Position numbers and translations under genes: made by a program. Positions 1 to 62,526 of a stretch of 62,526 nucleotides of DNA are shown in pieces (within the stretch, counting starts at the first letter, position 1; each line of letters opens with the position of its first letter). Under the pieces are notes generated by a model that was given only the letters and a program-made list of their open reading frames with translations, ran no database searches and was not told where the DNA came from. Source of the stretch: an uncultured Clostridia bacterium (GTDB lineage: Bacteria > Bacillota > Clostridia > Christensenellales > UBA3700); the NCBI GenBank assembly GCA_944380395.1, contig CALWHM010000006.1, forward strand, positions 1 through 62,526, read 5' to 3'.

Positions 1-270
1 CAGAAAAGGCGCGTATCAATCGCCGCCGTGGTGGCTTCGCGCCCGAAAATTCTCCTTTTGGACGAACCTACGGTGGGGCAGGACTATGCCGGACTTCAAC
101 GCCTTACGGACGTGCTGGGTAAAATTCACGAACGCGACAATAACACTATGATAACCGTCACGCACGATCTGCGTCCCGCTAGGGCGCTGTGCGACCGCGC
201 CGTGCTGATAGAGGGCGGAAAGGTGGTGAAAGAGGGCGGAAAGCAATTGGCGGCGGAGTATTTTTCTTAG
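1..270 (+). CDS. ABC transporter ATP-binding protein, C-terminal part (probably ECF-type)
   Basis: The gene enters from the left edge in frame from base 1, so only the last 89 residues are visible and the start lies outside. It is the C-terminal half of an ABC ATPase: the end of the signature helix (QKRRVSIAAVVASRP), Walker B with catalytic Glu (ILLLDEPT), a D-loop-like GQD, and the H-loop His (TVTHDL). The Q-K-R-R-V-S-I-A run and the TVGQDYAGLQ segment resemble EcfA/CbiO-type ATPases of energy-coupling-factor vitamin transporters. An ECF-type substrate protein lies 6 kb away on the other strand, so a shared module is possible but is inference. The stop is TAG, followed 10 bp later by a strong bidirectional terminator. 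Confidence 0.85.
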   Translation, partial: QKRRVSIAAVVASRPKILLLDEPTVGQDYAGLQRLTDVLGKIHERDNNTMITVTHDLRPARALCDRAVLIEGGKVVKEGGKQLAAEYFS

Positions 271-280
271 CTAGGAATAT

Positions 281-308
281 AAAAAAACGGGTACGCGCCC
301 GTTTTTTT
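281..308. terminator. bidirectional intrinsic terminator
   Basis: A perfect 11-bp stem (AAAAAAACGGG / CCCGTTTTTTT) closes a 6-nt loop. The A-run and T-run make it work for both the plus-strand ABC gene and the convergent minus-strand AraC gene. Confidence 0.9.
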
Positions 309-325
309 GTTTGTATGTGTTAACG

Positions 326-1063
326 CTATCTGTCCGCGTACTGTTTGGGACTTACGCCCGTTATCTTTTTGAACACTCTGGAAAAGTAGAGCTGATCCAA
401 AAAGCCGCACATTTCCGCTATTTCGTATATCTTATAGTTGTTTATATTGCGCGAAAGCAGCAGTTTCTGTGCGTAGTTTATGCGCGTTTGGTTGAGGAAT
501 TGCAGCGGAGAGATGCCCTTTTCCTTTATGAACTGTCTGCGCAGATAATCCTTGCTCAAAGGTATGTCGCGGTATATTTCGTCCACGCTGAAAGAAGGGT
601 CGGAGAAGTTGTCCATTATCATATTCGCCATATTTTCCACATGCTGGGAGTTGCCCGAAGAGCCGGAGAATACGGACAGCATATTCAATAAAAGTTCGGT
701 GAGTGAGATCATCAGCTTGGGCTGTTCGCGTATGTTCATATTAAAGTAACGGTAGCATATGCCCATCACCGTGTACAGGTCGCGGTGGGAGTTGTCGTCC
801 AGCAGCTGCGGAGTTTTGAAGGGAGGGGTCCACCCCGATATGGTCATATGAATGTTCTTAAAGCCGCGTTCGGACTGATTTGTGTGCAGTACGCCCGGCG
901 GTACCAGCACCAGTTGGTGCTGAGTGTAGTCTATCGCGCGTCCGTCCTCGAACGTGATGGTGCCGTCGCCGCCCGTGCAATATATGAACTCCCAAAAGTC
1001 GTGCTTGTGCTGGGAAACTTCGTACGTGCGCAGGTTTTTACCCGAGTAATTGATAACAGCCAT
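326..1063 (-). CDS. AraC family transcriptional regulator with N-terminal cupin
   Basis: 245 residues. The first ~150 residues form a cupin-like sensor (HKHDFWEFIYC, then LVLVPPGVLH), a double-stranded beta-helix often binding sugars or other small ligands. The last ~95 residues are the two-helix-turn-helix AraC DNA-binding domain (LSKDYLRRQFIKEKGISP; EIAEMCGFLDQLYFSRVFKK; GVSPKQY), with the usual helix spacing. I chose the ATG at 1063 because a GAGGTGG ribosome site sits 7 nt upstream. The in-frame ATG at 1093 overlaps the predicted -10 box and has no ribosome site. No sugar operon is adjacent, so the effector and targets are unknown. A good promoter precedes it at 1092-1120. Confidence 0.9.
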   Translation of the reverse strand: MAVINYSGKNLRTYEVSQHKHDFWEFIYCTGGDGTITFEDGRAIDYTQHQLVLVPPGVLHTNQSERGFKNIHMTISGWTPPFKTPQLLDDNSHRDLYTVMGICYRYFNMNIREQPKLMISLTELLLNMLSVFSGSSGNSQHVENMANMIMDNFSDPSFSVDEIYRDIPLSKDYLRRQFIKEKGISPLQFLNQTRINYAQKLLLSRNINNYKIYEIAEMCGFLDQLYFSRVFKKITGVSPKQYADR

Positions 1064-1091
1064 AATTTGCCACCTCGTATTTTCTGTTTTC

Positions 1092-1120
1092 ATTTTAACA
1101 CAAAATTCCCAAATTGTCCA
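1092..1120 (-). promoter_or_regulatory. sigma-A promoter of the AraC gene
   Basis: On the minus strand TGGACA and TAAAAT are separated by 17 nt. Transcription would start near 1085, about 20 nt before the chosen ATG. Confidence 0.6.
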
Positions 1121-1323
1121 TACTTTTTTTGAAATAGTGGTTTTATGGACGGAAAAGGCGGTTTTGTTCGGCTTGTTTTTATAATTTTAACGGTATTTTA
1201 CGCTCTCTTACTTGCGTTTGCCGCGTTTATAATATAAAATTATATGGACAGGCAATATTTTTTCAGCCGTACGACGCGGCGGAGGTAATGCGCAGGTCAC
1301 TCAATTTTTTCGGGAGGTGGCTT

Positions 1324-2364
1324 ATGGCGTCTATCAGGGAACAGTTCAGACAAATCAAACCCGTGAATTTCTTCTTTCTCACGCTGGCGGGTATCATCAA
1401 TGCGGTGGGCGTGACTTTGTTTTTGGCGCCCGAAGCGGTGAATTTGTATGACAGCGGCTTTTCGGGCACATCCATTCTGCTGGGTAATCTCACGGACAAC
1501 GCGGGACTTAATATGAGTATTTGGCTGATAATCCTCAACGTACCCTTCTTTTTGCTCGGACTCAAAAAAATGGGCGTGCCGTTTATCGCGTATTCATTGT
1601 ATACGATAGGGGTGTATTCGCTGTTTTCGTGGTGTTTTCAAACGGGCTTCGGCATAGCGTTTCCGGACGGAGGCTCTCCCATTGCGGGCAGCGATAAACT
1701 GCTGTGCGCCATATTCGGCGGACTTATATCCGGCATAGGCAGCGGCACCACCATCAGGTTCGGCGGCGCCATTGACGGAGTTGAAGTCATGGCGGTAATG
1801 TTTTCCAAGCGCATAGGAATGACGGTGGGCACGTTTGTTATGAGTTATAACGTGCTGTTTTACATAATAGCGGGAGTCGTTACCAAAAGCTGGGAAGCGC
1901 CGCTCTATTCGGTGATAGCATACGCCGTGGGACTTAAAGCTGTGGACTTTATGGTGGACGGCTTTGATAAAGCCAAAACCGCCTTTATCATCACGGATAA
2001 ATACGATGAAATGGCAAGCCTGCTCAGTGAGGAGTTCGGGCGCGGCGTGACCAAGATGGACGCGGAAGGGTATTATTCCAAAGCGCCCAAAACGGTGCTC
2101 TACTGCGTGGTGAACAGGTTTGAAGTGAACAAGCTCAAACAGATAGTCGTCAGCGTGGATCCCAACGCGTTTATGGTGATAAACGACGTTACGGACAGTT
2201 TGGGAAGCTCCCTTAAATTCGGCAGGCGCAAAGCGGTGGTGGCGCGCAGAAAAAGGCGTGAAGAAAAGCTGGACGAGATAAAAGAGCAGATTTTCGAGGG
2301 CGAAGGAAAGGATACAGACTCCGATGAAGATACGAACGGCGATATAGACGGCGCAAAAAAGTAA
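1324..2364 (+). CDS. YitT family membrane protein (DUF161 + DUF2179)
   Basis: 346 residues. The N-terminal two thirds carry about five or six hydrophobic helices (for example PVNFFFLTLAGIINAVGVTLFL and WLIILNVPFFLLGL) with the glycine-rich GSGTTIRFGGAIDGVEV segment typical of YitT/DUF161. After ~residue 220 comes a soluble DUF2179 domain (KAKTAFIITDKYDEM ... GYYSKAPKTVLYCVVN ... DPNAFMVINDV), then a charged Lys/Arg/Glu-rich tail. The family is widespread in Bacillota and its transport function is not established. Two starts are possible: ATG 1288 has GGAGG only 2 nt away, ATG 1324 has GGAGG with a normal 6-nt gap, so 1324 is preferred. Confidence 0.9.
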   Translation: MASIREQFRQIKPVNFFFLTLAGIINAVGVTLFLAPEAVNLYDSGFSGTSILLGNLTDNAGLNMSIWLIILNVPFFLLGLKKMGVPFIAYSLYTIGVYSLFSWCFQTGFGIAFPDGGSPIAGSDKLLCAIFGGLISGIGSGTTIRFGGAIDGVEVMAVMFSKRIGMTVGTFVMSYNVLFYIIAGVVTKSWEAPLYSVIAYAVGLKAVDFMVDGFDKAKTAFIITDKYDEMASLLSEEFGRGVTKMDAEGYYSKAPKTVLYCVVNRFEVNKLKQIVVSVDPNAFMVINDVTDSLGSSLKFGRRKAVVARRKRREEKLDEIKEQIFEGEGKDTDSDEDTNGDIDGAKK

Positions 2365-2419
2365 TTTTTTTGCGGCAAATCGTGAAAAGTGTGGTAAAAT
2401 GTAAGGAGAAGGTGAGCGT

Positions 2420-3301
2420 ATGAAGATATCAAAACTGTTTGAAAGCAAAAAGGCGGTTTATTCCTTTGAGATATTTCCGCCCAAAGTCAATGACGATATA
2501 AGCAAGATATATTCCACTTTGGAGAGCATCAGGGATATCGCGCCCGACTACGTTTCCGTGACGTACAGCGCGGGCGGAAGCAAAAATTCGCGTACGGCGG
2601 AGATAGCCGACTTGCTCAAAAACAGGTACGGTATGGAGCCGCTCGCGCACTTAACCTGCGTAAACTCCACGCGCAAAGAGGTGGAAGAGGCGATAGAAAA
2701 GCTCAATTTGATAGGTGTGGAAAATATTCTTGCGCTGCGCGGCGACAGGATAGAAGGGCAGGATAAGGGGGAGTTCAATTACGCTTCAGACCTTATCCCC
2801 GTGATAAAGCGGCTTTCAAACGCAGATATCGGCGCGGCTTGTTATCCGGAAGGGCACCCCGAAAGCAAGAATATGGTGGAAGATATACGCAACCTCAAAA
2901 AAAAGGTGGACTTGGGCGTTACGCACCTGAATACGCAGCTGTTTTTCGATAACGACGTATTCCTCAATTTTATGGATAAAGTGCGCCTTGCGGGTATAGA
3001 CGTGCCCATTCAGGCGGGCATAATGCCGCTTGTGAAAAAGTCGCAGTTCGGCGGGATAGTGCGTATGACGGGCGCGGGTATCCCCACCAAGATAGCGCGT
3101 ATGTACGCGCGTTTTGCGGACGATCCTCAATCGTTGGAGGACGCGGGCGTGGCTTATGCCACGGATCAGATAATAGATCTGCTGTCCGCGGGAGTGCAGG
3201 GCATACACTTGTACATTATGAACAACGCGCGCGTTGCCCGCAGGATAACGGAGAACATCAAACCAATTTTGGACAGGATAAACGGTGAAGACAGATCTTA
3301 A
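2420..3301 (+). CDS. metF: methylenetetrahydrofolate reductase (MetF)
   Basis: 293 residues, normal for bacterial MetF. It reduces 5,10-methylene-THF to 5-methyl-THF with FAD, making the methyl donor for MetH. Landmarks in order: YSFEIFPPK at the N-terminus with the Glu conserved in the active site, YVSVTYSAGGS, HLTCVNST, ILALRGDRIE, the GAACYPEGHPES loop, THLNTQLFFDN, and QAGIMPL. It is the first gene of a tight three-gene unit: its end overlaps the next gene by 17 nt. The ribosome site is AAGGAG upstream of the ATG. The organism's MetF may use ferredoxin or a partner protein, as in some anaerobes, but nothing here decides this. Confidence 0.95.
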   Translation: MKISKLFESKKAVYSFEIFPPKVNDDISKIYSTLESIRDIAPDYVSVTYSAGGSKNSRTAEIADLLKNRYGMEPLAHLTCVNSTRKEVEEAIEKLNLIGVENILALRGDRIEGQDKGEFNYASDLIPVIKRLSNADIGAACYPEGHPESKNMVEDIRNLKKKVDLGVTHLNTQLFFDNDVFLNFMDKVRLAGIDVPIQAGIMPLVKKSQFGGIVRMTGAGIPTKIARMYARFADDPQSLEDAGVAYATDQIIDLLSAGVQGIHLYIMNNARVARRITENIKPILDRINGEDRS

Positions 3302-3929
3302 AGAAGCGCTCAGATATATGGGCGTAAAAGGCGCTCCCGACCCCTCCGTGCTGGCTTTGGCAAAGCAGGCGGAGGAGGAAGTGAACGCGCACGCAAAGGT
3401 GCGCTCCGTGTTCAAAAAAGTGGAGATAAAGGCGGACGAGATCGCGGGATACGTGGAGATAGTCGGCGCGGGCGTGAGATGGGAAGGGAAGAATTTATCC
3501 CGCCATTTAAGCGGCTGTGAAAGCGCGTATCTGATAGCGGCAACGCTAGGATTTGAAATGGAAAAGCGGGTGAATTATCTTATGAGCACCCGCCCCGCGC
3601 TGGGCGTGGCGACGGACGCAATGTGCACTTCCGCCTTGGAGTGCGCGCTGGACGAGCTGTGCCTGCAGCTGGAAAAGCAGTGCGGTAAAAAGCTGAAAAC
3701 GCGCTTTTCCTGCGGATATGGGGATTTTCCGCTGGCGGCGCAAAAAGATATGGTCAAGCTGCTCGACACGGGCAGAAAGATAGGCGTGTTTTTATCGGAA
3801 AGCCTTATGCTTGCTCCGCAAAAATCCGTCACCGCCGTAGTCGGGATTTCCGACGAAAGCGAAAATAATTTGCGCGGATGCGGCGACTGCGGCAAGAAGG
3901 ACTGCGCATTCAGAAAGGAGAACAAATGA
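3285..3929 (+). CDS. stand-alone methionine synthase reactivation (AdoMet-binding) domain protein
   Basis: 214 residues, GTG start inside the end of metF. It matches the C-terminal activation domain of classical MetH, which binds SAM and remethylates inactive cob(II)alamin. The conserved CGYGDFPL segment (RPxxGYxxxP region in long MetH) is present, as is GAGVRWEGKNLSRHL near residue 60. A Cys-rich tail (GCGDCGKKDC) is not part of the E. coli domain and could bind metal. The neighbouring MetH lacks this domain, so the two proteins together equal one full-length MetH. It overlaps metH by 4 nt (ATGA). Split MetH with a separate activation protein is known from Thermotoga and many Clostridia. Confidence 0.88.
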   Translation: MKTDLKEALRYMGVKGAPDPSVLALAKQAEEEVNAHAKVRSVFKKVEIKADEIAGYVEIVGAGVRWEGKNLSRHLSGCESAYLIAATLGFEMEKRVNYLMSTRPALGVATDAMCTSALECALDELCLQLEKQCGKKLKTRFSCGYGDFPLAAQKDMVKLLDTGRKIGVFLSESLMLAPQKSVTAVVGISDESENNLRGCGDCGKKDCAFRKENK

Positions 3930-6259
3930 ATTTTTTAGAGTTTCTCAAAGAAAATACGGTGATTTTGGACGGGGCGCTGGGCACGCAGTTTCAGGCAAAG
4001 GGAATGCCCGCGGGTAAAAGTCCCGAATATTACAATATAGAGCGCCCCGAACTTGTGGAGGAGATACACCGCGGATATATCGCTGCGGGAAGCGACGTCA
4101 TCTATACCAACACTTTCGGCGCAAACAGCGTGAAGATGGACATTGACAAGGTGGAGCGGATAGTCCGCGCGGGCGTGGAGATAGCTCGCCGCGCCGCGGA
4201 CGGCAAATTCGTGGCGCTGGACATAGGACCCACGGGCGCGCTTTTGGAGCCTTTGGGCAGTATGACTTTTCAGCAAGCCTATGAAGTGTTTTCTCAGATT
4301 ATTAGGGCGGGTGCCGACGCGGATATTATCGTGATCGAAACTATGTCCGATATGGCGGAGCTCAGGGCGGCGCTGCTTGCCGCGCGTGAAAATTCCTCCC
4401 TTCCCGTGATGTGCAGTATGACCTTTGAAGAGGGCGGCAGAACGTTCACGGGCGTGAGCGCGGAGGCGTTTGCGCTTACGGCTTCTCCGCTTGCGGACGT
4501 GATAGGCGTGAATTGTTCGCTGGGACCGGACAAACTGCTGCCCATTATGAAGAGGATCGCTTCCCACACGACCAAGCCGCTGTTCATAAAGGCGAACGCG
4601 GGACTTCCCGATGAGAAGATGCGCTATTCCATAGGCGCGGAAGAGTTTGCGCGTATGTACGAAGAGTACGCGGATATGGGCGTGAATATTTTGGGCGGAT
4701 GCTGCGGCACTTCCCCCGAGTATATCGCAAAGATAAAAAGCACTCTCGGCAATAAAAAACCCGCGGCGCGCGAAGTGAACGTTCCCGCCGCCGTTTGCAG
4801 CGCAAGCCAAGTCGTGTATTTGGACAGGGTGCGCGTGATAGGGGAAAGGATAAATCCCACAGGCAAAAAGGCGATGAAAGAGGCGCTGTTAAAGGGCGAT
4901 ATGGGATATGTGGCGGCGCGCGCGATAGAGCAGGCGGAAGCGGGCGCGGATATTCTGGACGTAAACGCGGGCGTGCCCGGCATAGACGAAAAAGCCGTTT
5001 TGTGCCAAATGGTCAAGCGCATACAGGCGGCGGTGGAACTGCCGCTTCAAATAGACTGCGGCAAACCCGACGCCATAGAAGCGGCTTTGCGCGCGGTGAA
5101 CGGCAAAGCCATAGTCAATTCCGTAAACGCGGAAGAGGCGAGCCTTAACGGCATTCTGCCCATAGTCGCCAAATACGGCGCGGCGGTGGTGGGACTTGCC
5201 GTGGACGAAAGGGGCATTCCTTCCACTGTGGAAGGGAGGCTGGAAAACGCGCGCAGGATAATAGAGCGCGCCAAGGCTTTCGGTATACCCGAACAGGATA
5301 TATATATAGACTGTCTTACGCTTACGGTGAGCGCGGAACAGGGACAGGCGCTCAACACGCTGGAAGCGTTGAGGCGCATTAAGAGCGAATACGGCGTGCG
5401 CACGGTTTTGGGCGTTTCCAACATATCTTTCGGACTTCCCGCAAGGGGCGCGATAAATTCCGCTTTTCTCACAATGGCGATGCAGGCGGGATTGGATCTG
5501 CCCATAATCAACCCCAATATCCCCGAAATGATGGCGGCGGTGGACGCCTTCAATGTGCTCTCCTGTGCGGACAAAGGCTGCTCGCGCTGGGTGGAAAGGT
5601 ACGCTTCAACCAAAGCTGAACCTGCCGCCGCGCCCGCGGAAGAGGGGAAGGATATATATTACTATATCTCCAAAGGACTGCCTCAGGCGGCGGACGTCAC
5701 GCGCGAAAAGCTTAACGTAATGCAGCCGTTGCAAGTGATAGACGAACTGCTTATTCCCGCGCTCAATCGCGTGGGCGACGACTATGAAAAGGGCGTGATA
5801 TTCCTCCCTCAGCTGATTTCCGCGGCGGAGGCGGCAAAGCTGTGCTTTGAAGAAGTCAAGTCGCATATCAAAGGCGGCGCGGTGGGAAAGGGCGACATAG
5901 TGCTTGCCACCGTGTTCGGCGACGTGCACGACATCGGCAAAAACATAGTCAAAACCGTGCTGGAAAATTACGGCTACAATGTGATAGATCTGGGCAAGAA
6001 CGTGCCGCCGCAGACGGTAGTCGACGCGGTGAAAAAGGGGAACGTCAAGCTGTGCGGACTTTCCGCGCTGATGACCACCACCGTGGAGAATATGAAAAAG
6101 ACCATCGAGCTGTTGCGCGAGCAATGCCCCGATTGCAAGATAATGGTGGGCGGAGCCGTGCTCACCGAAGAATACGCGGAAAAAATAGGCGCGGATATGT
6201 ATTGCAAGGACGCCGCCGCAAGTGCGCGTTATGCCAATGCTATTTTCCTCCCGCAATAA
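3926..6259 (+). CDS. metH: cobalamin-dependent methionine synthase MetH, lacking the activation domain
   Basis: 777 residues against ~1,230 in E. coli. It transfers the methyl group of methyl-THF to homocysteine through cobalamin. Domains: homocysteine-binding barrel (1-~295) with zinc ligands at the NCS near residue 197 and the GGCCG pair near 259-260; pterin-binding barrel (~310-575; GERINPTGKK, DVNAGVPG, GVSNISFGLP); B12-binding part (~600-777) with the helical cap and the DVHDIG signature at 666-671 whose His ligates cobalt. It stops where the activation domain would begin, and that domain is encoded by the gene just upstream. The start at 3926 has AAAGGAG 5 nt upstream; an in-frame start at 3878 lies deep inside the previous gene. 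It depends on B12, which fits the B12 riboswitch and uptake genes 0.8 kb away. Confidence 0.96.
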   Translation: MNFLEFLKENTVILDGALGTQFQAKGMPAGKSPEYYNIERPELVEEIHRGYIAAGSDVIYTNTFGANSVKMDIDKVERIVRAGVEIARRAADGKFVALDIGPTGALLEPLGSMTFQQAYEVFSQIIRAGADADIIVIETMSDMAELRAALLAARENSSLPVMCSMTFEEGGRTFTGVSAEAFALTASPLADVIGVNCSLGPDKLLPIMKRIASHTTKPLFIKANAGLPDEKMRYSIGAEEFARMYEEYADMGVNILGGCCGTSPEYIAKIKSTLGNKKPAAREVNVPAAVCSASQVVYLDRVRVIGERINPTGKKAMKEALLKGDMGYVAARAIEQAEAGADILDVNAGVPGIDEKAVLCQMVKRIQAAVELPLQIDCGKPDAIEAALRAVNGKAIVNSVNAEEASLNGILPIVAKYGAAVVGLAVDERGIPSTVEGRLENARRIIERAKAFGIPEQDIYIDCLTLTVSAEQGQALNTLEALRRIKSEYGVRTVLGVSNISFGLPARGAINSAFLTMAMQAGLDLPIINPNIPEMMAAVDAFNVLSCADKGCSRWVERYASTKAEPAAAPAEEGKDIYYYISKGLPQAADVTREKLNVMQPLQVIDELLIPALNRVGDDYEKGVIFLPQLISAAEAAKLCFEEVKSHIKGGAVGKGDIVLATVFGDVHDIGKNIVKTVLENYGYNVIDLGKNVPPQTVVDAVKKGNVKLCGLSALMTTTVENMKKTIELLREQCPDCKIMVGGAVLTEEYAEKIGADMYCKDAAASARYANAIFLPQ

Positions 6260-6376
6260 CCGGCTTTCAACGCGGTCTTTTCGGCATCTTTTTGCAACGC
6301 CTCGCTCGACGTAGCGCTGCTACGACTTCGTTCGGTGTTGCGAAAACCTGCTCAAAAATCCCTGCGCTGAAATCGG
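6260..6376. repeat. long imperfect palindrome downstream of metH
   Basis: About 117 bp fold back on a centre near 6317 (GTAGC-GCT-GCTAC). Pairing continues with mismatches through GCAACGCC/GGTGTTGC out to CGGCTTTCAACGCG / CGCTGAAATCGGG. It has no coding potential and is followed by an A/T run (6390-6410). It may act as a metH terminator, stabiliser or MITE-like remnant. Its architecture resembles the palindromes at 33.4 and 34.1 kb, but the sequence does not. Confidence 0.6.
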
Positions 6377-6433
6377 GTTATCGCGGTTGTCAAACAGCAA
6401 AAAAAATTTTATAATTAAAAGTTTGCGGAAATG

Positions 6434-7057
6434 CTACTTTATTATGTGACAATTAAGCGTGTTTTCACGCGTTTTTTCACCCCTGCATACAGTTTTTCTC
6501 CTGTTTATATGCAAAAGTTTGGCGGGGGTTATTTTGCGCAAAAGCGCGGTGAACGGGATAAAAAGCAGGGTAAAAGTTATCGCGTTGCACACAATCTGCG
6601 TTATGTAAAAACTTGCGCCGCGCACATAGATGATCGCAAATCTTTGCCAAAAGTTTTCGTGAAAGCCGGTAAAAAGCCCCGTATCAATAAGTGAAGAGAG
6701 CACTCCGAAAAGCACGGTCATCACGCATGCCGCCGCCGTCAAAACAAGGCGGCGCCTTATTTTCAGTCTGCCCGCCACGGCGAAAAGCAGGGTGAGGGCG
6801 GGCCAATAGATAAAGTAGAGCGCCACCCAACTCCCCGCGCCCCAGATGAGCACTTCAACTCCGCAGAACACGAATGCGGCAAGCACTCCCGCTCCGCCGA
6901 AAACGTATCCGTAGGCAGCGAGCAAAAGCGAAACTATCTCCACGTTGGGGATAGCCGCAAGCGCCAGCTTGCCCGCCGTTACCGTGGCGGCGCAAACGGC
7001 GATATATGCAATTTGAAGGGCGGAAAATTTCGCCCTCCTTACGCTCGATTTTACCAT
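6434..7057 (-). CDS. ECF transporter S component, probably cobalamin-specific
   Basis: 207 residues with about five or six membrane helices. The N-terminal segment ALQIAYIAVCAATVTAGKLALAAIPNVEIVSLL has the alanine-rich first helix and the NVE-type loop common to ECF S components that pair with EcfT. It overlaps the upstream lipoprotein gene by 7 nt, and both follow a cobalamin riboswitch, so cobalamin is the likely substrate (CbrT-like role); that is inference from regulation, not from residues. The C-terminal ~25 residues are basic and hydrophilic. No EcfT or EcfA is adjacent; the ATPase fragment at the window's left edge could belong to a shared energising module. Confidence 0.82.
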   Translation of the reverse strand: MVKSSVRRAKFSALQIAYIAVCAATVTAGKLALAAIPNVEIVSLLLAAYGYVFGGAGVLAAFVFCGVEVLIWGAGSWVALYFIYWPALTLLFAVAGRLKIRRRLVLTAAACVMTVLFGVLSSLIDTGLFTGFHENFWQRFAIIYVRGASFYITQIVCNAITFTLLFIPFTALLRKITPAKLLHINRRKTVCRGEKTRENTLNCHIIK

Positions 7058-7524
7058 ACGGTATAGGTGATTATTATCACGCAGCCGTCCGTTATCGTCA
7101 TATCGCTTGCGCCCACGCCCGAATTGACATACTTTTTCCCCTCATAGGTGAAGTCGGTGGCGTACTGCGAAACGTCTATGTCTTTTTCCACGGAAGTGTA
7201 GATATATATGGATCTGTGCGCGCTCGCGTCTTCCGTAAGTTCGCCTATCTGCGTGAGATACGCGCCGTATCCGCCGTCCGTGGCGGTATAGGTGAGTTTG
7301 CCTTGCAGTTTAAGGCTTTCCACAACGTTCATAAGCCCCGTATTTTCGTTGTAGGACATCTGGTTCAAGTCTACTTCAAACACCTGCGTGTAATCGCCGC
7401 CGTCCGTAAGGACCAGCGTCATCTTATCGCCCGTAACTTCTCCGTCCGGAGCGCACGCAAACAGCGCCGCAACGACAATCGTAAGAACGGTTAAGACAGC
7501 CAAAACTTTGATAAACTTCTTCAT
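7051..7524 (-). CDS. DUF4430 lipoprotein, probable cobalamin-binding partner
   Basis: 157 residues. An N-terminal signal with lipobox (VVAALFAC, Cys at ~25) marks a lipoprotein anchored outside the cell membrane. The rest (~40-157) resembles DUF4430, a beta-fold shared with the C-terminal domain of eukaryotic intrinsic factor/transcobalamin (GLMNVVESLKL, YGAYLTQIGEL, YEGKKYVNSGVG). DUF4430 proteins often sit beside ECF S proteins under B12 riboswitches. The start at 7524 is backed by GAGGAG 7 nt upstream; the longer in-frame reading to 7635 would run through the riboswitch terminator and is rejected. Likely role: capture cobalamin at the surface and hand it to the S component. Confidence 0.82.
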   Translation of the reverse strand: MKKFIKVLAVLTVLTIVVAALFACAPDGEVTGDKMTLVLTDGGDYTQVFEVDLNQMSYNENTGLMNVVESLKLQGKLTYTATDGGYGAYLTQIGELTEDASAHRSIYIYTSVEKDIDVSQYATDFTYEGKKYVNSGVGASDMTITDGCVIIITYTVW

Positions 7525-7570
7525 ATCATTCTCCTCAGCCATACCGGTATGGCAAATTTTATTGCGAATA

Positions 7571-7597
7571 AAAAAGCTCCGCACTGTGCGGAGCTTT
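7571..7597 (-). terminator. riboswitch-controlled intrinsic terminator
   Basis: On the minus strand AAGCTCCGCA-CAG-TGCGGAGC is followed by TTTTTT, between the aptamer and the lipoprotein gene. TGCGGAG at 7628-7634 (minus sense) can pair with CTCCGCA of the terminator's 5' arm (7587-7593), giving a 7-bp antiterminator. B12 binding would favour the terminator. Confidence 0.85.
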
Positions 7598-7647
7598 CGG
7601 CGCAAACAAAAATGCAGCCCCTTCGCCCTCCGCAAAGTGCTTTGTCA

Positions 7648-7852
7648 AGTTACGGGCAGGTCTCCTGGCTAAGGGTTTTCCTCGCGCTTTCCTTCCCCCG
7701 CAGGGTGGTATATAAGCGTTTGTATCCGCCCCTTACGGCGGATCCCCATTACAGTAGCGGGGGCTGCCTCGGTTTTTCACCGACGTTCCCTCTTGTGCCA
7801 AGCCAAGCATATGCTTGCGCTTGGCGTGCCGCAGTGCGGCAACCTCGCAACT
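7648..7852 (-). ncRNA. cobalamin (adenosylcobalamin-type) riboswitch
   Basis: The minus strand shows the hallmark elements in order: GGGAA, GGTGAAAAACCGAGGCAGCCCCCGCTACTGTAA-type core (given here only by its landmarks GTGAAAA, GCAGCCCCCGC and ACTGTAA), GGGGGAAGG, and the B12 box GCCAGGAGACCTGCC at 7655-7669. An outer P1-like pairing joins GTTGCGAGGT (about 7842-7851) with ACCTGCCCGTAAC (7649-7661). An extra side hairpin lies at 7798-7830. The transcript would begin almost at the aptamer's 5' end, 0.33 kb before the lipoprotein start codon. Expected effect: high cobalamin shuts off the uptake genes. Confidence 0.96.
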
Positions 7853-7864
7853 TTATTTATGCCC

Positions 7865-7893
7865 ATTATACAGGCAAAGCAATGCAATGTCAA
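7865..7893 (-). promoter_or_regulatory. consensus sigma-A promoter of the cobalamin-uptake operon
   Basis: TTGACA (7893-7888) and TATAAT (7870-7865) match consensus perfectly with a 17-nt spacer. A strong promoter with control left to the riboswitch is the usual design. Confidence 0.9.
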
Positions 7894-7924
7894 TCAAAGC
7901 GCGCGATGTTCGCCTTAGATATTT

Positions 7925-7944
7925 CCGCCTTCGGGCGGTTTTTT
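7925..7944 (+). terminator. small hairpin with T-run
   Basis: CCGCC-TTCG-GGCGG is followed by six T on the plus strand. No plus-strand gene ends nearby, so it may protect the following gene from antisense transcription through the riboswitch region. Confidence 0.6.
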
Positions 7945-8054
7945 ACGTGTAAGAAAAATGTAAGAAAGTTGTCATAACGCCGTAATAAAGGGGTGTCATA
8001 ATGGTATCGTAAAGGGAAATAAGGTCCCTAAACAAGAAGAAAGAGGTGCGTATT

Positions 8055-9620
8055 ATGGGCGTTATCATAGCAATGACGGGCGGCAGCGGACATATGGGCG
8101 CGGCGGTCACCCAACAATTTAAGACTTTGGACGGCGTGGACGAAATAAGGCTTTTGCTTTTGAACAAGAAGCACGAACGCCGCTTTTTTTCGCGGGCAAA
8201 GCGCGGCGCCAAGTGTCGTATGACAGCCGTTTTCGGCAATATCTCGGACAAGGAAAAGTGCCGCAAGCTGGTGGAAGGCGCAGACTACGTGATAAATTTG
8301 GCGGCGGTCATACCTCCGCATTCGGATAAGGACCCGAACGCAAGCTATGAATGCAATTGGATAGGCGCGAAAAACATAGCGGACTGCGTTTACGAAGCGC
8401 AGCCTCAGCCCAAGCTCATACACTGTTCCACCGTGGCGCTGTACGGGCACCGCAACTATCTGCACCCTTGGGGGCGCGTGGGCGATCCTCTGCTGGTTTC
8501 CCCCTTTGACAACTATGCCGCGCATAAGAAAAAGGGCGAAAGATATGTTTTGGAGCGCGGCATAAAGACGTGGGCGGTATTGCGCCAGACGGGTATGCTT
8601 TATAAAAATCTATTGTTTTGCAATCTCAATGACGGACTTATGTTCCACACCTGCCTTAACGTGCCGCTGGAATGGGTCAGCGATACGGACAGCGGCAGAC
8701 TGCTGAAAAACATAATAGAAAAGGATATGAAAGGAGAGTGCGAAGATTTTTGGCGCAAATGCTACAATATCGGCGGCGGGGACGGCAACAGAAATACGGG
8801 CTTTGAAACCTTTGACGACTGTTTTAAGGAATTGGGGCTTAACACCAAAAAAGAACTTTCCCCCGCCTGGCACTCCATACGGAACTTTCACGGCATTTGG
8901 TTTGAAGACAGTGACGTGCTGGAAGAGATGTTCCGCTTCCGCCGCGACCGCGCGGACAGTTATTGGAAGGAAGTGTTCGACAAGCGCCGCATCTTTCGCA
9001 TGGCAAGGATATTGCCGGACGGACTTGTGTCGCGCATGGTGCTAAGGCGCCTGCTCAAAGATTACAACGCGCCGCGCAAGTGGATAAAGGATAAGGAAAA
9101 GGGGCTTATAAAGGCGTACTTCGGCGCCACGCTCAACGTGGACTGCCTTATCACGGATTGGAAGGACTATCCGCTGCTTGCCGAAGGCAAGGTGGTGGGC
9201 GGCGATATAGATTACAACGCTTTAAGAGATGTGAAAAACGTAAAGGCGATGGGAATGCATCTGAATCACGGCTATAATGAGGACAAGAAGGACAGCGAAC
9301 TTGACATAGAGGATATGAAGGAGGCGGCGCGCTTCCGCGGCGGAGAGTGCCTTTCTCAAAGTATGGTCAAGGGCGATTTGTACACGCCTTTGAAGTGGCG
9401 CTGCCACGACGGGCACGAATTTACCGCTTCCCCCTATACGGTGATAAAGGCGGGACATTGGTGTGAAGAGTGCGAACCCTTGGGCGTTTGGGATTACGAC
9501 AGGCAGGCAAAGTTTTCCCCGTTCTATGCGCAGGTGTGGTACGACACGCACGCAAGAGGGGAAAAGTACATCTACTGCTACGACGAAAACGGCAAGGCGA
9601 CTTTCAAGACTTTTGAGTGA
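8055..9620 (+). CDS. NAD-dependent epimerase/dehydratase (extended SDR) with C-terminal zinc ribbon
   Basis: 521 residues, much longer than a usual extended SDR (~310-340). Residues 1-~260 are a Rossmann domain: nucleotide motif TGGSGHMG, the catalytic-type HCSTVALYG segment, and a YAAHK that fits the YxxxK pair. A middle part (~270-430) has no recognised signature. Near the C-terminus C450, H451, H454, C470 and C473 form a probable zinc ribbon. The substrate is unknown; the family mostly acts on nucleotide sugars or steroid-like hydroxyls. The start at 8055 has AAGAGGTG upstream; GTG 8046 overlaps that site. The next gene starts 9 bp after the stop, so the two are probably one transcript. 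Confidence 0.85.
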   Translation: MGVIIAMTGGSGHMGAAVTQQFKTLDGVDEIRLLLLNKKHERRFFSRAKRGAKCRMTAVFGNISDKEKCRKLVEGADYVINLAAVIPPHSDKDPNASYECNWIGAKNIADCVYEAQPQPKLIHCSTVALYGHRNYLHPWGRVGDPLLVSPFDNYAAHKKKGERYVLERGIKTWAVLRQTGMLYKNLLFCNLNDGLMFHTCLNVPLEWVSDTDSGRLLKNIIEKDMKGECEDFWRKCYNIGGGDGNRNTGFETFDDCFKELGLNTKKELSPAWHSIRNFHGIWFEDSDVLEEMFRFRRDRADSYWKEVFDKRRIFRMARILPDGLVSRMVLRRLLKDYNAPRKWIKDKEKGLIKAYFGATLNVDCLITDWKDYPLLAEGKVVGGDIDYNALRDVKNVKAMGMHLNHGYNEDKKDSELDIEDMKEAARFRGGECLSQSMVKGDLYTPLKWRCHDGHEFTASPYTVIKAGHWCEECEPLGVWDYDRQAKFSPFYAQVWYDTHARGEKYIYCYDENGKATFKTFE

Positions 9621-9629
9621 GGTGAGTAT

Positions 9630-10505
9630 ATGAAAAGAGTGGCTGTATATTACTTTTCCGCAACGGGGAACACCCTAAGAGTGTGCAAATTGATAAAAGA
9701 AAATCTTGAAGCGCTGGGCGCAAAAGTGGATATGATAAAGGCGGAAGAAAAATTCGACGCTGAGTTTTCGCCGGAAAATTACGATACTTTTGCCGTGGCT
9801 TATCCCGTGCACGGCTTTAACGCCCCTTCCAACGTGGTGGAGTACGTCAAGGCTTTCCCTAGCGGTGCCAAGGGGTATTACATAATAAAAAGCTCCGGAG
9901 AGCCTGCGCCCGCCAACCGCGATTCTTCGCATCAAATAGTGGATATTTTGCGTAAAAAAGGATATGAGATGCTGGACGAGTTCCACTACGTGATGCCCTA
10001 CAATATGATATTCCGCCACGATAAGGATATGGTGGATATGATGTGGAAAAGGGCGGTGGACGCCGCGCCGTTCGACGCAAAGGAGATATTCGAGGGCGGA
10101 AGAGGAGAGATAAAGCAAAAACTCAGGCACAAGTTCATCTCCCGCCTGTTCTTAGTGGAGCACGGCGGCATGCGCCTTATCGGAAGAAGCTTTAAGGTGG
10201 ATATGAAAAAATGCGTCAAGTGCGGCAAATGCGTCAGGGAATGCCCTATGAAAAACATAACTTTCGACGGGGAAAAATTTACGTTCGGCAAAAATTGTCT
10301 GGGCTGTATGCGCTGTTCGTTCAATTGCCCGACCAACGCCTTTAACATAGGTATTTTGCAGGGCTGGAAGGTGAACGGAGCTTACGACATAGGCGATATG
10401 AAGGAATATGAAGAGGGCAAAGTGTGCAAGTACTGCAACAAGTCCTACAAAAAATATTTCACCGCTAAAGGCGGAAACAGCATACGCAATAAATCAAAAG
10501 ATTGA
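9630..10505 (+). CDS. EFR1-type flavodoxin/ferredoxin fusion protein
   Basis: 291 residues. The N-terminal ~165 residues are flavodoxin-like, with the FMN phosphate loop FSATGNT at residues 9-15. Residues ~195-240 hold two 4Fe-4S motifs (CVKCGKCVRECP and CLGCMRCSFNCP), and a further CKYC occurs near 272. The architecture matches the EFR1 family of anaerobes, presumed to carry electrons from FMN to Fe-S clusters. The partner is unknown; the adjoining epimerase-like gene is the obvious candidate since the two are 9 bp apart. The ribosome site is GAGGTGA before the ATG. Confidence 0.92.
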   Translation: MKRVAVYYFSATGNTLRVCKLIKENLEALGAKVDMIKAEEKFDAEFSPENYDTFAVAYPVHGFNAPSNVVEYVKAFPSGAKGYYIIKSSGEPAPANRDSSHQIVDILRKKGYEMLDEFHYVMPYNMIFRHDKDMVDMMWKRAVDAAPFDAKEIFEGGRGEIKQKLRHKFISRLFLVEHGGMRLIGRSFKVDMKKCVKCGKCVRECPMKNITFDGEKFTFGKNCLGCMRCSFNCPTNAFNIGILQGWKVNGAYDIGDMKEYEEGKVCKYCNKSYKKYFTAKGGNSIRNKSKD

Positions 10506-10530
10506 AAAATACGCAAAAGTGTGTTAAAAT
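10502..10530 (+). promoter_or_regulatory. promoter of the two-component pair
   Basis: TTGAAA and TAAAAT with a 17-nt spacer; the start site would lie ~25 nt before the response-regulator ATG, which has a GGTGAAG ribosome site. The -35 box overlaps the end of the preceding gene. Confidence 0.65.
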
Positions 10531-10560
10531 CAAATATGACGAAATCTATACGGTGAAGAT

Positions 10561-11244
10561 ATGGAAAACAAAAAGATATTGGTAGCAGAAGACAATACCG
10601 AAATGTCGGATATGGTGCGCAACTACCTGCTCAAAGCGGGGCACACGGTATATCAGGCGTTTGACGGCTTGCAAGCCATAGACCTTGCAAAAGCAGTCAA
10701 GCCCGACCTTATACTTTTGGATATAATGATGCCCATCTGCGACGGCTTCGAGGTGTGCGAAACGGTGCGCAAGTTTATGAACGTGCCCGTCATCATCATC
10801 TCCGCGCTTGTGGACGAGGATACCAAAATGCGCATGTTCGATTTGGGCGCGGACGACTATATGACCAAGCCGTTTTCCTTCAAGGAGATGGTCATGCGCG
10901 TGAACGCACAGCTCAGGCGGTATTACGAGTTTTCGCCCGTCAAGCAGAACAGGCGCACGTACGGCAGACTTACCATTTGTTCGGACAGATTTGAAGTAAA
11001 GGTGGACGGGGAGGAGATAAACCTGTCTTCCACGGAGTTCAGACTGCTGGACTTCCTTACAAGCAACGAAAACCGCATTATGTCCAAACAGCAGATAATA
11101 GACGCCGTTTGGGGTGAGGACGACTATATAGACGAAAATACCGTAGCGGTGACCATATCCCGTCTGCGCGACAAGCTGAACAAGCTGGGCGTGAACGGCA
11201 TAGCCACCGTGTGGGGCTTCGGCTATAAGTGGCAGGCGCTATGA
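10561..11244 (+). CDS. OmpR/PhoB-type response regulator
   Basis: 227 residues. Receiver domain 1-~118 with the acidic pocket ED (10-11), phosphoacceptor Asp54 in LILLDIMMP, and Lys103 in MTKPFSF. The C-terminal ~130-227 is a winged helix of the OmpR class (INLSSTEFRLLDFL, IDENTVAVTISRLRDKL, TVWGFGYKW). Its stop overlaps the kinase start by 4 nt (ATGA), so the two are translationally coupled. Targets are not identifiable here. Confidence 0.95.
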   Translation: MENKKILVAEDNTEMSDMVRNYLLKAGHTVYQAFDGLQAIDLAKAVKPDLILLDIMMPICDGFEVCETVRKFMNVPVIIISALVDEDTKMRMFDLGADDYMTKPFSFKEMVMRVNAQLRRYYEFSPVKQNRRTYGRLTICSDRFEVKVDGEEINLSSTEFRLLDFLTSNENRIMSKQQIIDAVWGEDDYIDENTVAVTISRLRDKLNKLGVNGIATVWGFGYKWQAL

Positions 11245-12104
11245 GGGTAAACGAATACATTCTCAAGGAGATAGAGCGCATTTACAATGAGCGCGAATTT
11301 GATAAGCCGGTCATCGTGCGCGGCACTATAAGGCAGCGCAAAATACTCTATCGTTTGGAGAGCGCGCGCATAGACCTTATGCGCGAGCGGGAGCGGATAA
11401 CCAAACAGTTTGAATACACCACCGTGTCCGTTGCCGGCATAATACACGATATTAAAACTCCTATGGCGCTTATCGCCGGCTATGCGGAATGCTTGCAGGA
11501 CGGGGTGGGGGACAAGGACTATCTCAAACTTATTTTGGAAACGATAGAAAAATTGCAGGGCATAGTGGATTCCGTGTCCCTGCCAAAATCCTTCAACGCG
11601 CGCGAGGACGTGGACGTAAAGGAGTTTGTCAGCGGCAGACCTTATTTTTACGCGGAGTTCAACCGCTACCGCGATATGGTGGAGGAAAGGGGCATAAAGT
11701 ACGTTATCGGCAGACTGCCCGCAATTACCGAATGGTTTTGCCGCAACTCCGCCACCGTGGGTATGTATATCAATAAAAAACTTATAGACAGGGTGGTGCA
11801 GAACATTATAAGCAACGATCTGCGCTACACTCCCAAAGGCGGCGTTATCCGCGTGATATTCAGCAAGGGCAGACAGTATTTTTACATCAGGATAAAGGAT
11901 AACGGCTCGGGAATAAAGCGTGCGGACGTCCCGTTTATTTTCGACAGGGGATTTCAGTCAGGTTCGGGCGGAAGCAAGGGCTTGGGGCTTTATATGGCGC
12001 AGGACATCATCAAACGCCACGGCGGCGATATAACGGTAAAAAGCAAGCAGGGCAAGGGCACGACTTTCACCATAAAGCTGCCCATCGTGCCTATGATCAA
12101 ATAA
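11241..12104 (+). CDS. soluble sensor histidine kinase
   Basis: 287 residues. No hydrophobic segment long enough for a membrane helix is present, so the kinase appears cytoplasmic. A short N-terminal part rich in charged helices leads to the H box (IIHDIKTPM, His69), then a HATPase_c domain with the N box (NIISNDLRYTP), G1 (DNGSGIK) and G2 (GSKGLGLYM). The signal must be internal or delivered by another protein. ATG 11241 overlaps the regulator's stop; a GTG at 11229 in frame is less likely. Confidence 0.93.
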   Translation: MRVNEYILKEIERIYNEREFDKPVIVRGTIRQRKILYRLESARIDLMRERERITKQFEYTTVSVAGIIHDIKTPMALIAGYAECLQDGVGDKDYLKLILETIEKLQGIVDSVSLPKSFNAREDVDVKEFVSGRPYFYAEFNRYRDMVEERGIKYVIGRLPAITEWFCRNSATVGMYINKKLIDRVVQNIISNDLRYTPKGGVIRVIFSKGRQYFYIRIKDNGSGIKRADVPFIFDRGFQSGSGGSKGLGLYMAQDIIKRHGGDITVKSKQGKGTTFTIKLPIVPMIK

Positions 12105-12119
12105 ATTTCGGGGGTAAGT

Positions 12120-12947
12120 ATGATAGTTACGGGCAAGGAACTTTTGAGCAAGGCTAAGGCGGGCAAATATGCCGTCCCCGCGCTGAACGTGGATAATTTG
12201 GAAAGCGTTATCGGGGTGCTGCGTGCGGCGGAGGAAACGGGCAAAAGCATAATAGTGCAGACAATTCCGCGCACGCTGGACTACGGCGGCGTGGGCACCT
12301 ATTCCGCTATGATAAGGGCGCTTTACGGCGGCGGAGCGGATATATGCATTCATCTCGATCACGGCGGCAGTGAGGAGATATGCCGCAAATGCATAGAAAA
12401 AGGCTACACTTCCGTGATGATAGACGGCTCTGCGCTTCCCTTTGAAGAGAACGTAAAACTTACTGCTAGGGTGGCTGACATCGCGCACGCGGCGGGCGTG
12501 AGCGTGGAAGGAGAGCTGGGCACGATAGGCGGCAAGGAACAAACGGAAGGAAAGATAAGTTATACCGATCCAAAGCAGGCGCGCGAGTTCGCCATGCGCA
12601 CGGGCGTGGACAGCCTTGCCGTGGGCGTGGGTACGGCGCACGGAGTTTATAAGGGAGTTCCGCATATCGCCGTGGACAGGATATACGAAATAGCCGCGCT
12701 TACGGATGTGCCGCTGGTACTGCACGGGGCAAGCGGACTTTCGGACGAAGTGATACGCAATTGCATAGCCGCCGGCATAACCAAGATAAATTTCGCAACG
12801 CAGTTAAGGCAGGCGTTCACGGAAGGGCTGAGAAGGGCGCTTGCAAAAGCTCCCGAAGCGTTCGATCCCAAGGCGTATCTGCCGGAGGCGATAGAGTACG
12901 TCAAAAATGCCGCGGTCGGCATAATAAATTTGTGCTGCGGAATGTGA
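12120..12947 (+). CDS. class II (zinc) fructose-bisphosphate/ketose-bisphosphate aldolase
   Basis: 275 residues. Cleaves a ketose bisphosphate to DHAP and an aldehyde. Zinc and substrate motifs: HLDHGGS (~82-88), EGELGTIGG with the second zinc-site Glu region, GTAHGVYKG and VLHGASGL with the other zinc histidines, and KINFATQL near the phosphate site. It follows the histidine kinase by 15 bp with a GGGGGTAAG ribosome site. Whether it is glycolytic Fba or a tagatose/ketose-specific form cannot be settled. A hairpin lies between it and the convergent dnaI-like gene. Confidence 0.9.
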   Translation: MIVTGKELLSKAKAGKYAVPALNVDNLESVIGVLRAAEETGKSIIVQTIPRTLDYGGVGTYSAMIRALYGGGADICIHLDHGGSEEICRKCIEKGYTSVMIDGSALPFEENVKLTARVADIAHAAGVSVEGELGTIGGKEQTEGKISYTDPKQAREFAMRTGVDSLAVGVGTAHGVYKGVPHIAVDRIYEIAALTDVPLVLHGASGLSDEVIRNCIAAGITKINFATQLRQAFTEGLRRALAKAPEAFDPKAYLPEAIEYVKNAAVGIINLCCGM

Positions 12948-12979
12948 GCGCGCAAGTTCGGAATATATCGCAAATAAAG

Positions 12980-13003
12980 ACAGCCGCCTGTTCGGGCGGC
13001 TGT
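12980..13003. terminator. hairpin between convergent aldolase and dnaI-like genes
   Basis: ACAGCCGCC / GGCGGCTGT pair perfectly across a 6-nt loop. The U-tracts on both sides are short and broken, so it is a moderate terminator for both directions. Confidence 0.65.
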
Positions 13004-13006
13004 AAT

Positions 13007-13954
13007 TTAATCATCGGTTGCTTTTTTACTGCCCGCAAGGCGCAGGTCGTCGCCCATTAGGCGTTTGTAAGAGCAATAGCGCTTATTGAACAGGCGGGAA
13101 AAAATGCGTTCGCCGTAACGATCGCTTATTTCATCGCTCTCAAGATTGGTGGTTATCATCACGCTTTTGCCTTGAGCAAAGCGGCTGTCAAAAATGTCGT
13201 ACATATACTCCAATGTCACATTTTTATATATCTGCTCCGTGCCCAAATCGTCTATCATAAGCATATCCGCGTCCAAAAACTCGTCCAAAATATTCGCCTT
13301 GGTCTGCAAATCGGACACATGATATTCAAGTAACTTTTTATTGAACATAAACGCCGTGGTAAACAGCACGGTAAAGCCCCTGTCCGCCAAGGCGTTTCCC
13401 ACCGCCGCCATAAGGCAGGTCTTGCCGCTGCCCACTTCTCCCGAAATAATAAGACTTTTTACGGGAGTATCGGGGAAATCTTCGGCAAACTTTTTGTACA
13501 GGGCGTACGCCTTGTTCAGCGTTTCGCGCTGGCGGCAGTCAAAAGAGTCTATGTCGTTTTGCTCGAACGTAAACGGAGGCAAGGTGCCGCGGCTGCGCGT
13601 TTTAATGAGTTCGTCCAAAAGTTTTTTCGCGCATTCGCAGCGAGTGCCGTCCTCATTAAAGCCCGTATCCTTGCAAACAGGGCAGGTGAACACGGGATGA
13701 ATGCTCAAGCCGCGCTCTTTCAGCCAGGCGTCGCGCTGCTTTTCCAAACGGGCAAGCTTTTTTTCTCCCGCTTCGTCCGGTTTTCCCTGAGAGCGGACAA
13801 AGGAGGTCTTTAACGTAAGTTCTCTCGTATCAAAATCAAGGCGGGCGAAAACTTCGTCCCGTTTAGCCGTTTCGTAATCGCGCGCGGCGCGCTCAAACGC
13901 GTCGGCGCGCCGCTGCTGCAAAATTTCCGCAATTTGTTTTTCCAAGTTTTCCAT
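13007..13954 (-). CDS. DnaC/DnaI-like helicase-loader ATPase
   Basis: 315 residues. An N-terminal helical region (~1-80) is followed by a zinc-binding CPVC...CEC cluster (~90-107) and an AAA+ domain with Walker A GEVGSGKT (~171-178), Walker B MLMIDDLG and sensor-type MITTNLES. This is the IstB/DnaC/DnaI class that loads the replicative helicase; a lone transposition-helper role (IstB) is unlikely because no transposase is adjacent and a DnaD protein is directly upstream. The gene begins 2 nt after the dnaD stop (TAATAATGG), indicating one operon. Confidence 0.92.
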   Translation of the reverse strand: MENLEKQIAEILQQRRADAFERAARDYETAKRDEVFARLDFDTRELTLKTSFVRSQGKPDEAGEKKLARLEKQRDAWLKERGLSIHPVFTCPVCKDTGFNEDGTRCECAKKLLDELIKTRSRGTLPPFTFEQNDIDSFDCRQRETLNKAYALYKKFAEDFPDTPVKSLIISGEVGSGKTCLMAAVGNALADRGFTVLFTTAFMFNKKLLEYHVSDLQTKANILDEFLDADMLMIDDLGTEQIYKNVTLEYMYDIFDSRFAQGKSVMITTNLESDEISDRYGERIFSRLFNKRYCSYKRLMGDDLRLAGSKKATDD

Positions 13955-13956
13955 TA

Positions 13957-15390
13957 TTAAAAGTCGTCAAAGTTGTCCGGATCGCCCAAAAATGCGTCCA
14001 GCTGTTGTTTGGTATATGTGCGTTCGCCGCCAAAGGGCTTTCCCCCGGCAGGCGTGCCGCTTGCCTTTTTAGCCTGTTCCAAAGTGGTTATGTTCTGCCG
14101 CTTCCAATTTGCCAAGGTGTTGCCCACGTTGGACATTGCGTTGGCTCTGCCTTGAGCCAAACTTGCCGCGTACAAAATAACGTCGTCGGAAAATCCCCAC
14201 GTGTCCGCCCACACCGCATACAGGTCGCGGTCGTTCATTGTCACGGTGCGCGAACTGCCCGTTGCGGCTATCACTTTGGCTATCTGCTCGTCGCGCGCCG
14301 CGCAGCCCGCCAGATATTCGTCTATCGCGCTTGCGCTCAGACAGCCTTCTTTTAACATCTTGTTCACCGTTGCGTTCATTCCCTCTGCCGTTTTTACTCC
14401 GCGGATAAAGCATTGGTCGGCTATTTTCAGCAGGGCGTCGCGTTCAAATCCCTTGGAAAGCCAGGGGGAAACGTATACTTCCGCCGCCTGGTCGGGATTT
14501 TCGCACCACAATCCCAAGTGCTTGTATATGTCGCGCGTAAGTGAGCGCAGCTTGCGTCTGTTTTCGTTATAAGCGTCTATCTCGCCGACAGTGAATAAGG
14601 ACATACGGAAATAGCTGTCCAGCAAATTATCCAACTTGCTCATTCCGCCCTTATTCTTACAGCTTGCCGCCACATGCAGAATGACTTCGTCCGTAAAGTC
14701 CCAGCTTTGCGTCCACTTCATATACATCTGCTTGTCGTCGAAGTCGGGGGAGCCTTTCCTGCCCAGCGCCGCCATCAGCTTGCGCAGTTTGTCGGAGTTT
14801 TCCTCCATCTGCCTGATTTTTTCTTCCGCCTGTTCCGCGGTGCGTATGCCCTGATTTATCCAGTCGCGGGCGCAGGTGAGGATATAACTCCAATTCACGC
14901 TTTCGCCCTTGCCGTTTATGCAGTAAGCGGCTATCATTATCAGCAGTTCGTCGGGCACTTTGTTTGCGGAGATAAAGTCGTAATATCTCTCGTATTCGGT
15001 GGGCGTTATCATACGGTGCGGGTAAAGCGCCTGAAGCTGAGCGTTGAAGTCGGTGAATCTGCCCGCCTTGAATTTGCGCACCTTGCCGCCCACTTCGCGC
15101 GGATGGTTGTACACCACTTTGAGGGGTGAAAGGGAAGTTATAGTGACAAGTCCGGTTTCCTTCCAATAATCGAACGCGCGTTCCACGGCGGTCAAAGGCA
15201 TGGAAAGATATTCCGCCATCGCCTGAGCGGAAGTTATCGATCCGTCCCGTTCGGAACACAGATAAAGACCGAACAGATAAACTTTCACATAGTCGCCCTT
15301 TGCCTCAGGCAGCCATTCCGTGATGAATTTGTTATCCACCGAGCAGGAATCGTTCAAACCCCAGCGGGCGCTGAATGCACAAAAAGACAC
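13957..15390 (-). CDS. DnaD-like primosomal protein with four DnaB_2 repeats
   Basis: 477 residues. The N-terminal winged-helix part (~1-110; ITEWLPEAKGDYVKVYLFGLYLC) matches the DnaD N-domain. After it come four consecutive DnaB_2-like helical modules, recognisable by the repeated W-x(n)-DEVIL / ILxAA core: DELLIMIAAYC, DEVILHVAASC, RDALLKIADQC and DDVILYAASLA. Typical DnaD has one such module; several proteins of Clostridia have two or more. The predicted role is replication initiation or restart with the dnaI-like partner downstream. The chosen start is GTG 15390 with AAGGAGG 4 nt upstream; reading to 15528 would cross the leader hairpins and promoter. Confidence 0.88.
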   Translation of the reverse strand: MSFCAFSARWGLNDSCSVDNKFITEWLPEAKGDYVKVYLFGLYLCSERDGSITSAQAMAEYLSMPLTAVERAFDYWKETGLVTITSLSPLKVVYNHPREVGGKVRKFKAGRFTDFNAQLQALYPHRMITPTEYERYYDFISANKVPDELLIMIAAYCINGKGESVNWSYILTCARDWINQGIRTAEQAEEKIRQMEENSDKLRKLMAALGRKGSPDFDDKQMYMKWTQSWDFTDEVILHVAASCKNKGGMSKLDNLLDSYFRMSLFTVGEIDAYNENRRKLRSLTRDIYKHLGLWCENPDQAAEVYVSPWLSKGFERDALLKIADQCFIRGVKTAEGMNATVNKMLKEGCLSASAIDEYLAGCAARDEQIAKVIAATGSSRTVTMNDRDLYAVWADTWGFSDDVILYAASLAQGRANAMSNVGNTLANWKRQNITTLEQAKKASGTPAGGKPFGGERTYTKQQLDAFLGDPDNFDDF

Positions 15391-15402
15391 TTTTCCTCCT
15401 TG

Positions 15403-15446
15403 GGAGCCGCAGCTCCTCAGCCGCCGTACGCACCGAATGCGGCGGC
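15403..15446 (-). other. two hairpins in the dnaD leader
   Basis: GCCGCC/GGCGGC (15420-15446) and GGAGC-CGCA-GCTCC (15403-15416) lie between the promoter and the GTG, the second about 4 nt from the Shine-Dalgarno. They could tune translation. No known leader class is recognised. Confidence 0.45.
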
Positions 15447-15472
15447 AATATTTTCCACTGTTTGACAAAATC

Positions 15473-15501
15473 ATTTTAGCATAATACCAAAGCAAGTGCA
15501 A
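15473..15501 (-). promoter_or_regulatory. promoter of the dnaD-dnaI unit
   Basis: On the minus strand TTGCAC and TAAAAT are 17 nt apart; the transcript would have a leader of ~75 nt. Confidence 0.65.
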
Positions 15502-15534
15502 GTAAAAAGAAAGCCGCCTTGCTTTCAAAACGCT

Positions 15535-15562
15535 TTTACTCTCAAAAGAAATGTGTTATAAT
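15535..15562 (+). promoter_or_regulatory. promoter placed for a leaderless mRNA (88-aa protein)
   Basis: TATAAT (15557-15562) ends exactly 6 nt before ATG 15569; a weak TTTACT lies 16 nt upstream of it. Initiation 7 nt past the -10 falls on the A of ATG. No Shine-Dalgarno is present. Confidence 0.6.
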
Positions 15563-15568
15563 TCCCGT

Positions 15569-15835
15569 ATGGAAAAAAGCGTCAGAATATGGGCAAAACT
15601 TATTTCGGATGGGAAGGTGGCAAAGGACATCGTCTACACGGGGGATATGTTCTTTGACGAAGATTCTTTCCACGCCGCGGTGCGCGACATCTGCGACAAG
15701 CTGGATATATCCACGCCCGTGGTACTTCCGCAGCATTTTACCAACTTTATCCGCTTCCACAATTGCAGATTTTACGAATGGGACTTTGTGGACAGCTTTG
15801 ACTACGACAAATTTATTTTGGAAGACTGCAATTAA
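15569..15835 (+). CDS. conserved hypothetical protein, 88 aa
   Basis: A small soluble protein with no signal or membrane segment and no named family recognised. It has a mixed composition consistent with a folded domain (VRIWAKLISDGKVAKDIVY, then FHAAVRDICDKLDISTPVVL) and an acidic C-terminus (DFVDSFDYDKFILEDCN). The ATG at 15569 is preferred over 15551 because the latter lies upstream of the TATAAT box and would not be transcribed. The 11 bases before the ATG contain no ribosome site. It is divergent from dnaD with 178 bp between starts. Confidence 0.75.
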   Translation: MEKSVRIWAKLISDGKVAKDIVYTGDMFFDEDSFHAAVRDICDKLDISTPVVLPQHFTNFIRFHNCRFYEWDFVDSFDYDKFILEDCN

Positions 15836-15890
15836 AGCGCTCCGCGCCCGACGCGTAATTTGTTGAAAATCAAACACAAGAAAGGCAGCA

Positions 15891-16544
15891 ATGCTTATAC
15901 CGACACGTAACTTTGAAAAAAGAGTATATGGCGCACGGAAGCGGTAAATGCGTTTCCTTGCGGCAGGGGATTTTTCGATGATTTTTTTGCGGAAATGTCG
16001 CAGGCAATACTCTTGAATAAAATTATAAAAACAGATTGCATCAGGCTGCGTTCGGTATGGGAAGTTATATATAATACCCGAAAGCGACCGTAACGGAGCA
16101 CGGAGCTTGCTTTAAGCATAGGGATTTTGCGAAAGATTTTCACAAGACGGAGCGAAGTTGCATACAGACGCGTAACTTTGAAAAAAGAGTATATGTCGCG
16201 CGGAAGCGGTAAACGCGTTTCCTTGCGGCAGAGGATTTTTCGATGATTTTTTGCGGAAAGGTCGCAGGCAATACTCTCGAACAAAATTACTTGAAAACAG
16301 ACTGCAATCAAGCGGAGTCCGGCACGGAAAGTTATAAATATACCCGAAAGCGACCGTAACGGAGCACGGAGCTTGCTTTAAGCATAGGGATTTTGCGAAA
16401 GATTTTCACAAGACGGAGCGAATGTTCATACCGACACGTAACTTTGAAAAAAAGGTTATATGGCGCGCGGAAGCGGTAAAGGCGTTTCTTGCGGCAGGGG
16501 ATTTTTCGATGATTTTTTGCGGAAAGGGCGCAGGCAATACTCTT
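15891..16544. repeat. noncoding tandem repeat, 265-266 bp period, ~2.5 copies
   Basis: Copies begin near 15891, 16156 and 16422, each opening with a near-identical CGTAACTTTGAAAAA block (15906, 16171, 16437). Copies 1 and 2 are full and copy 3 stops after ~123 bp. The stretch from CGAAAGCGACCGTAACGGAGC to ACAAGACGGAGCG is almost unchanged between copies 1 and 2, while the middle (around 16010-16070 and 16280-16335) has drifted. Reading frames on either strand owe their length to the repetition and lack ribosome sites. Each copy contains a small GCTTGCTTTAAGC hairpin. It fills most of the 860-bp gap between the 88-aa gene and rex. Confidence 0.85.
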
Positions 16545-16637
16545 GCGGTATTGGCAAGACATTTTTGCAAAAAGGCGCGGAAAAGACGCGCCGCAGGGAG
16601 CGCACTTTATCCCTTCCGCGCGACATAGTGAAAACAG
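16545..16637 (+). other. residual intergenic DNA before the rex promoter
   Basis: Contains one GC-rich hairpin (GGCGCG / CGCGCC, 16574-16592) without a T-run; nothing else recognised. Confidence 0.4.
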
Positions 16638-16666
16638 TTGACAAAATTTCTTTTATGCAATAGAAT
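16638..16666 (+). promoter_or_regulatory. rex promoter
   Basis: TTGACA and TAGAAT with a 17-nt spacer; transcription would start ~25 nt before the GTG. No clear Rex operator (TTGTTAA...TTAACAA) is visible here, so autoregulation is not supported. Confidence 0.85.
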
Positions 16667-16698
16667 GTTATATACTTATGTGTTAAGGAGGCAGAAAG

Positions 16699-17319
16699 GT
16701 GGAAAAGACGGTATCGCCGGCTATAATAAAGCGCCTGCCCAGGTACTACCGCGTAATCACTCACCTGGACGGGGAGGGACAGACGAAAGTATCCTCAAAA
16801 GTCATTGCGCAGCTTATGGATATCACAGCTTCGCAGGTCAGGCAGGATTTTTGCAGCTTCGGGGGTTACGGGCAGCAGGGCTACGGTTACGACGTGAAAA
16901 AGTTGAAGGCGGAGCTGGAAAACATAATGGGGCTGAACAAGCGCCACAATATGATAATCATCGGCGCGGGTAACATAGGCAGGGCGCTTGCCGGTTACAA
17001 GGGCTTCGGGGACGGCTTCAAAGTCACCGCCGTGTTCGACATCGCGCCCGAGGGGATAGACTTAAAGGACGTGCAGGTGCTGCCGATGAGCGGACTTAAA
17101 GAGTATTGCGCGGAAAACAAGGTGGACATTGCCGTGATTGCAACGCCCCGTTCGGCGGCTGCGGACGTGGCTCAGGCGGTGGTGGACGCGGGAATTAAAA
17201 ATATTTGGAATTTTGCACCTACGGAGCTGGATCTGCCCGGCGACGTGGTGGTGGAAAATATATCGATGAGCGAAAGCCTTTATGTGCTTAGCTATTATAT
17301 GAACCGACAGGAGGGGTAA
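16699..17319 (+). CDS. rex: redox-sensing transcriptional repressor Rex
   Basis: 206 residues, standard length. N-terminal winged helix (~1-80; RLPRYYRVITHL, ITASQVRQDFCSFGGYGQQGYGY) and a Rossmann domain for NADH/NAD (GAGNIGRAL near 94-102). The C-terminal helix that swaps between subunits (SESLYVLSYYMN) is present. Rex senses the NADH/NAD ratio and represses fermentative and reductive genes in anaerobes. The GTG start has AAGGAGG 7 nt upstream. greA begins 6 bp after the stop. Confidence 0.97.
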   Translation: MEKTVSPAIIKRLPRYYRVITHLDGEGQTKVSSKVIAQLMDITASQVRQDFCSFGGYGQQGYGYDVKKLKAELENIMGLNKRHNMIIIGAGNIGRALAGYKGFGDGFKVTAVFDIAPEGIDLKDVQVLPMSGLKEYCAENKVDIAVIATPRSAAADVAQAVVDAGIKNIWNFAPTELDLPGDVVVENISMSESLYVLSYYMNRQEG

Positions 17320-17325
17320 GAAAGT

Positions 17326-17793
17326 ATGGCAAATGAGTTCTATATAACTCAAAAAGGTCTGGACGAGCTGAAAGAAAAGCTCAACGAACTGAAAGTGGTA
17401 AAGCGTCCGGAGGCGTCCGAGAGGATAAAGCAGGCAAGAGAATACGGCGATTTGTCCGAGAACGCGGAGTACGACGCAGCCAAGGACGAACAGGCGATGA
17501 TAGAAGCCGAGATCAAAAAGATAGAAGCTCAAATAGAAAACGCTGTGGTCATAGAGGAAGTTCAGGGCGGCAGGACCGTCACGCTGGGCTGCACGGTAAC
17601 GCTTTTGGACCTTACTTACAACGAAGAAGAGGAGTGGACGATAGTCGGCACCAGTGAGGCTTCTTTCAGCGATCACAAGCTGAGCAACGATTCTCCTTTG
17701 GCAAAGGCGATAATCGGCAAAAAGAAGGGCAGCGTGGTGCAGGTGACTGACGTTGCCGAACCTTATGAGGTCAAAATAGTCGATATAAAGTAA
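17326..17793 (+). CDS. greA: transcription elongation factor GreA
   Basis: 155 residues. N-terminal coiled coil (~1-75) with the acidic tip [20 protein letters not shown] that enters the RNA polymerase channel to stimulate cleavage of backtracked RNA, then the FKBP-like C-domain ([22 protein letters not shown]). It sits between rex and lysS; the greA-lysS pair is common in Bacillota. Confidence 0.97.
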
Positions 17794-17825
17794 TACATTC
17801 CGAATACGGAACGAAGAGGTATAAT

Positions 17826-19325
17826 ATGGAAAAGGACGAACTTCAAGAATTGGGCGAAGCCATCCGTATCCGCCGTGAAAAGCTGGCGGCGCTTGTGGCG
17901 GAAGGGCGCGATCCTTTCAAAGAGGTAAAATTCGATAAGAACGCCGAAAGCTCTGACATAAAGCAGAAGTATTCCGAATACGAGGGCAAGGAAGTCAAAA
18001 TTGCGGGGCGCATGATAGCAAAGCGCGTTATGGGCAAGGCAAGCTTTGCCAAAATTTCCGATTTCGGAGGCACGATACAGATATATGTCAGCCGCGACGA
18101 TCTGGGCGAAGAAGCCTACGCGGGCTTCAAAAAGTCGGATATAGGCGACGTGATAGGCGTTACGGGCGTGGTGTTCACCACCAAGACGGGCGAAATATCC
18201 GTTCACGCTCATTCCATATGCCTTTTGGCTAAATCCCTTATGCCTCTTCCCGAAAAATATCACGGCTTGAAGGATACGGATACGCGCTACCGTCAAAGGT
18301 ACGTGGACCTTATCGCAAATCCGGAGGTCAAGGAAGTGTTCGTAAAGCGCAGCAGGATAATAAGCTGCATTCGCTCTTTCCTTGACGCCAGGGGATATAT
18401 AGAGGTGGAAACGCCTATTCTCAACACGATAGCAGGCGGAGCTTCCGCCCGTCCGTTCATCACCCACCACAACACGCTGGATATGGATATGTTCATGCGC
18501 ATAGCGCCCGAACTTTATTTGAAAAGGCTGGTCGTGGGCGGCTTTGAAAAGGTGTACGAAATAGGCAGACTTTTCCGCAACGAAGGTATGGACCCCAAAC
18601 ACAACCCCGAGTTTACCACGGTGGAATTGTATCAGGCTTATGCCGATTACAATACGATGATGGACCTTACCGAACAGCTTTTCGGCTATATAGCGGACAC
18701 GGTGTGCGGCACGCGCAAGATAACTTATCAGGGCGTTGAGGTGGATCTCACTTCGCCGTGGCGCAGGCTCACAATGGTGGACGCGGTCAAAGAGTACACG
18801 GGTATAGACTTTACCTGCGACGACGTGGCGGCGCTTGCCAAGCAGGCGGAGGCAAAGGGCGTGGAACTGCCCAAGGAACTCACTTGGGGCAAGTTGCTTT
18901 ACGAAGTGTTCGACAGGTTGGTGGAAGAAAAGCTGGTTCAGCCCACCTTTATCCTCGATTACCCGGTGGAAGTTTCTCCGCTTGCCAAAAAGAAGGCTTC
19001 CGACCCCCGCCTTACCGAGAGGTTCGAGTTCTTCATCACCGCGCGCGAAATGGGCAACGCGTTCTCGGAGCTTAACGACCCGCTCGACCAGCGCGAACGT
19101 TTCCTTGCGCAGGTCAGGGAAAGGCAGCAGGGCGACGACGAAGCGCAGATGATGGACGAAGATTACGTAAACGCGCTTATGTACGGACTTCCCCCCACGG
19201 GCGGTCTGGGCATCGGCGTGGACAGAATGGTAATGTTCTTCACCGACCAAGCCAGCATAAGGGACGTACTCTTGTTCCCTACGATGAAGCCCATCAAAAA
19301 GGACGGCGCTTCTTCAAAGGAATAA
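17826..19325 (+). CDS. lysS: lysyl-tRNA synthetase, class II
   Basis: 499 residues, normal length. N-terminal OB fold for the anticodon (~60-150; [23 protein letters not shown]), then the class II core: motif 1 ([11 protein letters not shown]), motif 2 ([17 protein letters not shown]) and motif 3 ([15 protein letters not shown]). Attaches lysine to tRNA-Lys in the cytoplasm. No T-box leader precedes it. The stop overlaps the next start (TAATG). Confidence 0.98.
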
Positions 19326-20596
19326 TGGGGCGTCAAGGCGATAAGAATTTGAAAGCGCCGCTTTACAAGGCGGTGCTTTTGCTTAACAAAAAGGACAAAG
19401 TCCGCTTTCATATGCCCGGTCACTGCGGGTGCGGGAGCGGACTTTTTGCAAGCGCGAAATACGATCTTACAGAGCTTTTCGGACTTGACAATCTGCACGC
19501 GCCGAGCGGAGTGATAGCTCAGGCGGAAGAACTGCTTGCCCGCGCTTACGGGTGCGACAGGGCGTACATCTTCACCTGCGGCGCCACGGCGTGTATGCAC
19601 GCCGCTCTTGCGTATGCGCGCACGCGCGGAGATATATTGTTTACGGGCGATATGCACTACTCCTTTTATTCAGGGCTGGAGCTTATGGGGATAAAGGCGG
19701 AGTACGTGCCGAAAAAAGGGCTGGAAGAGCGCCTTGCAAGGGGCGCGGGCAGCCTGTTCTTCACTTCTCCCGATTACCTCGGCAGACTCAACGGCGGCGA
19801 GGAGATAGCCGCGGCATGCAAGAGGCATAACGTGCTCAGCGTTGCGGACTCCGCGCACGGGGCGCACTTTGCGTTTTCACGGCTGCTGCCGCGTTCGCTC
19901 ACGCATACGGCGGATATAACCGTGGTTTCAATGCACAAGACTATGGACGTATACGGCGGCGGCGCGTTGTTGTGCGCAAACGGACGGCACGCGGACAGTC
20001 TTGCCGCATATCGGTCTTTGGTGCACACCACGTCGCCGTCCTATCTAACGATGGCGTCCATCGACTTTGCCCGCGCGGTCTGGGAGAGGGACGGGGAAGA
20101 ATTTTACAAGGACATCGCGGAAAAAACAAGCGCGCTTTCTCTTCCGAACGGATATACCGCCGTGCGCACGGACGACATATCCAGGCTTGTGATAAACTGC
20201 GCGGGGGACGCATACGACGCGGCAAAAAAGCTGGCGCGGCAGGGAATATACTGCGAAGCCGCCATCGGCGAAAACTTGGTTTTTATCGTCACGCCGCACA
20301 ACGCGGATAAATTGCGCGTATTGAGCAAGGCATTGGAGAGCATAACGCCCGCTCCGCTCAAAAAAGCGCCCGAACTCAACCTGAAAAAAAGCGGAAAGAC
20401 GTGCGGAGAAACTCTTCTTCTGCCTGTTGAAGAATGCGCAGGGAAGATTGCCGGCGCGGACATCTGTCTGTATCCGCCGGGCGTACCCGTCATTTACCGC
20501 GGGGATATTTTGGATAAAAACGCCGTGCAATTCATAAAGGACTTTGAATGCCGCCTGTCTCCGCTTGCATACGGGCGCGTGATTGTGTTAAAATAA
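19325..20596 (+). CDS. Orn/Lys/Arg decarboxylase-family PLP protein (YaaO-like)
   Basis: 423 residues. PLP fold type I enzyme of the Orn/Lys/Arg decarboxylase class: FHMPGHCG near the N-terminus, VADSAHGAHF, and the PLP-binding Lys205 in SMHKTMD. It is shorter than biodegradative decarboxylases (~700 aa), like B. subtilis YaaO and SpeA-type proteins, and the C-terminal domain keeps the LYPPGVPVIYRGD segment. The position directly before tmk matches yaaO in Bacillota. Substrate (arginine, lysine or ornithine) is not settled. Confidence 0.9.
   Translation: MGRQGDKNLKAPLYKAVLLLNKKDKVRFHMPGHCGCGSGLFASAKYDLTELFGLDNLHAPSGVIAQAEELLARAYGCDRAYIFTCGATACMHAALAYARTRGDILFTGDMHYSFYSGLELMGIKAEYVPKKGLEERLARGAGSLFFTSPDYLGRLNGGEEIAAACKRHNVLSVADSAHGAHFAFSRLLPRSLTHTADITVVSMHKTMDVYGGGALLCANGRHADSLAAYRSLVHTTSPSYLTMASIDFARAVWERDGEEFYKDIAEKTSALSLPNGYTAVRTDDISRLVINCAGDAYDAAKKLARQGIYCEAAIGENLVFIVTPHNADKLRVLSKALESITPAPLKKAPELNLKKSGKTCGETLLLPVEECAGKIAGADICLYPPGVPVIYRGDILDKNAVQFIKDFECRLSPLAYGRVIVLK
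20565..20594 (+). promoter_or_regulatory. internal promoter for leaderless tmk mRNA
   Basis: TTGCAT and TAAAAT with an 18-nt spacer lie inside the end of the yaaO-like gene. The -10 ends exactly 6 nt before the tmk ATG, and there is no Shine-Dalgarno in between. Confidence 0.55.
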
Positions 20597-20600
20597 AGCT

Positions 20601-21224
20601 ATGTTCAAGGGAAAATTCGTCACTATAGAAGGGTGTGAAGGCGTGGGCAAGACCACGCAGGTGGAGCTGCTGAAACAAAAATTTTCGGGGCGCGACGACG
20701 TGCTGTTTTTGCGCGAACCGGGCGGCACCGCCATATCCGAAAGTATCCGCCGTATTATTTTGGACGTGGACAATAAAGAGATGTGCGGAACGTGCGAAGT
20801 GCTGCTGTACTCCGCGGCGCGCGCTCAGCTTGTGGAGCAGGTGATAAAGCCCGCTTTGAAAAACGGCATGATCGTCATATGCGACAGGTTCACGGACTCC
20901 ACGTTGGCTTATCAGGGCTATGCGCGCGGTCTGGGCGCGGATATGGTGGAAACGCTCTCTTCCATAGCGTGTTCGTCCCTTGTGCCCGACGTCACGATAT
21001 TTTTGGACTTGGATCCCGCCGCGGCTTTTTCCAGAAAGGGCGGGGCGGACAAGTCGGACAGGCTGGAACAGGCGGGAGAGGAATTTCATCGCCGCGTATA
21101 TCGGGGATATAAACTCATAGCGCAAAAATATCCCGAACGCGTGGTGAGCGTTCCCGCGGGCGGAAGCGTGGAAGAAGTACACTTTGCCGTGCTTGCCGCG
21201 CTTGAAGAAAGGGGAGTGAAGTGA
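20601..21224 (+). CDS. tmk: thymidylate kinase
   Basis: 207 residues. P-loop GCEGVGKTT at 11-19, the FLREPGGT dTMP-binding motif, the DRFTDSTLAYQGYARG segment (DRY-like) and a LID-type region near KSDRLEQ. Phosphorylates dTMP to dTDP. Only 4 nt separate it from the previous gene and no ribosome site precedes the ATG, so it may be translated from a leaderless transcript or by reinitiation. Its stop overlaps holB (GTGATGG). Confidence 0.97.
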   Translation: MFKGKFVTIEGCEGVGKTTQVELLKQKFSGRDDVLFLREPGGTAISESIRRIILDVDNKEMCGTCEVLLYSAARAQLVEQVIKPALKNGMIVICDRFTDSTLAYQGYARGLGADMVETLSSIACSSLVPDVTIFLDLDPAAAFSRKGGADKSDRLEQAGEEFHRRVYRGYKLIAQKYPERVVSVPAGGSVEEVHFAVLAALEERGVK

Positions 21225-22171
21225 TGGACCTTTCCCTTCTTCTTTCAGACAGCAAGCCGCTGGAAATATTCAAAAAGGACAAGCGCGAGGGGGAACTTTC
21301 CCACGCTTACGCGCTGTTCGGTGAGGATGTTTTCGCAATGGAATGGCTGCTGCGTGAAATGGCTAAAACGGCGGTATGTCCCGTCGGCGGCTGCGGAAAG
21401 TGCGCCGCGTGCACGGCGCTGGACGGAGGCGTGCACCCGGACGTAAAGTTTTATTCGGACAGGCTGGACGTGCGCGACGTAAACGAGCTTTTGGAAGACT
21501 GCGCCAAGTATTCCGTGGAAGGCGGCTTAAAGGTTTACGTGGTCTTTCAGCTGGACAAAACGCTTGCTCCGGCGCAGAACAAACTGCTCAAAACGGTGGA
21601 AGAACCGCCCGAAGGCGTGCTGTTTTTGTTCGGCATAGTAAAGCCCAACGCCGTGACGGAAACGCTCAGGTCGCGCTGCAAAAAGCTGTACTATACGGGC
21701 GTGGAGCAGTCCAGGCTGGAAGAGGCTCTGGAAAGAGAGTGCGGGGAAAACGAGAACAGCCGCAGGGCAGCCGCATATGCGGGAGGAAACATTTCGCGCG
21801 CGCTCAAATTCGCACAGGACGCGGAATTTGCGCGGGACGCGGACGACATAATAGCGCTTTTGGGAAGCATGCAGAAAAGCAGCGGCGTTCCCGCGGAGGC
21901 GGCAAGGCTGATACAGGACAAAGAGCACGTGGCGCGCTATCTGGACATTACGGAGATAGTGCTGGATATGATGGAAAAATACAAGCGCAAGCTTACGCGC
22001 GGAGGCGGCGGCATAGCGCACATCGCGCAGTCTTTTTCCTATGCCGCATTGGGACAATGCGAGTATCTGGTCAACGACTGCCGCAAGAGGTTGGAGAGCA
22101 ACTGCGCTCCTTCCGCCGTGCTGGACACGCTTTTATTCGGAATTTTGGAGGTCAAATATAAATGTCGCTGA
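21224..22171 (+). CDS. holB: DNA polymerase III delta' subunit (HolB)
   Basis: 315 residues. Clamp-loader AAA+ fold with the zinc-binding CGKCAACTAL cluster (CPVGGC before it), KLLKTVEEPPEGVLFLF and the LRSRCKKLYY segment. The Walker A is absent (LFGEDVFAMEWLL), as expected for delta' which does not hydrolyse ATP. ATG 21224 overlaps the tmk stop; GTG 21221 is an in-frame alternative. The tmk-holB-ricT order is conserved in Bacillota. Confidence 0.93.
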   Translation: MDLSLLLSDSKPLEIFKKDKREGELSHAYALFGEDVFAMEWLLREMAKTAVCPVGGCGKCAACTALDGGVHPDVKFYSDRLDVRDVNELLEDCAKYSVEGGLKVYVVFQLDKTLAPAQNKLLKTVEEPPEGVLFLFGIVKPNAVTETLRSRCKKLYYTGVEQSRLEEALERECGENENSRRAAAYAGGNISRALKFAQDAEFARDADDIIALLGSMQKSSGVPAEAARLIQDKEHVARYLDITEIVLDMMEKYKRKLTRGGGGIAHIAQSFSYAALGQCEYLVNDCRKRLESNCAPSAVLDTLLFGILEVKYKCR

Positions 22172-23019
22172 TAGTGGGAGTCAGATTCAAAAACAACGGA
22201 AAAACTTATTATTTCGACCCGGGCACCCTTTCTTTGGAGGCGGGCGACAACGTGATAGTGGAAACCGCCCGCGGTTTGGAGTGGGGCAAGGTCAGCATAG
22301 CCAACACGCAGGTGGACGATAAGGAAGTGTCCAATCCGCTCAAGCCCGTGGTGAGGCGCGCCACGAAAGAGGACGACGAAAGGGCGGAAGAAAACGAACG
22401 GCTGGGCAAGGAAGCGGTGAAGATAACCGCTCAAAAGGTGGAAAAACACAAGCTGAATATGAAGCTGGTGGGGGCGGAATACTCCTTTGACCGCAGCAAG
22501 GTGACCATATTCTTCACCGCAGACGGCAGGGTGGATTTCCGCGAGCTGGTCAGGGATATAGCCGGCGCCCTGCACACGCGCATAGAACTCAGGCAGATAT
22601 ACGAAAGGGACGACATACGTCTGCGTGGGTCTTTGGGACCGTGCGGTATGCCGTGCTGCTGCATCACCTATTTGAACGAGTACGAAAAGGTGACGGTGAA
22701 GATGGCTAAAAATCAGAACTTATCTCTCAACCCCACCAAAGTGAGCGGTATGTGCGGAAAACTTATGTGCTGTCTGCGCTATGAGAACGATTATTATGCC
22801 GAAACTTGTAAACTTATGCCTAAGGTTGGCGCACGCGTAAAAACCGCCGACGGAAATGTTAAAGTAGAGGGCGTAGACCTGCTCAAACGGCAGATACGCG
22901 CCAGCTTGGAGAACAAGGACGGCGGCATAGAGATAAAGGTCTACAAGCTCGGAGAATTTGAAATGACTTCCAAGCCGCGTGAGCGCGAGGAAGAAGAGGA
23001 CGATCCGGGAGAAGAATAA
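22162..23019 (+). CDS. ricT: PSP1-domain protein RicT (YaaT)
   Basis: 285 residues, overlapping holB by 10 nt. The PSP1 domain spans ~60-150 (FRELVRDIAGALHTRIELRQI). It has the conserved cysteines GPCGMPCCC and MCGKLMCCLRYE, which in the B. subtilis RicAFT complex hold [4Fe-4S] clusters. RicT regulates RNase Y activity, and through it sporulation and competence in Bacillus. The C-terminus is very acidic. Confidence 0.95.
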   Translation: MSLIVGVRFKNNGKTYYFDPGTLSLEAGDNVIVETARGLEWGKVSIANTQVDDKEVSNPLKPVVRRATKEDDERAEENERLGKEAVKITAQKVEKHKLNMKLVGAEYSFDRSKVTIFFTADGRVDFRELVRDIAGALHTRIELRQIYERDDIRLRGSLGPCGMPCCCITYLNEYEKVTVKMAKNQNLSLNPTKVSGMCGKLMCCLRYENDYYAETCKLMPKVGARVKTADGNVKVEGVDLLKRQIRASLENKDGGIEIKVYKLGEFEMTSKPREREEEEDDPGEE

Positions 23020-23051
23020 AAGCGAGCGTCTGCCCTCGCTCGGAGGGCGGC

Positions 23052-25304
23052 ATGACGACGGCAAAAAGCGTATTGTTCATCATTGCCGCGTGCACCTGTA
23101 TGGTGTGCGCGGTTTTTGTTCTTCCTCTCACGCACGGCGCGGAGGACGGAGTTGAGGCGGCTTTATGTGCTGCGGAAGAAAAATTGCTCATATCAAGCGC
23201 GGAAGATTGGAACGCCTTTGCGGGGGAGATAGCGGCGGGCGAGGGCTTTTTCGGAAAAACGCTCACGCTTACGGCGGACATAAGCGGGAACATATTGCCT
23301 TTGGGCAGTAAGGAAACGCCCTTCTGCGGCACGCTGGACGGCGCGGGGCACATAGTCTATTCGGACATAGACGGGGAAGATTACACCGCGCCCGTGGGCT
23401 ACCTTTCGCGGGGCGCCGTCCGCCGTTTGGGCGTGCACGGGGATATGAGCGGAGAGCAGGCGGTGGGCGGAGTGGTCGGCTTTAACGATCGCGGCAGGGT
23501 GAAAGAGTGCTACCACTTCGGCACGGTGAGCGCGGACAACTACGCGGGCGGCGTGGTCGGAGAAAACAGGGGAGAGATAATCGACTGTTACAACATAGGT
23601 GATGTGCGTGCGCGCGGAGAGGGGAGATTTGCCGGCGGTATAGCCGCCACAAACGACTATGACGGCAAGATAGAAAACTGTTACGCCGTATCGCGCGCCG
23701 AATGCGACATATACGGCGGCGCCGTGGGGTATGCCGGGCGCGGCGGGATTTTGAACTGCGGTTATGATTCGTCGCTTTGCGACAGGGCTTATTCGGAGGC
23801 GGGCAACGCCGTGCTGGACATAACGGCTATGACAAGCGATCAACTTGCGGGCACCGCGCTTTCGGACGCGTTTGCCGTGTACGGAAAGAGCACGGAAGGG
23901 TGGACTGCGTATCCGCGCCTTATCGCCGTGGACGGAAAGCAGAACGAACTTGCGCTTTGGGGCGACCACCTGATAAGCGGAGATCTGATAATGTTCTGTA
24001 ACGGGGAAAGCAGCTATATCGTGGGCAGACAGAACGCTTATCTTCCGAATCCCGACCGCACGGGATACTCGTTTACGGGCTGGTTCACGCAGGACGGAGA
24101 GCGGGTGCTTTCCGCCGAGGGCAGCGGCGACATACGCCTTTACGCCCGCTTTGAGATAATATCTTACATAATATCGTTTGATTTGGGCGGAGGCGAATTT
24201 GCGGAAGGCTTTGCGCCCGCGCTAACATACACGGTGGAAAGCGGCGCGGTTTTACCGGGTGAAGGGGATATTGTTATGGACGGAATGAGTTTTTCCGGCT
24301 GGGTTGACGAAGAGGGAAACGCCGTGGAGAGTATCCCCGCGGGGAGCGTGGGAAATATCACGCTTAAAGCCGAATGGAAGCCCACGGCGATAGCCGTTAT
24401 ATCCGATGTGGGGAACAGATATTTTTGGGTGATAGCGGATGTGGCGCTGGGCGTTATACTGCTTGTAGAGGCGGCGGCGATCGCGCGCGTGAGAAAGCGC
24501 AGAAGGGCGGCGGCTTACGCCTTTGCTCCCTTCTCCGCGGGAATGATATTTTATCCGGGCGGATTTATTTTGGCTTGCGCGGAGCTGGCGCTCATTCTGC
24601 TTATGCCGCTTTTGCTGATAAGGCGCAGACACGCCGCGGCGGTGGCTGCCGAACAGATAGAATATCCGAAAGAAGCTTATTTTGAAGAGGAAGAAGAACC
24701 CGTCGTCTACGGTTTGGGCTCTCCCGAACGGCGGCTTATGCTCCCGTCGTTTGAGCCGCTCAGGGGAGTGGAAGCGATAGATCTGCATATGCGTTACCGC
24801 AACTCTTTCACCGCCCGCCTTGCAATGAGCAACGCCACGGCTAAGGAACTTTACCGCTCCTTCAAATCTTACGCCCTTTCCTTCAATAAGGTGAAAAGCA
24901 GGATAAGTTGGGGCGGGGAAACCTTCCACGCGGGCAGAAAGCGCCTTGCGGTGCTCACCGTGGCGGGCAACTGTCTGCGCATATATTTCGCTCTCGACCT
25001 TTCCGAAGTGCCCGCGCGCTACAAGGCGGAATTTAAAGGCGGAGTCAAAAAGTATTCGGCAACACCCGCGATGGTAAAGGTGCGTTCGCGGCGCGCCGCG
25101 CGCAGGGCTGCGGAACTGTTCGACGCGGTCGCGGAAAAATTCGGTTTGACGCGTGCGGAAAACGCGGAGCTTGTTTTAGACAACGAGGACGTCTTGCAGG
25201 GCAGATTTTCCGGAAGAGAGGAACTGCTCAGCGGCGGATATATCCGTTCGGACATCACGTTCACTTCGCCCGCGGAGGATACGGACGGGCGAAACAGCGC
25301 GTAA
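23052..25304 (+). CDS. surface GLUG/InlB-repeat protein with two membrane helices and a cytosolic domain
   Basis: 750 residues. An N-terminal signal/anchor (~1-30) leads to an extracellular region with GLUG-type repeats (~135-230; GGVVGFNDRGRVKECY, GGVVGENRGEIIDCY) and two Listeria-Bacteroides (InlB B-type) repeats (~340-460; GYSFTGWFTQDG, MSFSGWVDEEG). Two hydrophobic segments follow (~465-485 and ~505-530), the first ended by RVRKRRR. The last ~180 residues are predicted cytosolic, with YRNSFTARLAMS, KSRISWGGETFHAGRKRLAVL and LRIYFALDL. I recall that cytosolic block from other clostridial membrane proteins; its function is unknown. Ribosome site GGAGGGCGG before the ATG, 32 bp after ricT. 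Confidence 0.85.
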   Translation: MTTAKSVLFIIAACTCMVCAVFVLPLTHGAEDGVEAALCAAEEKLLISSAEDWNAFAGEIAAGEGFFGKTLTLTADISGNILPLGSKETPFCGTLDGAGHIVYSDIDGEDYTAPVGYLSRGAVRRLGVHGDMSGEQAVGGVVGFNDRGRVKECYHFGTVSADNYAGGVVGENRGEIIDCYNIGDVRARGEGRFAGGIAATNDYDGKIENCYAVSRAECDIYGGAVGYAGRGGILNCGYDSSLCDRAYSEAGNAVLDITAMTSDQLAGTALSDAFAVYGKSTEGWTAYPRLIAVDGKQNELALWGDHLISGDLIMFCNGESSYIVGRQNAYLPNPDRTGYSFTGWFTQDGERVLSAEGSGDIRLYARFEIISYIISFDLGGGEFAEGFAPALTYTVESGAVLPGEGDIVMDGMSFSGWVDEEGNAVESIPAGSVGNITLKAEWKPTAIAVISDVGNRYFWVIADVALGVILLVEAAAIARVRKRRRAAAYAFAPFSAGMIFYPGGFILACAELALILLMPLLLIRRRHAAAVAAEQIEYPKEAYFEEEEEPVVYGLGSPERRLMLPSFEPLRGVEAIDLHMRYRNSFTARLAMSNATAKELYRSFKSYALSFNKVKSRISWGGETFHAGRKRLAVLTVAGNCLRIYFALDLSEVPARYKAEFKGGVKKYSATPAMVKVRSRRAARRAAELFDAVAEKFGLTRAENAELVLDNEDVLQGRFSGREELLSGGYIRSDITFTSPAEDTDGRNSA

Positions 25305-25359
25305 AACGCGTTCCAAGCGGAAAAGTTGCATTAACTTGCTTAATTTTCGGTGCAAAATA

Positions 25360-25388
25360 TTTACATATTTTTCCTGCCGTGCTATAAT
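25360..25388 (+). promoter_or_regulatory. ferredoxin promoter
   Basis: TTTACA and TATAAT with a 17-nt spacer; leader of ~36 nt with GGAGGTAAC before the ATG. Strong by inspection, as expected for an abundant protein. Confidence 0.85.
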
Positions 25389-25430
25389 ATACTCAAATAC
25401 GGCTTGCGCCGAATATATGGAGGTAACAAA

Positions 25431-25607
25431 ATGGCTTTCGTAATTGATAAGGAAAAATGCATCGGCTGCGGCTCCTGCGCCGGCACCTGCCCCGTTGAGG
25501 CTATCGCCGATACCGATGACGGTAAGTTCGCCATCGATCCCGAAAAGTGCCTGTCCTGCGGTTCCTGCGCCGGCGGCTGCCCCGTTGAAGCTATCAGCGA
25601 GGAGTGA
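25431..25607 (+). CDS. 2x[4Fe-4S] ferredoxin
   Basis: 58 residues, typical clostridial length. Two CxxCxxCxxxCP motifs: CIGCGSCAGTCP and CLSCGSCAGGCP, each followed by VEAI. Small acidic electron carrier for fermentative redox reactions. It has its own strong promoter and terminator, so it is monocistronic. Any upstream in-frame ATG (25350) precedes the promoter and is discounted. Confidence 0.97.
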   Translation: MAFVIDKEKCIGCGSCAGTCPVEAIADTDDGKFAIDPEKCLSCGSCAGGCPVEAISEE

Positions 25608-25610
25608 GTG

Positions 25611-25633
25611 AAAAGCGGCTTTGCCGCTTTTTT
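25611..25633 (+). terminator. ferredoxin terminator
   Basis: AAAAGCGGC-TTT-GCCGC followed by TTTTTT, 4 nt after the stop. Confidence 0.92.
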
Positions 25634-25858
25634 CTTGTTCGGCGGAGCGCGCTTTATGCCGTCTTGCGTAAAGGGCGCTCCGTGCGGAATAAAATTCGGC
25701 TTCTGCCGGCAAACCGTCGTTCGGCGCTGCGCCGATTTTTTATTTTTCAAAGAGTAAATATCCCGATAACCGCAAGTTATTCCGCCGCGAAAGCGCGGCT
25801 TTTTACGCGCGATTTCCGCCTTGAATGAGGGCTTGACGCGCTCCTTTTATTTTTTTAC
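25634..25858. other. intergenic region before pyr operon
   Basis: No gene seen. It holds a GGAGCGC...GCGCTCC pairing (25635-25682), a terminator-like hairpin at 25721-25747 and a shorter CCGCG...CGCGG hairpin near 25785-25799 followed by CTTTTTAC. No PyrR-binding leader or other known riboswitch was recognised. Confidence 0.5.
25721..25747 (+). terminator. terminator-like hairpin upstream of pyrB
   Basis: TCGGCG-CTG-CGCCGA followed by TTTTTATTTTT. It lies upstream of the pyrB promoter, so it more likely insulates than attenuates. Confidence 0.7.
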
Positions 25859-25888
25859 TTGCCAACTTATGCGTGCGTGTGTTATTAT
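25859..25888 (+). promoter_or_regulatory. pyr operon promoter
   Basis: TTGCCA and TATTAT with an 18-nt spacer; the leader is about 18 nt, too short for an attenuator, and includes AAGGA 8 nt before the ATG. Confidence 0.65.
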
Positions 25889-25912
25889 ATAAAAAATACA
25901 AGGATTTTTGCC

Positions 25913-26824
25913 ATGAAAGATTTACTTCAGATAAGGGGTCTTTCCCCCGAGCAGATCGAAAGCATTTTAAGCCGCGCGGGCGAATATTTCGACGTCGTCA
26001 CCGCGGGCGGAAAGCCTTTTCCCAAACTCAAAGACAGGTCGGTGATAACGCTGTTTTACGAAAATTCCACGCGTACCCGCGCGTCTTTTGAGTCCGCCGC
26101 AAAGTATTTGGGCGCGGAAGTGGTAAACTTGTCCGTGTCCGCTTCCAGCGTGCAAAAAGGCGAATCGCTCAAAGACACCGCACTCACTCTGGACGCTATG
26201 TGTCCCGACGTGATAGTTATGCGCCACGCGCAGTCGGGCGCGCCGCATCGTCTGGCGGGCTGGGTGAAGGCGCACGTGGTCAACGGGGGCGACGGACTGC
26301 ACGCTCACCCCACGCAGGCGCTTTTGGATATGTTCACCGCCCAAAGGCACTTCGGAAGTTTGAATGGAAGAACCGCCGCCATCATCGGCGACATCGAACA
26401 CAGCAGGGTGGCAAGGAGCAATATTTACGCTATGACGCTGTTGGGAATGAAGGTCAAACTGTTCGGTCCGTCCACGCTTATGCCTTCGGATATGAGCGGA
26501 ATGCCCTGCACGGTCTGTTCGAGTATGCGGGAGGCTTTGGAGGGCGCGGATATAGTCATGGCTCTGCGCATTCAGCTTGAACGTATGAAGGGCGGGCTGT
26601 TCCCTTCCGCGGGCGAGTACAACAAGTATTTCGGACTCAATAAGGATGTTATGAAGTACGCCAATGACGGCGCGATAATAATGCACCCCGGTCCCGTAAA
26701 CCGCGGCGTGGAACTTTCGCACGACGTGCTGGACGATCCCGTGTGCATTAAGGATATTCAGGTGACGGGAGGTTTGAGCGTGCGTATGGCGCTTTTGGAT
26801 ATGCTTATCGGAGGGGAACTGTAA
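25913..26824 (+). CDS. pyrB: aspartate carbamoyltransferase catalytic subunit
   Basis: 303 residues. Carbamoyl phosphate site FYENSTRTRASFE (~45-57), MRHAQSGAPH, and the aspartate-domain HPTQALLDMFT. Condenses carbamoyl phosphate with aspartate as the first committed step to UMP. No pyrI regulatory subunit is present, as in B. subtilis. The ATG at 25913 is chosen for its AAGGA site; an upstream ATG at 25868-25870 region lies inside the promoter. It abuts pyrC (TAATG overlap). Confidence 0.97.
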   Translation: MKDLLQIRGLSPEQIESILSRAGEYFDVVTAGGKPFPKLKDRSVITLFYENSTRTRASFESAAKYLGAEVVNLSVSASSVQKGESLKDTALTLDAMCPDVIVMRHAQSGAPHRLAGWVKAHVVNGGDGLHAHPTQALLDMFTAQRHFGSLNGRTAAIIGDIEHSRVARSNIYAMTLLGMKVKLFGPSTLMPSDMSGMPCTVCSSMREALEGADIVMALRIQLERMKGGLFPSAGEYNKYFGLNKDVMKYANDGAIIMHPGPVNRGVELSHDVLDDPVCIKDIQVTGGLSVRMALLDMLIGGEL

Positions 26825-28092
26825 TGTTGGTAATAAATAACGCAACCGTAAAGGGCAGACAGGTAAACATACTCATCGAAGGGGACAGAGTGGTCTCCGT
26901 GGGCAAGCGCACGCGCTCTGCCAAGGGCGACGTTGTGATAGACGCAAGCGGACTTACCGCCCTTCCCGGATTCATAGATATGCACGTGCACCTGCGCGAG
27001 CCGGGATTTGAGTATAAGGAAGACATCGCGTCGGGCACGGCGGCGGCGGTGCGCGGCGGCTTTACCGCCGTGGCGTGCATGCCCAACACCCGTCCCGTGG
27101 TGGATACCCCTTATTTGGTCAAGTATATACTTATGCGCGCCAAAGAGGCGGACAATTGCAGGGTATATCCCATAGCCGCCATAACCAAGGGCGAAGAAGG
27201 GCAGCAGCTTTCGGAAATGAAGAAATTGAAAGACGCGGGCGCTGTTGCGTTCAGTGACGACGGCGTTCCCGTTTCCGACAGCAGAATGATGCGCAACGCT
27301 CTGCTTTACGCCGCAAGTTTTTCCCTGCCCGTCATCGAGCATTGCGAGGACAAGTCGCTTGCGGAAGGCGGAGTGGTCAATGAGGGCAAGAACTCAAATC
27401 TGCTGGGACTTCCGGGTATATCGCGCGCAAGCGAGGACGCGGAGATAGCGCGCAATATAGTGCTTGCGGAAGTGTACGGCGTGCCCGTCCATTTGGCGCA
27501 CGTGAGCACGCGCGGCGGAATGCAGCTTATCCGTGAGGCTAAGGCGCGCGGCGTAAAAGTGACGTGCGAAACCTGCCCGCACTATATGGCGCTCACCGAT
27601 GACGAGATACTCGGCTTTAACACTATGGCAAAGGTGAATCCTCCGCTCAGGGAGGAAGAGGACAGGCAGGCGGTCATCGCCGCCATTGCGGACGGCACGG
27701 CGGACTGCATAGTCACCGATCACGCGCCTCACAGCAAGGAGGATAAGGATAACGGAATGTACGATTCCCCCAACGGCATAAGCGGCATTGAAACTTCTTA
27801 CGCCGTATCCTATACCACGCTGGTTGAGGGCGGATACATCTCACAGGAAAGATTAAGCGAACTTATGACGTATAACCCCGCCGAAATTTTGGGCGTGGAG
27901 TGCGGCAGGATAGAAAAGGGCGGACTTGCGGACATCACGCTTGTGGATAACTCCGCTGAGTTCACCGTGGATCCGTCCGAGTTCGCAAGCAAGGGCAAGA
28001 ACACGCCGTTTGCCGGAAAGAAGTACAAAGGCGTTATAGAATACACGATAGTGGGCGGAAAGGTAAAGTATGCCCGCAAGGAGGAGATATGA
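26824..28092 (+). CDS. pyrC: dihydroorotase
   Basis: 422 residues, the long type I form of Bacillota. Zinc ligands in DMHVHLREPG (HxH), ETCPHYM region and the TDHAPHSKED loop; VIEHCED and VHLAHVSTR supply further metal/substrate residues. Cyclises carbamoyl aspartate to dihydroorotate. Ends overlapping pyrF by 4 nt. Confidence 0.97.
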   Translation: MLVINNATVKGRQVNILIEGDRVVSVGKRTRSAKGDVVIDASGLTALPGFIDMHVHLREPGFEYKEDIASGTAAAVRGGFTAVACMPNTRPVVDTPYLVKYILMRAKEADNCRVYPIAAITKGEEGQQLSEMKKLKDAGAVAFSDDGVPVSDSRMMRNALLYAASFSLPVIEHCEDKSLAEGGVVNEGKNSNLLGLPGISRASEDAEIARNIVLAEVYGVPVHLAHVSTRGGMQLIREAKARGVKVTCETCPHYMALTDDEILGFNTMAKVNPPLREEEDRQAVIAAIADGTADCIVTDHAPHSKEDKDNGMYDSPNGISGIETSYAVSYTTLVEGGYISQERLSELMTYNPAEILGVECGRIEKGGLADITLVDNSAEFTVDPSEFASKGKNTPFAGKKYKGVIEYTIVGGKVKYARKEEI

Positions 28093-28970
28093 TAATAGAC
28101 GAGCTTATCGACGCCATCGCCGCCAAGGGCGGCAATCCGTCCGTGATAGGATTGGATACCTGCGTGGACTATCTGCCGGACGATATGCGCGCAAAGTGCG
28201 GCACGCTTGCGGACAGCGCAAAATATATCCGCGATTTCAACTTCGCGCTTATCGACGCTTTGGCGCCCGTCATTCCCGCCGTCAAGGTACAGGTGGCGTA
28301 TTACGAACAGTACGGGGTGGAAGGTATGGCGGCTTTCCGCGATACGCTGGCTTATGCCAAGTCGAACGGCATTTACACGATTGCCGACTGCAAGCGCAAC
28401 GATATAGGCTCCACCGCCGCCGCATACGCCAGGGCTTATCTTGAAAAGGGCGCGCCTTTTGAGGCGGACTTTGTCACCGTGAACGGTTATTTGGGCACGG
28501 ACGGAGTAAAGCCTTTTGTGGAGCTTTGCGCCAAAAACGATAAGGGCATTTTCGTGCTGGTGAAAACTTCCAATCCCGCTTCCGGCGAATTGCAGGATAA
28601 GAAATACGAAAACGGAAAGACGCTTTACGACAGTATGGCGGACTTGGTGGACGGCTGGGGCGCAGAGCTTATCGGCAAATACGGATACAGCAGTATAGGC
28701 GCCGTGGTGGGCGCCACTCACCGCGCTCAGGCGGAGGACGTCAGGGCAAAGCATCCGCACCTGTTCTTCCTCATTCCCGGTTACGGCGCTCAGGGCGGAA
28801 AGGCGGAAGACCTTGCCGTATGCTTTAAGAAAGGGGTGGGCGGCATAGTCAACTCTTCGCGCGGCATATTGTGCGCTTACCGCAAGGAAAAATATGCGGG
28901 TATGGACTTTAAGCAAGCCGCCCTGCAAGCCGCCATAGATATGCGCGACGACATAAAAGCAAGCCTATGA
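28089..28970 (+). CDS. pyrF: orotidine-5'-phosphate decarboxylase, type 2
   Basis: 293 residues, longer than the ~240-residue type 1 enzyme of B. subtilis. The type 2 signature is visible: GLDTC near the N-terminus, FALIDAL, VKVQVAYYEQYG, and catalytic TIADCKRNDIGSTAAAYA with the D-K-x-x-D array. Produces UMP. Overlaps pyrK by 4 nt. Confidence 0.95.
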   Translation: MIIDELIDAIAAKGGNPSVIGLDTCVDYLPDDMRAKCGTLADSAKYIRDFNFALIDALAPVIPAVKVQVAYYEQYGVEGMAAFRDTLAYAKSNGIYTIADCKRNDIGSTAAAYARAYLEKGAPFEADFVTVNGYLGTDGVKPFVELCAKNDKGIFVLVKTSNPASGELQDKKYENGKTLYDSMADLVDGWGAELIGKYGYSSIGAVVGATHRAQAEDVRAKHPHLFFLIPGYGAQGGKAEDLAVCFKKGVGGIVNSSRGILCAYRKEKYAGMDFKQAALQAAIDMRDDIKASL

Positions 28971-29731
28971 ACGACTATAAGTTGAAGATATTGCGCAATG
29001 AAAAGGCGGGCGACGGCATATATGAAATGCTGCTTTCCCGTCCCGTGGGCGTACAGCCCAAGGGCGCGCAGTTTATACATATAAAACTCAAAAACGGAGC
29101 CAGAGTGCTCCGCCGTCCCTTCTGCATATGCGACTGCACCGATGAGGGCATTTTGATATGCTACGCAGTTGTGGGCGAGGGCACAAAAGAGCTTTCGCAA
29201 TATTCCGTCGGGGAAGAAGTGGAGGCGGTGCTTCCGCTGGGCAACGGTTGGAGCGCGGAAGGATACAAGCGTCCCGTCCTGCTGGGCGGAGGTATGGGCA
29301 GCGCGGTGCTTCCGCTTGTGGCGCGCCTTGCGGGCGGCGCGAAACCCACGGCTTATTTGGGCTATGCAAACAAGGGCAGGGTGGTTCTGGACAAGCTTAT
29401 GGAAAGCCTTTGCCCCACGATTGTGGCTACCGATGACGGAAGCTTCGGCAGAAAGGGCTATATAACGGATATTTTGGCAGAGGATATAACGGCAGGCAAG
29501 ATAAAGCCTGACGTCATATTCTGCTGCGGACCGGAGATAATATACAAGCTTTTACTCAAAAATCCCGCATTTGCGGATATACCCGTGTTCGTGTCCTTGG
29601 AAAAGCGTATGGGTTGCGGCGTGGGCGCGTGCCTTGTGTGCACCTGTGGCATAAAGACAAAGGACGGCGTGAAGAATCTGCGCGTGTGCGCGGACGGACC
29701 CGTGTTCGATTTGAGGGAGGTGATATTGTGA
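28967..29731 (+). CDS. pyrK: dihydroorotate dehydrogenase electron-transfer subunit
   Basis: 254 residues. FAD-binding ferredoxin reductase-like fold: RRPFCICD, LPLGNGW, GGGMGSAVLPL for NAD. The C-terminal [2Fe-2S] ligands are in CGVGACLVCTCGIK and the later CADGPVF. Passes electrons from PyrD to NAD. Overlaps pyrD by 4 nt. Confidence 0.96.
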   Translation: MNDYKLKILRNEKAGDGIYEMLLSRPVGVQPKGAQFIHIKLKNGARVLRRPFCICDCTDEGILICYAVVGEGTKELSQYSVGEEVEAVLPLGNGWSAEGYKRPVLLGGGMGSAVLPLVARLAGGAKPTAYLGYANKGRVVLDKLMESLCPTIVATDDGSFGRKGYITDILAEDITAGKIKPDVIFCCGPEIIYKLLLKNPAFADIPVFVSLEKRMGCGVGACLVCTCGIKTKDGVKNLRVCADGPVFDLREVIL

Positions 29732-30636
29732 ATACCTGTGTGAAAATAGCGGGCGTCACCTTCAAAAACCCCGTGATAACGGCAAGCGGCACGTTCGGTT
29801 TCGGAAAGGAGTATGCGGAATTTTATCCGCTCTCTGCGCTGGGCGGCATATGCACGAAGGGACTTACGATAGAAGAGCGTCAAGGCAATCCCTCTCCGCG
29901 CGTGGCGGAAACCCCCGCGGGTATGCTGAACAGCGTGGGCTTGCAAAATCCGGGCGTGGACTACTATTTGCAGCATTACGATAAATGGCTTTCCCGGCAG
30001 GGCACCGTGGTGATAGCCAACATCGCGGGACACAAGTTGGAGGACTATTCCGCCATGGCGCGCAAGATAAGCGAAAGCCGCGCGGATATGGTGGAGCTGA
30101 ACATCTCCTGTCCCAACGTGCGCAGCGGCGGTATGGCTTTCGGCGTGGAACCTGCAAGCGTGCGCAGGGTGACGGAAGCGGTAAAACGCGCGTGCAATAA
30201 GCCCGTCATCACCAAACTTACGCCCAACGTGTCCAACATCGCGGACAACGCGAAAGCCGCGGAGGACGGCGGCGCAGACGCCATATCTTTGATAAATACG
30301 CTCACGGGAATGGCGGTGGACTACCGCACGAGAAGACCTGTTTTGGCGAACAACACGGGCGGACTTTCCGGTCCGTGCGTAAAACCCGTCGCGCTGAAAA
30401 TGGTCTGGGACTGCCATAACGCCGTAAAGGTGCCCATAATAGGTTTGGGCGGTATACAGAGCTATACGGACGTGCTGGAATTTATGATATGCGGCGCCAC
30501 GGCGGTGCAGGTGGGCACGGCTACGCTTTCCGATCCGTATGCGGCGTACAATATAGCCAAGGATCTGGAAAATTACGCGCGCGAAAACGACGCCGACTTG
30601 AACGAACTTATCGGCACTTTGCAATTAAACGGCTAG
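29728..30636 (+). CDS. pyrD: dihydroorotate dehydrogenase class 1B, catalytic subunit
   Basis: 302 residues from GTG 29728, which has GGGAGGTG 7 nt upstream and overlaps the pyrK stop; longer in-frame readings lie inside pyrK. FMN barrel with NPVITASGTFGFG, GGICTKGLT, and the catalytic Cys in ELNISCPNV, marking class 1 (quinone-dependent class 2 has Ser). LTGMAVDYRTRRP and GLGGIQSYTD line the FMN phosphate site. Works as a heterotetramer with PyrK. Confidence 0.97.
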   Translation: MNTCVKIAGVTFKNPVITASGTFGFGKEYAEFYPLSALGGICTKGLTIEERQGNPSPRVAETPAGMLNSVGLQNPGVDYYLQHYDKWLSRQGTVVIANIAGHKLEDYSAMARKISESRADMVELNISCPNVRSGGMAFGVEPASVRRVTEAVKRACNKPVITKLTPNVSNIADNAKAAEDGGADAISLINTLTGMAVDYRTRRPVLANNTGGLSGPCVKPVALKMVWDCHNAVKVPIIGLGGIQSYTDVLEFMICGATAVQVGTATLSDPYAAYNIAKDLENYARENDADLNELIGTLQLNG

Positions 30637-30672
30637 CGCCGCAAAACGATAACATCAAAAGGAGATATAAAA

Positions 30673-31266
30673 ATGTTGACACAGGAACAGGCACTTGACA
30701 TCTACAAGCAGACGGGCGCGATATTGCACGGTCACTTCAAACTCACTTCGGGCAGACACAGCGATACTTATATGCAGAGCGCAAAGCTGTTCGTTCAGCC
30801 CGCTCAGGCGGAGAAGGTGTGCGCCGCGCTGGCGGAAAAACTGCGTGACGCGGGCGTTGAGGCGGATATGGTCATCTCCCCCGCAATCGGCGGCATACTT
30901 ATGGGATATGAAGTGGCGCGTCAATTGGGACTCCCCAACGTCTTTGCAGAGCGCGAGAACGGTGAAATGACCCTTCGCCGCGGTTTTGCCGTGGAAAAGG
31001 GCGCAAAGCTCATCGTAACGGAGGACGTCGTCACAACGGGCGGTTCCGTTAAAGAAGTGATCAAGCTTGTGCAAGAGCTGGGCGGAGAAGTGGTGGCTGT
31101 GGCTTCCCTTGTGGACCGCAGCAACGGAAAGGTGGACTTCGGCGTGAAGTTTGTCAACCTCATCAGTATGGACGTTATATCATATGAACCCGAGGACTGC
31201 CCCCTGTGCAAGGAAGGCAAGATAGAGCTTGTCAAGCCCGGTTCGCGCACCATCTTCAAAAAATAA
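30673..31266 (+). CDS. pyrE: orotate phosphoribosyltransferase
   Basis: 197 residues. PRPP-binding motif VTEDVVTTGGSVKE, the flexible-loop ERENGEMTLRRGF and the LTSGRHSDTYMQ N-terminal segment. Adds ribose phosphate to orotate, before PyrF. Ribosome site AAAAGGAG before the ATG. In this operon E is last and F precedes K and D, an order variant. The next gene begins right at the stop. Confidence 0.97.
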   Translation: MLTQEQALDIYKQTGAILHGHFKLTSGRHSDTYMQSAKLFVQPAQAEKVCAALAEKLRDAGVEADMVISPAIGGILMGYEVARQLGLPNVFAERENGEMTLRRGFAVEKGAKLIVTEDVVTTGGSVKEVIKLVQELGGEVVAVASLVDRSNGKVDFGVKFVNLISMDVISYEPEDCPLCKEGKIELVKPGSRTIFKK

Positions 31267-31746
31267 GTGGAAGACGTCAAAAAAAAGCGCCGCCTGCGCA
31301 ATATCCTGCTCATAGTCGGCACGCTTATCGTGGTGGGCGCGGTGGTGCTCATAGTGTGGCTTGTGGATAAAAACGATACGGAAACCACTTATGCCATAGG
31401 TCAGCCCGTCAAGCTGGGCGGAGCGCGTGTGACGGTGGACGGCGTTGTTTTTTCCGAAGGGAGCGGGGATAACGTCATTGCGGAGGTGTTCGTCACCGTT
31501 GACGGCAAGGCGGATATGTCGCAGCTGAAAGTGGCGGGCGGAGAGCGCATAAGCTCAAAAGACGCCGTGTTCAACGGGAAAGAGTACGCCGCCGCGCCGC
31601 AAGGTGACGCGGAAAGCGGAAAATACGCGGTTACATTCACCGTGGTGAAAAACGCGGATACGTTTTTCTTTATAGGGGAAAAGAACAAAGTGGCGCTGGG
31701 CATGGCGATAGTGCTGGATAAAGACAATATTTTGGAGGCAAAATGA
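31267..31746 (+). CDS. single-pass membrane protein with extracytoplasmic domain (DUF4352-like)
   Basis: 159 residues, GTG start immediately after the pyrE stop and no Shine-Dalgarno, so translation is probably coupled. A basic N-terminus (KKKRRLRN) and one hydrophobic helix (~13-34) orient a ~120-residue beta-rich domain outside. The pattern GQPVKLGGARVTVDGVVF ... ADTFFFIG resembles DUF4352 (telokin-like) proteins, but this is tentative. Function unknown; no obvious tie to pyrimidine synthesis. Overlaps the ABC-F gene by 4 nt. Confidence 0.75.
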   Translation: MEDVKKKRRLRNILLIVGTLIVVGAVVLIVWLVDKNDTETTYAIGQPVKLGGARVTVDGVVFSEGSGDNVIAEVFVTVDGKADMSQLKVAGGERISSKDAVFNGKEYAAAPQGDAESGKYAVTFTVVKNADTFFFIGEKNKVALGMAIVLDKDNILEAK

Positions 31747-33314
31747 TACAGGTAACGGATCTTACTCTGCAATTCGGCGGCAGAAAGCTGTTTGAAGACG
31801 TAAACTTGAAGTTCACGGAGGGCAACTGCTACGGAATTATCGGCGCAAACGGCGCGGGCAAATCCACTTTTTTGAAGGTGCTTTCCGGGGAAATAGAGCC
31901 TACGCGCGGCACGGTCAGCCACGGCAAGGGCGAGCGTATGAGCGTGCTTCATCAAAATCAGAACGACTTTGACGAATACACCGTTATGCGCACCGTGCTT
32001 ATGGGGCACAAGCGCCTTGTGCAGATAATGGACGAAAAGGACGCGCTTTACGCCAAGGAAGATTTTTCCGAGGCGGACGGGGAGCGCGCGGCGGAACTTG
32101 AAAACGAGTTTGCCGAAATGGGCGGCTGGGAAGCGGAAAGCGACGCCGCCGCACTTTTGAACGCGCTGAAAATAGATGAAGAGTATCACGAAAGCCTTAT
32201 GGGCGAGTTGGACGCCAAGTTAAAGGTGAAAGTGCTGCTTGCGCAGGCGCTGTTCGGCAACCCGGACATCCTCATTTTGGACGAGCCTACCAACAACTTG
32301 GACGCCAAGTCCGTCATTTGGCTGGAAAATTTCCTGCTTGACTTCAAAAACACGCTCATCATCGTGTCCCACAACAGGCACTTTTTGAATAAGGTATGCA
32401 CGCATATCTGCGACGTGGACTACGGCAAGATAAATATGTACGTGGGCAACTATGACTTCTGGTACGAAACCAACCAATTGCTTGCGCGCCAAGCCAAGGA
32501 AGCGAACAAGAAGGCGGAACAAAGGGCTAAGGAGTTGCAGGACTTTATCGCCCGCTTTGCCGCCAACGCCAGCAAATCCCGTCAGGCGACTTCGCGCAAA
32601 AAGGAGTTGGAAAAGCTTACGCTCAACGATATCAAACCCTCTTTGCGCCGCTATCCCTATATCAATTTTGAGTTTGAACAGGAAGTGGGCAAGGATATCC
32701 TCACCGTTGAAGGCTTGACCAAAAAAGGCTACTTTGAGGATATATCCTTCACCGTTCAGCGCGGAGAGAAGATAGCTTTCATATCCGAACGCACCACCGC
32801 GCTTTCAATGCTTTTTGACATACTTATGGGCAAGGAGGAAGCCGACAGCGGCACGTTCAAGTGGGGCAAGACGATAAATCCCACCTATATGCCTCAAAAT
32901 TACGATGATTACTTCGACGGCTGCGACCTCACGCTTGTGGAGTGGCTGGACAGATTTTCCAAAGACCACACGGAAACTTATCTGCGCAGCTGGCTGGGCA
33001 GAATGCTGTTTTCCGGCGATGAAGCCAAAAAGCAGGCAAAAGTGCTCTCCGGAGGCGAGAAAGTGCGCTGTATGCTCGCCAAGCTTATGCTTGAAGGCGG
33101 CAACTTTATAATCTTGGACGAACCCACCAACCACCTCGATCTGGAATCCATCACCGCCCTTAACAAGGGTATGATAAACTTCAAAGGCGGTTTAATGTTC
33201 GCCTCCCACGACCAAGAACTTATGCAGACGGTCGCGGGCAGAATAATAGAAATAGAAAATACCAAGGTTTATGATAAGCTTACCACCTACGAAGAGTATT
33301 TGGAGAGTAATTAG
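31743..33314 (+). CDS. ABC-F family ATPase, YbiT-like, with one degenerate ATP site
   Basis: 523 residues, two nucleotide-binding domains joined by a helical linker (~245-310; NASKSRQATSR is the YbiT landmark). NBD1: Walker A GANGAGKST at 34-42, Walker B ILILDEPTNNLD. NBD2: signature LSGGEK at 435-440, Walker B IILDEPTNHLD. In NBD2 the Walker A place (344-356) reads IAFISERTTALSM and lacks the GK(S/T), and the NBD1 signature place (152-164) reads LMGELDAKLKVKV and lacks SGG. ABC-F proteins act on the ribosome, in translation rescue or antibiotic protection. No membrane domain is present or adjacent. Confidence 0.92.
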   Translation: MIQVTDLTLQFGGRKLFEDVNLKFTEGNCYGIIGANGAGKSTFLKVLSGEIEPTRGTVSHGKGERMSVLHQNQNDFDEYTVMRTVLMGHKRLVQIMDEKDALYAKEDFSEADGERAAELENEFAEMGGWEAESDAAALLNALKIDEEYHESLMGELDAKLKVKVLLAQALFGNPDILILDEPTNNLDAKSVIWLENFLLDFKNTLIIVSHNRHFLNKVCTHICDVDYGKINMYVGNYDFWYETNQLLARQAKEANKKAEQRAKELQDFIARFAANASKSRQATSRKKELEKLTLNDIKPSLRRYPYINFEFEQEVGKDILTVEGLTKKGYFEDISFTVQRGEKIAFISERTTALSMLFDILMGKEEADSGTFKWGKTINPTYMPQNYDDYFDGCDLTLVEWLDRFSKDHTETYLRSWLGRMLFSGDEAKKQAKVLSGGEKVRCMLAKLMLEGGNFIILDEPTNHLDLESITALNKGMINFKGGLMFASHDQELMQTVAGRIIEIENTKVYDKLTTYEEYLESN

Positions 33315-33339
33315 CGAAAACCGCTGATTCAAAAATATA

Positions 33340-33373
33340 CGAACGGCGAAAAGTGCCGTTCGTTATTTTTTCT
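33340..33373 (+). terminator. terminator of the pyr/ABC-F transcript
   Basis: CGAACGGC-GAAAAGT-GCCGTTCG followed by TTATTTTTTCTC, 26 nt after the stop. Confidence 0.92.
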
Positions 33374-33395
33374 CACGCTTTTTTCGCCCACGAGG

Positions 33396-33517
33396 GCACC
33401 GCATATAAGGCGCGTGATACTGTGTCAAAGCGACTTTTTTCTTGGTCACATACGCATAGTATGCTCCCTGCGATAAAAAGCCGCTTTTCCTTGTCTGACA
33501 CGCCTTCTCTGCGGTGC
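33396..33517. repeat. long imperfect palindrome, left boundary of a composite element
   Basis: 122 bp. Outer arms GCACCGCATATAAGGCG and CGCCTTCTCTGCGGTGC pair with few mismatches; the pairing continues inward to a GCATA/TATGC tip near 33459. A diverged copy in inverted orientation lies at 34098-34216 (shared: CACGCGCCTTATATGC, TTGACA-AGC, GTGTCAG). Confidence 0.75.
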
Positions 33518-33598
33518 TTTGTGTCGCAACTTAAAACAAGGTGTTTTTCATAGTTTATACACCTATCATATACCTGTTAGGCGTACGCCGCATTAACT

Positions 33599-33686
33599 AT
33601 TATGCAATAAAGCGCGGCAAAATCGCATTTTGCCAAGCGTAACCTATAAAATTCGCCGTGCGGATTTTTCCGCTAGGACGGAAAGG
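33599..33686 (+). repeat. 88-bp direct repeat, copy 1
   Basis: Identical over 88 bp to 33918-34005 (period 319 bp). Contains a perfect hairpin GGCAAAAT-CGC-ATTTTGCC and a second small one CGGATTTTTCCG. No coding potential seen. Confidence 0.93.
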
Positions 33687-33692
33687 GGTGAA

Positions 33693-33741
33693 GTTTTGCG
33701 GCAAACGCCAATGCTTAACATTTTACCACTTGCCGCAAAAC
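33693..33741. repeat. inverted repeat with perfect 12-bp stem
   Basis: GTTTTGCGGCAA (33693-33704) and TTGCCGCAAAAC (33730-33741) pair fully around a 25-nt loop. Confidence 0.85.
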
Positions 33742-33788
33742 GAGGGGAAAACCACAGCGGAGCGTGTTGGGTTTGCCCATAAAAGCGT

Positions 33789-33863
33789 AGGCGCAAAGTG
33801 CCGTGCGAAGTTACCATTCTCTTTGATTATAACTTTATCGTACGGCACTTTCATTCGGCGCCT
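33789..33863. repeat. interrupted inverted repeat
   Basis: AGGCGC...GCGCCT and AAAGTGCCGT...ACGGCACTTT pair in register, with a central AT-rich loop. Lies between the two 88-bp repeats. Confidence 0.75.
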
Positions 33864-33917
33864 AAGCGAAGCGCATTATACACCTATTAGATGTAAGCAC
33901 GCTCACTTATACACATC

Positions 33918-34005
33918 ATTATGCAATAAAGCGCGGCAAAATCGCATTTTGCCAAGCGTAACCTATAAAATTCGCCGTGCGGATTTTTCCGCTAGGACGG
34001 AAAGG
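33918..34005 (+). repeat. 88-bp direct repeat, copy 2
   Basis: Exact copy of 33599-33686. After it the sequences part (GGGTGAAGTTTTGCG in copy 1, ATTAAATTTTCGCG in copy 2). Confidence 0.93.
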
Positions 34006-34097
34006 ATTAAATTTTCGCGCCTAAGTATTATAAGACTTAAAGCGTACTTGGAGCCCAAATAAAGAGCTGTCACCTTATTTTACCTGCAACACAACGC

Positions 34098-34216
34098 GGC
34101 GCATAGAAGGTGTGTCAGGCGAGGAAAGGTGATTTTTTGCGAACGAGCGTACTCCTTGTACGTGACTGAGGAAAAAATTGCCTTGACAAAGCATCACGCG
34201 CCTTATATGCGTCGCC
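34098..34216. repeat. long imperfect palindrome, right boundary of the composite element
   Basis: About 119 bp, related to the palindrome at 33396-33517 but inverted. Arms GGCGCATAGAAGG and CCTTATATGCGTCGCC, tip around GTAC-TCCTT-GTAC near 34155. Confidence 0.7.
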
Positions 34217-34232
34217 ATTCGGCAGAAAGCGC

Positions 34233-34353
34233 AACTATAAGAAAGGCGGCTGATCTCTTACGAAACCAGCCGCCTTCCTATATGATAAGGGGGAAAATTA
34301 TGAGCTTGTTATGTCAATCGGTTATCGCTCACCTGAGCGCCTCTCGTTTTGAC
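34233..34353 (-). ncRNA. candidate small RNA of ~120 nt
   Basis: On the minus strand a promoter with perfect TTGACA drives a transcript starting near 34353. It would contain a CGCTCA-GG-TGAGCG hairpin (34326-34339) and end at a 10-bp-stem hairpin (34243-34276). No open reading frame with a ribosome site is visible inside. Could instead be an attenuated leader whose gene has been lost. Confidence 0.45.
34243..34276 (-). terminator. strong hairpin ending the candidate small RNA
   Basis: AAGGCGGCTG / CAGCCGCCTT, 10 perfect base pairs with a 14-nt loop. On the minus strand it is followed by TTCTTATAGTT, a weak U-tract. Confidence 0.6.
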
Positions 34354-34388
34354 ACTAATAATATATCACTCTCTAATGGTAATGTCAA
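34349..34388. promoter_or_regulatory. palindromic bidirectional promoter
   Basis: TTGACA stands at both ends, one per strand. Plus: TTGACA 34349-34354, TCTAAT 34372-34377, 17-nt spacer. Minus: TTGACA 34388-34383, TATATT 34365-34360, 17-nt spacer. The two -10 boxes lie inside each other's spacer, so the divergent promoters fully overlap. The symmetric TTGACA...TGTCAA could also be an operator. Confidence 0.65.
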
Positions 34389-34687
34389 CGCTTTTTTCGA
34401 ACTTTTTTATAAAGATTGTGTAAAGTTTTTTATTTATTGACAAATTTTCTTCTTTACATAAAAATCGACATTAAGACGGGAAAAATGCTCTGCGACGCAC
34501 TTTTACATTTTCTTTACCTAAAAATATAGTAATTGTACGCGGCGTCTTTCGGAATGAGGGGAGTTTGCGCTCGCGGAGGATTTTCAAGGAGCGAAGCCGT
34601 AAGCGGATGAAAATAAAGATCACCCTTACGGATGACCTTTACTTTTTCCGAATGCGGCTTGGTATGAGTTATTTGCCGCAGCTTCGG
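34389..34687. other. gene-free AT-rich region
   Basis: No gene supported. TTGACA at 34437-34442 with AAAAAT 17 nt later is a weak plus-strand promoter candidate. A short near-repeat TTTTCTTCTTTACATAAAAAT / TTTTCTTTACCTAAAAAT occurs at ~34445 and ~34510. Confidence 0.4.
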
Positions 34688-34780
34688 TTAGTCGCAGTCC
34701 TTGCAGGACTTGCTCGCCTTGCTCCTGCCGGCGGACTTTTCCGTACCGGCGGAGTTTGTTTTGGCTTTATTCTTTGCCAT
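34688..34780 (-). CDS. 30-residue Lys/Ser-rich protein with CKDCD tail
   Basis: A very short gene supported mainly by its AAGGAGGG ribosome site 7 nt before the ATG. The product starts MAKNKAKTNSAGTEK, is rich in Lys, Ser and Ala, and ends SCKDCD, so it could bind metal through the CxxC. Short Lys-rich proteins of this look are scattered in Clostridia, but I cannot name a family. A regulatory, spore-related or nucleic-acid role would be a guess. No clear promoter or terminator was found. Confidence 0.55.
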   Translation of the reverse strand: MAKNKAKTNSAGTEKSAGRSKASKSCKDCD

Positions 34781-34958
34781 ATTCAAACCCTCCTTGTCAG
34801 GCTGAAATTAGTATCGGCAATTTTGCGAATATTATTCACGGGCTAAGCAATAAACCGCTTGAGGCATAAGGGCGGCGAATAAATTCCTTTATTATATCGG
34901 ATAAATTCTTAAATAGCGCGTAAATTCTTGCGCGCGCGTAAATATTTTAAAATCTAAT
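34781..34958. other. AT-rich intergenic region
   Basis: No gene seen. Contains several TAAATTC motifs (34880-34930) and a minus-strand TATAAT-like box near 34895 without a good -35. Confidence 0.35.
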
Positions 34959-34988
34959 TTGACGAATGCGCCGCATATATGTTATTAT
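34959..34988 (+). promoter_or_regulatory. promoter of the MFS transporter gene
   Basis: TTGACG and TATTAT with an 18-nt spacer. The ~115-nt leader can form three hairpins (CGCCGCGTTTACGGCG; CCGAAGGTTTTCGG; TTCCGCCGTTGTGCGGAA), matching no known riboswitch class. Confidence 0.6.
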
Positions 34989-35109
34989 TGAAGTGGCGAA
35001 TATCCACGCCGCGTTTACGGCGAGCTTTAACTGCGGGTATCGTTTATCTGCCGAAGGTTTTCGGCTGAAACAAAATGTTTTCCGCCGTTGTGCGGAAAGG
35101 GAGGAAAAT

Positions 35110-36801
35110 ATGTTCGGAAAAAAGACCCCTGTGCAGGCGGATATGTCCAAGAGTATAAGCGATCAGCCCGCCGGCGGCGATTATGCGACCGACAAGGACA
35201 GAATGAAGCTTGACTTTAAGCGCACGCTGTTTGTCGGATTTGCCTTTATGGGCATTATGTGCTTCTGGGAAGTGTACGATTACATAATGCCGCTCATTCT
35301 TCAGCGCATATTCGGTATGTCGTATACGGAATACGGCGTGATAATGGCGCTGGACAATATGCTTGCCATCTTCCTGCTTCCGTTTTTCGGACATCTTTCC
35401 GATAAACGCAATTCAAAAATGGGCAGACGCACCACGTTTATTCTGTGGGGCACCATTTTGGCTGTGGCGTTTATGATATGTATGGCGGTTGTGGAACACG
35501 TGGAATACGGACTTGTCACGCAAATAAATATGGACGATCCCAACGCGGTCTACGATTACGTTATTCAGTACGGCTCCAATTGGTCGGGAGAAGAAAAAGC
35601 CAGCATGGACGCTTTTGTCGCAGGTTGGCAGAACGCCGATATTCAAACATGGTTCAACGGCTTGAATGACGGCACGATAAAAGAACTTACCACCGATCAA
35701 AACGGAGTATATAACAATACTTTCCTTACGCCTTTTTATGAAACGCAGCGCCTTATCGCGGCTCAGGTGAGGGGCGAAAACGTCGGTCTGCTTGTGGCGT
35801 TCATAATAATGCTGCTTGCGGTTTTGGTGGCAATGGCTTCTTACCGTTCGCCCGCTATTGCGCTTATGCCGGACGTTACGCCCAAGCCCTTGCGCTCTCA
35901 GGCGAATGCGCTCATAACCTTTATGGGCGGAGCAGGCGGACTTGTATCCATCATCATCTATACGGTGTACAATATGCTCGCTCCCGAAAGGTATTCCGCA
36001 TCGCATATATGGCTGTTCGTTACGCTGGGCGCCATAATGCTGATAATGCTTATAGCGTTTATGTCAGTGGTGCGCGAAAAGAAATTCGTTCAAATGCGCT
36101 ATGATGAGGAAACGCGCTGGAATGTGGTTGACGAAGAGGAAGTGCATTGCAATGAGCCTTTGGGCAAGGAAAAGCGCCTGTCCTTCTTCCTTATTTTGGG
36201 CACGGTGTTTATGTGGTTTATGGGCTGGAACGCGATAAAGTCGCACCTCACCACTTACGCCACCACCATTTTGAAGTTTGACGACAGCTTTGTAAGCATA
36301 ATAAATATCCTCAACGGCGCGGGCGGTGCGATAGCTCTGCTTCCCGTGGCTCTGCTTGCCGCCAAATTCGGACGTAAAAAGACCATACTTATGGGCGTTA
36401 TAATCGCGGTCTGCGCGTTTACGCCCTGCATATTCTTTAACGACAATATGGATAAAATAGGGTTGATGGTAGGCTTTACCTTCTGCTTCCTTGTGGCGGG
36501 CTTCGGACTTGTCATCATCAACGTGAACACGCTGCCTATGGTTACGGAACTTGCAAAGGGCAGTAACGTGGGGCAGTATACGGGATATTATTATGTGGCT
36601 TCAATGACCGCGCAGGCGATAACCCCCATCATCGGCGGCGCAATTCTGGACCATGTGGCTCCGGGGCAGGAAGGTATGCTTTTCGTCTACGGCATATGCT
36701 GCATAGCCGTGGCGTTTGTGACTATGTTCTTCACCAAGCACGGCGATAACCGTCCGGAAAGAAAGAAGAAAGTAATAGAATACTTCGGTGAGGAGGACTG
36801 A
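35110..36801 (+). CDS. MFS transporter (sugar-symporter-like) with a large extracytoplasmic insert
   Basis: 563 residues with ~12 membrane helices. The MFS loop motif appears as GHLSDKRNSKMGRRTTFIL between helices 2 and 3, and again as AAKFGRKKTILMG in the second half. A hydrophilic insert of ~95 residues (~125-220; rich in Asn, Asp and Trp) interrupts helices 4-5 or nearby. Resemblance is to the GPH/sucrose-type SLC45-like group (ASYRSPAIALMPDVTPKPLRSQANALI). Substrate is probably a sugar, in keeping with the alpha-galactosidase 2.5 kb downstream; that link is inference. Start chosen for GGGAGG upstream. Overlaps the next start by 1 nt. Confidence 0.9.
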   Translation: MFGKKTPVQADMSKSISDQPAGGDYATDKDRMKLDFKRTLFVGFAFMGIMCFWEVYDYIMPLILQRIFGMSYTEYGVIMALDNMLAIFLLPFFGHLSDKRNSKMGRRTTFILWGTILAVAFMICMAVVEHVEYGLVTQINMDDPNAVYDYVIQYGSNWSGEEKASMDAFVAGWQNADIQTWFNGLNDGTIKELTTDQNGVYNNTFLTPFYETQRLIAAQVRGENVGLLVAFIIMLLAVLVAMASYRSPAIALMPDVTPKPLRSQANALITFMGGAGGLVSIIIYTVYNMLAPERYSASHIWLFVTLGAIMLIMLIAFMSVVREKKFVQMRYDEETRWNVVDEEEVHCNEPLGKEKRLSFFLILGTVFMWFMGWNAIKSHLTTYATTILKFDDSFVSIINILNGAGGAIALLPVALLAAKFGRKKTILMGVIIAVCAFTPCIFFNDNMDKIGLMVGFTFCFLVAGFGLVIINVNTLPMVTELAKGSNVGQYTGYYYVASMTAQAITPIIGGAILDHVAPGQEGMLFVYGICCIAVAFVTMFFTKHGDNRPERKKKVIEYFGEED

Positions 36802-37976
36802 TGGCTCGGCGGCGTAAGATAAAAAAGAATACGGCTGTTAAAATACTCATCGCGGTGGTGGCGGTAATTCTTATCGTCGCCATCGCGCTTGGCATTTTCT
36901 ATGCCGTGGCGCCCGAAAAGTTCAACGAGCTGAAAGATAAGCTCTTTTCATCCATATCGGATCCGAATGAGCCTTCTTCTCCGGGCGTTCAGCCCACGTT
37001 GGAAGGAACGCTTGAAATGACCGTGCTCAATGTGGGGCAGGGAGATTGCATTTTCCTGCAATTCCCCGACGGACAGACTATGGTTATGGACGCGGGTTCG
37101 GAATTCGGCTCATCGAATACGTACGATAAACTTGCCGATCACTTGGATATGCGCGGTATACAGGCGCTTGACTATATGTTCATCACGCACAGCGACTACG
37201 ACCATATCCGTTATGTGCAGGACATACTTGAAGAGTATGAAGTGAAAGCCATATACATTCCGCGCGTTGCGGAGGATATGTCCGCCACATGGACAAAGAC
37301 GATAGCCGCCATAAAAGAGGAAACCTGGACTAACTCAAACGGAGAGCAGGTGCTTTCGGAGATATTTTATACGGTGGGCGACTTCACCATTGAAGGCGAA
37401 GATTGGACGATGAGCTGCCATTCTTACCTTGAAGAAGATTATCCGAACGTAAAGGAAAGCTCCTCCGCGGAGGTAAAAAATTCCGTGTCGCCCATATGCT
37501 TTTTGGAGTATGCGGACAGAACCATCGTGCTTACGGGCGACTCCAACGAGCGCAATGAAGAATATCTGCTTGAACGCGGCGTGCTGAACGTGGACGCGGA
37601 TGTGCTCAAAGTGGGACATCACGGTTCGCGCACTTCCACCATTTCCGAATTTTTGAACGCGGTTGACTGCGAATATGCCGTGATAAGTTACGGTGAGGAC
37701 AACGACTACGGTCACCCCACGCCCGAACTTATGGAGAGGCTGGAAGAGTACACGGACGTCAAGCCCGACGGCGATTATAACGGATATAAATACGTCTATG
37801 AAACCGCAAAAGACGGCAACGTGTCCGTATATGTGGACGGAAACGGCGCGCTGCGGATAGACTGCGAACTCACCGACGATAAGGACTTCACCTTGAATTG
37901 GGGCGAAGCCGCGGCAAGCGCGGATATAGAATGGCTGCTGCCCGCACGCAGGCAGGAGGTGCTCCTTGCAGCCTGA
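36801..37976 (+). CDS. membrane-anchored metallo-beta-lactamase-fold hydrolase (ComEC-type)
   Basis: 391 residues. One N-terminal helix (~13-36) anchors an extracytoplasmic domain. The fold resembles the ComEC/Rec2 hydrolase domain: NVGQGDCIFLQFPDGQTMVMDAG, then THSDYDHIR in place of THxHxDH (the second metal ligand His is Asp), LTGDSNERNEEYLL and KVGHHGSRTSTISEFL. Secreted relatives may be nucleases or phosphodiesterases; activity here is unproven. It shares 11 nt with the next gene. Confidence 0.85.
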   Translation: MARRRKIKKNTAVKILIAVVAVILIVAIALGIFYAVAPEKFNELKDKLFSSISDPNEPSSPGVQPTLEGTLEMTVLNVGQGDCIFLQFPDGQTMVMDAGSEFGSSNTYDKLADHLDMRGIQALDYMFITHSDYDHIRYVQDILEEYEVKAIYIPRVAEDMSATWTKTIAAIKEETWTNSNGEQVLSEIFYTVGDFTIEGEDWTMSCHSYLEEDYPNVKESSSAEVKNSVSPICFLEYADRTIVLTGDSNERNEEYLLERGVLNVDADVLKVGHHGSRTSTISEFLNAVDCEYAVISYGEDNDYGHPTPELMERLEEYTDVKPDGDYNGYKYVYETAKDGNVSVYVDGNGALRIDCELTDDKDFTLNWGEAAASADIEWLLPARRQEVLLAA

Positions 37977-38463
37977 AGAATACAGATCCTGCATAGCCGT
38001 TATCGGCTGCAATAAGACGACCAACGAGTATATCGCAAAAGCCGTCGCAAGCAAGCTGGGCATGCGCTATATGGATCTGGACGGGTATTTGAGATATACT
38101 ATGGGCGGGATATCCCCTTCAAAGGCGCTTGTGAAATGCGGACCCGAGTTTTTGTTGGAGAGTATGCGCTCCGCCTATGCGCGCGCCGCGGAGTTTGAAG
38201 AGGTGGTGATGGCTTCTTCCGCGCTCATCTTCTGCACGGGTGCGGACGAGATAATAAAGAATTGCTACACCTTCATACCTCAGCGCGAACGCGTGGATAT
38301 AAGAAGGATAGACGTGAAACTCAGAAAATATATGGACGTGGACGCGTTCATGACCAACTATGCCGTGGCATGCGATATGTGCGTATTGCTGTCGGGAGAG
38401 GTGGAAGAGAATATAAACGCAATACTCAAATTTTTGGAGGATACGGCAAATGGGAACGTTTGA
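37966..38463 (+). CDS. degenerate shikimate kinase-like protein
   Basis: 165 residues, TTG start with GGAGGT 6 nt upstream, inside the end of the previous gene. The layout follows shikimate kinase (LGMRYMDLDGYLRYTMGGISPSKALVKCGPEFLLESM), but the P-loop is shortened to VIGCNKTTNEY instead of GxxGxGKST, and the GGG substrate motif is replaced by SSALIFC. It may bind ligand without normal kinase activity, or regulate its partner. Overlaps the following amino-acid-kinase-like gene by 14 nt. Confidence 0.65.
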   Translation: MQPEEYRSCIAVIGCNKTTNEYIAKAVASKLGMRYMDLDGYLRYTMGGISPSKALVKCGPEFLLESMRSAYARAAEFEEVVMASSALIFCTGADEIIKNCYTFIPQRERVDIRRIDVKLRKYMDVDAFMTNYAVACDMCVLLSGEVEENINAILKFLEDTANGNV

Positions 38464-39286
38464 CGTAGAACTTGTGGGCAAAGTCGGCTCTATGGCGCTT
38501 GTCAACAAGGAGTTTAACGACATCAACTATAATGTGCTTGCCTTTATTTCCAGGCAGCTTCATCCGGGCGTTATCTGGGTGAGCAGCGGCGCCGCGGAAA
38601 TAGGCAGGATAGATTATCTGCGCCGCAACGGCAAACAGCTTGACGGCGATAACGAGTTGAATAAGACGGACTACGCCGCGCAGGGGCAGGCTATTTTGAT
38701 GCAGGAATACCGCCGTTACATCAATCCCTCTTACGGCGTAAGGCAGGTGCTGGTGGAACATCAGCACTTTAACAATGAAAAAAAGCGCGCTTTGCTCAAG
38801 GACCTGCTTTTGCGCTGTCCCGCACAGGGAGCCATACCCATTATCAACTATAACGATCCGCTTTCGAGTGAGGAGATAGTAAAGCTGGAAATACGCGCCT
38901 TGACGCAGAGCGGAATGAGGGAAAGTCAGGTGGTCCATTGCCTTGATAACGATGAGACCGCTTCGCAGGTCGCGTGCCTTGTCAAATGCCGCAGGCTGAT
39001 AATATTCACCAGCACTTTGGGTATTTACGCAAAGGCGGGCGACGAAAGCACGCTTATCCGTGAAATAGGCGGAAAGGACGTTTATGAGGTGATAGAGAAC
39101 GTCACCGAATGTCAAAAACTATGTGTGGGGGCAAGTCGGCAGGGCGCCAACGGTGCGGGCGCCAAGTTGGAGTATATAAAAGCTCCGGTTGCCAACGGCA
39201 CGGAAGTGTTTATCGCTTCGCCCGTTTTCTCCATTGCCGATATTATAAAGGGCGTTGCGCCCAGCACCAGAATATTTGTGGGGTGA
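38450..39286 (+). CDS. amino acid kinase family protein, glutamate-5-kinase-like
   Basis: 278 residues. AAK-fold motifs: VGKVGSMALV at the N-terminus, IWVSSGAAEIGR, IPIINYNDPLSSEEI (compare ProB NENDxVxxxEI), DNDETASQVACLVKCRRLIIFTST. It lacks the C-terminal PUA domain and no proA is nearby, so proline synthesis is not supported. An ADP-forming transfer to an acid or phosphate is the family reaction; the substrate is unknown. Tight overlap with the shikimate-kinase-like gene suggests a shared role. Confidence 0.75.
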   Translation: MGTFDVELVGKVGSMALVNKEFNDINYNVLAFISRQLHPGVIWVSSGAAEIGRIDYLRRNGKQLDGDNELNKTDYAAQGQAILMQEYRRYINPSYGVRQVLVEHQHFNNEKKRALLKDLLLRCPAQGAIPIINYNDPLSSEEIVKLEIRALTQSGMRESQVVHCLDNDETASQVACLVKCRRLIIFTSTLGIYAKAGDESTLIREIGGKDVYEVIENVTECQKLCVGASRQGANGAGAKLEYIKAPVANGTEVFIASPVFSIADIIKGVAPSTRIFVG

Positions 39287-39290
39287 GAAT

Positions 39291-40928
39291 ATGCTGAGAA
39301 TAACTTATGAATGCGAAGGAAGCAAAAAATCCTGCGTAGGTGACGCGGGTTGTGAAGATTTTTCCGTAAAGCTGGATAAATCAAGCGGCGTTTACGTGCT
39401 TATAAAAGCGGTGCGCCCCATCAAAATTTTGAAAGCGGAATATGTGGTCGGTTACGACTTTACGGAAAAGTCCAGGATAATGGTCAACGGCTATCAGTCG
39501 TGGACGGACACGCGCGAGTTCGATATAAACGATAAGCTGCCCAACATAGGCAGGCTTACGCGTCTTTTCGGCGGCAAGGGACTGACGGCTTACGGCGATT
39601 ACGAATTTGCCGAATATTCTAATAAAAGGGGCTTTTTCCACGGCGTTTCCTATTCCTACGTGCGCGAAGGCAACAAATTCACTTTGATAGGTTCGCTCAA
39701 CGAGCGCACGGGCTATACGTTTATGTATTTCGATGTATCCGCAGCCACCCTTAGATTTGTAAAAGATGTAGAGGGCGTGACCATAGCGGGCGAATACGAG
39801 CTGTTCAACGTGCGCAAATACACGGGCACGGGCAGTGAAGTTTTCGATAAATGGTTTGCGGATATGAAGGTGCCCGCGCCGCGCGTTAAGCACGCTTTCG
39901 GGTATACCTCGTGGTACAACTACTATACGCGCATATCGCAGAATTTGATAAACCGCGACATAACTTCCTTTGAAAAGCACAACATAAAGCCGGATATTTT
40001 CCAAATAGACGACGGCTATCAGACGGCTGTGGGCGATTGGCTCTCCTTAAAGAGTGAGTTTTCGGGAGGAATGCGTCCCATTACCGATAGGCTTCACGCC
40101 GCGGGCAGCAAGGCGGGACTTTGGCTGGCGCCGTTCTCCGCGCAAAAGAACAGCAAGCTTATAAAGGATCATCCGGATTGGCTGGCGCGCGATCAAAAGG
40201 GCAATCCCGTGTTCGGCGGTCTGAATTGGGGCGGCTTTTACGCGTTGGACATATACAATCCCGGCGTACGCGACTACTTGAAGAAAGTGTTTGACACCAT
40301 TCTGAACGATTGGGGCTTTGATATGGTCAAACTCGACTTTTTGTATTGCTGCTGCCGCGTGCCTCTGCACGGCAGATCGCGCGGAGAGATAATGTGTGAC
40401 GGTATGGATCTGCTGCGTGAGATAATCGGTGAAAAGCTCATTCTCGGCTGCGGAGTCCCGCTTTGGCCGGCGTTCGGAAAGGTGGACTTCTGCCGCACGG
40501 GTGCGGATGTGGGCTTGAAGTGGATAGACCTGCCTGCGGAAAAGAAACTGCACCGTGAGCGCGTATCCACCGTGAACGGCGTGAATAACACCGTTTTCCG
40601 CCGCCAGCTTGACGGAAGAGCGTTTGTCAACGATCCGGACGTGGTGCTCATTCGCAGTTACAATATCACTATGAGCGCGAGAAAGCGCGAACTTATCGCC
40701 AGAATTAACAAGATATTCGGCAATCTCATCTTTGTGTCAGACGACGTGGATCGCTACAACGAAGAACAGTGGCGCGTGTATAATTACGTGATAGACGGGG
40801 AACCCATCACCGTTCACGAAGCCTATTATCTGAATAAACACGACATATATGTCCGTTATACCGAAAAGGGCGAAGAACATACGCTCATATTCGACGTGGA
40901 TCAGGGCGAAGTGATGAAGTCCAAGTAA
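39291..40928 (+). CDS. alpha-galactosidase, GH36-like
   Basis: 545 residues, no signal peptide, so cytoplasmic. N-terminal beta domain (~1-200), then the (beta/alpha)8 barrel: FGYTSWYNYYTRI, DIFQIDDGYQTAVGDW, GLWLAPFSAQ, nucleophile Asp in DMVKLDFLYC, and acid/base Asp in FCRTGADVGLKW. GH36 removes alpha-galactosyl units from melibiose or raffinose-type sugars. The upstream MFS transporter may supply the substrate. GGGGTGAG ribosome site 6 nt from the ATG; an earlier in-frame start (39255) lies in the previous gene. Confidence 0.85.
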   Translation: MLRITYECEGSKKSCVGDAGCEDFSVKLDKSSGVYVLIKAVRPIKILKAEYVVGYDFTEKSRIMVNGYQSWTDTREFDINDKLPNIGRLTRLFGGKGLTAYGDYEFAEYSNKRGFFHGVSYSYVREGNKFTLIGSLNERTGYTFMYFDVSAATLRFVKDVEGVTIAGEYELFNVRKYTGTGSEVFDKWFADMKVPAPRVKHAFGYTSWYNYYTRISQNLINRDITSFEKHNIKPDIFQIDDGYQTAVGDWLSLKSEFSGGMRPITDRLHAAGSKAGLWLAPFSAQKNSKLIKDHPDWLARDQKGNPVFGGLNWGGFYALDIYNPGVRDYLKKVFDTILNDWGFDMVKLDFLYCCCRVPLHGRSRGEIMCDGMDLLREIIGEKLILGCGVPLWPAFGKVDFCRTGADVGLKWIDLPAEKKLHRERVSTVNGVNNTVFRRQLDGRAFVNDPDVVLIRSYNITMSARKRELIARINKIFGNLIFVSDDVDRYNEEQWRVYNYVIDGEPITVHEAYYLNKHDIYVRYTEKGEEHTLIFDVDQGEVMKSK

Positions 40929-40953
40929 AAGTAGTAAGGCAATAAAACAAAAG

Positions 40954-40985
40954 CGGGCGCGGTTTATGCCGCGCCCGTATTTTAT
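40954..40985. terminator. bidirectional terminator
   Basis: CGGGCGCGG-TTTATG-CCGCGCCCG with TATTTTAT on the plus side and CTTTTGTTTT on the minus side, between convergent GH36 and GNAT genes. Confidence 0.88.
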
Positions 40986-40995
40986 CGGTAAGAAA

Positions 40996-41568
40996 TCAGT
41001 CGCCGTCCGCGGTATTATCCGTTCGCAAAACAGAATAGATGATCGTGTCGTATACCCCGATATTACACCAAGCCGCATTTTTGAGCGTGGCTTCATAGCG
41101 CATACCGCACTTTTTCATAACTTCTCCGGAGGCGGGATTGGCGGGAGCGTGGCGGGCTTCTATCCTGCTTGCGCGCACCTCATCAAATAAAAATTTTATC
41201 ACGGCGCGCAGGGCTTCCGTCATAATGCCTTGACCCCACCATTTGCTGCCCAAGCAATATCCTATGCGCATATATCCCGCTTTTTCGTCAATAATGCGCG
41301 CGTCTATGGAGCCTATCGGGAGCGCGTCGTCTTTAAGCGTTATCGCCCACAGATAAAATTCGTCATTATCGTAAGCGCTTATCCATCTTGCCAGCGTGCC
41401 GCGAGCCGCGCTCAATTTCGTATACGGCTGCCAAGTCAAAAACGGGGTGACTTTTTCGTCGCTCATCCAATTTTCAAAAGCCGGCGCGGTATCTGCCAAA
41501 GTAAAACGGCGCAATATAAGCCGCTCTGTAAATATGACCTGCGTTCCCTTGTGAATCATTCCTTCCAT
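40996..41568 (-). CDS. GNAT family N-acetyltransferase (RimJ/RimL type)
   Basis: 190 residues. TERLILRRFTLAD near the N-terminus, the WGQGIMTEAL acetyl-CoA loop (~120) and NPASGEVMKKCGMRYE are typical of RimJ-like acetyltransferases acting on protein N-termini or antibiotics. ATG 41568 is preferred: it lies exactly 6 nt after TATAAT and has no Shine-Dalgarno, so the mRNA would be leaderless. The next ATG (41559) has GGAAGG but too close. Confidence 0.88.
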   Translation of the reverse strand: MEGMIHKGTQVIFTERLILRRFTLADTAPAFENWMSDEKVTPFLTWQPYTKLSAARGTLARWISAYDNDEFYLWAITLKDDALPIGSIDARIIDEKAGYMRIGYCLGSKWWGQGIMTEALRAVIKFLFDEVRASRIEARHAPANPASGEVMKKCGMRYEATLKNAAWCNIGVYDTIIYSVLRTDNTADGD

Positions 41569-41574
41569 AAGATA

Positions 41575-41603
41575 ATTATAGCAGATAAATAAAGTATGCG
41601 CAA
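41575..41603 (-). promoter_or_regulatory. promoter for leaderless GNAT mRNA
   Basis: On the minus strand TTGCGC and TATAAT, 17-nt spacer; the -10 ends 6 nt before ATG 41568. Confidence 0.7.
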
Positions 41604-41850
41604 CCTGCGGCGCTTGTGCGATTTTCAGGCGGCGCATTCGCCTCGGCTTTGAAAGGGCGCGTGCAGTTCACGCAGGTAATTTTTTAATGGCGCCAAGCGC
41701 GTAAATAAGACGAATTTCGGCTTAAAATACAATGTAAAGTTAAGATAGGAACCTCAATCATATAAAAAATAAACAATAAACCGCAATTTTCAAGATATAA
41801 TCAAGCAAATATGTCGAAAAACTTTACAATATTGCAAATGTAAAAAATAT
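41604..41850. other. AT-rich divergent intergenic region
   Basis: No gene seen. A TATAAT at 41795-41800 region precedes only a 10-codon frame and is not called. A short GCGTGCAGTTCACGC hairpin lies near 41659. Confidence 0.4.
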
Positions 41851-41865
41851 TGATAATAATTATCA
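41851..41865. promoter_or_regulatory. Fur/PerR-type operator
   Basis: TGATAATAATTATCA is a perfect 7-1-7 inverted repeat and equals the B. subtilis Fur-box consensus (TGATAATNATTATCA); the Per box differs at two symmetric positions. It lies 8 bp upstream of the -35 of the PerR-like gene. Confidence 0.85.
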
Positions 41866-41872
41866 ATTTTGC

Positions 41873-41901
41873 TTGACACTCTGATTTATATGTGATAGAA
41901 T
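41873..41901 (+). promoter_or_regulatory. promoter for leaderless perR-like mRNA
   Basis: TTGACA and TAGAAT with a 17-nt spacer; the -10 ends exactly 6 nt before ATG 41908 and no ribosome site is present. Confidence 0.85.
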
Positions 41902-41907
41902 AAGAAT

Positions 41908-42321
41908 ATGAAAACGAACTACTCGGCGCAACGCGAACTTGTATATGAGGTGCTCGCAAGTACCGTAACTCATCCCACTGCGGAGTGGGTGTGGGAGAGG
42001 TGCCGCGAGAGAATGCCTTCCATAGGCAAGGCGACGGTATATCGCAATCTGGCGCTTTTGGTAAAGTGCGGCAGGGCGATAGAAGTTGCCGGTACGTTCG
42101 GAAGCTCTCATTATGACGCGCGCACGGCTCCGCACAATCATATGGTTTGCAGCGTATGCGGCGCGGTGGAGGACAGCTTTCCGTCCAAGGAATTGCAGTT
42201 GGCGCTGGAACACGAATTGCAGGACCGCGGATACAGCGGATACGGGCTGACGTTCGGCGGCGTGTGTGAAAAATGCAGGGCGAAACAATTCGACGAAATG
42301 CGCAGCAAAAGCGCAAATTAA
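41908..42321 (+). CDS. Fur family regulator, PerR-like
   Basis: 137 residues. Winged helix (~1-75; [27 protein letters not shown]) and a metal-binding dimerisation domain with [14 protein letters not shown] and CEKC supplying the Cys4 structural zinc. The pairing with rubrerythrin points to a PerR-type peroxide sensor, but the operator is Fur-like, so iron sensing cannot be excluded. Autoregulation through the operator at 41851 is likely. Apparently leaderless mRNA; the following rubrerythrin gene has a normal ribosome site. Confidence 0.92.
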
Positions 42322-42340
42322 ATATATGGAGGATAATATT

Positions 42341-42886
42341 ATGGCAAAATTCGTATGCAGCGTATGCGGCTATGTTTATGAAGGTGATGAGGCTCCCGCA
42401 CAGTGCCCTCAGTGCAAGGCACCCAAGGAGAAGTTTGTAAAGCAGGGCGGCGATATGAGCTGGGCTGCGGAACACGTTGTGGGCGTGGCTCAAGGTTCTC
42501 CCGAGGACATTATGGAAGATCTCAGGGCTAACTTCAACGGCGAGTGCACGGAAGTGGGTATGTACTTGGCTATGGCAAGGGTTGCCCATCGTGAAGGTTA
42601 TCCCGAAATAGGTCTTTATTGGGAAAAAGCGGCTTGGGAGGAAGCTGAACACGCAGCCAAGTTCGCAGAACTCCTCGGAGAGGTTGTGACCGATTCCACC
42701 AAGAAGAATCTGGAAATGCGCATTGAAGCGGAGAACGGCGCCACCGCGGGCAAGACGGATCTTGCAAAGCGCGCCAAGGCTCTCAATCTGGACGCTATCC
42801 ATGATACCGTTCACGAAATGGCTCGCGATGAGGCCCGTCACGGCAAGGCTTTCCAGGGTCTTTACAACAGATACTTCAAAAAGTAA
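42341..42886 (+). CDS. reverse rubrerythrin
   Basis: 181 residues with the domain order reversed: rubredoxin-like Fe(Cys)4 first ([22 protein letters not shown], shown by its CxxC pairs at ~5-8 and ~22-25), then the ferritin-like diiron four-helix bundle with [21 protein letters not shown] and [11 protein letters not shown] (ExxH motifs). Reduces hydrogen peroxide to water in anaerobes, with electrons from NADH via a reductase. GGAGG sits 8 nt before the ATG, 19 bp after the perR-like stop; co-transcribed with it. Confidence 0.95.
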
Positions 42887-42933
42887 GAACAATGCGGTTT
42901 GAGTAAGTCGGAATAATCGCGTAAAAATCAGTG

Positions 42934-42959
42934 GGCGCCGCATTGAGCGGCGCCTTTTT
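42934..42959 (+). terminator. terminator of perR-rubrerythrin
   Basis: GGCGCCGC-ATTGA-GCGGCGCC followed by TTTTT. Confidence 0.92.
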
Positions 42960-43211
42960 GCCGCGTGCAAGTGCATATAATATACATATATCGCTACAAT
43001 GTCAAACACATACGCCGTAAAAATCAAATAGTGCGGTTTTAATTGTAAACTGTGCGGAGAAATTTTTTGAAGGACAAATGCTTATTAAAGTGCATAAAAC
43101 ATACATAATACGGCGCAATTTTTCCGCGTAAAGCAGCTTTGCGGCAGAGAAATGTTTTCAATCTCGGATTTGAACGGCTCCCGGCGACGGCGCCCAACTG
43201 CGAATATATAC
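42960..43211. other. gene-free region before the SPFH gene
   Basis: 252 bp, AT-rich. No frame with a ribosome site, no known RNA family recognised. TTTTTCCGCG-type short inverted repeats only. Confidence 0.4.
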
Positions 43212-43240
43212 TTGACTAAAATTCGCGCGTATAATATAAT
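43212..43240 (+). promoter_or_regulatory. promoter of the SPFH/zinc-ribbon pair
   Basis: TTGACT and TATAAT with a 17-nt spacer (a second TATAAT overlaps 5 nt earlier); leader ~25 nt with AAGGAGGG. Confidence 0.75.
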
Positions 43241-43270
43241 AAATCCATAACCGTAAAGGAGGGAACAAAA

Positions 43271-44398
43271 TTGGGTTTATTCGATAGCCTTAAACAACAA
43301 TTCAGAAAAGTCATTCAATGGGAGAATGTGGATCCCGACGTGATAGTTTGGAAATATCCCCTTGAAGAAAAAGAAGAGATAATGCGTAAGTCGCAGCTGG
43401 TCGTAAGGGAAGGTCAGCGCGCAATGTTTATAAAGGAAGGTCAGCTTGCCGACGTGTTTGAACCAGGCACATATATGCTTGACGACATTAAAAATATCCC
43501 CATACTCACCAAATTGTATAATTGGAAGTATGCGTGGGAAAGTCCTTACACGGGCGACGTCTACTTTATCTCCACAAAGCAGTTTATCGACCAAAAGTGG
43601 GGCACGCGCAATCCCGTTATGATGCGCGACAAGGACTTCGGAATGATACGTATCCGCGCGTTCGGTACATACGCTTTCTCCGTGGAAAAGCCCACCGTGG
43701 CTATGACGGAGCTGTTCGGTTCGGAAAATCAGCTTAAAGTGTCCGATGTGGCAAATCAATTCAAGTCCATCGTGATGTCCACTTTGAGCAATGTGGTGGG
43801 AGAGTCCAATATTCCAGCGCTCGATCTGGCGGCGAATTATGACGAACTGTCCACCGCGGCTCTTGGCAAATTAAAGGTTTATTTTGACAAATACGGCATT
43901 GAGATAGACGGCTTTTATATCGAAAACATCTCCCTGCCCGAAGAGGTGGAGAAGATGTTGGACAAGCGCACGAACGTGGGCATTATGTCCGACAGTATGC
44001 AGGGCTATGCGCAGATGGAAACGCTGGGCGCTATACGCGACGCGGCGAAGAATCCCGGCGGGCTTGCATCCGCGGGCATAGGTCTGGGCGCGGGCTTGGG
44101 CATGGGCAAGATATTTGCGGACAATATGGGAGGTACTCCCGCCGTGGGCGCAAAGACGTTTGTCAAATGTCCTTCCTGCGGAGCCAAGGTGGAAGACGGC
44201 ACCAAATTCTGCCCCGAATGCGGCAAGAAGATGGAAAGCGACGACAAGATAAAGTGCCCCGCCTGCAACGCGGACATTCCCGCAGACGCCAAGTTCTGCC
44301 CCGAGTGCGGACACAAAATGGTGAGCAAGTGCCCCGCCTGCGGCAAGGACGTTAAGCCCGGCGCCAAGTTCTGCCCCGAGTGCGGACAAAAACTTTGA
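43271..44398 (+). CDS. SPFH-domain protein with three C-terminal zinc ribbons (YdjI-like)
   Basis: 375 residues, TTG start with AAGGAGGG upstream. Residues ~1-240 are an SPFH/band-7-like domain of the virion-core/YdjI type (VVREGQRAMFIKEGQLADVFEPG ... TNVGIMSDSMQGYAQMETL). A glycine-rich link leads to three zinc ribbons, each CPxCx(n)FCPECG, in the last ~75 residues. In B. subtilis YdjI recruits YdjG/YdjH for membrane stress response with PspA-like YdjF. The next gene resembles YdjG, so the pair likely forms a related envelope-stress complex; no PspA is nearby. Confidence 0.88.
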   Translation: MGLFDSLKQQFRKVIQWENVDPDVIVWKYPLEEKEEIMRKSQLVVREGQRAMFIKEGQLADVFEPGTYMLDDIKNIPILTKLYNWKYAWESPYTGDVYFISTKQFIDQKWGTRNPVMMRDKDFGMIRIRAFGTYAFSVEKPTVAMTELFGSENQLKVSDVANQFKSIVMSTLSNVVGESNIPALDLAANYDELSTAALGKLKVYFDKYGIEIDGFYIENISLPEEVEKMLDKRTNVGIMSDSMQGYAQMETLGAIRDAAKNPGGLASAGIGLGAGLGMGKIFADNMGGTPAVGAKTFVKCPSCGAKVEDGTKFCPECGKKMESDDKIKCPACNADIPADAKFCPECGHKMVSKCPACGKDVKPGAKFCPECGQKL

Positions 44399-44421
44399 TA
44401 TAAAACATAAGGGGAGAGCAA

Positions 44422-45546
44422 ATGCAGAACGGCCAAATGAATGAAGAACAGCTGACAGACGACGAAAAAGTGGAAAGAGGTCTGTCCCAAAGGGTGGACA
44501 TCAACACGTTTGCGTGCGAAAACTGCGGCAGTACGTTGGTTTTCGACCCCGAAACGCGCAAGATGAAGTGCGTTTCCTGCGGCGCGGAGTATCCCACTCC
44601 CGATCCCAAGCCGGTGACGCCGATCGCGTATACGGGGCTATCGGAGCAGGAGTTCGTGAATTGGGGCGGAGTGAAGAGTGTACGCTGTGAAAATTGCGGC
44701 GCGACCATCACATTGAAGGAGTTTGAAACGGCAAACTTATGCCCGTTTTGTTCTTCGCCCGTCATAACGAACAGTGAGCAGATCCCCGGACTTAAACCAA
44801 ACGGCATATTGCCGTTTGCGGTGACGGAGAAGGAGGCGCACGCGTCCTTTACCAAGTGGCTGAAAAAGCGCATTTTCGCTCCGCATAAGGTGAAAAAGAA
44901 CGCCAAACACACGCCTATGAACGGCGTATATATACCCACGTGGGTGTTTTCGTCCAAGGTGTTCTGCCCCTATTCCGCCCGGTTCGGAAAACATTATACC
45001 GTGACGGTGGGGGCGGGCAAGAACAGGCGCACCGTGACCAAAACGCGCTGGTTTACGGTGAGCGGCGTTATAAATTACGATGTGAACGATCTCACCATAG
45101 AAGCAAGCAGCAAGATAACGCAGAAAGAGCTGGAAAAGCTGGGCGGATTCGATATGCACGCGGCGGTGGAATATGAGGAGGAATATCTCCCCGGATTTTC
45201 TTCCGAGCGTTACAGTCAGGGACTTGACGACAGCTGGGGCATCGCGCAGGACAAGATATGCGCCGCGCTCAAAAATATGGTGCGCGCCCGCCATCCGCAC
45301 GACGTGGAGGATTACATAAACATTTCGCCTTCATACAGCGGCACCACGTACGAATATATGCTGGCTCCGCTGTGGATAAGCGGATATAAGTATCGCAAAA
45401 AGGACTACGGCTTTGTGGTGAACGGCAGAAACGGAAAGGTGGTGGGCAAGTCGCCCGTGTCCGTTATAAGGGCGTTTATCGCAACCGTGCTGGGACTTGC
45501 CGCTTTGGCGGGAATAGGGTATCTGATATACTATCTGTTCTTCTGA
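44422..45546 (+). CDS. YdjG-like zinc-ribbon membrane protein
   Basis: 374 residues. Two N-terminal zinc ribbons (ACENCGSTLVFDPETRKMKCVSC; RCENCGATITL...NLCPFC, by Cys pairs at ~32/35, ~51/54, ~91/94, ~109/112), a ~200-residue soluble domain with PTWVFSSKVFCPYSARFG, and one hydrophobic C-terminal helix (AFIATVLGLAALAGIGYLIYYLFF region). B. subtilis YdjG has this plan. Starts 23 bp after the SPFH gene with a GGGGAGAG site. Confidence 0.85.
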   Translation: MQNGQMNEEQLTDDEKVERGLSQRVDINTFACENCGSTLVFDPETRKMKCVSCGAEYPTPDPKPVTPIAYTGLSEQEFVNWGGVKSVRCENCGATITLKEFETANLCPFCSSPVITNSEQIPGLKPNGILPFAVTEKEAHASFTKWLKKRIFAPHKVKKNAKHTPMNGVYIPTWVFSSKVFCPYSARFGKHYTVTVGAGKNRRTVTKTRWFTVSGVINYDVNDLTIEASSKITQKELEKLGGFDMHAAVEYEEEYLPGFSSERYSQGLDDSWGIAQDKICAALKNMVRARHPHDVEDYINISPSYSGTTYEYMLAPLWISGYKYRKKDYGFVVNGRNGKVVGKSPVSVIRAFIATVLGLAALAGIGYLIYYLFF

Positions 45547-45619
45547 AAAGCGGGAATAATATAAGAAAATACAAATTTTGCCGCGTCCTGAGGAGTGCGG
45601 CGTACGGAGGTAACATATT

Positions 45620-45823
45620 ATGAAAATAACCAAGGATATGCTCATCGGAGAGGTCATTGAACAAGGCAACAGAGAAGAAATCGCAGCCGTGCTTCTCGGT
45701 ATGGGTATGCATTGCCTGGGCTGCGCCATTGCGCACGGCGAAACGGTGGAAGACGCCGCAAGCGTGCACGGCGTGGACGTGGACGATCTGGTGGACAAGC
45801 TGAACGAAGCTGCCGCCAAGTAA
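45620..45823 (+). CDS. DUF1858 domain protein
   Basis: 67 residues, nearly all one DUF1858 domain: ITKDMLIGEVIEQ, then GMHCLGCAIAHGETVEDAA with the conserved CxxC. DUF1858 occurs alone or fused to hybrid-cluster and ScdA-type Fe-S proteins; its function is unsettled but a redox or Fe-S role is suspected. Good ribosome site (CGGAGGTAAC). It is 12 bp before metK and may be co-transcribed. Confidence 0.9.
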   Translation: MKITKDMLIGEVIEQGNREEIAAVLLGMGMHCLGCAIAHGETVEDAASVHGVDVDDLVDKLNEAAAK

Positions 45824-45835
45824 GCGGAGCGGAAA

Positions 45836-47023
45836 ATGGAAAACATCAGGCTTTTCACAAGTGAAAGCGTGACGGAAGGGCATCCGGACAAGGTCTGCGA
45901 CAGGATAGCGGACGCGGTTTTGGACGCGTATCTTGCACAGGACGCGTCAAGCAGAGTGGCTTTGGAAGTGTGCTGCAAGGGCGAGCATTTGTATATGCTC
46001 GGCGAAATAACGGGCAGGGGCAGCGTGGATCTGCCCGCAGTTGCGCGCCGCGTTATAGCGGACATAGGATATGACAGCGCGGAGCTGGGCTTTGACGCGG
46101 AAAACGTAAAGATTGTTTGCAATATAGAAAAACAGTCCCCGGACATAGCCATGGGCGTGGATTCTTCCTTTGAAGAAAAGGAGGGGGAAGCGGATAAATA
46201 CGGCAAGACGGGCGCGGGCGATCAGGGTATGATGTTCGGTTATGCCTGCACCGAAACCCCCGAACTTATGCCACTTGCCATATCGCTGTCCCACAAGCTC
46301 ACGCAGCGGCTCACTTATGTGCGCAAGCAGGGCATTCTGCCATACCTGCGCCCGGACGGCAAGGCACAGGTCACCGTGAGATATGCGGACGGCAAGCCCT
46401 GCGGGATAGACGCGGTGGTTGTATCCACCCAGCACGACGAAAGCGCGTCTATGCAGGATCTGCGCGTGGACATAAAGCGCGAAGTCATAGACGCGGTGAT
46501 ACCCGCGGATATGATGGACGAAAGCACAAAGCTTTACATAAATCCCACGGGAAGGTTTGTGCTCGGCGGTCCCGCCGGAGATTCCGGCGTTACGGGCAGA
46601 AAGATAATAGTGGACACGTACGGCGGATACTGCCCGCACGGCGGCGGCGCGTTTTCCGGCAAAGACCCCACAAAGGTGGACAGGAGCGCGTGCTATATGG
46701 CGCGCTATATCTGCAAGAACGTGGTGGCGGCGGGATTGGCGGAGCGCTGTCAGATGCAGGTGGCTTACGCCATAGGCGTGGCGCGCCCCGTAAGCGTTAC
46801 GGTGGACACGTTCGGCACGGGCAAGGTGAGCGACGCGGAACTCGCGCGCGCGGTGCAGGTGGTGTTCGATCTGCGCCCCGCGGCGATAATAGACAAGCTG
46901 GAACTTACTTCCCCCATTTATGAAAAGACGTCAAATTACGGGCACTTCGGAAGGGAAGGCTTTGCTTGGGAACGCACGGATATGACCCGTCAGCTGCTTA
47001 AAGCCGTGAATAAAGGAGAATAA
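45836..47023 (+). CDS. metK: S-adenosylmethionine synthetase
   Basis: 395 residues. Motifs [17 protein letters not shown] with the ATP-site His, [12 protein letters not shown] and the P-loop-like [17 protein letters not shown]. Makes SAM from methionine and ATP; completes the methionine/B12 route begun at metF-metH. No SAM riboswitch precedes it. recD2 follows 8 bp later. Confidence 0.98.
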
Positions 47024-47031
47024 GGTAGGGA

Positions 47032-49239
47032 ATGGAACTGAAAGGTTCTGTCACGGATATAATCTTCCGCAATGAAGAAAACGGTTACAGTGTAGTGGAG
47101 CTTGCTTGCAAAGGCAGGCTCTTAACTGCTGTGGGCAAATTTCCGCCCGTAACGGAAGGGCAGGAACTTGTGCTGGAAGGGAGATACGTGATAAACCGCC
47201 AATTCGGGGAGCAGTTCGCCGTGGATAAAGTGGCGGTGGCTCAGCCCACTTCGGAAGAGAGCATTATAAGGTATTTGTCCGGCGGACTTTTCAAGGGCGT
47301 GGGCGAAGTGACCGCGCGCGCCATAGTGGACAAATTCGGCTCTTCAACGCTCAAAGTGATAGAAAACGATCCTACCGCGCTTGCGGAGGTCAAGGGCGTA
47401 TCGCTCAAAAAGGCGATGGAGATAAACACGTCCTTTCATTATCTGCGCGATATGCAGGACGCCATTTTATTCTTGCAGGAGCTGGACATAGGTCTGAACG
47501 CGGCTATCAAGATATATAAGATATACGGCGCGGATACGCAGAAGATAGTCAAAAACAACCCGTATAAGCTGGTTGAGGACGTGGAAGGCGTGGGCTTTTT
47601 GACCGCGGATAAAATAGCCGCAGGGCTGGGTATACGCGAGGACAGCCGCTTTCGCATCACCGCCGCAATAGTGCATACGCTCAAAGAAGCGACCAATAAA
47701 AACGGGCACACGTATCTTCCGCGCGAAATGCTCGTGAACGAGTGCAAAAAGCTGCTGCATTTACAGCGGCTTGACGCGGAAACCGTGATAGACAGCGTGG
47801 TGGAGGATATGGAAGTTTCGGGCAAAGTAATGTGCATAAACACGCCCGAACACACCGCCGTGATTTTGAGCGGGTTTTACATATCCGAACTTGCCATAGC
47901 CGCCACAGTCGTGCGCCTGGCGCATATGCTTATGCCGCCCGAACTCTCCGCTTCCGCAGACATTGCGGAATATGAGCGGATAAACGGCATAACTCTGCAC
48001 GAAAATCAGAAAAAAGCGGTGGAAGGCTGCTTAAATCACGGCATAACCGTGGTCACGGGCGGACCGGGCACGGGCAAGACCACCATAATCAAGTGCATAA
48101 TCTCCATTTTGAAATCGAGAAATAAAAAAGTCGCGCTGTGCGCGCCTACGGGCAGGGCGGCAAAGCGGCTTACGGAAGCCACGGGCGTGGAGGCAAAGAC
48201 CATTCACCGTATGCTGGATCTGTCCTTCGGTGAGGGCGGGATATTCACCTTCAACGAAAACAGCAAGCAGGACGCGGACGTGGTCATCGTGGATGAAGTG
48301 AGTATGTGCGATGAGTATGTTTTCAGCGCGCTTTTATCCTCATTGAAGGGCGGGGCAAGGCTGATAATGGTCGGGGACAAGGACCAGTTGCCGTCCGTGG
48401 GAGCGGGCAACGTGCTGGCGGACGTGATAAAGAGCAAAGTCGTACCCGTTTACTGCCTTACGCAGATATACCGTCAGGACGAGCACAGCCTTATCGTGAG
48501 CAACGCGCACGCGATAAACAACGGGAAAATGCCCGTGATAGACAATAAAAGCCGCGACTTTTTCTTCTCTTCCTGCGAAGACCCGGAGGAGATACTTTCC
48601 ACCGTGATAGATATGGTCACAAAGCGCCTTCCCGGCTTTACGGGCGTGGAGGCAAACCGCATACAAGTGCTCTGCCCTATGAAAAAAGGCGTGGCAGGGG
48701 TGGAAAATATGAACGCGAAACTGCAAGAAACGCTCAATCCGCCCGAAAAGGGAAAGCCGGAGCTGCGCGTGGGTATGAACGTTCTGCGCCTGCACGACAA
48801 GATAATCCACACGATAAACAATTACGACTTGGAGTGGACGGATGAGGACGGCTCCGCGGGAAGCGGCATTTATAACGGGGATATAGGATACATCACCGCG
48901 ATAAACCCCACCGAACCTTCCCTGACCGTGAGGTTTGAGGACGGCAAGATTGCAAAATACACGCAGGGCGCGCTCGACCAGATAAAGCCCGCATACGCCG
49001 TAAGCGTGCATAAATCGCAGGGCAGCGAATTTCCCGTGGTGGTCATTGCTCTGCCCAAGGGCAACTTTATGATAATGACCAGAAACTTGCTCTACACCGC
49101 CGTCACCCGCGCGAAAAACGCGGTAGTGCTTGTGGGCGCAAAGCAAACCGTCGCCAATATGGTGGCAAATACTTATACCAGCCGCAGATACAGTCTTTTG
49201 GCGGATTTCATACGTGAAAACGAAAAGAGAAAACACTGA
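47032..49239 (+). CDS. recD2: RecD2-type 5'-3' DNA helicase
   Basis: 735 residues. N-terminal OB-like and helix-hairpin-helix region (~1-330; GLFKGVGEVTARAIVDKFG, VEGVGFLTADKIAAGLG), Walker A GGPGTGKTT (~343-351), Walker B VVIVDEVSMCD, and the C-terminal SF1B motif AVSVHKSQGSEFPVVVIALP and LLYTAVTRAKN. RecD2 acts without RecBC and is common where AddAB is the end-resection complex, as here. Confidence 0.96.
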   Translation: MELKGSVTDIIFRNEENGYSVVELACKGRLLTAVGKFPPVTEGQELVLEGRYVINRQFGEQFAVDKVAVAQPTSEESIIRYLSGGLFKGVGEVTARAIVDKFGSSTLKVIENDPTALAEVKGVSLKKAMEINTSFHYLRDMQDAILFLQELDIGLNAAIKIYKIYGADTQKIVKNNPYKLVEDVEGVGFLTADKIAAGLGIREDSRFRITAAIVHTLKEATNKNGHTYLPREMLVNECKKLLHLQRLDAETVIDSVVEDMEVSGKVMCINTPEHTAVILSGFYISELAIAATVVRLAHMLMPPELSASADIAEYERINGITLHENQKKAVEGCLNHGITVVTGGPGTGKTTIIKCIISILKSRNKKVALCAPTGRAAKRLTEATGVEAKTIHRMLDLSFGEGGIFTFNENSKQDADVVIVDEVSMCDEYVFSALLSSLKGGARLIMVGDKDQLPSVGAGNVLADVIKSKVVPVYCLTQIYRQDEHSLIVSNAHAINNGKMPVIDNKSRDFFFSSCEDPEEILSTVIDMVTKRLPGFTGVEANRIQVLCPMKKGVAGVENMNAKLQETLNPPEKGKPELRVGMNVLRLHDKIIHTINNYDLEWTDEDGSAGSGIYNGDIGYITAINPTEPSLTVRFEDGKIAKYTQGALDQIKPAYAVSVHKSQGSEFPVVVIALPKGNFMIMTRNLLYTAVTRAKNAVVLVGAKQTVANMVANTYTSRRYSLLADFIRENEKRKH

Positions 49240-49276
49240 AAATCTGCGGTATACGTCGTTTATTCTTCCCGAAAAG

Positions 49277-49579
49277 TCAGTCTTCTATTTTAGTTGCGCA
49301 CTTTGTCCTCACCGCGCCGTCCTTGACAGTGACGGAAGGGGAACAGCACAGGCGGCTTTTGTTGTAAAGGCACTGAGTGCAGTCGCATTGCACAAGAGTC
49401 TTTTCGTCGGAAGCCAAGGCAAAGTCCTGCGCCGCTTCGAATTTTTGTCCCAGCATTCCCAGACCTCGCTTTTGTTTGGTGCGGCACGCGCCGTTTTTAT
49501 CCATATTGATTATGCCCGCTCCGCATCTGCAGGCGTGGTTGTGTTCGCAATTTGCGCAAAAACATTGAAGTTGTTCCAT
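49277..49579 (-). CDS. DUF1540 cysteine-rich protein
   Basis: 100 residues, 11 Cys. Two DUF1540-like units: CFCANCEHNHACRCGAGIINMD and CDCTQCLYNKSRLCCSPSVTV, identified by their CxxC...C spacing. Probably metal-binding; function unknown. AAGGAG lies 8 nt before the ATG. Lies antisense just after recD2. Confidence 0.85.
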   Translation of the reverse strand: MEQLQCFCANCEHNHACRCGAGIINMDKNGACRTKQKRGLGMLGQKFEAAQDFALASDEKTLVQCDCTQCLYNKSRLCCSPSVTVKDGAVRTKCATKIED

Positions 49580-49640
49580 AAATTTCTCCTTTATGTTTAT
49601 TTGCGGTAAGTATGTGCATATCGCACGGTTTTATCAAACG

Positions 49641-49669
49641 CGCCGCTTGAAAAAGAGCGGCGTTTATAT
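49641..49669 (+). terminator. hairpin possibly ending the metK-recD2 transcript
   Basis: CGCCGCT-TGAAAAAG-AGCGGCG then TTTATAT, 0.4 kb after recD2 and past the antisense DUF1540 gene. A weak minus promoter (TTGATA/CATACT) for that gene overlaps it. Confidence 0.45.
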
Positions 49670-49709
49670 AACGAATAATTATATATTGCGTAAATTCCCC
49701 GATTTACTC

Positions 49710-49738
49710 TTGCCAACGCGCGCGAAATAGGATATAAT
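49710..49738 (+). promoter_or_regulatory. promoter of lrp-like operon
   Basis: TTGCCA and TATAAT with a 17-nt spacer; start near 49745, AGAGGTGAT before ATG 49761. Confidence 0.8.
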
Positions 49739-49760
49739 AAGAAAAATGAGAGGTGATACT

Positions 49761-50246
49761 ATGGACAAGAATAAGGAATTGCTCAGTTTGCTCACTCAGG
49801 ACTGCCGCCGCACGCCCAAGCAGCTTGCCGCCATTCTGGACGAGAGCGAAAACGAAGTGAAACAGCGCGTCGCGGAATTGGAAAGGTCGGGCGCGATAGT
49901 CAAGTACAGCGCCATTTTGAACGACGAGATGCTGGACAGGGACAGCGTGCACGCTATGATAGAAGTGAAAGTCACGCCGCAAAAGTCCAAGGGCTTTGAC
50001 GCGATAGCGGAGGAGATATGCCGTTATCCGGAGGTAAAGAGCGTGTATCTCATCAGCGGCGATTTCGATTTGGCTGTGTTCATAGAGGGCAAATCTTTGC
50101 GCAGCGTATCGCTGTTCGTGTCCGAAAAACTTTCGGCTATAGAAAGCGTACTGTCCACCGCCACGCACTTTATATTGAAAAAGTATAAGGTGGAGGGCGT
50201 TATAACCACAAAGACCGGGGGCGGCAGACTGCCGGTGCAGCCATGA
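49761..50246 (+). CDS. Lrp/AsnC family regulator
   Basis: 161 residues. N-terminal helix-turn-helix (TPKQLAAILDESENEVKQRVAELERSGAI) and a RAM/AsnC ligand-binding domain (VHAMIEVKVTPQ, VKSVYLISGDFDLAVFIEG). Often sits beside an aminotransferase and responds to amino acids. ATG 49761 is chosen over 49746 for spacing to AGAGGTGAT. Overlaps the aminotransferase start by 4 nt. Confidence 0.93.
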   Translation: MDKNKELLSLLTQDCRRTPKQLAAILDESENEVKQRVAELERSGAIVKYSAILNDEMLDRDSVHAMIEVKVTPQKSKGFDAIAEEICRYPEVKSVYLISGDFDLAVFIEGKSLRSVSLFVSEKLSAIESVLSTATHFILKKYKVEGVITTKTGGGRLPVQP

Positions 50247-51418
50247 GGGATTTCGTAAGCAGGAAGATAAGGGAGATAGCTCCCAGCGGCATCCGTAAAT
50301 TTTTCGATATAGTCAGCGAAATGAAGGACGCCATATCCTTGGGCGTGGGGGAGCCGGACTTCGGCACTCCGTGGGAGATAAGCGAGGCGGGCATTCGCAG
50401 CGTGCAGAAGGGCTTTACTCATTACACGTCCAATAAGGGCATGCCCAAACTGCGTGAAGCCATCTGCAAGTTTCTTTCGTCGCGCTATAAGGTGCATTAC
50501 GATAAGGAAGAAGTCGTGGTCACCGTGGGCGCCAGTGAGGCGATAGACGTCACTTTGCGTGCAATTTGCGACCCCGGCGACGAGGTGCTCATTCCCATGC
50601 CCAGCTATGTGTCTTACGCGCCGTGCGTATCTATGGCGGGCGGCACTCCCGTGGGCGTGGAGTGCAACGAAAGCAACGGCTTTATCGTCACCAAAGAGAT
50701 GTTGCAAAGCGTGATAACGCCCAAGACCAAAGCCATTATCCTGCCTTATCCAAACAACCCCACGGGCGCCATTATGACCCGCGCGCAGTTGGAGGACATC
50801 AGGCAGACGATCATAGACAGTGATCTTTTGGTCATCTCGGACGAGATATATTCAGAACTCACCTATGACGGAAAGCACGTGTCCATAGCTTCTTTGGACG
50901 GAATGCGCGAGCGCACCGTGCTGCTCAACGGATTCAGCAAGGCGTTTGCAATGACGGGGTGGAGGATAGGATACGTTTGCGCTCCGCGCGATATACTCGA
51001 CCAAATTCTCAAAGTGCACCAATACGCCATAATGTGCGCGCCCACAATGGCGCAGTACGCCGCGCTTGCCGCGCTGGAAACGGGCAGGGAGAGCAGATAC
51101 GAAGCCGTGGAGGAAATGCGCACGGAGTACGATTGCCGCAGGCGTTATCTGCTGCACGAATTTAACGCTATGGGCTTGAAGTGTTTTGAAGCCAAGGGCG
51201 CGTTTTACCTGTTCCCTTCCGTGGCGTCCACGGGTATGGACGGGGAGGAGTTCGCAAACGCTCTGCTCAAAGCGGAAAAAGTGGCAGTGGTGCCCGGTTC
51301 CGCGTTCGGAAAGGGCGGAGAAAATCACATCAGGGTGTCTTACGCCTACTCCCTGGAAGAGCTGGAGGAGGCGGTCAAACGCATTAAAAAGTTTTTGAAC
51401 AAAGGGGAGGAGATATGA
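50243..51418 (+). CDS. class I/II pyridoxal-phosphate aminotransferase (PatA/AspC-like)
   Basis: 391 residues. [28 protein letters not shown], and the PLP Lys in [17 protein letters not shown], then the C-terminal Arg in NHIRVSYA that binds the substrate carboxylate. Resembles the B. subtilis PatA/ alanine- or aspartate-type group; exact amino acid unknown. Coupled to the Lrp-like regulator, a conserved pair in Bacillota. Confidence 0.92.
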
Positions 51419-51867
51419 AAGTATTACTGTTGCAGGACGTAAAGGCGCAGGGTAAAAAGGACGAGATAATAGAGGTAAACGACGGCTTCGGCAGGAATTT
51501 TCTCATCAAAAAAGGACTTGCCGTTGAGGCTACGCCCAAGGTGATGAACGAATACCGTCTGCGCAAACAAAAGGAAGAAGCGGACAGGCAAAAGGAGATA
51601 GCCGCCGCCAAGGAGACCGCCGCGCGCCTGCAAGGGCAGGTGATCACGGTGAAGGTGAAGTGCGGTGAAAACGGCAAGCTTTTCGGCGCGGTCACTGCCA
51701 AGGAGATAGCGGACGCTCTTGCCGCCGCAGGGTTTAACGTGGACAAGAAGAAAGTGGTTTTGAAAGAACCCGTAAAGCTCATCGGCAGATATGAAATAGA
51801 GCTGAAACTCTATCAGGGCATATCGGCAAAAGTGGCGCTTTCCGTCACGGACGAGAGGTTGCAGTGA
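51415..51867 (+). CDS. rplI: 50S ribosomal protein L9
   Basis: 150 residues. N-terminal domain with [26 protein letters not shown], long connecting helix (~42-75) and C-domain ([34 protein letters not shown]). Binds 23S rRNA at the L1 stalk base. Overlaps the aminotransferase by 4 nt, an unusual place, as it is normally beside rpsF-rpsR or dnaB. A convergent gene starts its stop codon at the very next base. Confidence 0.97.
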
Positions 51868-52788
51868 TCAAAGCTCGCGCGTGACGCGCTCTATCACGGA
51901 GTTTACTTCAAAAGAATAAATTTCGGCGCGAAATCCCCCGTCGCATGGGCGGAGCAGCGCCGTTTTTTCTGCGCTCAAACGCATATGCGGCGGGGTGCAA
52001 AAGCCGCGGCAGCCGCTTATCGCGGAAAAAGCGTCCGCGTGCGATATGCGCCCGCACATCTCTCTGTCCCCGCACATCGCGCTTTCGCAATATACCCGCG
52101 GCAGTACGATAGGCGGATAGGACGGTATGTTTTCGCGGTAAGTAAAACAGCGCGATATTAGTTCGGGCACGCCCGCAAGCGAATACTCGCGAGTCACGCT
52201 CAGGCGGCAGGAGTCGCGCAATATGTCCGTGAGGATAATTCTATCCCCGTTTACCGCCGCGCCGTCCGTGAGGCATTTGCATACGGGGGAGTAATCCTTG
52301 TCGTATTTCAGACAATAGACAAACTGTTTTTCTCCGCAGAACCTCAATATCAAAAGCGCGCTTCCGCTTCCCGCGTGAGCGAATATATCCAAGGCGTTCA
52401 CGTTTGAAAGGGGGAGCACATCTGTATATGTCTCCCCCTGCGTTTCCAAAGTAAAATAGGGCGCGGGCGCAGAATAAAAAGTCGCCATATGCGTCACGCC
52501 CATACAGTTTGCCTGTGTGAAAAGCAGGGGCAGGGGCGGAAAAGCGCGGGTATATTTGCGCATTTTCACAAGCACGGACGCGCACTCTCCGCCCCAATAC
52601 ACCGCTCGTATCCCGCAGTTTTCGCGCAGTTTTCCGCCGCGCACTTCAAGTTTGAGCGCAGTGGGGACAAAGCGGAAGTCGTCGCAAGCCAGCACGTAAA
52701 CGTCCTCGTTCGCGCCGCACTCAATGCTGCGCGTCGGCTGCCCGTTCACCGTGAGATACCCCTTGTTTTCAAAAAACAATTTAAGCAT
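51868..52788 (-). CDS. conserved hypothetical protein, 306 aa
   Basis: No family recognised. Soluble, no signal peptide or membrane helix. Begins MLKLFFENKGYLTVNGQPT and looks beta-rich with several Cys. ATG 52788 is the first plausible start after the terminator of the upstream lipoprotein gene; the longer frame to 53070 runs into that gene. The ribosome site is poor (GGGAG ~15 nt away). It ends flush against rplI with no terminator between, so converging transcripts would overlap. Confidence 0.65.
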   Translation of the reverse strand: MLKLFFENKGYLTVNGQPTRSIECGANEDVYVLACDDFRFVPTALKLEVRGGKLRENCGIRAVYWGGECASVLVKMRKYTRAFPPLPLLFTQANCMGVTHMATFYSAPAPYFTLETQGETYTDVLPLSNVNALDIFAHAGSGSALLILRFCGEKQFVYCLKYDKDYSPVCKCLTDGAAVNGDRIILTDILRDSCRLSVTREYSLAGVPELISRCFTYRENIPSYPPIVLPRVYCESAMCGDREMCGRISHADAFSAISGCRGFCTPPHMRLSAEKTALLRPCDGGFRAEIYSFEVNSVIERVTREL

Positions 52789-52841
52789 ATAAAAACATAT
52801 GCTCCCGCGCCGCCGTTTATGCTGAGGGTTATGCGGGGCAT

Positions 52842-52867
52842 AAAAAAAGCTCCGCTTTCGCGGAGCC
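52842..52867 (-). terminator. terminator of the minus-strand lipoprotein gene
   Basis: GCTCCGC-GAAA-GCGGAGC followed by seven T on the minus strand. Confidence 0.92.
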
Positions 52868-52883
52868 GTATAAAACGTGTTTG

Positions 52884-53804
52884 TTACGCCCTTGATTCGC
52901 TTGTCAGCGCATAGGTGATGTCCCCTTCCTTGATTATTCCGGGCAGGGCGTATGGAAGGGCGGTGTTCTTTTCGTTTTCCGTGTAGCTGGAAACTATGTG
53001 GCAGCTGAAAGAAGTGCCGCTTCCGGGGAAGTCGCGCGTGAGGGAAACGGAGAGCTGACTGCCCAGCCATACCCTGCCGTCCTTGTCCGCAAAGTCGCCG
53101 CGCATACCCGTTATTGTAGCTTCCGATACCGTAACGGCAGCGGAAACGTTTTCCATGGTCACGGTGGAAAGGTCGCCGTTCTCATCGTAGTTGTAGTAGG
53201 GCACGTTCACGGAAAGTCCGCCCGCGTTTACCAAAAGGCGCGCCACCTGATAGATGAAATCGTTGTCTATATAGGCGGCGGAGGCAAAGGCGGAGTGCGA
53301 AACGTCGCCGGACTTCAACTGTTCTCCGTTCACTTTATAAGAGTAGTTGTAATTTTCTTCCGAATAAGTTCCTATTATCTCAGTAACTTTCGTTACGCCT
53401 TCGCTCACGGTGGTCGTCTTGCGGTAGGAGCGCTGCACCTTAAAGCCGGTGTCCAAAAGCGACTGCGTCTCCATTGTGGTGGAAACAGTCTTTCCGTCCA
53501 GCTCTTCCGTCACGGAAAGCGCGGAAGTGAAGTAGGTGCCGGAGGCGTGCTCCACATTCTCTCCGCCCACTATCACGGCGGAATCTATCACGCATTCGCC
53601 CGTCATAGTGAATGTGCCTATCGCGTTTTCGCCGCGGAGCACGTCATAGGTGAGCGTTTCCTTGCCGTCCGATTTACCCCACACTTCGGCGGCGGAGTTG
53701 AAAAGCACGGATTGAGTGGGTGTGGCGTTGCCGCAGGCGGCAGCCGTCACCGCTATAATAGCTGTTAAAAGTATCACGCTTATAAGCAATATCTTCTTTT
53801 TCAT
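52884..53804 (-). CDS. lipoprotein of unknown function
   Basis: 306 residues. Signal with basic start, hydrophobic core and lipobox TAAAC (Cys ~24), so membrane-anchored outside. The rest is beta-rich, with repeated T/S/V stretches (LTYDVLRGENAIGTFTMTGECVI), and no named domain. The ATG is exactly 6 nt after TATAAT with only GGGCAT between, so the mRNA is probably leaderless. Divergent from addB with 92 bp between starts. Confidence 0.85.
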   Translation of the reverse strand: MKKKILLISVILLTAIIAVTAAACGNATPTQSVLFNSAAEVWGKSDGKETLTYDVLRGENAIGTFTMTGECVIDSAVIVGGENVEHASGTYFTSALSVTEELDGKTVSTTMETQSLLDTGFKVQRSYRKTTTVSEGVTKVTEIIGTYSEENYNYSYKVNGEQLKSGDVSHSAFASAAYIDNDFIYQVARLLVNAGGLSVNVPYYNYDENGDLSTVTMENVSAAVTVSEATITGMRGDFADKDGRVWLGSQLSVSLTRDFPGSGTSFSCHIVSSYTENEKNTALPYALPGIIKEGDITYALTSESRA

Positions 53805-53810
53805 ATGCCC

Positions 53811-53838
53811 ATTATATCATAAGCGCGCGAATTTGCAA
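53811..53838 (-). promoter_or_regulatory. promoter for leaderless lipoprotein mRNA
   Basis: On the minus strand TTGCAA and TATAAT with a 16-nt spacer; the -10 ends 6 nt before ATG 53804. Confidence 0.75.
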
Positions 53839-53858
53839 AACAAAATTCAAAATAAATA

Positions 53859-53887
53859 TTGACCTTATCCGCGATATTTGGTAAATT
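53859..53887 (+). promoter_or_regulatory. addB promoter with near-zero leader
   Basis: TTGACC and TAAATT with a 17-nt spacer; the -10 ends 9 nt before ATG 53897, so the leader would be ~1-3 nt. No Shine-Dalgarno is visible. Confidence 0.6.
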
Positions 53888-53896
53888 ATTAGTGTA

Positions 53897-56800
53897 ATGT
53901 TTGAAATTATTTTGACTGACACCTTGACATCGACGCCGATACTCGACGCTTTGAAAAAAAATTACGTGCGCGGCACGCGCCATTTGGTGATAGTGCCCGA
54001 TCGTTTCACGCTCTCTTACGAGCGCGCCGTACTCAAACGCCTTGGCTTGAAAGGCACTTTCGATATAGAAGTCGCAAGTTTCAGCCGCCTTGCGGACAAC
54101 GCAATGGAGCGCGCGGGCGTGGGTGCGCTGGATTCGCTTTCCGAAGTTATGCTGCTGCGCAGGGTGATAGAGGGCAATAAGGATAAGCTGCAATGTTTTT
54201 CCCGTTCTTCTTCCCGTGAGGGCTTTTGTTCGGAGATGTACGCCGTGCTCTCGCAGATACGTGCTTCCGGGGTGAGCAGTTCCGCCTTGAAGAGCGCGTG
54301 CGAAAAACTCAAGGGAAAAACCGCGCGCAAGACGGCGGATATCGCGCTGTTGTATGCGGCGTATGAAGAGGCTATGGGCGCGTTGGAGGACAATCAGTCC
54401 AAGCTGGAACTGCTGTGCGATCTGGTCAAGGGCGGGGAGTGGAACGACGCGCACGTGTACATATCCGATTTCACGGGCTTTACCGCCGTGGAAGAGGAAA
54501 TAGTGCGCGCGTTTACGGGTAACAGTCTTTCCCTCACGCTCTGTCTGCCCGGCAGCGCGAGCGCGGAGAACGGCAGGATATATCCCCTGGGCGTCGCGGC
54601 GCGGCTGAAAGACGAAGCCGACAGAGCGGGCGTTGCCGTAAAGCAGAGTTATTACAAGCAGTTAAAGGGCGATTTTGCCGTGATGGGCGATCACCTGTTC
54701 GGTTACGGCGTTAAAAAATTCACTTCGGACGGGAGCGTGTCCCTCACCTGCGCGCCGCTGGCGGACAGTGAGATAAGGCAGGTCGCGCGGGTGATAAAGC
54801 GCGCGGTATGCGACGGCGGATACCGCTACCGCGATATGGCGGTGGTGTGCTGTGACAGAACGGAATATATGGGCGTTGTGGAAAAGGTGTTTGCCGATTT
54901 CGGCATACCCGTATATTTCGATGTGCGCACGCCGCTCACGTCCACCGCGGGAGCGCGCCTGCTTATGAGCGCGATAAACTGCGTTCTTTACGGATACAAA
55001 AAGCGCGACGTGCTGGAATTTGCCAAGTGCCCGCTCACGGGAATAAGCGCGGACAGCGCGGACGCCTTTGAAAATTACGTGCTGCACAGCGGCGTGGACC
55101 GCAGCGGTTTTATCAAGCAGTTTGAAGCGGAATTGGAGGACTTTGAGGAGGCGGAAAGGGTGCGCTCCCGCATAGCCGCGCTGCTTTCACCGCTCAAAGC
55201 GTTTGCCAAAAACGGCACGGCTAAAAAGTTCAAAGAAGCCGTCACCTTCTTCTTCAACGCCTGCGATTTCGTGAAAAACAACTTGAAACTTGCCGAAAGC
55301 ATCCGCCTTTCCGATCCCGCTCAGGCAATGGTGAACGAACAGAGCGCGTCTGCCATTTCCCGCATTCTGGATTCGGCGGAGGATATATTCGGCAAGGAGA
55401 TCATTTCCGCAAAAGTTTATATAGAAGTGCTCTTCTCCGCCATAGCCGCGCGCAAGGTGTCCACCGTTCCCCTTTCGCTGGACTGCGTGTACGTGGGTCA
55501 GGCGGGGGAGAGCAGATACGAAGACTGCAAGTATATGTTCGTGGTGGGCGCAAGCTCGGGCAAACTGCCCCCGGAAAGCACGGACAGCGGCTTGCTTACG
55601 GATATAGACATCGGGGAGTGGCGCAGATACGACGCAGACGTGCGCCCGAACGCCAAGGAGCGCAGTATGGGCTATAAATTGTCCGCGCTTATGACGCTGG
55701 TCAAGCCTTCCGAAAAACTCTTCGTCAGCTATTGCGCAAGCGATAGGTCGGGCAAAAAGACGCAGCCCGCTTCCGCCGTGCGTGAGCTTTCCGAACTTTT
55801 GGGCTTGCAGATAGAGTACGTCAAAGAAACGCCGGAGAGGATAGTGGGGGAAGAAGAGCTGGCACGGTATCTGGGCGGTATGGGCAACGCCAAGAGCGCG
55901 CTCATCACCTTTGCGCGCCTTCTGCGCGACAACGTGCGCATTTTGGATTATAAGGATATGAACGCGCTGTACGGATACGTGAGCGAAAAGTACGGCAAAG
56001 AGTATGTCGCCCATATGTCGGAAGGGCGGGATATGCCTTTTGAGGGCGGAGATCTCACGCGCGAAGTGCTGGGCAGCGGCTATGCTTCCGCCAGCGGTTT
56101 GGAGAGGTATGCCGCCTGCCCGTTTATGTATTTTATGGAATACATAATAGGCGCGAAGGAAAGGGAAGAAGCTTCCTTGAACGTGCGCGACACGGGCACA
56201 TTGCTTCACGCGGTTATGGAAAAGTTTTTCGGCAAAGATATGCCGTACGATCTAACCGCGGAAGAGCTGGAAGCCTTTGCGGGGAAAGTGATAGCTTCCG
56301 CCCTGCAAACGCCCGAATTTCTCTACCTCAAAGGTCTGCCGCCCGCAGAGCTTGACAGGCTGAAAAAGCGCGCGGCGTTTATACTGCGCCTGTTGTGCGA
56401 GAATATGGAAAAAAGCGCTTTCCGCCCCTTCAAAACGGAGCTGAAATTCGGGTTCGGAAATGAGGGCTTGCCGCCCGTGGAACTTGAAGTGGACGGCATA
56501 AAAGTCAGACTGCGCGGCGTGATAGACAGGGTGGACAAGTGGAAGGACAACGTCATAGTCGTGGATTACAAGTCCAAAAAAGCTTCCACGATGTTGGTCG
56601 AACCGCTCAGCGTGGCAAAGGGCGAACGCATTCAGACGTTCATCTATATGGCAGCTCTTCTTAAATCGGACAAGTCGCTCAAACCCGCGGGGGTATTCTA
56701 TCTGCCGCTTGGCAACGACTACGTGCCCAAGAATATGACGAGGAACAGATATTATTATGTCGGCTTTGCGTCAAACGACCCGGAAATCGTCAGGGCGTGC

Positions 56801-57112
56801 GATCCGGAGAATACGGGAGAGCTGTATCCCTATTCCTTCTTTTCCAAGGGCGTGAAGGCGGGCAAGAGCGGAACCTTGCTTTCGCAAGAGGGATTTATAA
56901 AGTACTGCGATTATGTCATAGAACTTATCGCGCGCAATCTCAAGGATATGAAGGACGGCTTTATCATGCCTTCTCCCGGCGGAGACCACACTTGTCAATA
57001 CTGCAACTTCGGCAATATCTGCGCAAGGAAGGGGGAGGGGATCAGGAATGAAAAATACAAAAACGTGAGCATAGCGGGAGAAGAAGGAGGCGACGGCGAT
57101 GGAGTGGAATAA
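53897..57112 (+). CDS. addB: AddB, helicase-nuclease subunit
   Basis: 1071 residues. N-terminal inactivated helicase-like part that recognises Chi, without a full Walker A (VPDRFTLSYE). C-terminal RecB-type nuclease with GVIDRVD and VVDYKSKK. Iron-sulfur ligands C741 (AACPFMY) and C1033, C1036, C1042 (CQYCNFGNIC) match the Cx2Cx5C spacing of B. subtilis AddB. With AddA it resects double-strand breaks for RecA. Overlaps addA by 14 nt. Confidence 0.97.
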   Translation: MFEIILTDTLTSTPILDALKKNYVRGTRHLVIVPDRFTLSYERAVLKRLGLKGTFDIEVASFSRLADNAMERAGVGALDSLSEVMLLRRVIEGNKDKLQCFSRSSSREGFCSEMYAVLSQIRASGVSSSALKSACEKLKGKTARKTADIALLYAAYEEAMGALEDNQSKLELLCDLVKGGEWNDAHVYISDFTGFTAVEEEIVRAFTGNSLSLTLCLPGSASAENGRIYPLGVAARLKDEADRAGVAVKQSYYKQLKGDFAVMGDHLFGYGVKKFTSDGSVSLTCAPLADSEIRQVARVIKRAVCDGGYRYRDMAVVCCDRTEYMGVVEKVFADFGIPVYFDVRTPLTSTAGARLLMSAINCVLYGYKKRDVLEFAKCPLTGISADSADAFENYVLHSGVDRSGFIKQFEAELEDFEEAERVRSRIAALLSPLKAFAKNGTAKKFKEAVTFFFNACDFVKNNLKLAESIRLSDPAQAMVNEQSASAISRILDSAEDIFGKEIISAKVYIEVLFSAIAARKVSTVPLSLDCVYVGQAGESRYEDCKYMFVVGASSGKLPPESTDSGLLTDIDIGEWRRYDADVRPNAKERSMGYKLSALMTLVKPSEKLFVSYCASDRSGKKTQPASAVRELSELLGLQIEYVKETPERIVGEEELARYLGGMGNAKSALITFARLLRDNVRILDYKDMNALYGYVSEKYGKEYVAHMSEGRDMPFEGGDLTREVLGSGYASASGLERYAACPFMYFMEYIIGAKEREEASLNVRDTGTLLHAVMEKFFGKDMPYDLTAEELEAFAGKVIASALQTPEFLYLKGLPPAELDRLKKRAAFILRLLCENMEKSAFRPFKTELKFGFGNEGLPPVELEVDGIKVRLRGVIDRVDKWKDNVIVVDYKSKKASTMLVEPLSVAKGERIQTFIYMAALLKSDKSLKPAGVFYLPLGNDYVPKNMTRNRYYYVGFASNDPEIVRACDPENTGELYPYSFFSKGVKAGKSGTLLSQEGFIKYCDYVIELIARNLKDMKDGFIMPSPGGDHTCQYCNFGNICARKGEGIRNEKYKNVSIAGEEGGDGDGVE

Positions 57113-60100
57113 ATGGAGTGAAGAACAGCGCGCCGCCATTCTGCGCCATTCGGGCAACACGTTGGTGTCCGCGTCCGCGGGCAGCGGCAAGACCGCCGTG
57201 GTGGTGGAACACGTCGTGCGCCTTGTTTCGGGCAGGCTTGTGGGCGTAGATCTGCCGCCCGTACCCGTCAGGCGTATACTTATGCTCACTTTCAATAACG
57301 CCGTGGGAGAGGAGCTGAGGGAGAAGATACATACCGAATTGCTCAAATGTATGACTTCGGACAACGCCGAATATGTGCGTGAACAGCTGTACGATCTGCC
57401 GTTTGCGGACATAGGCACTTTGCACGGATATTGCAAAAAACTCATATCCGAACATTTCGACGCGCTGGGACTCGACCCCGCTTTTACCGTTATGGACGAA
57501 GAAGAGAGCGCACGGCTTTTTAACGGAGCGCTTACGGAGATATTGGACGAAGCCGCGCGGGCGGGAGATGAAGCGGCTTACGAGCTGCTGGAATTTTTGG
57601 GCAGCAAGGACATCTTGCGCGTGGAAATATCCAAGCTGTACGGCAAGGCGTGCGCGGAGTACGAAGGTTTGGAGAAGATGGGCGGAAAGTGGCTTACGGA
57701 GTATTCTCTGCCCATAGACGAAACCACCGCCGTAAGAGTGTATAAGAGCAGGATAAGGCGCTTGTGCGCCGACGCGCTTAAACAGATGAAGGATATGTTC
57801 TATCTGCTCAAAGACAGGGATTTGGACAGGCATGCCGACGTGCTTATCGGCGACGCTCGGCTTATGCAGGAACTGCTGAAAAAAAAGACGTTTGACGAAA
57901 TAGCCGAGTTTACCGTGGTATTCGAACGCGCCCCCATCGCAAAAAAAGCGGAGAAGGAGGCGGACGATATAGGGCTTCTGCCGCAGTTCAAACAGCTGCG
58001 CGATTCGTATAAAAAGCCTTTGGCGGAACTTGTGTCGCTTTTCGAGCACGGAGAACTTGAAGAGGCGGCGCGTATGCAAAGCGCTTCGGAACTGCTGCAC
58101 ACGCTCATTCGCCTTACCCGTGCGGTCGCGGACAGATATGCGGAGGAAAAGGGCAGGGAGAACAAGCTGGACTTTGACGATCTGCAGCAATACGCCTGCA
58201 AACTTTTGGAGGATAAGCAGCTTGCGCACAGCGTGGCGGACAAGTACGACTATGTGTGCGTGGACGAATATCAGGACATAAACGCCGTGCAGGAAAAACT
58301 GCTGCAAGCGCTCACGGGAGAAAAGCGCAACCTGTTTATGGTCGGCGACGCAAAGCAGAGCATTTACGCGTTCCGCAACGCAGATACCACCATCTTTTTG
58401 AGCAAGTACAAAAAGTATTCGTTTGAAGAGGGCGGAACGGCGGTAAAGCTAAACCGCAATTTCCGCTCGGAAGGCGGCATATTGCAATTTTCCAACAGGG
58501 TTTTTTCGCGCATTATGACGGATGAAAGCTGCGGTTTGGATTACGCCAAGGAAGGAATGTTCGTGGTGGACGGCGCGGACGAAGGGCGCGTAAAGGTGGC
58601 TGTGTTCAGAAAGACAAAGGAAGAGAGTCTTTCTTTTGACTTCCCCGACGGATACAGCGTGAAAGCAGACGCGCTCCGCCCCCGTATAACGCCCGCCCGC
58701 AAGGAAGGAATTTACATCGCGGACAAGATAAACAAGCTGGTCGGACGCGAGTACATCGTGGATAAATCGGGAAAGCGCAGACTTATAGAGTACGGCGACA
58801 TAACCTTGCTTGCGCGCACCACCACGGGCGGCGTGCCGCAGATATTGGAAACGCTGCGCTCGTTGGGTATCCCGCTGGACGGCAGCGGCTTGATACGCCA
58901 ACAGGGGAACATATATATAGACAAGCTTGTGGACTATCTGCGCGTGATAGATAATTTCAGACAGGATATACCGCTTGCTTCTTCGCTTGTCACTTTCGGC
59001 GGCTTCGACTTTGCCGAATGCGTGGAGATAAGGCGGCGCGGGGATAAAAAGGACAATCTGTGGCAGGCGGTGCGCAAGTGCGCGGAAGAGGAAAGCGCGC
59101 TGGGCAGGCGCGTGAAAGCGTTCTGTGAAAAGACCGCGGCTTACCGCGCCGCGTCCGCCTATATGAGCGTATCCGAATTGATACGCAGGATAATTTCGGA
59201 CGCTGACTACGATGCGATAGTGCGCAGCTGCGAAGGCGGCGGCAAATTCATCGCGGAGCTGAACGCGTTCGTCGGTTCGCTTATGGGCAAGCAGTACGAC
59301 CGCAGTCTGGCGGCGTTCATCGCTGTGACGGATTCGGGCATAAAGACGGGCGTGGACGTGGAGAGCGAAAACTGCGTGCATACCTGCACCGTGCATTCAT
59401 CCAAGGGATTGGAGTTTCCCGTGGTATTCCTCATTGACTGCGGCACGGAGAGGAGGAGGGCGGAAGACTTCAACGTCTCTTTCGACCGCCGCCTGGGCAT
59501 AAGCTGCAAATACGCGGATAAATTGAAGAGAATGAGGGGGGATACGCTGTTTTTCCGTTTTATGCGCGAGTTTAAGCACTCCGAACACACCGCGGAACTT
59601 ATCCGCCTGTTCTATGTGGCGCTCACGCGCGCGCGGAACCTATTATATGTGACGGGCACCTGCTCGTGGGAATTCGGACAGACGCGCGCCCCGTACAGCT
59701 TTCTTGCGCTTTTGTCCAACGTGTTCGCAATGTGCCCCGATATGGCGGAATATCTGGACGATACGGCGGAGATAGAAGAAGAGGGCGCGGAAACGGGCGG
59801 CGGGAATATGCCGCTGTTCGCGGCTGCGGAGCATTCCGTGCTCGGAGAATATCTGGACAGACCTTACCGTTACGCCGGCAGCGCGGCAACGGGTATAAAA
59901 TATTCGGTATCGGCAATAAATAAGGAGCAAGACTACAGTGAGTCTTCTTCCGGCGCTTCCGAGGTGCTGTTCGGGGAGGAAAGAGCCGCCGTAGGCACCG
60001 CATATCACCGCGTACTCGCGCAGATAGATTTTTCCTGCGCTTCACCCGAACAGGTAGCAGAAGAGGTGGAAAAAATGGCGGCGGCGGGCAAGCTCTCCCA

Positions 60101-60482
60101 TGCGGAAGCGGAACTTATAGACGCGGAGATAGTGTTCAGATGCCTTAATTCCGACGTGGTTGCGGCAGCGGGCAAGTTCAGGCACGAAAGGGAAAAACGC
60201 TTTACTCTCTATCTGCCCGCAAACGAAGTGCTGGCGGACGCGCAGACGCACGAAAGCGTGCTTGTGCAGGGCGCGATAGACTTGATGATATTCGGCGGAG
60301 AGAGCGGAGGAGAGAACATTTTGGTGGACTTCAAGTATACCTCCCGTCCCGCCGCGGAAGTCAAGGCGGCTTACTCCAAGCAGTTGGAACTTTACGCGCT
60401 GGCTATGGAAGAGTGCGCCGGGATAAAGCCGGATAAAAAGATACTCTACATTTTGGGCAGAGATGAGGTGATAACAATCTAG
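57099..60482 (+). CDS. addA: AddA, helicase-nuclease subunit
   Basis: 1127 residues. UvrD/Rep-type SF1A motor: Q motif EEQRAAI, Walker A SAGSGKT (~27-33), FNNAVGEELREKI, Walker B VDEYQDIN, motif III GDAKQSIYAFRNAD, VHSSKGLEFPVVF and FYVALTRARN. C-terminal nuclease with IDLMIF and LVDFKYTSR (catalytic D and K). Joins addB as the main double-strand-break resection complex. GAAGGAGG before the ATG. Confidence 0.97.
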   Translation: MEWNKWSEEQRAAILRHSGNTLVSASAGSGKTAVVVEHVVRLVSGRLVGVDLPPVPVRRILMLTFNNAVGEELREKIHTELLKCMTSDNAEYVREQLYDLPFADIGTLHGYCKKLISEHFDALGLDPAFTVMDEEESARLFNGALTEILDEAARAGDEAAYELLEFLGSKDILRVEISKLYGKACAEYEGLEKMGGKWLTEYSLPIDETTAVRVYKSRIRRLCADALKQMKDMFYLLKDRDLDRHADVLIGDARLMQELLKKKTFDEIAEFTVVFERAPIAKKAEKEADDIGLLPQFKQLRDSYKKPLAELVSLFEHGELEEAARMQSASELLHTLIRLTRAVADRYAEEKGRENKLDFDDLQQYACKLLEDKQLAHSVADKYDYVCVDEYQDINAVQEKLLQALTGEKRNLFMVGDAKQSIYAFRNADTTIFLSKYKKYSFEEGGTAVKLNRNFRSEGGILQFSNRVFSRIMTDESCGLDYAKEGMFVVDGADEGRVKVAVFRKTKEESLSFDFPDGYSVKADALRPRITPARKEGIYIADKINKLVGREYIVDKSGKRRLIEYGDITLLARTTTGGVPQILETLRSLGIPLDGSGLIRQQGNIYIDKLVDYLRVIDNFRQDIPLASSLVTFGGFDFAECVEIRRRGDKKDNLWQAVRKCAEEESALGRRVKAFCEKTAAYRAASAYMSVSELIRRIISDADYDAIVRSCEGGGKFIAELNAFVGSLMGKQYDRSLAAFIAVTDSGIKTGVDVESENCVHTCTVHSSKGLEFPVVFLIDCGTERRRAEDFNVSFDRRLGISCKYADKLKRMRGDTLFFRFMREFKHSEHTAELIRLFYVALTRARNLLYVTGTCSWEFGQTRAPYSFLALLSNVFAMCPDMAEYLDDTAEIEEEGAETGGGNMPLFAAAEHSVLGEYLDRPYRYAGSAATGIKYSVSAINKEQDYSESSSGASEVLFGEERAAVGTAYHRVLAQIDFSCASPEQVAEEVEKMAAAGKLSHAEAELIDAEIVFRCLNSDVVAAAGKFRHEREKRFTLYLPANEVLADAQTHESVLVQGAIDLMIFGGESGGENILVDFKYTSRPAAEVKAAYSKQLELYALAMEECAGIKPDKKILYILGRDEVITI

Positions 60483-60516
60483 TTTTGCGTATTACATACT
60501 TGTAAAGGAGCGTAAT

Positions 60517-61314
60517 ATGCGGAATTTTATTTATTCTATCATTCAAAATTTGAACGCGGACATACTCGATATGGCTGCGTTTTGCGTATGTTCGGGGCTG
60601 GCGATGGTTGCGGCGGCTGTATTCGGAGCGCTGCGCATAGTGCGCGCGCCCTCTTATAAGCTGGCTTCCCGCGTGAAAAAATTCACCGCAAAGCACGGAA
60701 CGGTCACCGCGGCGAACGCGTGCAGATTCGGCAAAAAGGTGATAAAGCCCTGCGGCAGAAGCGTATACTCGGCTTATGTATATGCCCTGCGCTTCGGCGG
60801 AGTCAAGGCGGCGGGCAGAGCCGTGGCGCCTTTAATATGCGCGCAGGGCAGAATGACGGGCGGCTTTTTCGCCTTGGGCGCGGCAAGCGTGCTTACCTCG
60901 TGCGCGGCGTTTGCTTTGAGCGGATACTCTTTTGCAGCGGGCGCGCTGGGAGCGCTCGGTGTTGCGGCGGTATGGCTTATAGGCGCGGGCATATATGCCG
61001 TTATATGCGCCGCGGCGCGCGCAACGGAAGTGAAAAAGGGCGCGAAAGCCGCGGATATGACGATAAGCGCCACTTCTCCCGCTCCTGCAGACGCAGACGT
61101 GCAGATAGCGGAAAATCCCGCCTTTGTGGCAAAAAGCGATTTGGACAAATTCTTTGCGCAGGCTGACGCCCTGATAAGCGCGGGTGTAAGCAAACAGGTA
61201 GCGGCAGCGATGTTGGGCGGCATACAGGGAATGCTGGATTCCGACCTGTATTGCGGAGCGGAGAGGCTCAGACTTGCCGCGTTAAAAGAAAGAGTGAAAA
61301 AAATTTGCGCCTAA
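60517..61314 (+). CDS. hypothetical membrane protein, 265 aa
   Basis: Three likely hydrophobic segments (~18-40, ~117-137, ~140-165), an Ala-rich middle, then a soluble ~80-residue tail with FVAKSDLDKFFAQADALISAGVSKQ and MLGGIQGMLDSD. No family recognised. AAAGGAG before the ATG, 34 bp after addA. The Ala-rich composition and lack of motifs make topology uncertain. Confidence 0.75.
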   Translation: MRNFIYSIIQNLNADILDMAAFCVCSGLAMVAAAVFGALRIVRAPSYKLASRVKKFTAKHGTVTAANACRFGKKVIKPCGRSVYSAYVYALRFGGVKAAGRAVAPLICAQGRMTGGFFALGAASVLTSCAAFALSGYSFAAGALGALGVAAVWLIGAGIYAVICAAARATEVKKGAKAADMTISATSPAPADADVQIAENPAFVAKSDLDKFFAQADALISAGVSKQVAAAMLGGIQGMLDSDLYCGAERLRLAALKERVKKICA

Positions 61315-61318
61315 AAGG

Positions 61319-61347
61319 TTGCGTTACTTTTTATTCGGTGCTATTAT
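61319..61347 (+). promoter_or_regulatory. promoter overlapping the terminator before corA
   Basis: TTGCGT and TATTAT with a 17-nt spacer. Transcription would begin inside the hairpin at 61350. Confidence 0.5.
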
Positions 61348-61349
61348 TA

Positions 61350-61379
61350 AAGGGCAAAGGTTCTCCTTTGCCCCTTTTT
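61350..61379 (+). terminator. terminator downstream of the 265-aa membrane protein
   Basis: AGGGCAAAGG-TTCT-CCTTTGCCC followed by CTTTTT. Perfect stem of at least 9 bp. Confidence 0.88.
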
Positions 61380-61477
61380 GTGCTGTTCGGTTTTTCCGGC
61401 ATAACCCCAAGCCTTTCGGCTTTACGAAAAGGGCGATTTGAACACAAGCGGCGATCTTGCCGCACAGGGGGTGCGTC

Positions 61478-62446
61478 ATGGTAGAGATATTCAAAAGCGA
61501 ACCTAGCGGGAAACTTTCCGCTATCCTGCCCGAAGTTTACGAGCAGGAAGGATTTTCCGTAAAAGATTGCTGGATAAATCTTGTCAATCCCAGCGATAAG
61601 GAAGTAGCTTTCGTAAGTGCGCTCACGGGCTTGGAGGACGATATCCTCAAAGCTCCTTTGGACGATGAGGAAAGGTCGCGTATCGAACAGGAGGACGACT
61701 ACCTTATGGTCCTTGTCGACATGCCCGTAATAGACGAAGAGGACGATTACTATTCCTACTATACCATTCCTATGGGCACGTTCATCAAGCAAAACGTGAT
61801 AGTCACCGTATCTTTGCGCGAAAGCACCGCGCTCAGGGATTTCGTGCGCGGAAAAGTGAAGAATTTCCGCACGGACTTGAAAACGCGCTTCCTCTATCAA
61901 ATGCTGTACAACATAGCGGCACGCTTCCTCAGTTACCTCAAACAGATAGATAAGGCAAGCGGCAGAATACAAAACGAACTTCACAAGTCCACCAAAAACA
62001 AGGAACTTATCCAAATGCTCGATTTGGAAAACTCGCTTGTATACTTCGCCACGTCTTTGAGCGGCAACGACGCGGTCATAACCCGCCTGCTTGCGGTAAA
62101 GAACAACCGCTTCCTCATCGCCTATGAGGAAGAGCAGGAGCTTTTGGAAGACGTTGCCGTGGAGACCAAACAGGCAATAGAGATGTGCACCATATACCGC
62201 GACATTCTCTCCGGCACTATGGACGCATACGCTTCCGTTATCTCCAACAACCAAAACTCCATTATGAAAGCTTTGGCTATAATCACGCTGATGATGGCTA
62301 TCCCCACTTTGGTGGCTTCGTTTTTCGGTATGAACACATGGCTGCCCGGCGGAGATAAGGTATGGGGATTCGTTTTTGCCATAGCTTTGTCCGTGGTGCT
62401 GGTGCTGGTCACTTTCCTTGTGGTAAAGAAGAAAAAATTGCTGTAA
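61478..62446 (+). CDS. corA: CorA family divalent cation transporter
   Basis: 322 residues. Long N-terminal cytosolic funnel (~1-255) and two C-terminal membrane helices. The first ends in the signature FFGMN (GMN motif; TW follows), the pore entrance, and the last helix ends in basic VKKKKLL. Transports magnesium (or cobalt/nickel in some members). ATG 61478 has AGGGGGTG upstream. The 130-nt leader holds hairpins AAGCC...GGCTT and CGGCG...CGCCG-like but no recognised Mg riboswitch. Confidence 0.93.
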   Translation: MVEIFKSEPSGKLSAILPEVYEQEGFSVKDCWINLVNPSDKEVAFVSALTGLEDDILKAPLDDEERSRIEQEDDYLMVLVDMPVIDEEDDYYSYYTIPMGTFIKQNVIVTVSLRESTALRDFVRGKVKNFRTDLKTRFLYQMLYNIAARFLSYLKQIDKASGRIQNELHKSTKNKELIQMLDLENSLVYFATSLSGNDAVITRLLAVKNNRFLIAYEEEQELLEDVAVETKQAIEMCTIYRDILSGTMDAYASVISNNQNSIMKALAIITLMMAIPTLVASFFGMNTWLPGGDKVWGFVFAIALSVVLVLVTFLVVKKKKLL

Positions 62447-62474
62447 ATTTTATAAAATTTCCTGCGTAATATGT

Positions 62475-62503
62475 TTGACAAACCATTTTAATAATGGTAC
62501 TAT
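62475..62503 (+). promoter_or_regulatory. promoter of a gene beyond the right edge, with operator-like palindrome
   Basis: TTGACA and TACTAT with a 17-nt spacer. Between them ACCATT-TTAAT-AATGGT is a perfect inverted repeat, suited to a repressor. Confidence 0.7.
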
Positions 62504-62526
62504 ATTAAGGCTGTCACCGATAAAGC

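Follow-up and report, generated by a model that had tools for sequence, protein, structure and literature searches.

Leaderless genes, whose mRNA begins with the start codon itself, are a known class in bacteria and have been reported in the Bacillota at a few percent. According to Zheng et al. (2011), such genes were predicted in 56 of 209 Firmicutes genomes, at a mean of 4.2% of genes, and the Firmicutes cases were concentrated in Lactobacillales and Mycoplasma (PMC3160421). By the account of a Capp-Switch mapping study, about 2-3% of transcripts were leaderless (5' UTR <6 bp) in three solventogenic clostridia (PMC9045289). In view of these figures, the statement of a first-pass annotation of the present DNA that leaderless mRNAs are thought rare in Bacillota needs to be tempered.

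The genes described here lie in a 62,526-nt stretch of DNA (the window). As reported by Zheng et al. (2011), a TANNNT box stands about 12 nt before the start codon, beside other genes led by Shine-Dalgarno (SD) sites, and, as in the model of these authors, orthologs may be of either type, leaderless or SD-led, depending on the genome; unlike the Firmicutes cases of that report, the genes belong to an uncultured Clostridia-type order (PMC3160421). As described for Deinococcus-Thermus, the -10 box adjoins the open reading frame and expression would proceed via a leaderless mRNA; however, the phylum is a different one and, in a comparison limited to outlines, the -10 box is here accompanied by a -35-like hexamer and a TGn motif (PMC12340547). 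The solventogenic clostridia belong to the same broad group; their leaderless transcripts were measured, whereas those proposed here are predicted from sequence, with orthologs compared over a genus and a family (PMC9045289). Among the titles listed in literature searches, which covered little of the subscription literature, none reports leaderless genes of the source genome's order. The clade and the resolved differences in state among orthologs may be new.

Six genes with a promoter close to the start codon

We re-read the sequence around six genes for which the first-pass annotation had proposed a -10 box at a fixed distance from the ATG. The coordinates were correct: in five genes, the -10 box ends exactly 6 nt 5' of the ATG (hereafter gap 6), and in the sixth, addB, the gap is 9 nt, as had been noted. 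The promoters and genes are as follows.

15535..15832, forward strand: promoter (TTTACT 15535-15540, 16-nt spacer, TATAAT 15557-15562) and 88-aa open reading frame, ATG 15569
20565..21221, forward strand: promoter (TTGCAT 20565-20570, 18-nt spacer, TAAAAT 20589-20594) and tmk (dTMP kinase; TIGR00041, E 1.1e-52), ATG 20601
41002..41603, reverse strand: promoter (TTGCGC 41598-41603, 17-nt spacer, TATAAT 41575-41580) and GNAT acetyltransferase gene (PF13302, E 3e-35), ATG 41568
41873..42318, forward strand: promoter (TTGACA 41873-41878, 17-nt spacer, TAGAAT 41896-41901) and gene of a Fur-family regulator nearest PerR (perR; PF01475, E 1.4e-18), ATG 41908
52887..53838, reverse strand: promoter (TTGCAA 53833-53838, 16-nt spacer, TATAAT 53811-53816) and gene of a lipoprotein-like protein, ATG 53804
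53859..57109, forward strand: promoter (TTGACC 53859-53864, 17-nt spacer, TAAATT 53882-53887) and addB (TIGR02773, E 2.7e-116, under cut-off), ATG 53897

The gap letters of the five genes are TCCCGT (88-aa gene), AAAGCT (tmk), TATCTT (GNAT gene), AAGAAT (perR) and GGGCAT (lipoprotein gene). A matching -35 had been annotated for all but the first of them. The other four indeed have a -35-like hexamer at 16-18 nt, those of tmk and the GNAT gene matching at 3 of 6 letters only; the exception does not hold, as TTTACT of the 88-aa gene matches at 4 of 6 letters. Moreover, TGn precedes the -10 box in all six genes, addB included. The perR product falls under the NCBIfam PerR cut-offs, no NCBIfam or Pfam match was found for the 88-aa frame at E 0.001, and the lipoprotein-like protein has no match in either collection. 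A GGAGG site is visible before ATG 42341, the putative rubrerythrin gene, as annotated earlier.

Even with real promoters, the proteins might come from longer mRNAs produced by read-through, or their translation might begin further downstream. The arrangement of tmk speaks for such a route, its ATG lying 4 nt past the stop codon of the upstream gene (which has weak decarboxylase matches in a profile search) and its -10 box overlapping that stop; tmk may thus also be expressed from a longer mRNA. However, the nearest called upstream genes of perR, the GNAT gene, the lipoprotein gene and the 88-aa gene all lie on the opposite strand. No room for a downstream start is left in Tmk, whose P-loop begins a few residues in, or in the lipoprotein-like protein, whose signal-peptide-like N-terminus begins at ATG 53804; downstream starts are also at odds with an excess at gap 6 that depends on ATG (see below). 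We therefore consider read-through or downstream initiation very unlikely as a general account. For the 88-aa gene, an alternative in-frame start at ATG 15551 was rejected: it overlaps the promoter, and the four congeners have TTG in two cases and no start codon in the other two.

The 6-nt spacing is in excess over chance

Because the examples were selected after the fact, a trivial explanation is that -10-like hexamers are frequent upstream of genes and that one distance was simply picked out. In a 462.5-kb sample made of the window and 20 stretches of 20 kb each, the exact box TATAAT does stand 3-12 times upstream of an ATG at each of the other gaps between 0 and 25, but it peaks at 18 at gap 6; no such peak was seen in this sample for GTG (2) or TTG (6) at gap 6. 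The genome-wide count that the first-pass annotation had suggested as a check gave the same picture: TATAAT-N6-ATG, with 63 occurrences in the 1.78-Mb genome, exceeded both the spacing controls (27 for N8, 26 for N9) and the reversed pattern (16). TATAAT near ATG was slightly commoner than near GTA at most gaps of the 462.5-kb sample. The reversed-pattern control thus seems biased, as TATAAT adjoins ATG more than GTA, and we relied on the N8 and N9 controls.

We then considered called genes. A simple hexamer model, blind to upstream signals, yielded 315 genes whose start was usable. In 14 of these, a TANNNT box matching in 5 or more of its 6 letters was found at gap 6, every other gap from 0 to 35 giving 0-10. 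Strong promoters, defined as a -10 plus a -35 at 16-18 nt with a score of at least 10, stood at gap 5-7 in 11 of 261 called genes outside the window, where about 3.1 were expected (Poisson P 0.0004), and in 4 of 54 within it, a count that is so low because the caller placed the start of the 88-aa gene elsewhere. With an excess outside the window, genome-wide and in the order, with congeners sharing the gap and with spacing controls that disfavour it, chance has almost no probability left as an explanation.

Two promoter modes coexist

Among the 315 called genes, strong promoters were distributed bimodally: 9 at gap 6, 5 at gap 7 and none at gap 8, with no more than 3 at any gap from 9 to 27 (3 at gap 9) and a second rise around 28-36. 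This fits the earlier view that two modes coexist, genes at gap 6-7 alongside genes with longer leaders. The leaderless-type set comprises 15 called genes, four of them window genes; after background subtraction, this corresponds roughly to 4% of called genes. Pfam matches in the set were UPF0004 with Radical_SAM, Ala_racemase_N, RuvB_N with AAA, NFACT_N and TrmE_N, and SHS2_FTSA under cut-off. The set thus further includes what we take to be relatives of MiaB, YggS, FtsA, RarA, an NFACT protein and MnmE.

SD sites had been described as absent from these genes, and matches of at least 5 letters are indeed scarcer in the leaderless-type set (2/15) than in the other genes (150/300; Fisher P 0.007). 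One of the two matches is that of perR, in which the matching GTGAT belongs to the promoter. The absence of SD sites at gap 6 is partly mechanical, since the -10 box occupies the SD position.

The excess depends on ATG and is preceded by T

We scanned the 462.5-kb sample for stronger promoters (score at least 11) before any triplet. At gap 6, these were found 14 times before ATG, 5 before GTA, 5 before AAT, 3 before TTG, once each before GTG and TGA, and never before CTG. The excess at gap 6 is thus dependent on ATG, with none for GTG or TTG. Gap 4 was also raised for stronger promoters (GTA 11, ATG 10, TTG 8, GTG 6), the GTA count being in part the same sites read as GTATG, and 11 stronger promoters stood at gap 28 before ATG.

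Bacterial transcription prefers to start on a purine (+1) that follows a pyrimidine (-1). All 14 ATGs with a stronger promoter at gap 6 are preceded by T, as compared with 34 of 67 at gaps 8-28. Genome-wide, the same base precedes 47 of the 63 TATAAT-N6-ATG matches and 11 of the 26 N9 matches (Fisher P 0.006). T at -1 was also found in 14/15 called ATG genes of the leaderless type and in 149/266 others, so that it is common elsewhere too. As indirect evidence, a T at this position fits the A of the ATG as the predicted first nucleotide.

The gap is kept within the genus

For tmk, perR and the lipoprotein gene, each of the seven species examined in the genus, the own one among them, has gap 6, and the six bases of the gap vary. 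The 88-aa gene was found in four congeners, with gap 6 in three and gap 7 in one, and the GNAT gene in two, one with gap 6 and the other with a leader and GGAG. Conservation of the gap is not peculiar to the gap-6 genes, since leadered window genes keep theirs too (16699, 25913 and 49761, with 31-32, 23-24 and 22 nt in the genus). One relative labelled 'uncultured Clostridia bacterium' has a Tmk 76% identical, in a scan that may omit near records and whose six further loci come from more distant organisms.

addB has gap 9 in 7/7 species of the genus (own included), from which we predict a leader of some 3 nt. Together with the called genes at gaps 7 and 9, this could mean that the mRNAs begin 1-5 nt ahead of the ATG, giving very short leaders and near-leaderless mRNAs. 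We regard this as very unlikely for the five genes: the mode is gap 6, T at -1 indicates the A as the start, and in the order N9 is not above N8 (1384 vs 1572 in 61 genomes). We also considered gap 9 as a second mode, as it makes up 12 of the 79 family-wide rows described below (3-nt leader), and rejected it on the same comparison of N9 with N8. Gap 9 was therefore treated as a local matter of addB and the lipoprotein gene.

Orthologs differ in state across the family

Four ortholog sets within the family gave 79 rows, with gap 6 in 34, gap 9 in 12, a gap of at least 10 in 29 and no promoter in 4; gaps of 5, 7 or 8 were found in none of the 79. SD-like matches were present in 7 of the 34 gap-6 rows, as compared with 25 of the 29 leadered ones.

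The tmk set has 30 rows: gap 6 in nine (seven from the own genus, two from another genus), gap 15-32 in 19, and no promoter by score in two. A promoter lies near the ATG in 28/28 promoter-bearing rows, with TTG and TGTG-type elements recognisable in most. Of the 19 leadered rows, 15 carry an SD-like match of at least 4 letters; of the nine at gap 6, none does. To place the two gap-6 groups on the tree of Tmk proteins takes two changes of state, which branches with good support make unavoidable; the number of changes, though not their direction as gain or loss, follows from this tree.

For perR, gap 6 was found in the own genus and, beyond it, in one species from a different genus, the other ten rows being nine leadered and one without promoter. 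addB shows the reverse: all but one of the 9 rows examined from other genera have gap 6, and gap 9 is found here. The lipoprotein set (15 rows) has gap 6 in nine, gap 9 in five and a leader in one. All together, the gap counts of tmk, perR, addB and the lipoprotein gene show that orthologs vary in state while the promoter is retained in front.

The spacing is enriched in the order

For comparison between clades, we counted exact TATAAT before ATG over whole sequences, genes and non-genes alike. Without the own genome, the order (60 genomes) had 2000 N6, 1545 N8 and 1358 N9 matches. The excess of N6 over N9 was 5.8 per Mb in these genomes and 20.7 per Mb in the own genome. For the phylum outside the class (59 genomes), N6 (1812) and N9 (1784) differed by 0.2 per Mb (Wilcoxon P 0.52), N6 being above N9 in 22 genomes and below it in 28. 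Order and phylum were distinct by N6/N9 (P 3e-7, 60 vs 59 genomes), the N8 control applying to the order only. The ratio to the reversed pattern was 2.26 in the order (121 genomes, own included) and 1.22 in 289 genomes of the phylum that lie outside the class. The order of the source genome, which may be Christensenellales, seems to use leaderless starts more than other Bacillota. With the own genome included, 48 of 61 genomes had more N6 matches than the average of N8 and N9, and 17 were individually significant at 0.01, so the trait is uneven within the order.

Discussion

The five gap-6 genes are, with high probability, leaderless genes whose mRNA starts at the A of the ATG. The basis in sequence is the geometry, the excess over chance, the dependence on ATG, the conservation of the gap, the differences in state among orthologs and the distribution over clades; from these, we infer where the mRNA begins and that it is translated from there. 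Initiation on the A, which the first-pass annotation had proposed from spacing, is supported by the sharpness of the gap, the two-mode distribution, the ATG-specific excess, T at -1, the gap kept in the genus and an SD-like site that is usual in orthologs with longer leaders.

In the mechanism that we propose, a promoter of the housekeeping-sigma type (-35, TGn, -10) would position RNA polymerase to start at the A of the ATG. The start codon would then be the first codon of the mRNA, and the ribosome would recognise this 5'-terminal AUG without an SD site, many other genes of the genome having leaders with SD sites. Of these steps, the transcription start at the A appears well supported by the sequence; the ribosome step would follow the precedent of known leaderless mRNAs.

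On a broader scale, we are inclined to believe, with appreciable reservation, that leaderless expression of a set of conserved core genes is inherited as a trait throughout an uncultured order of Bacillota, and that genes have switched repeatedly between the leaderless and the SD-led state by gain or loss of a leader between a kept promoter and a kept start codon. Gene finders that expect SD sites may miscall starts in the source genome's order. The orthologs of tmk and perR are natural pairs with and without a leader, in which one could measure directly how the gain of a leader affects expression. If 5' ends confirm the predicted starts, this would be a Bacillota order that uses leaderless starts regularly and not just incidentally.

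Promoter spacing across genomes and loci

In three genomes of family f150, TATAAT followed by six nucleotides and ATG outnumbered the reversed pattern, a seemingly biased control, by 25:0 (G360), 36:4 (G403) and 33:1 (G421), among the strongest counts obtained. These genomes are small (0.9-1.1 Mb), with a listed completeness of 99-100%. In the 462.5-kb sample, strong promoter-like sites (score 11 or more) were also enriched with only 4 nt between the -10 box and ATG, GTA, TTG and GTG; the sequence GTATG accounts for part of this enrichment.

Within the window, the tmk promoter (20565-20600) is embedded in the final codons of the preceding gene, which has weak decarboxylase matches, and the final base of its -10 box is the T of that gene's TAA stop codon. 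The lipoprotein and addB genes are divergently oriented, with only 92 bp separating one ATG from the other (53804-53897), and this shared interval holds two promoters pointing away from each other; in most of the loci examined, both genes have a gap of 6 or 9 nt. The surroundings of 33315-34965 are gene-dense, and the hexamer-model gene caller placed no gene in this stretch of about 1.65 kb.

An inverted repeat upstream of the perR-like gene

A perfect inverted repeat, TTGATAATAATTATCAA (41850-41866), lies a few nucleotides before the -35 element in the perR-like gene's promoter, and comparison of congener upstream regions revealed similar sequences at the same place in most of them. This repeat is similar to a Fur-family operator; the regulator, itself of leaderless-type geometry, may therefore control its own expression.
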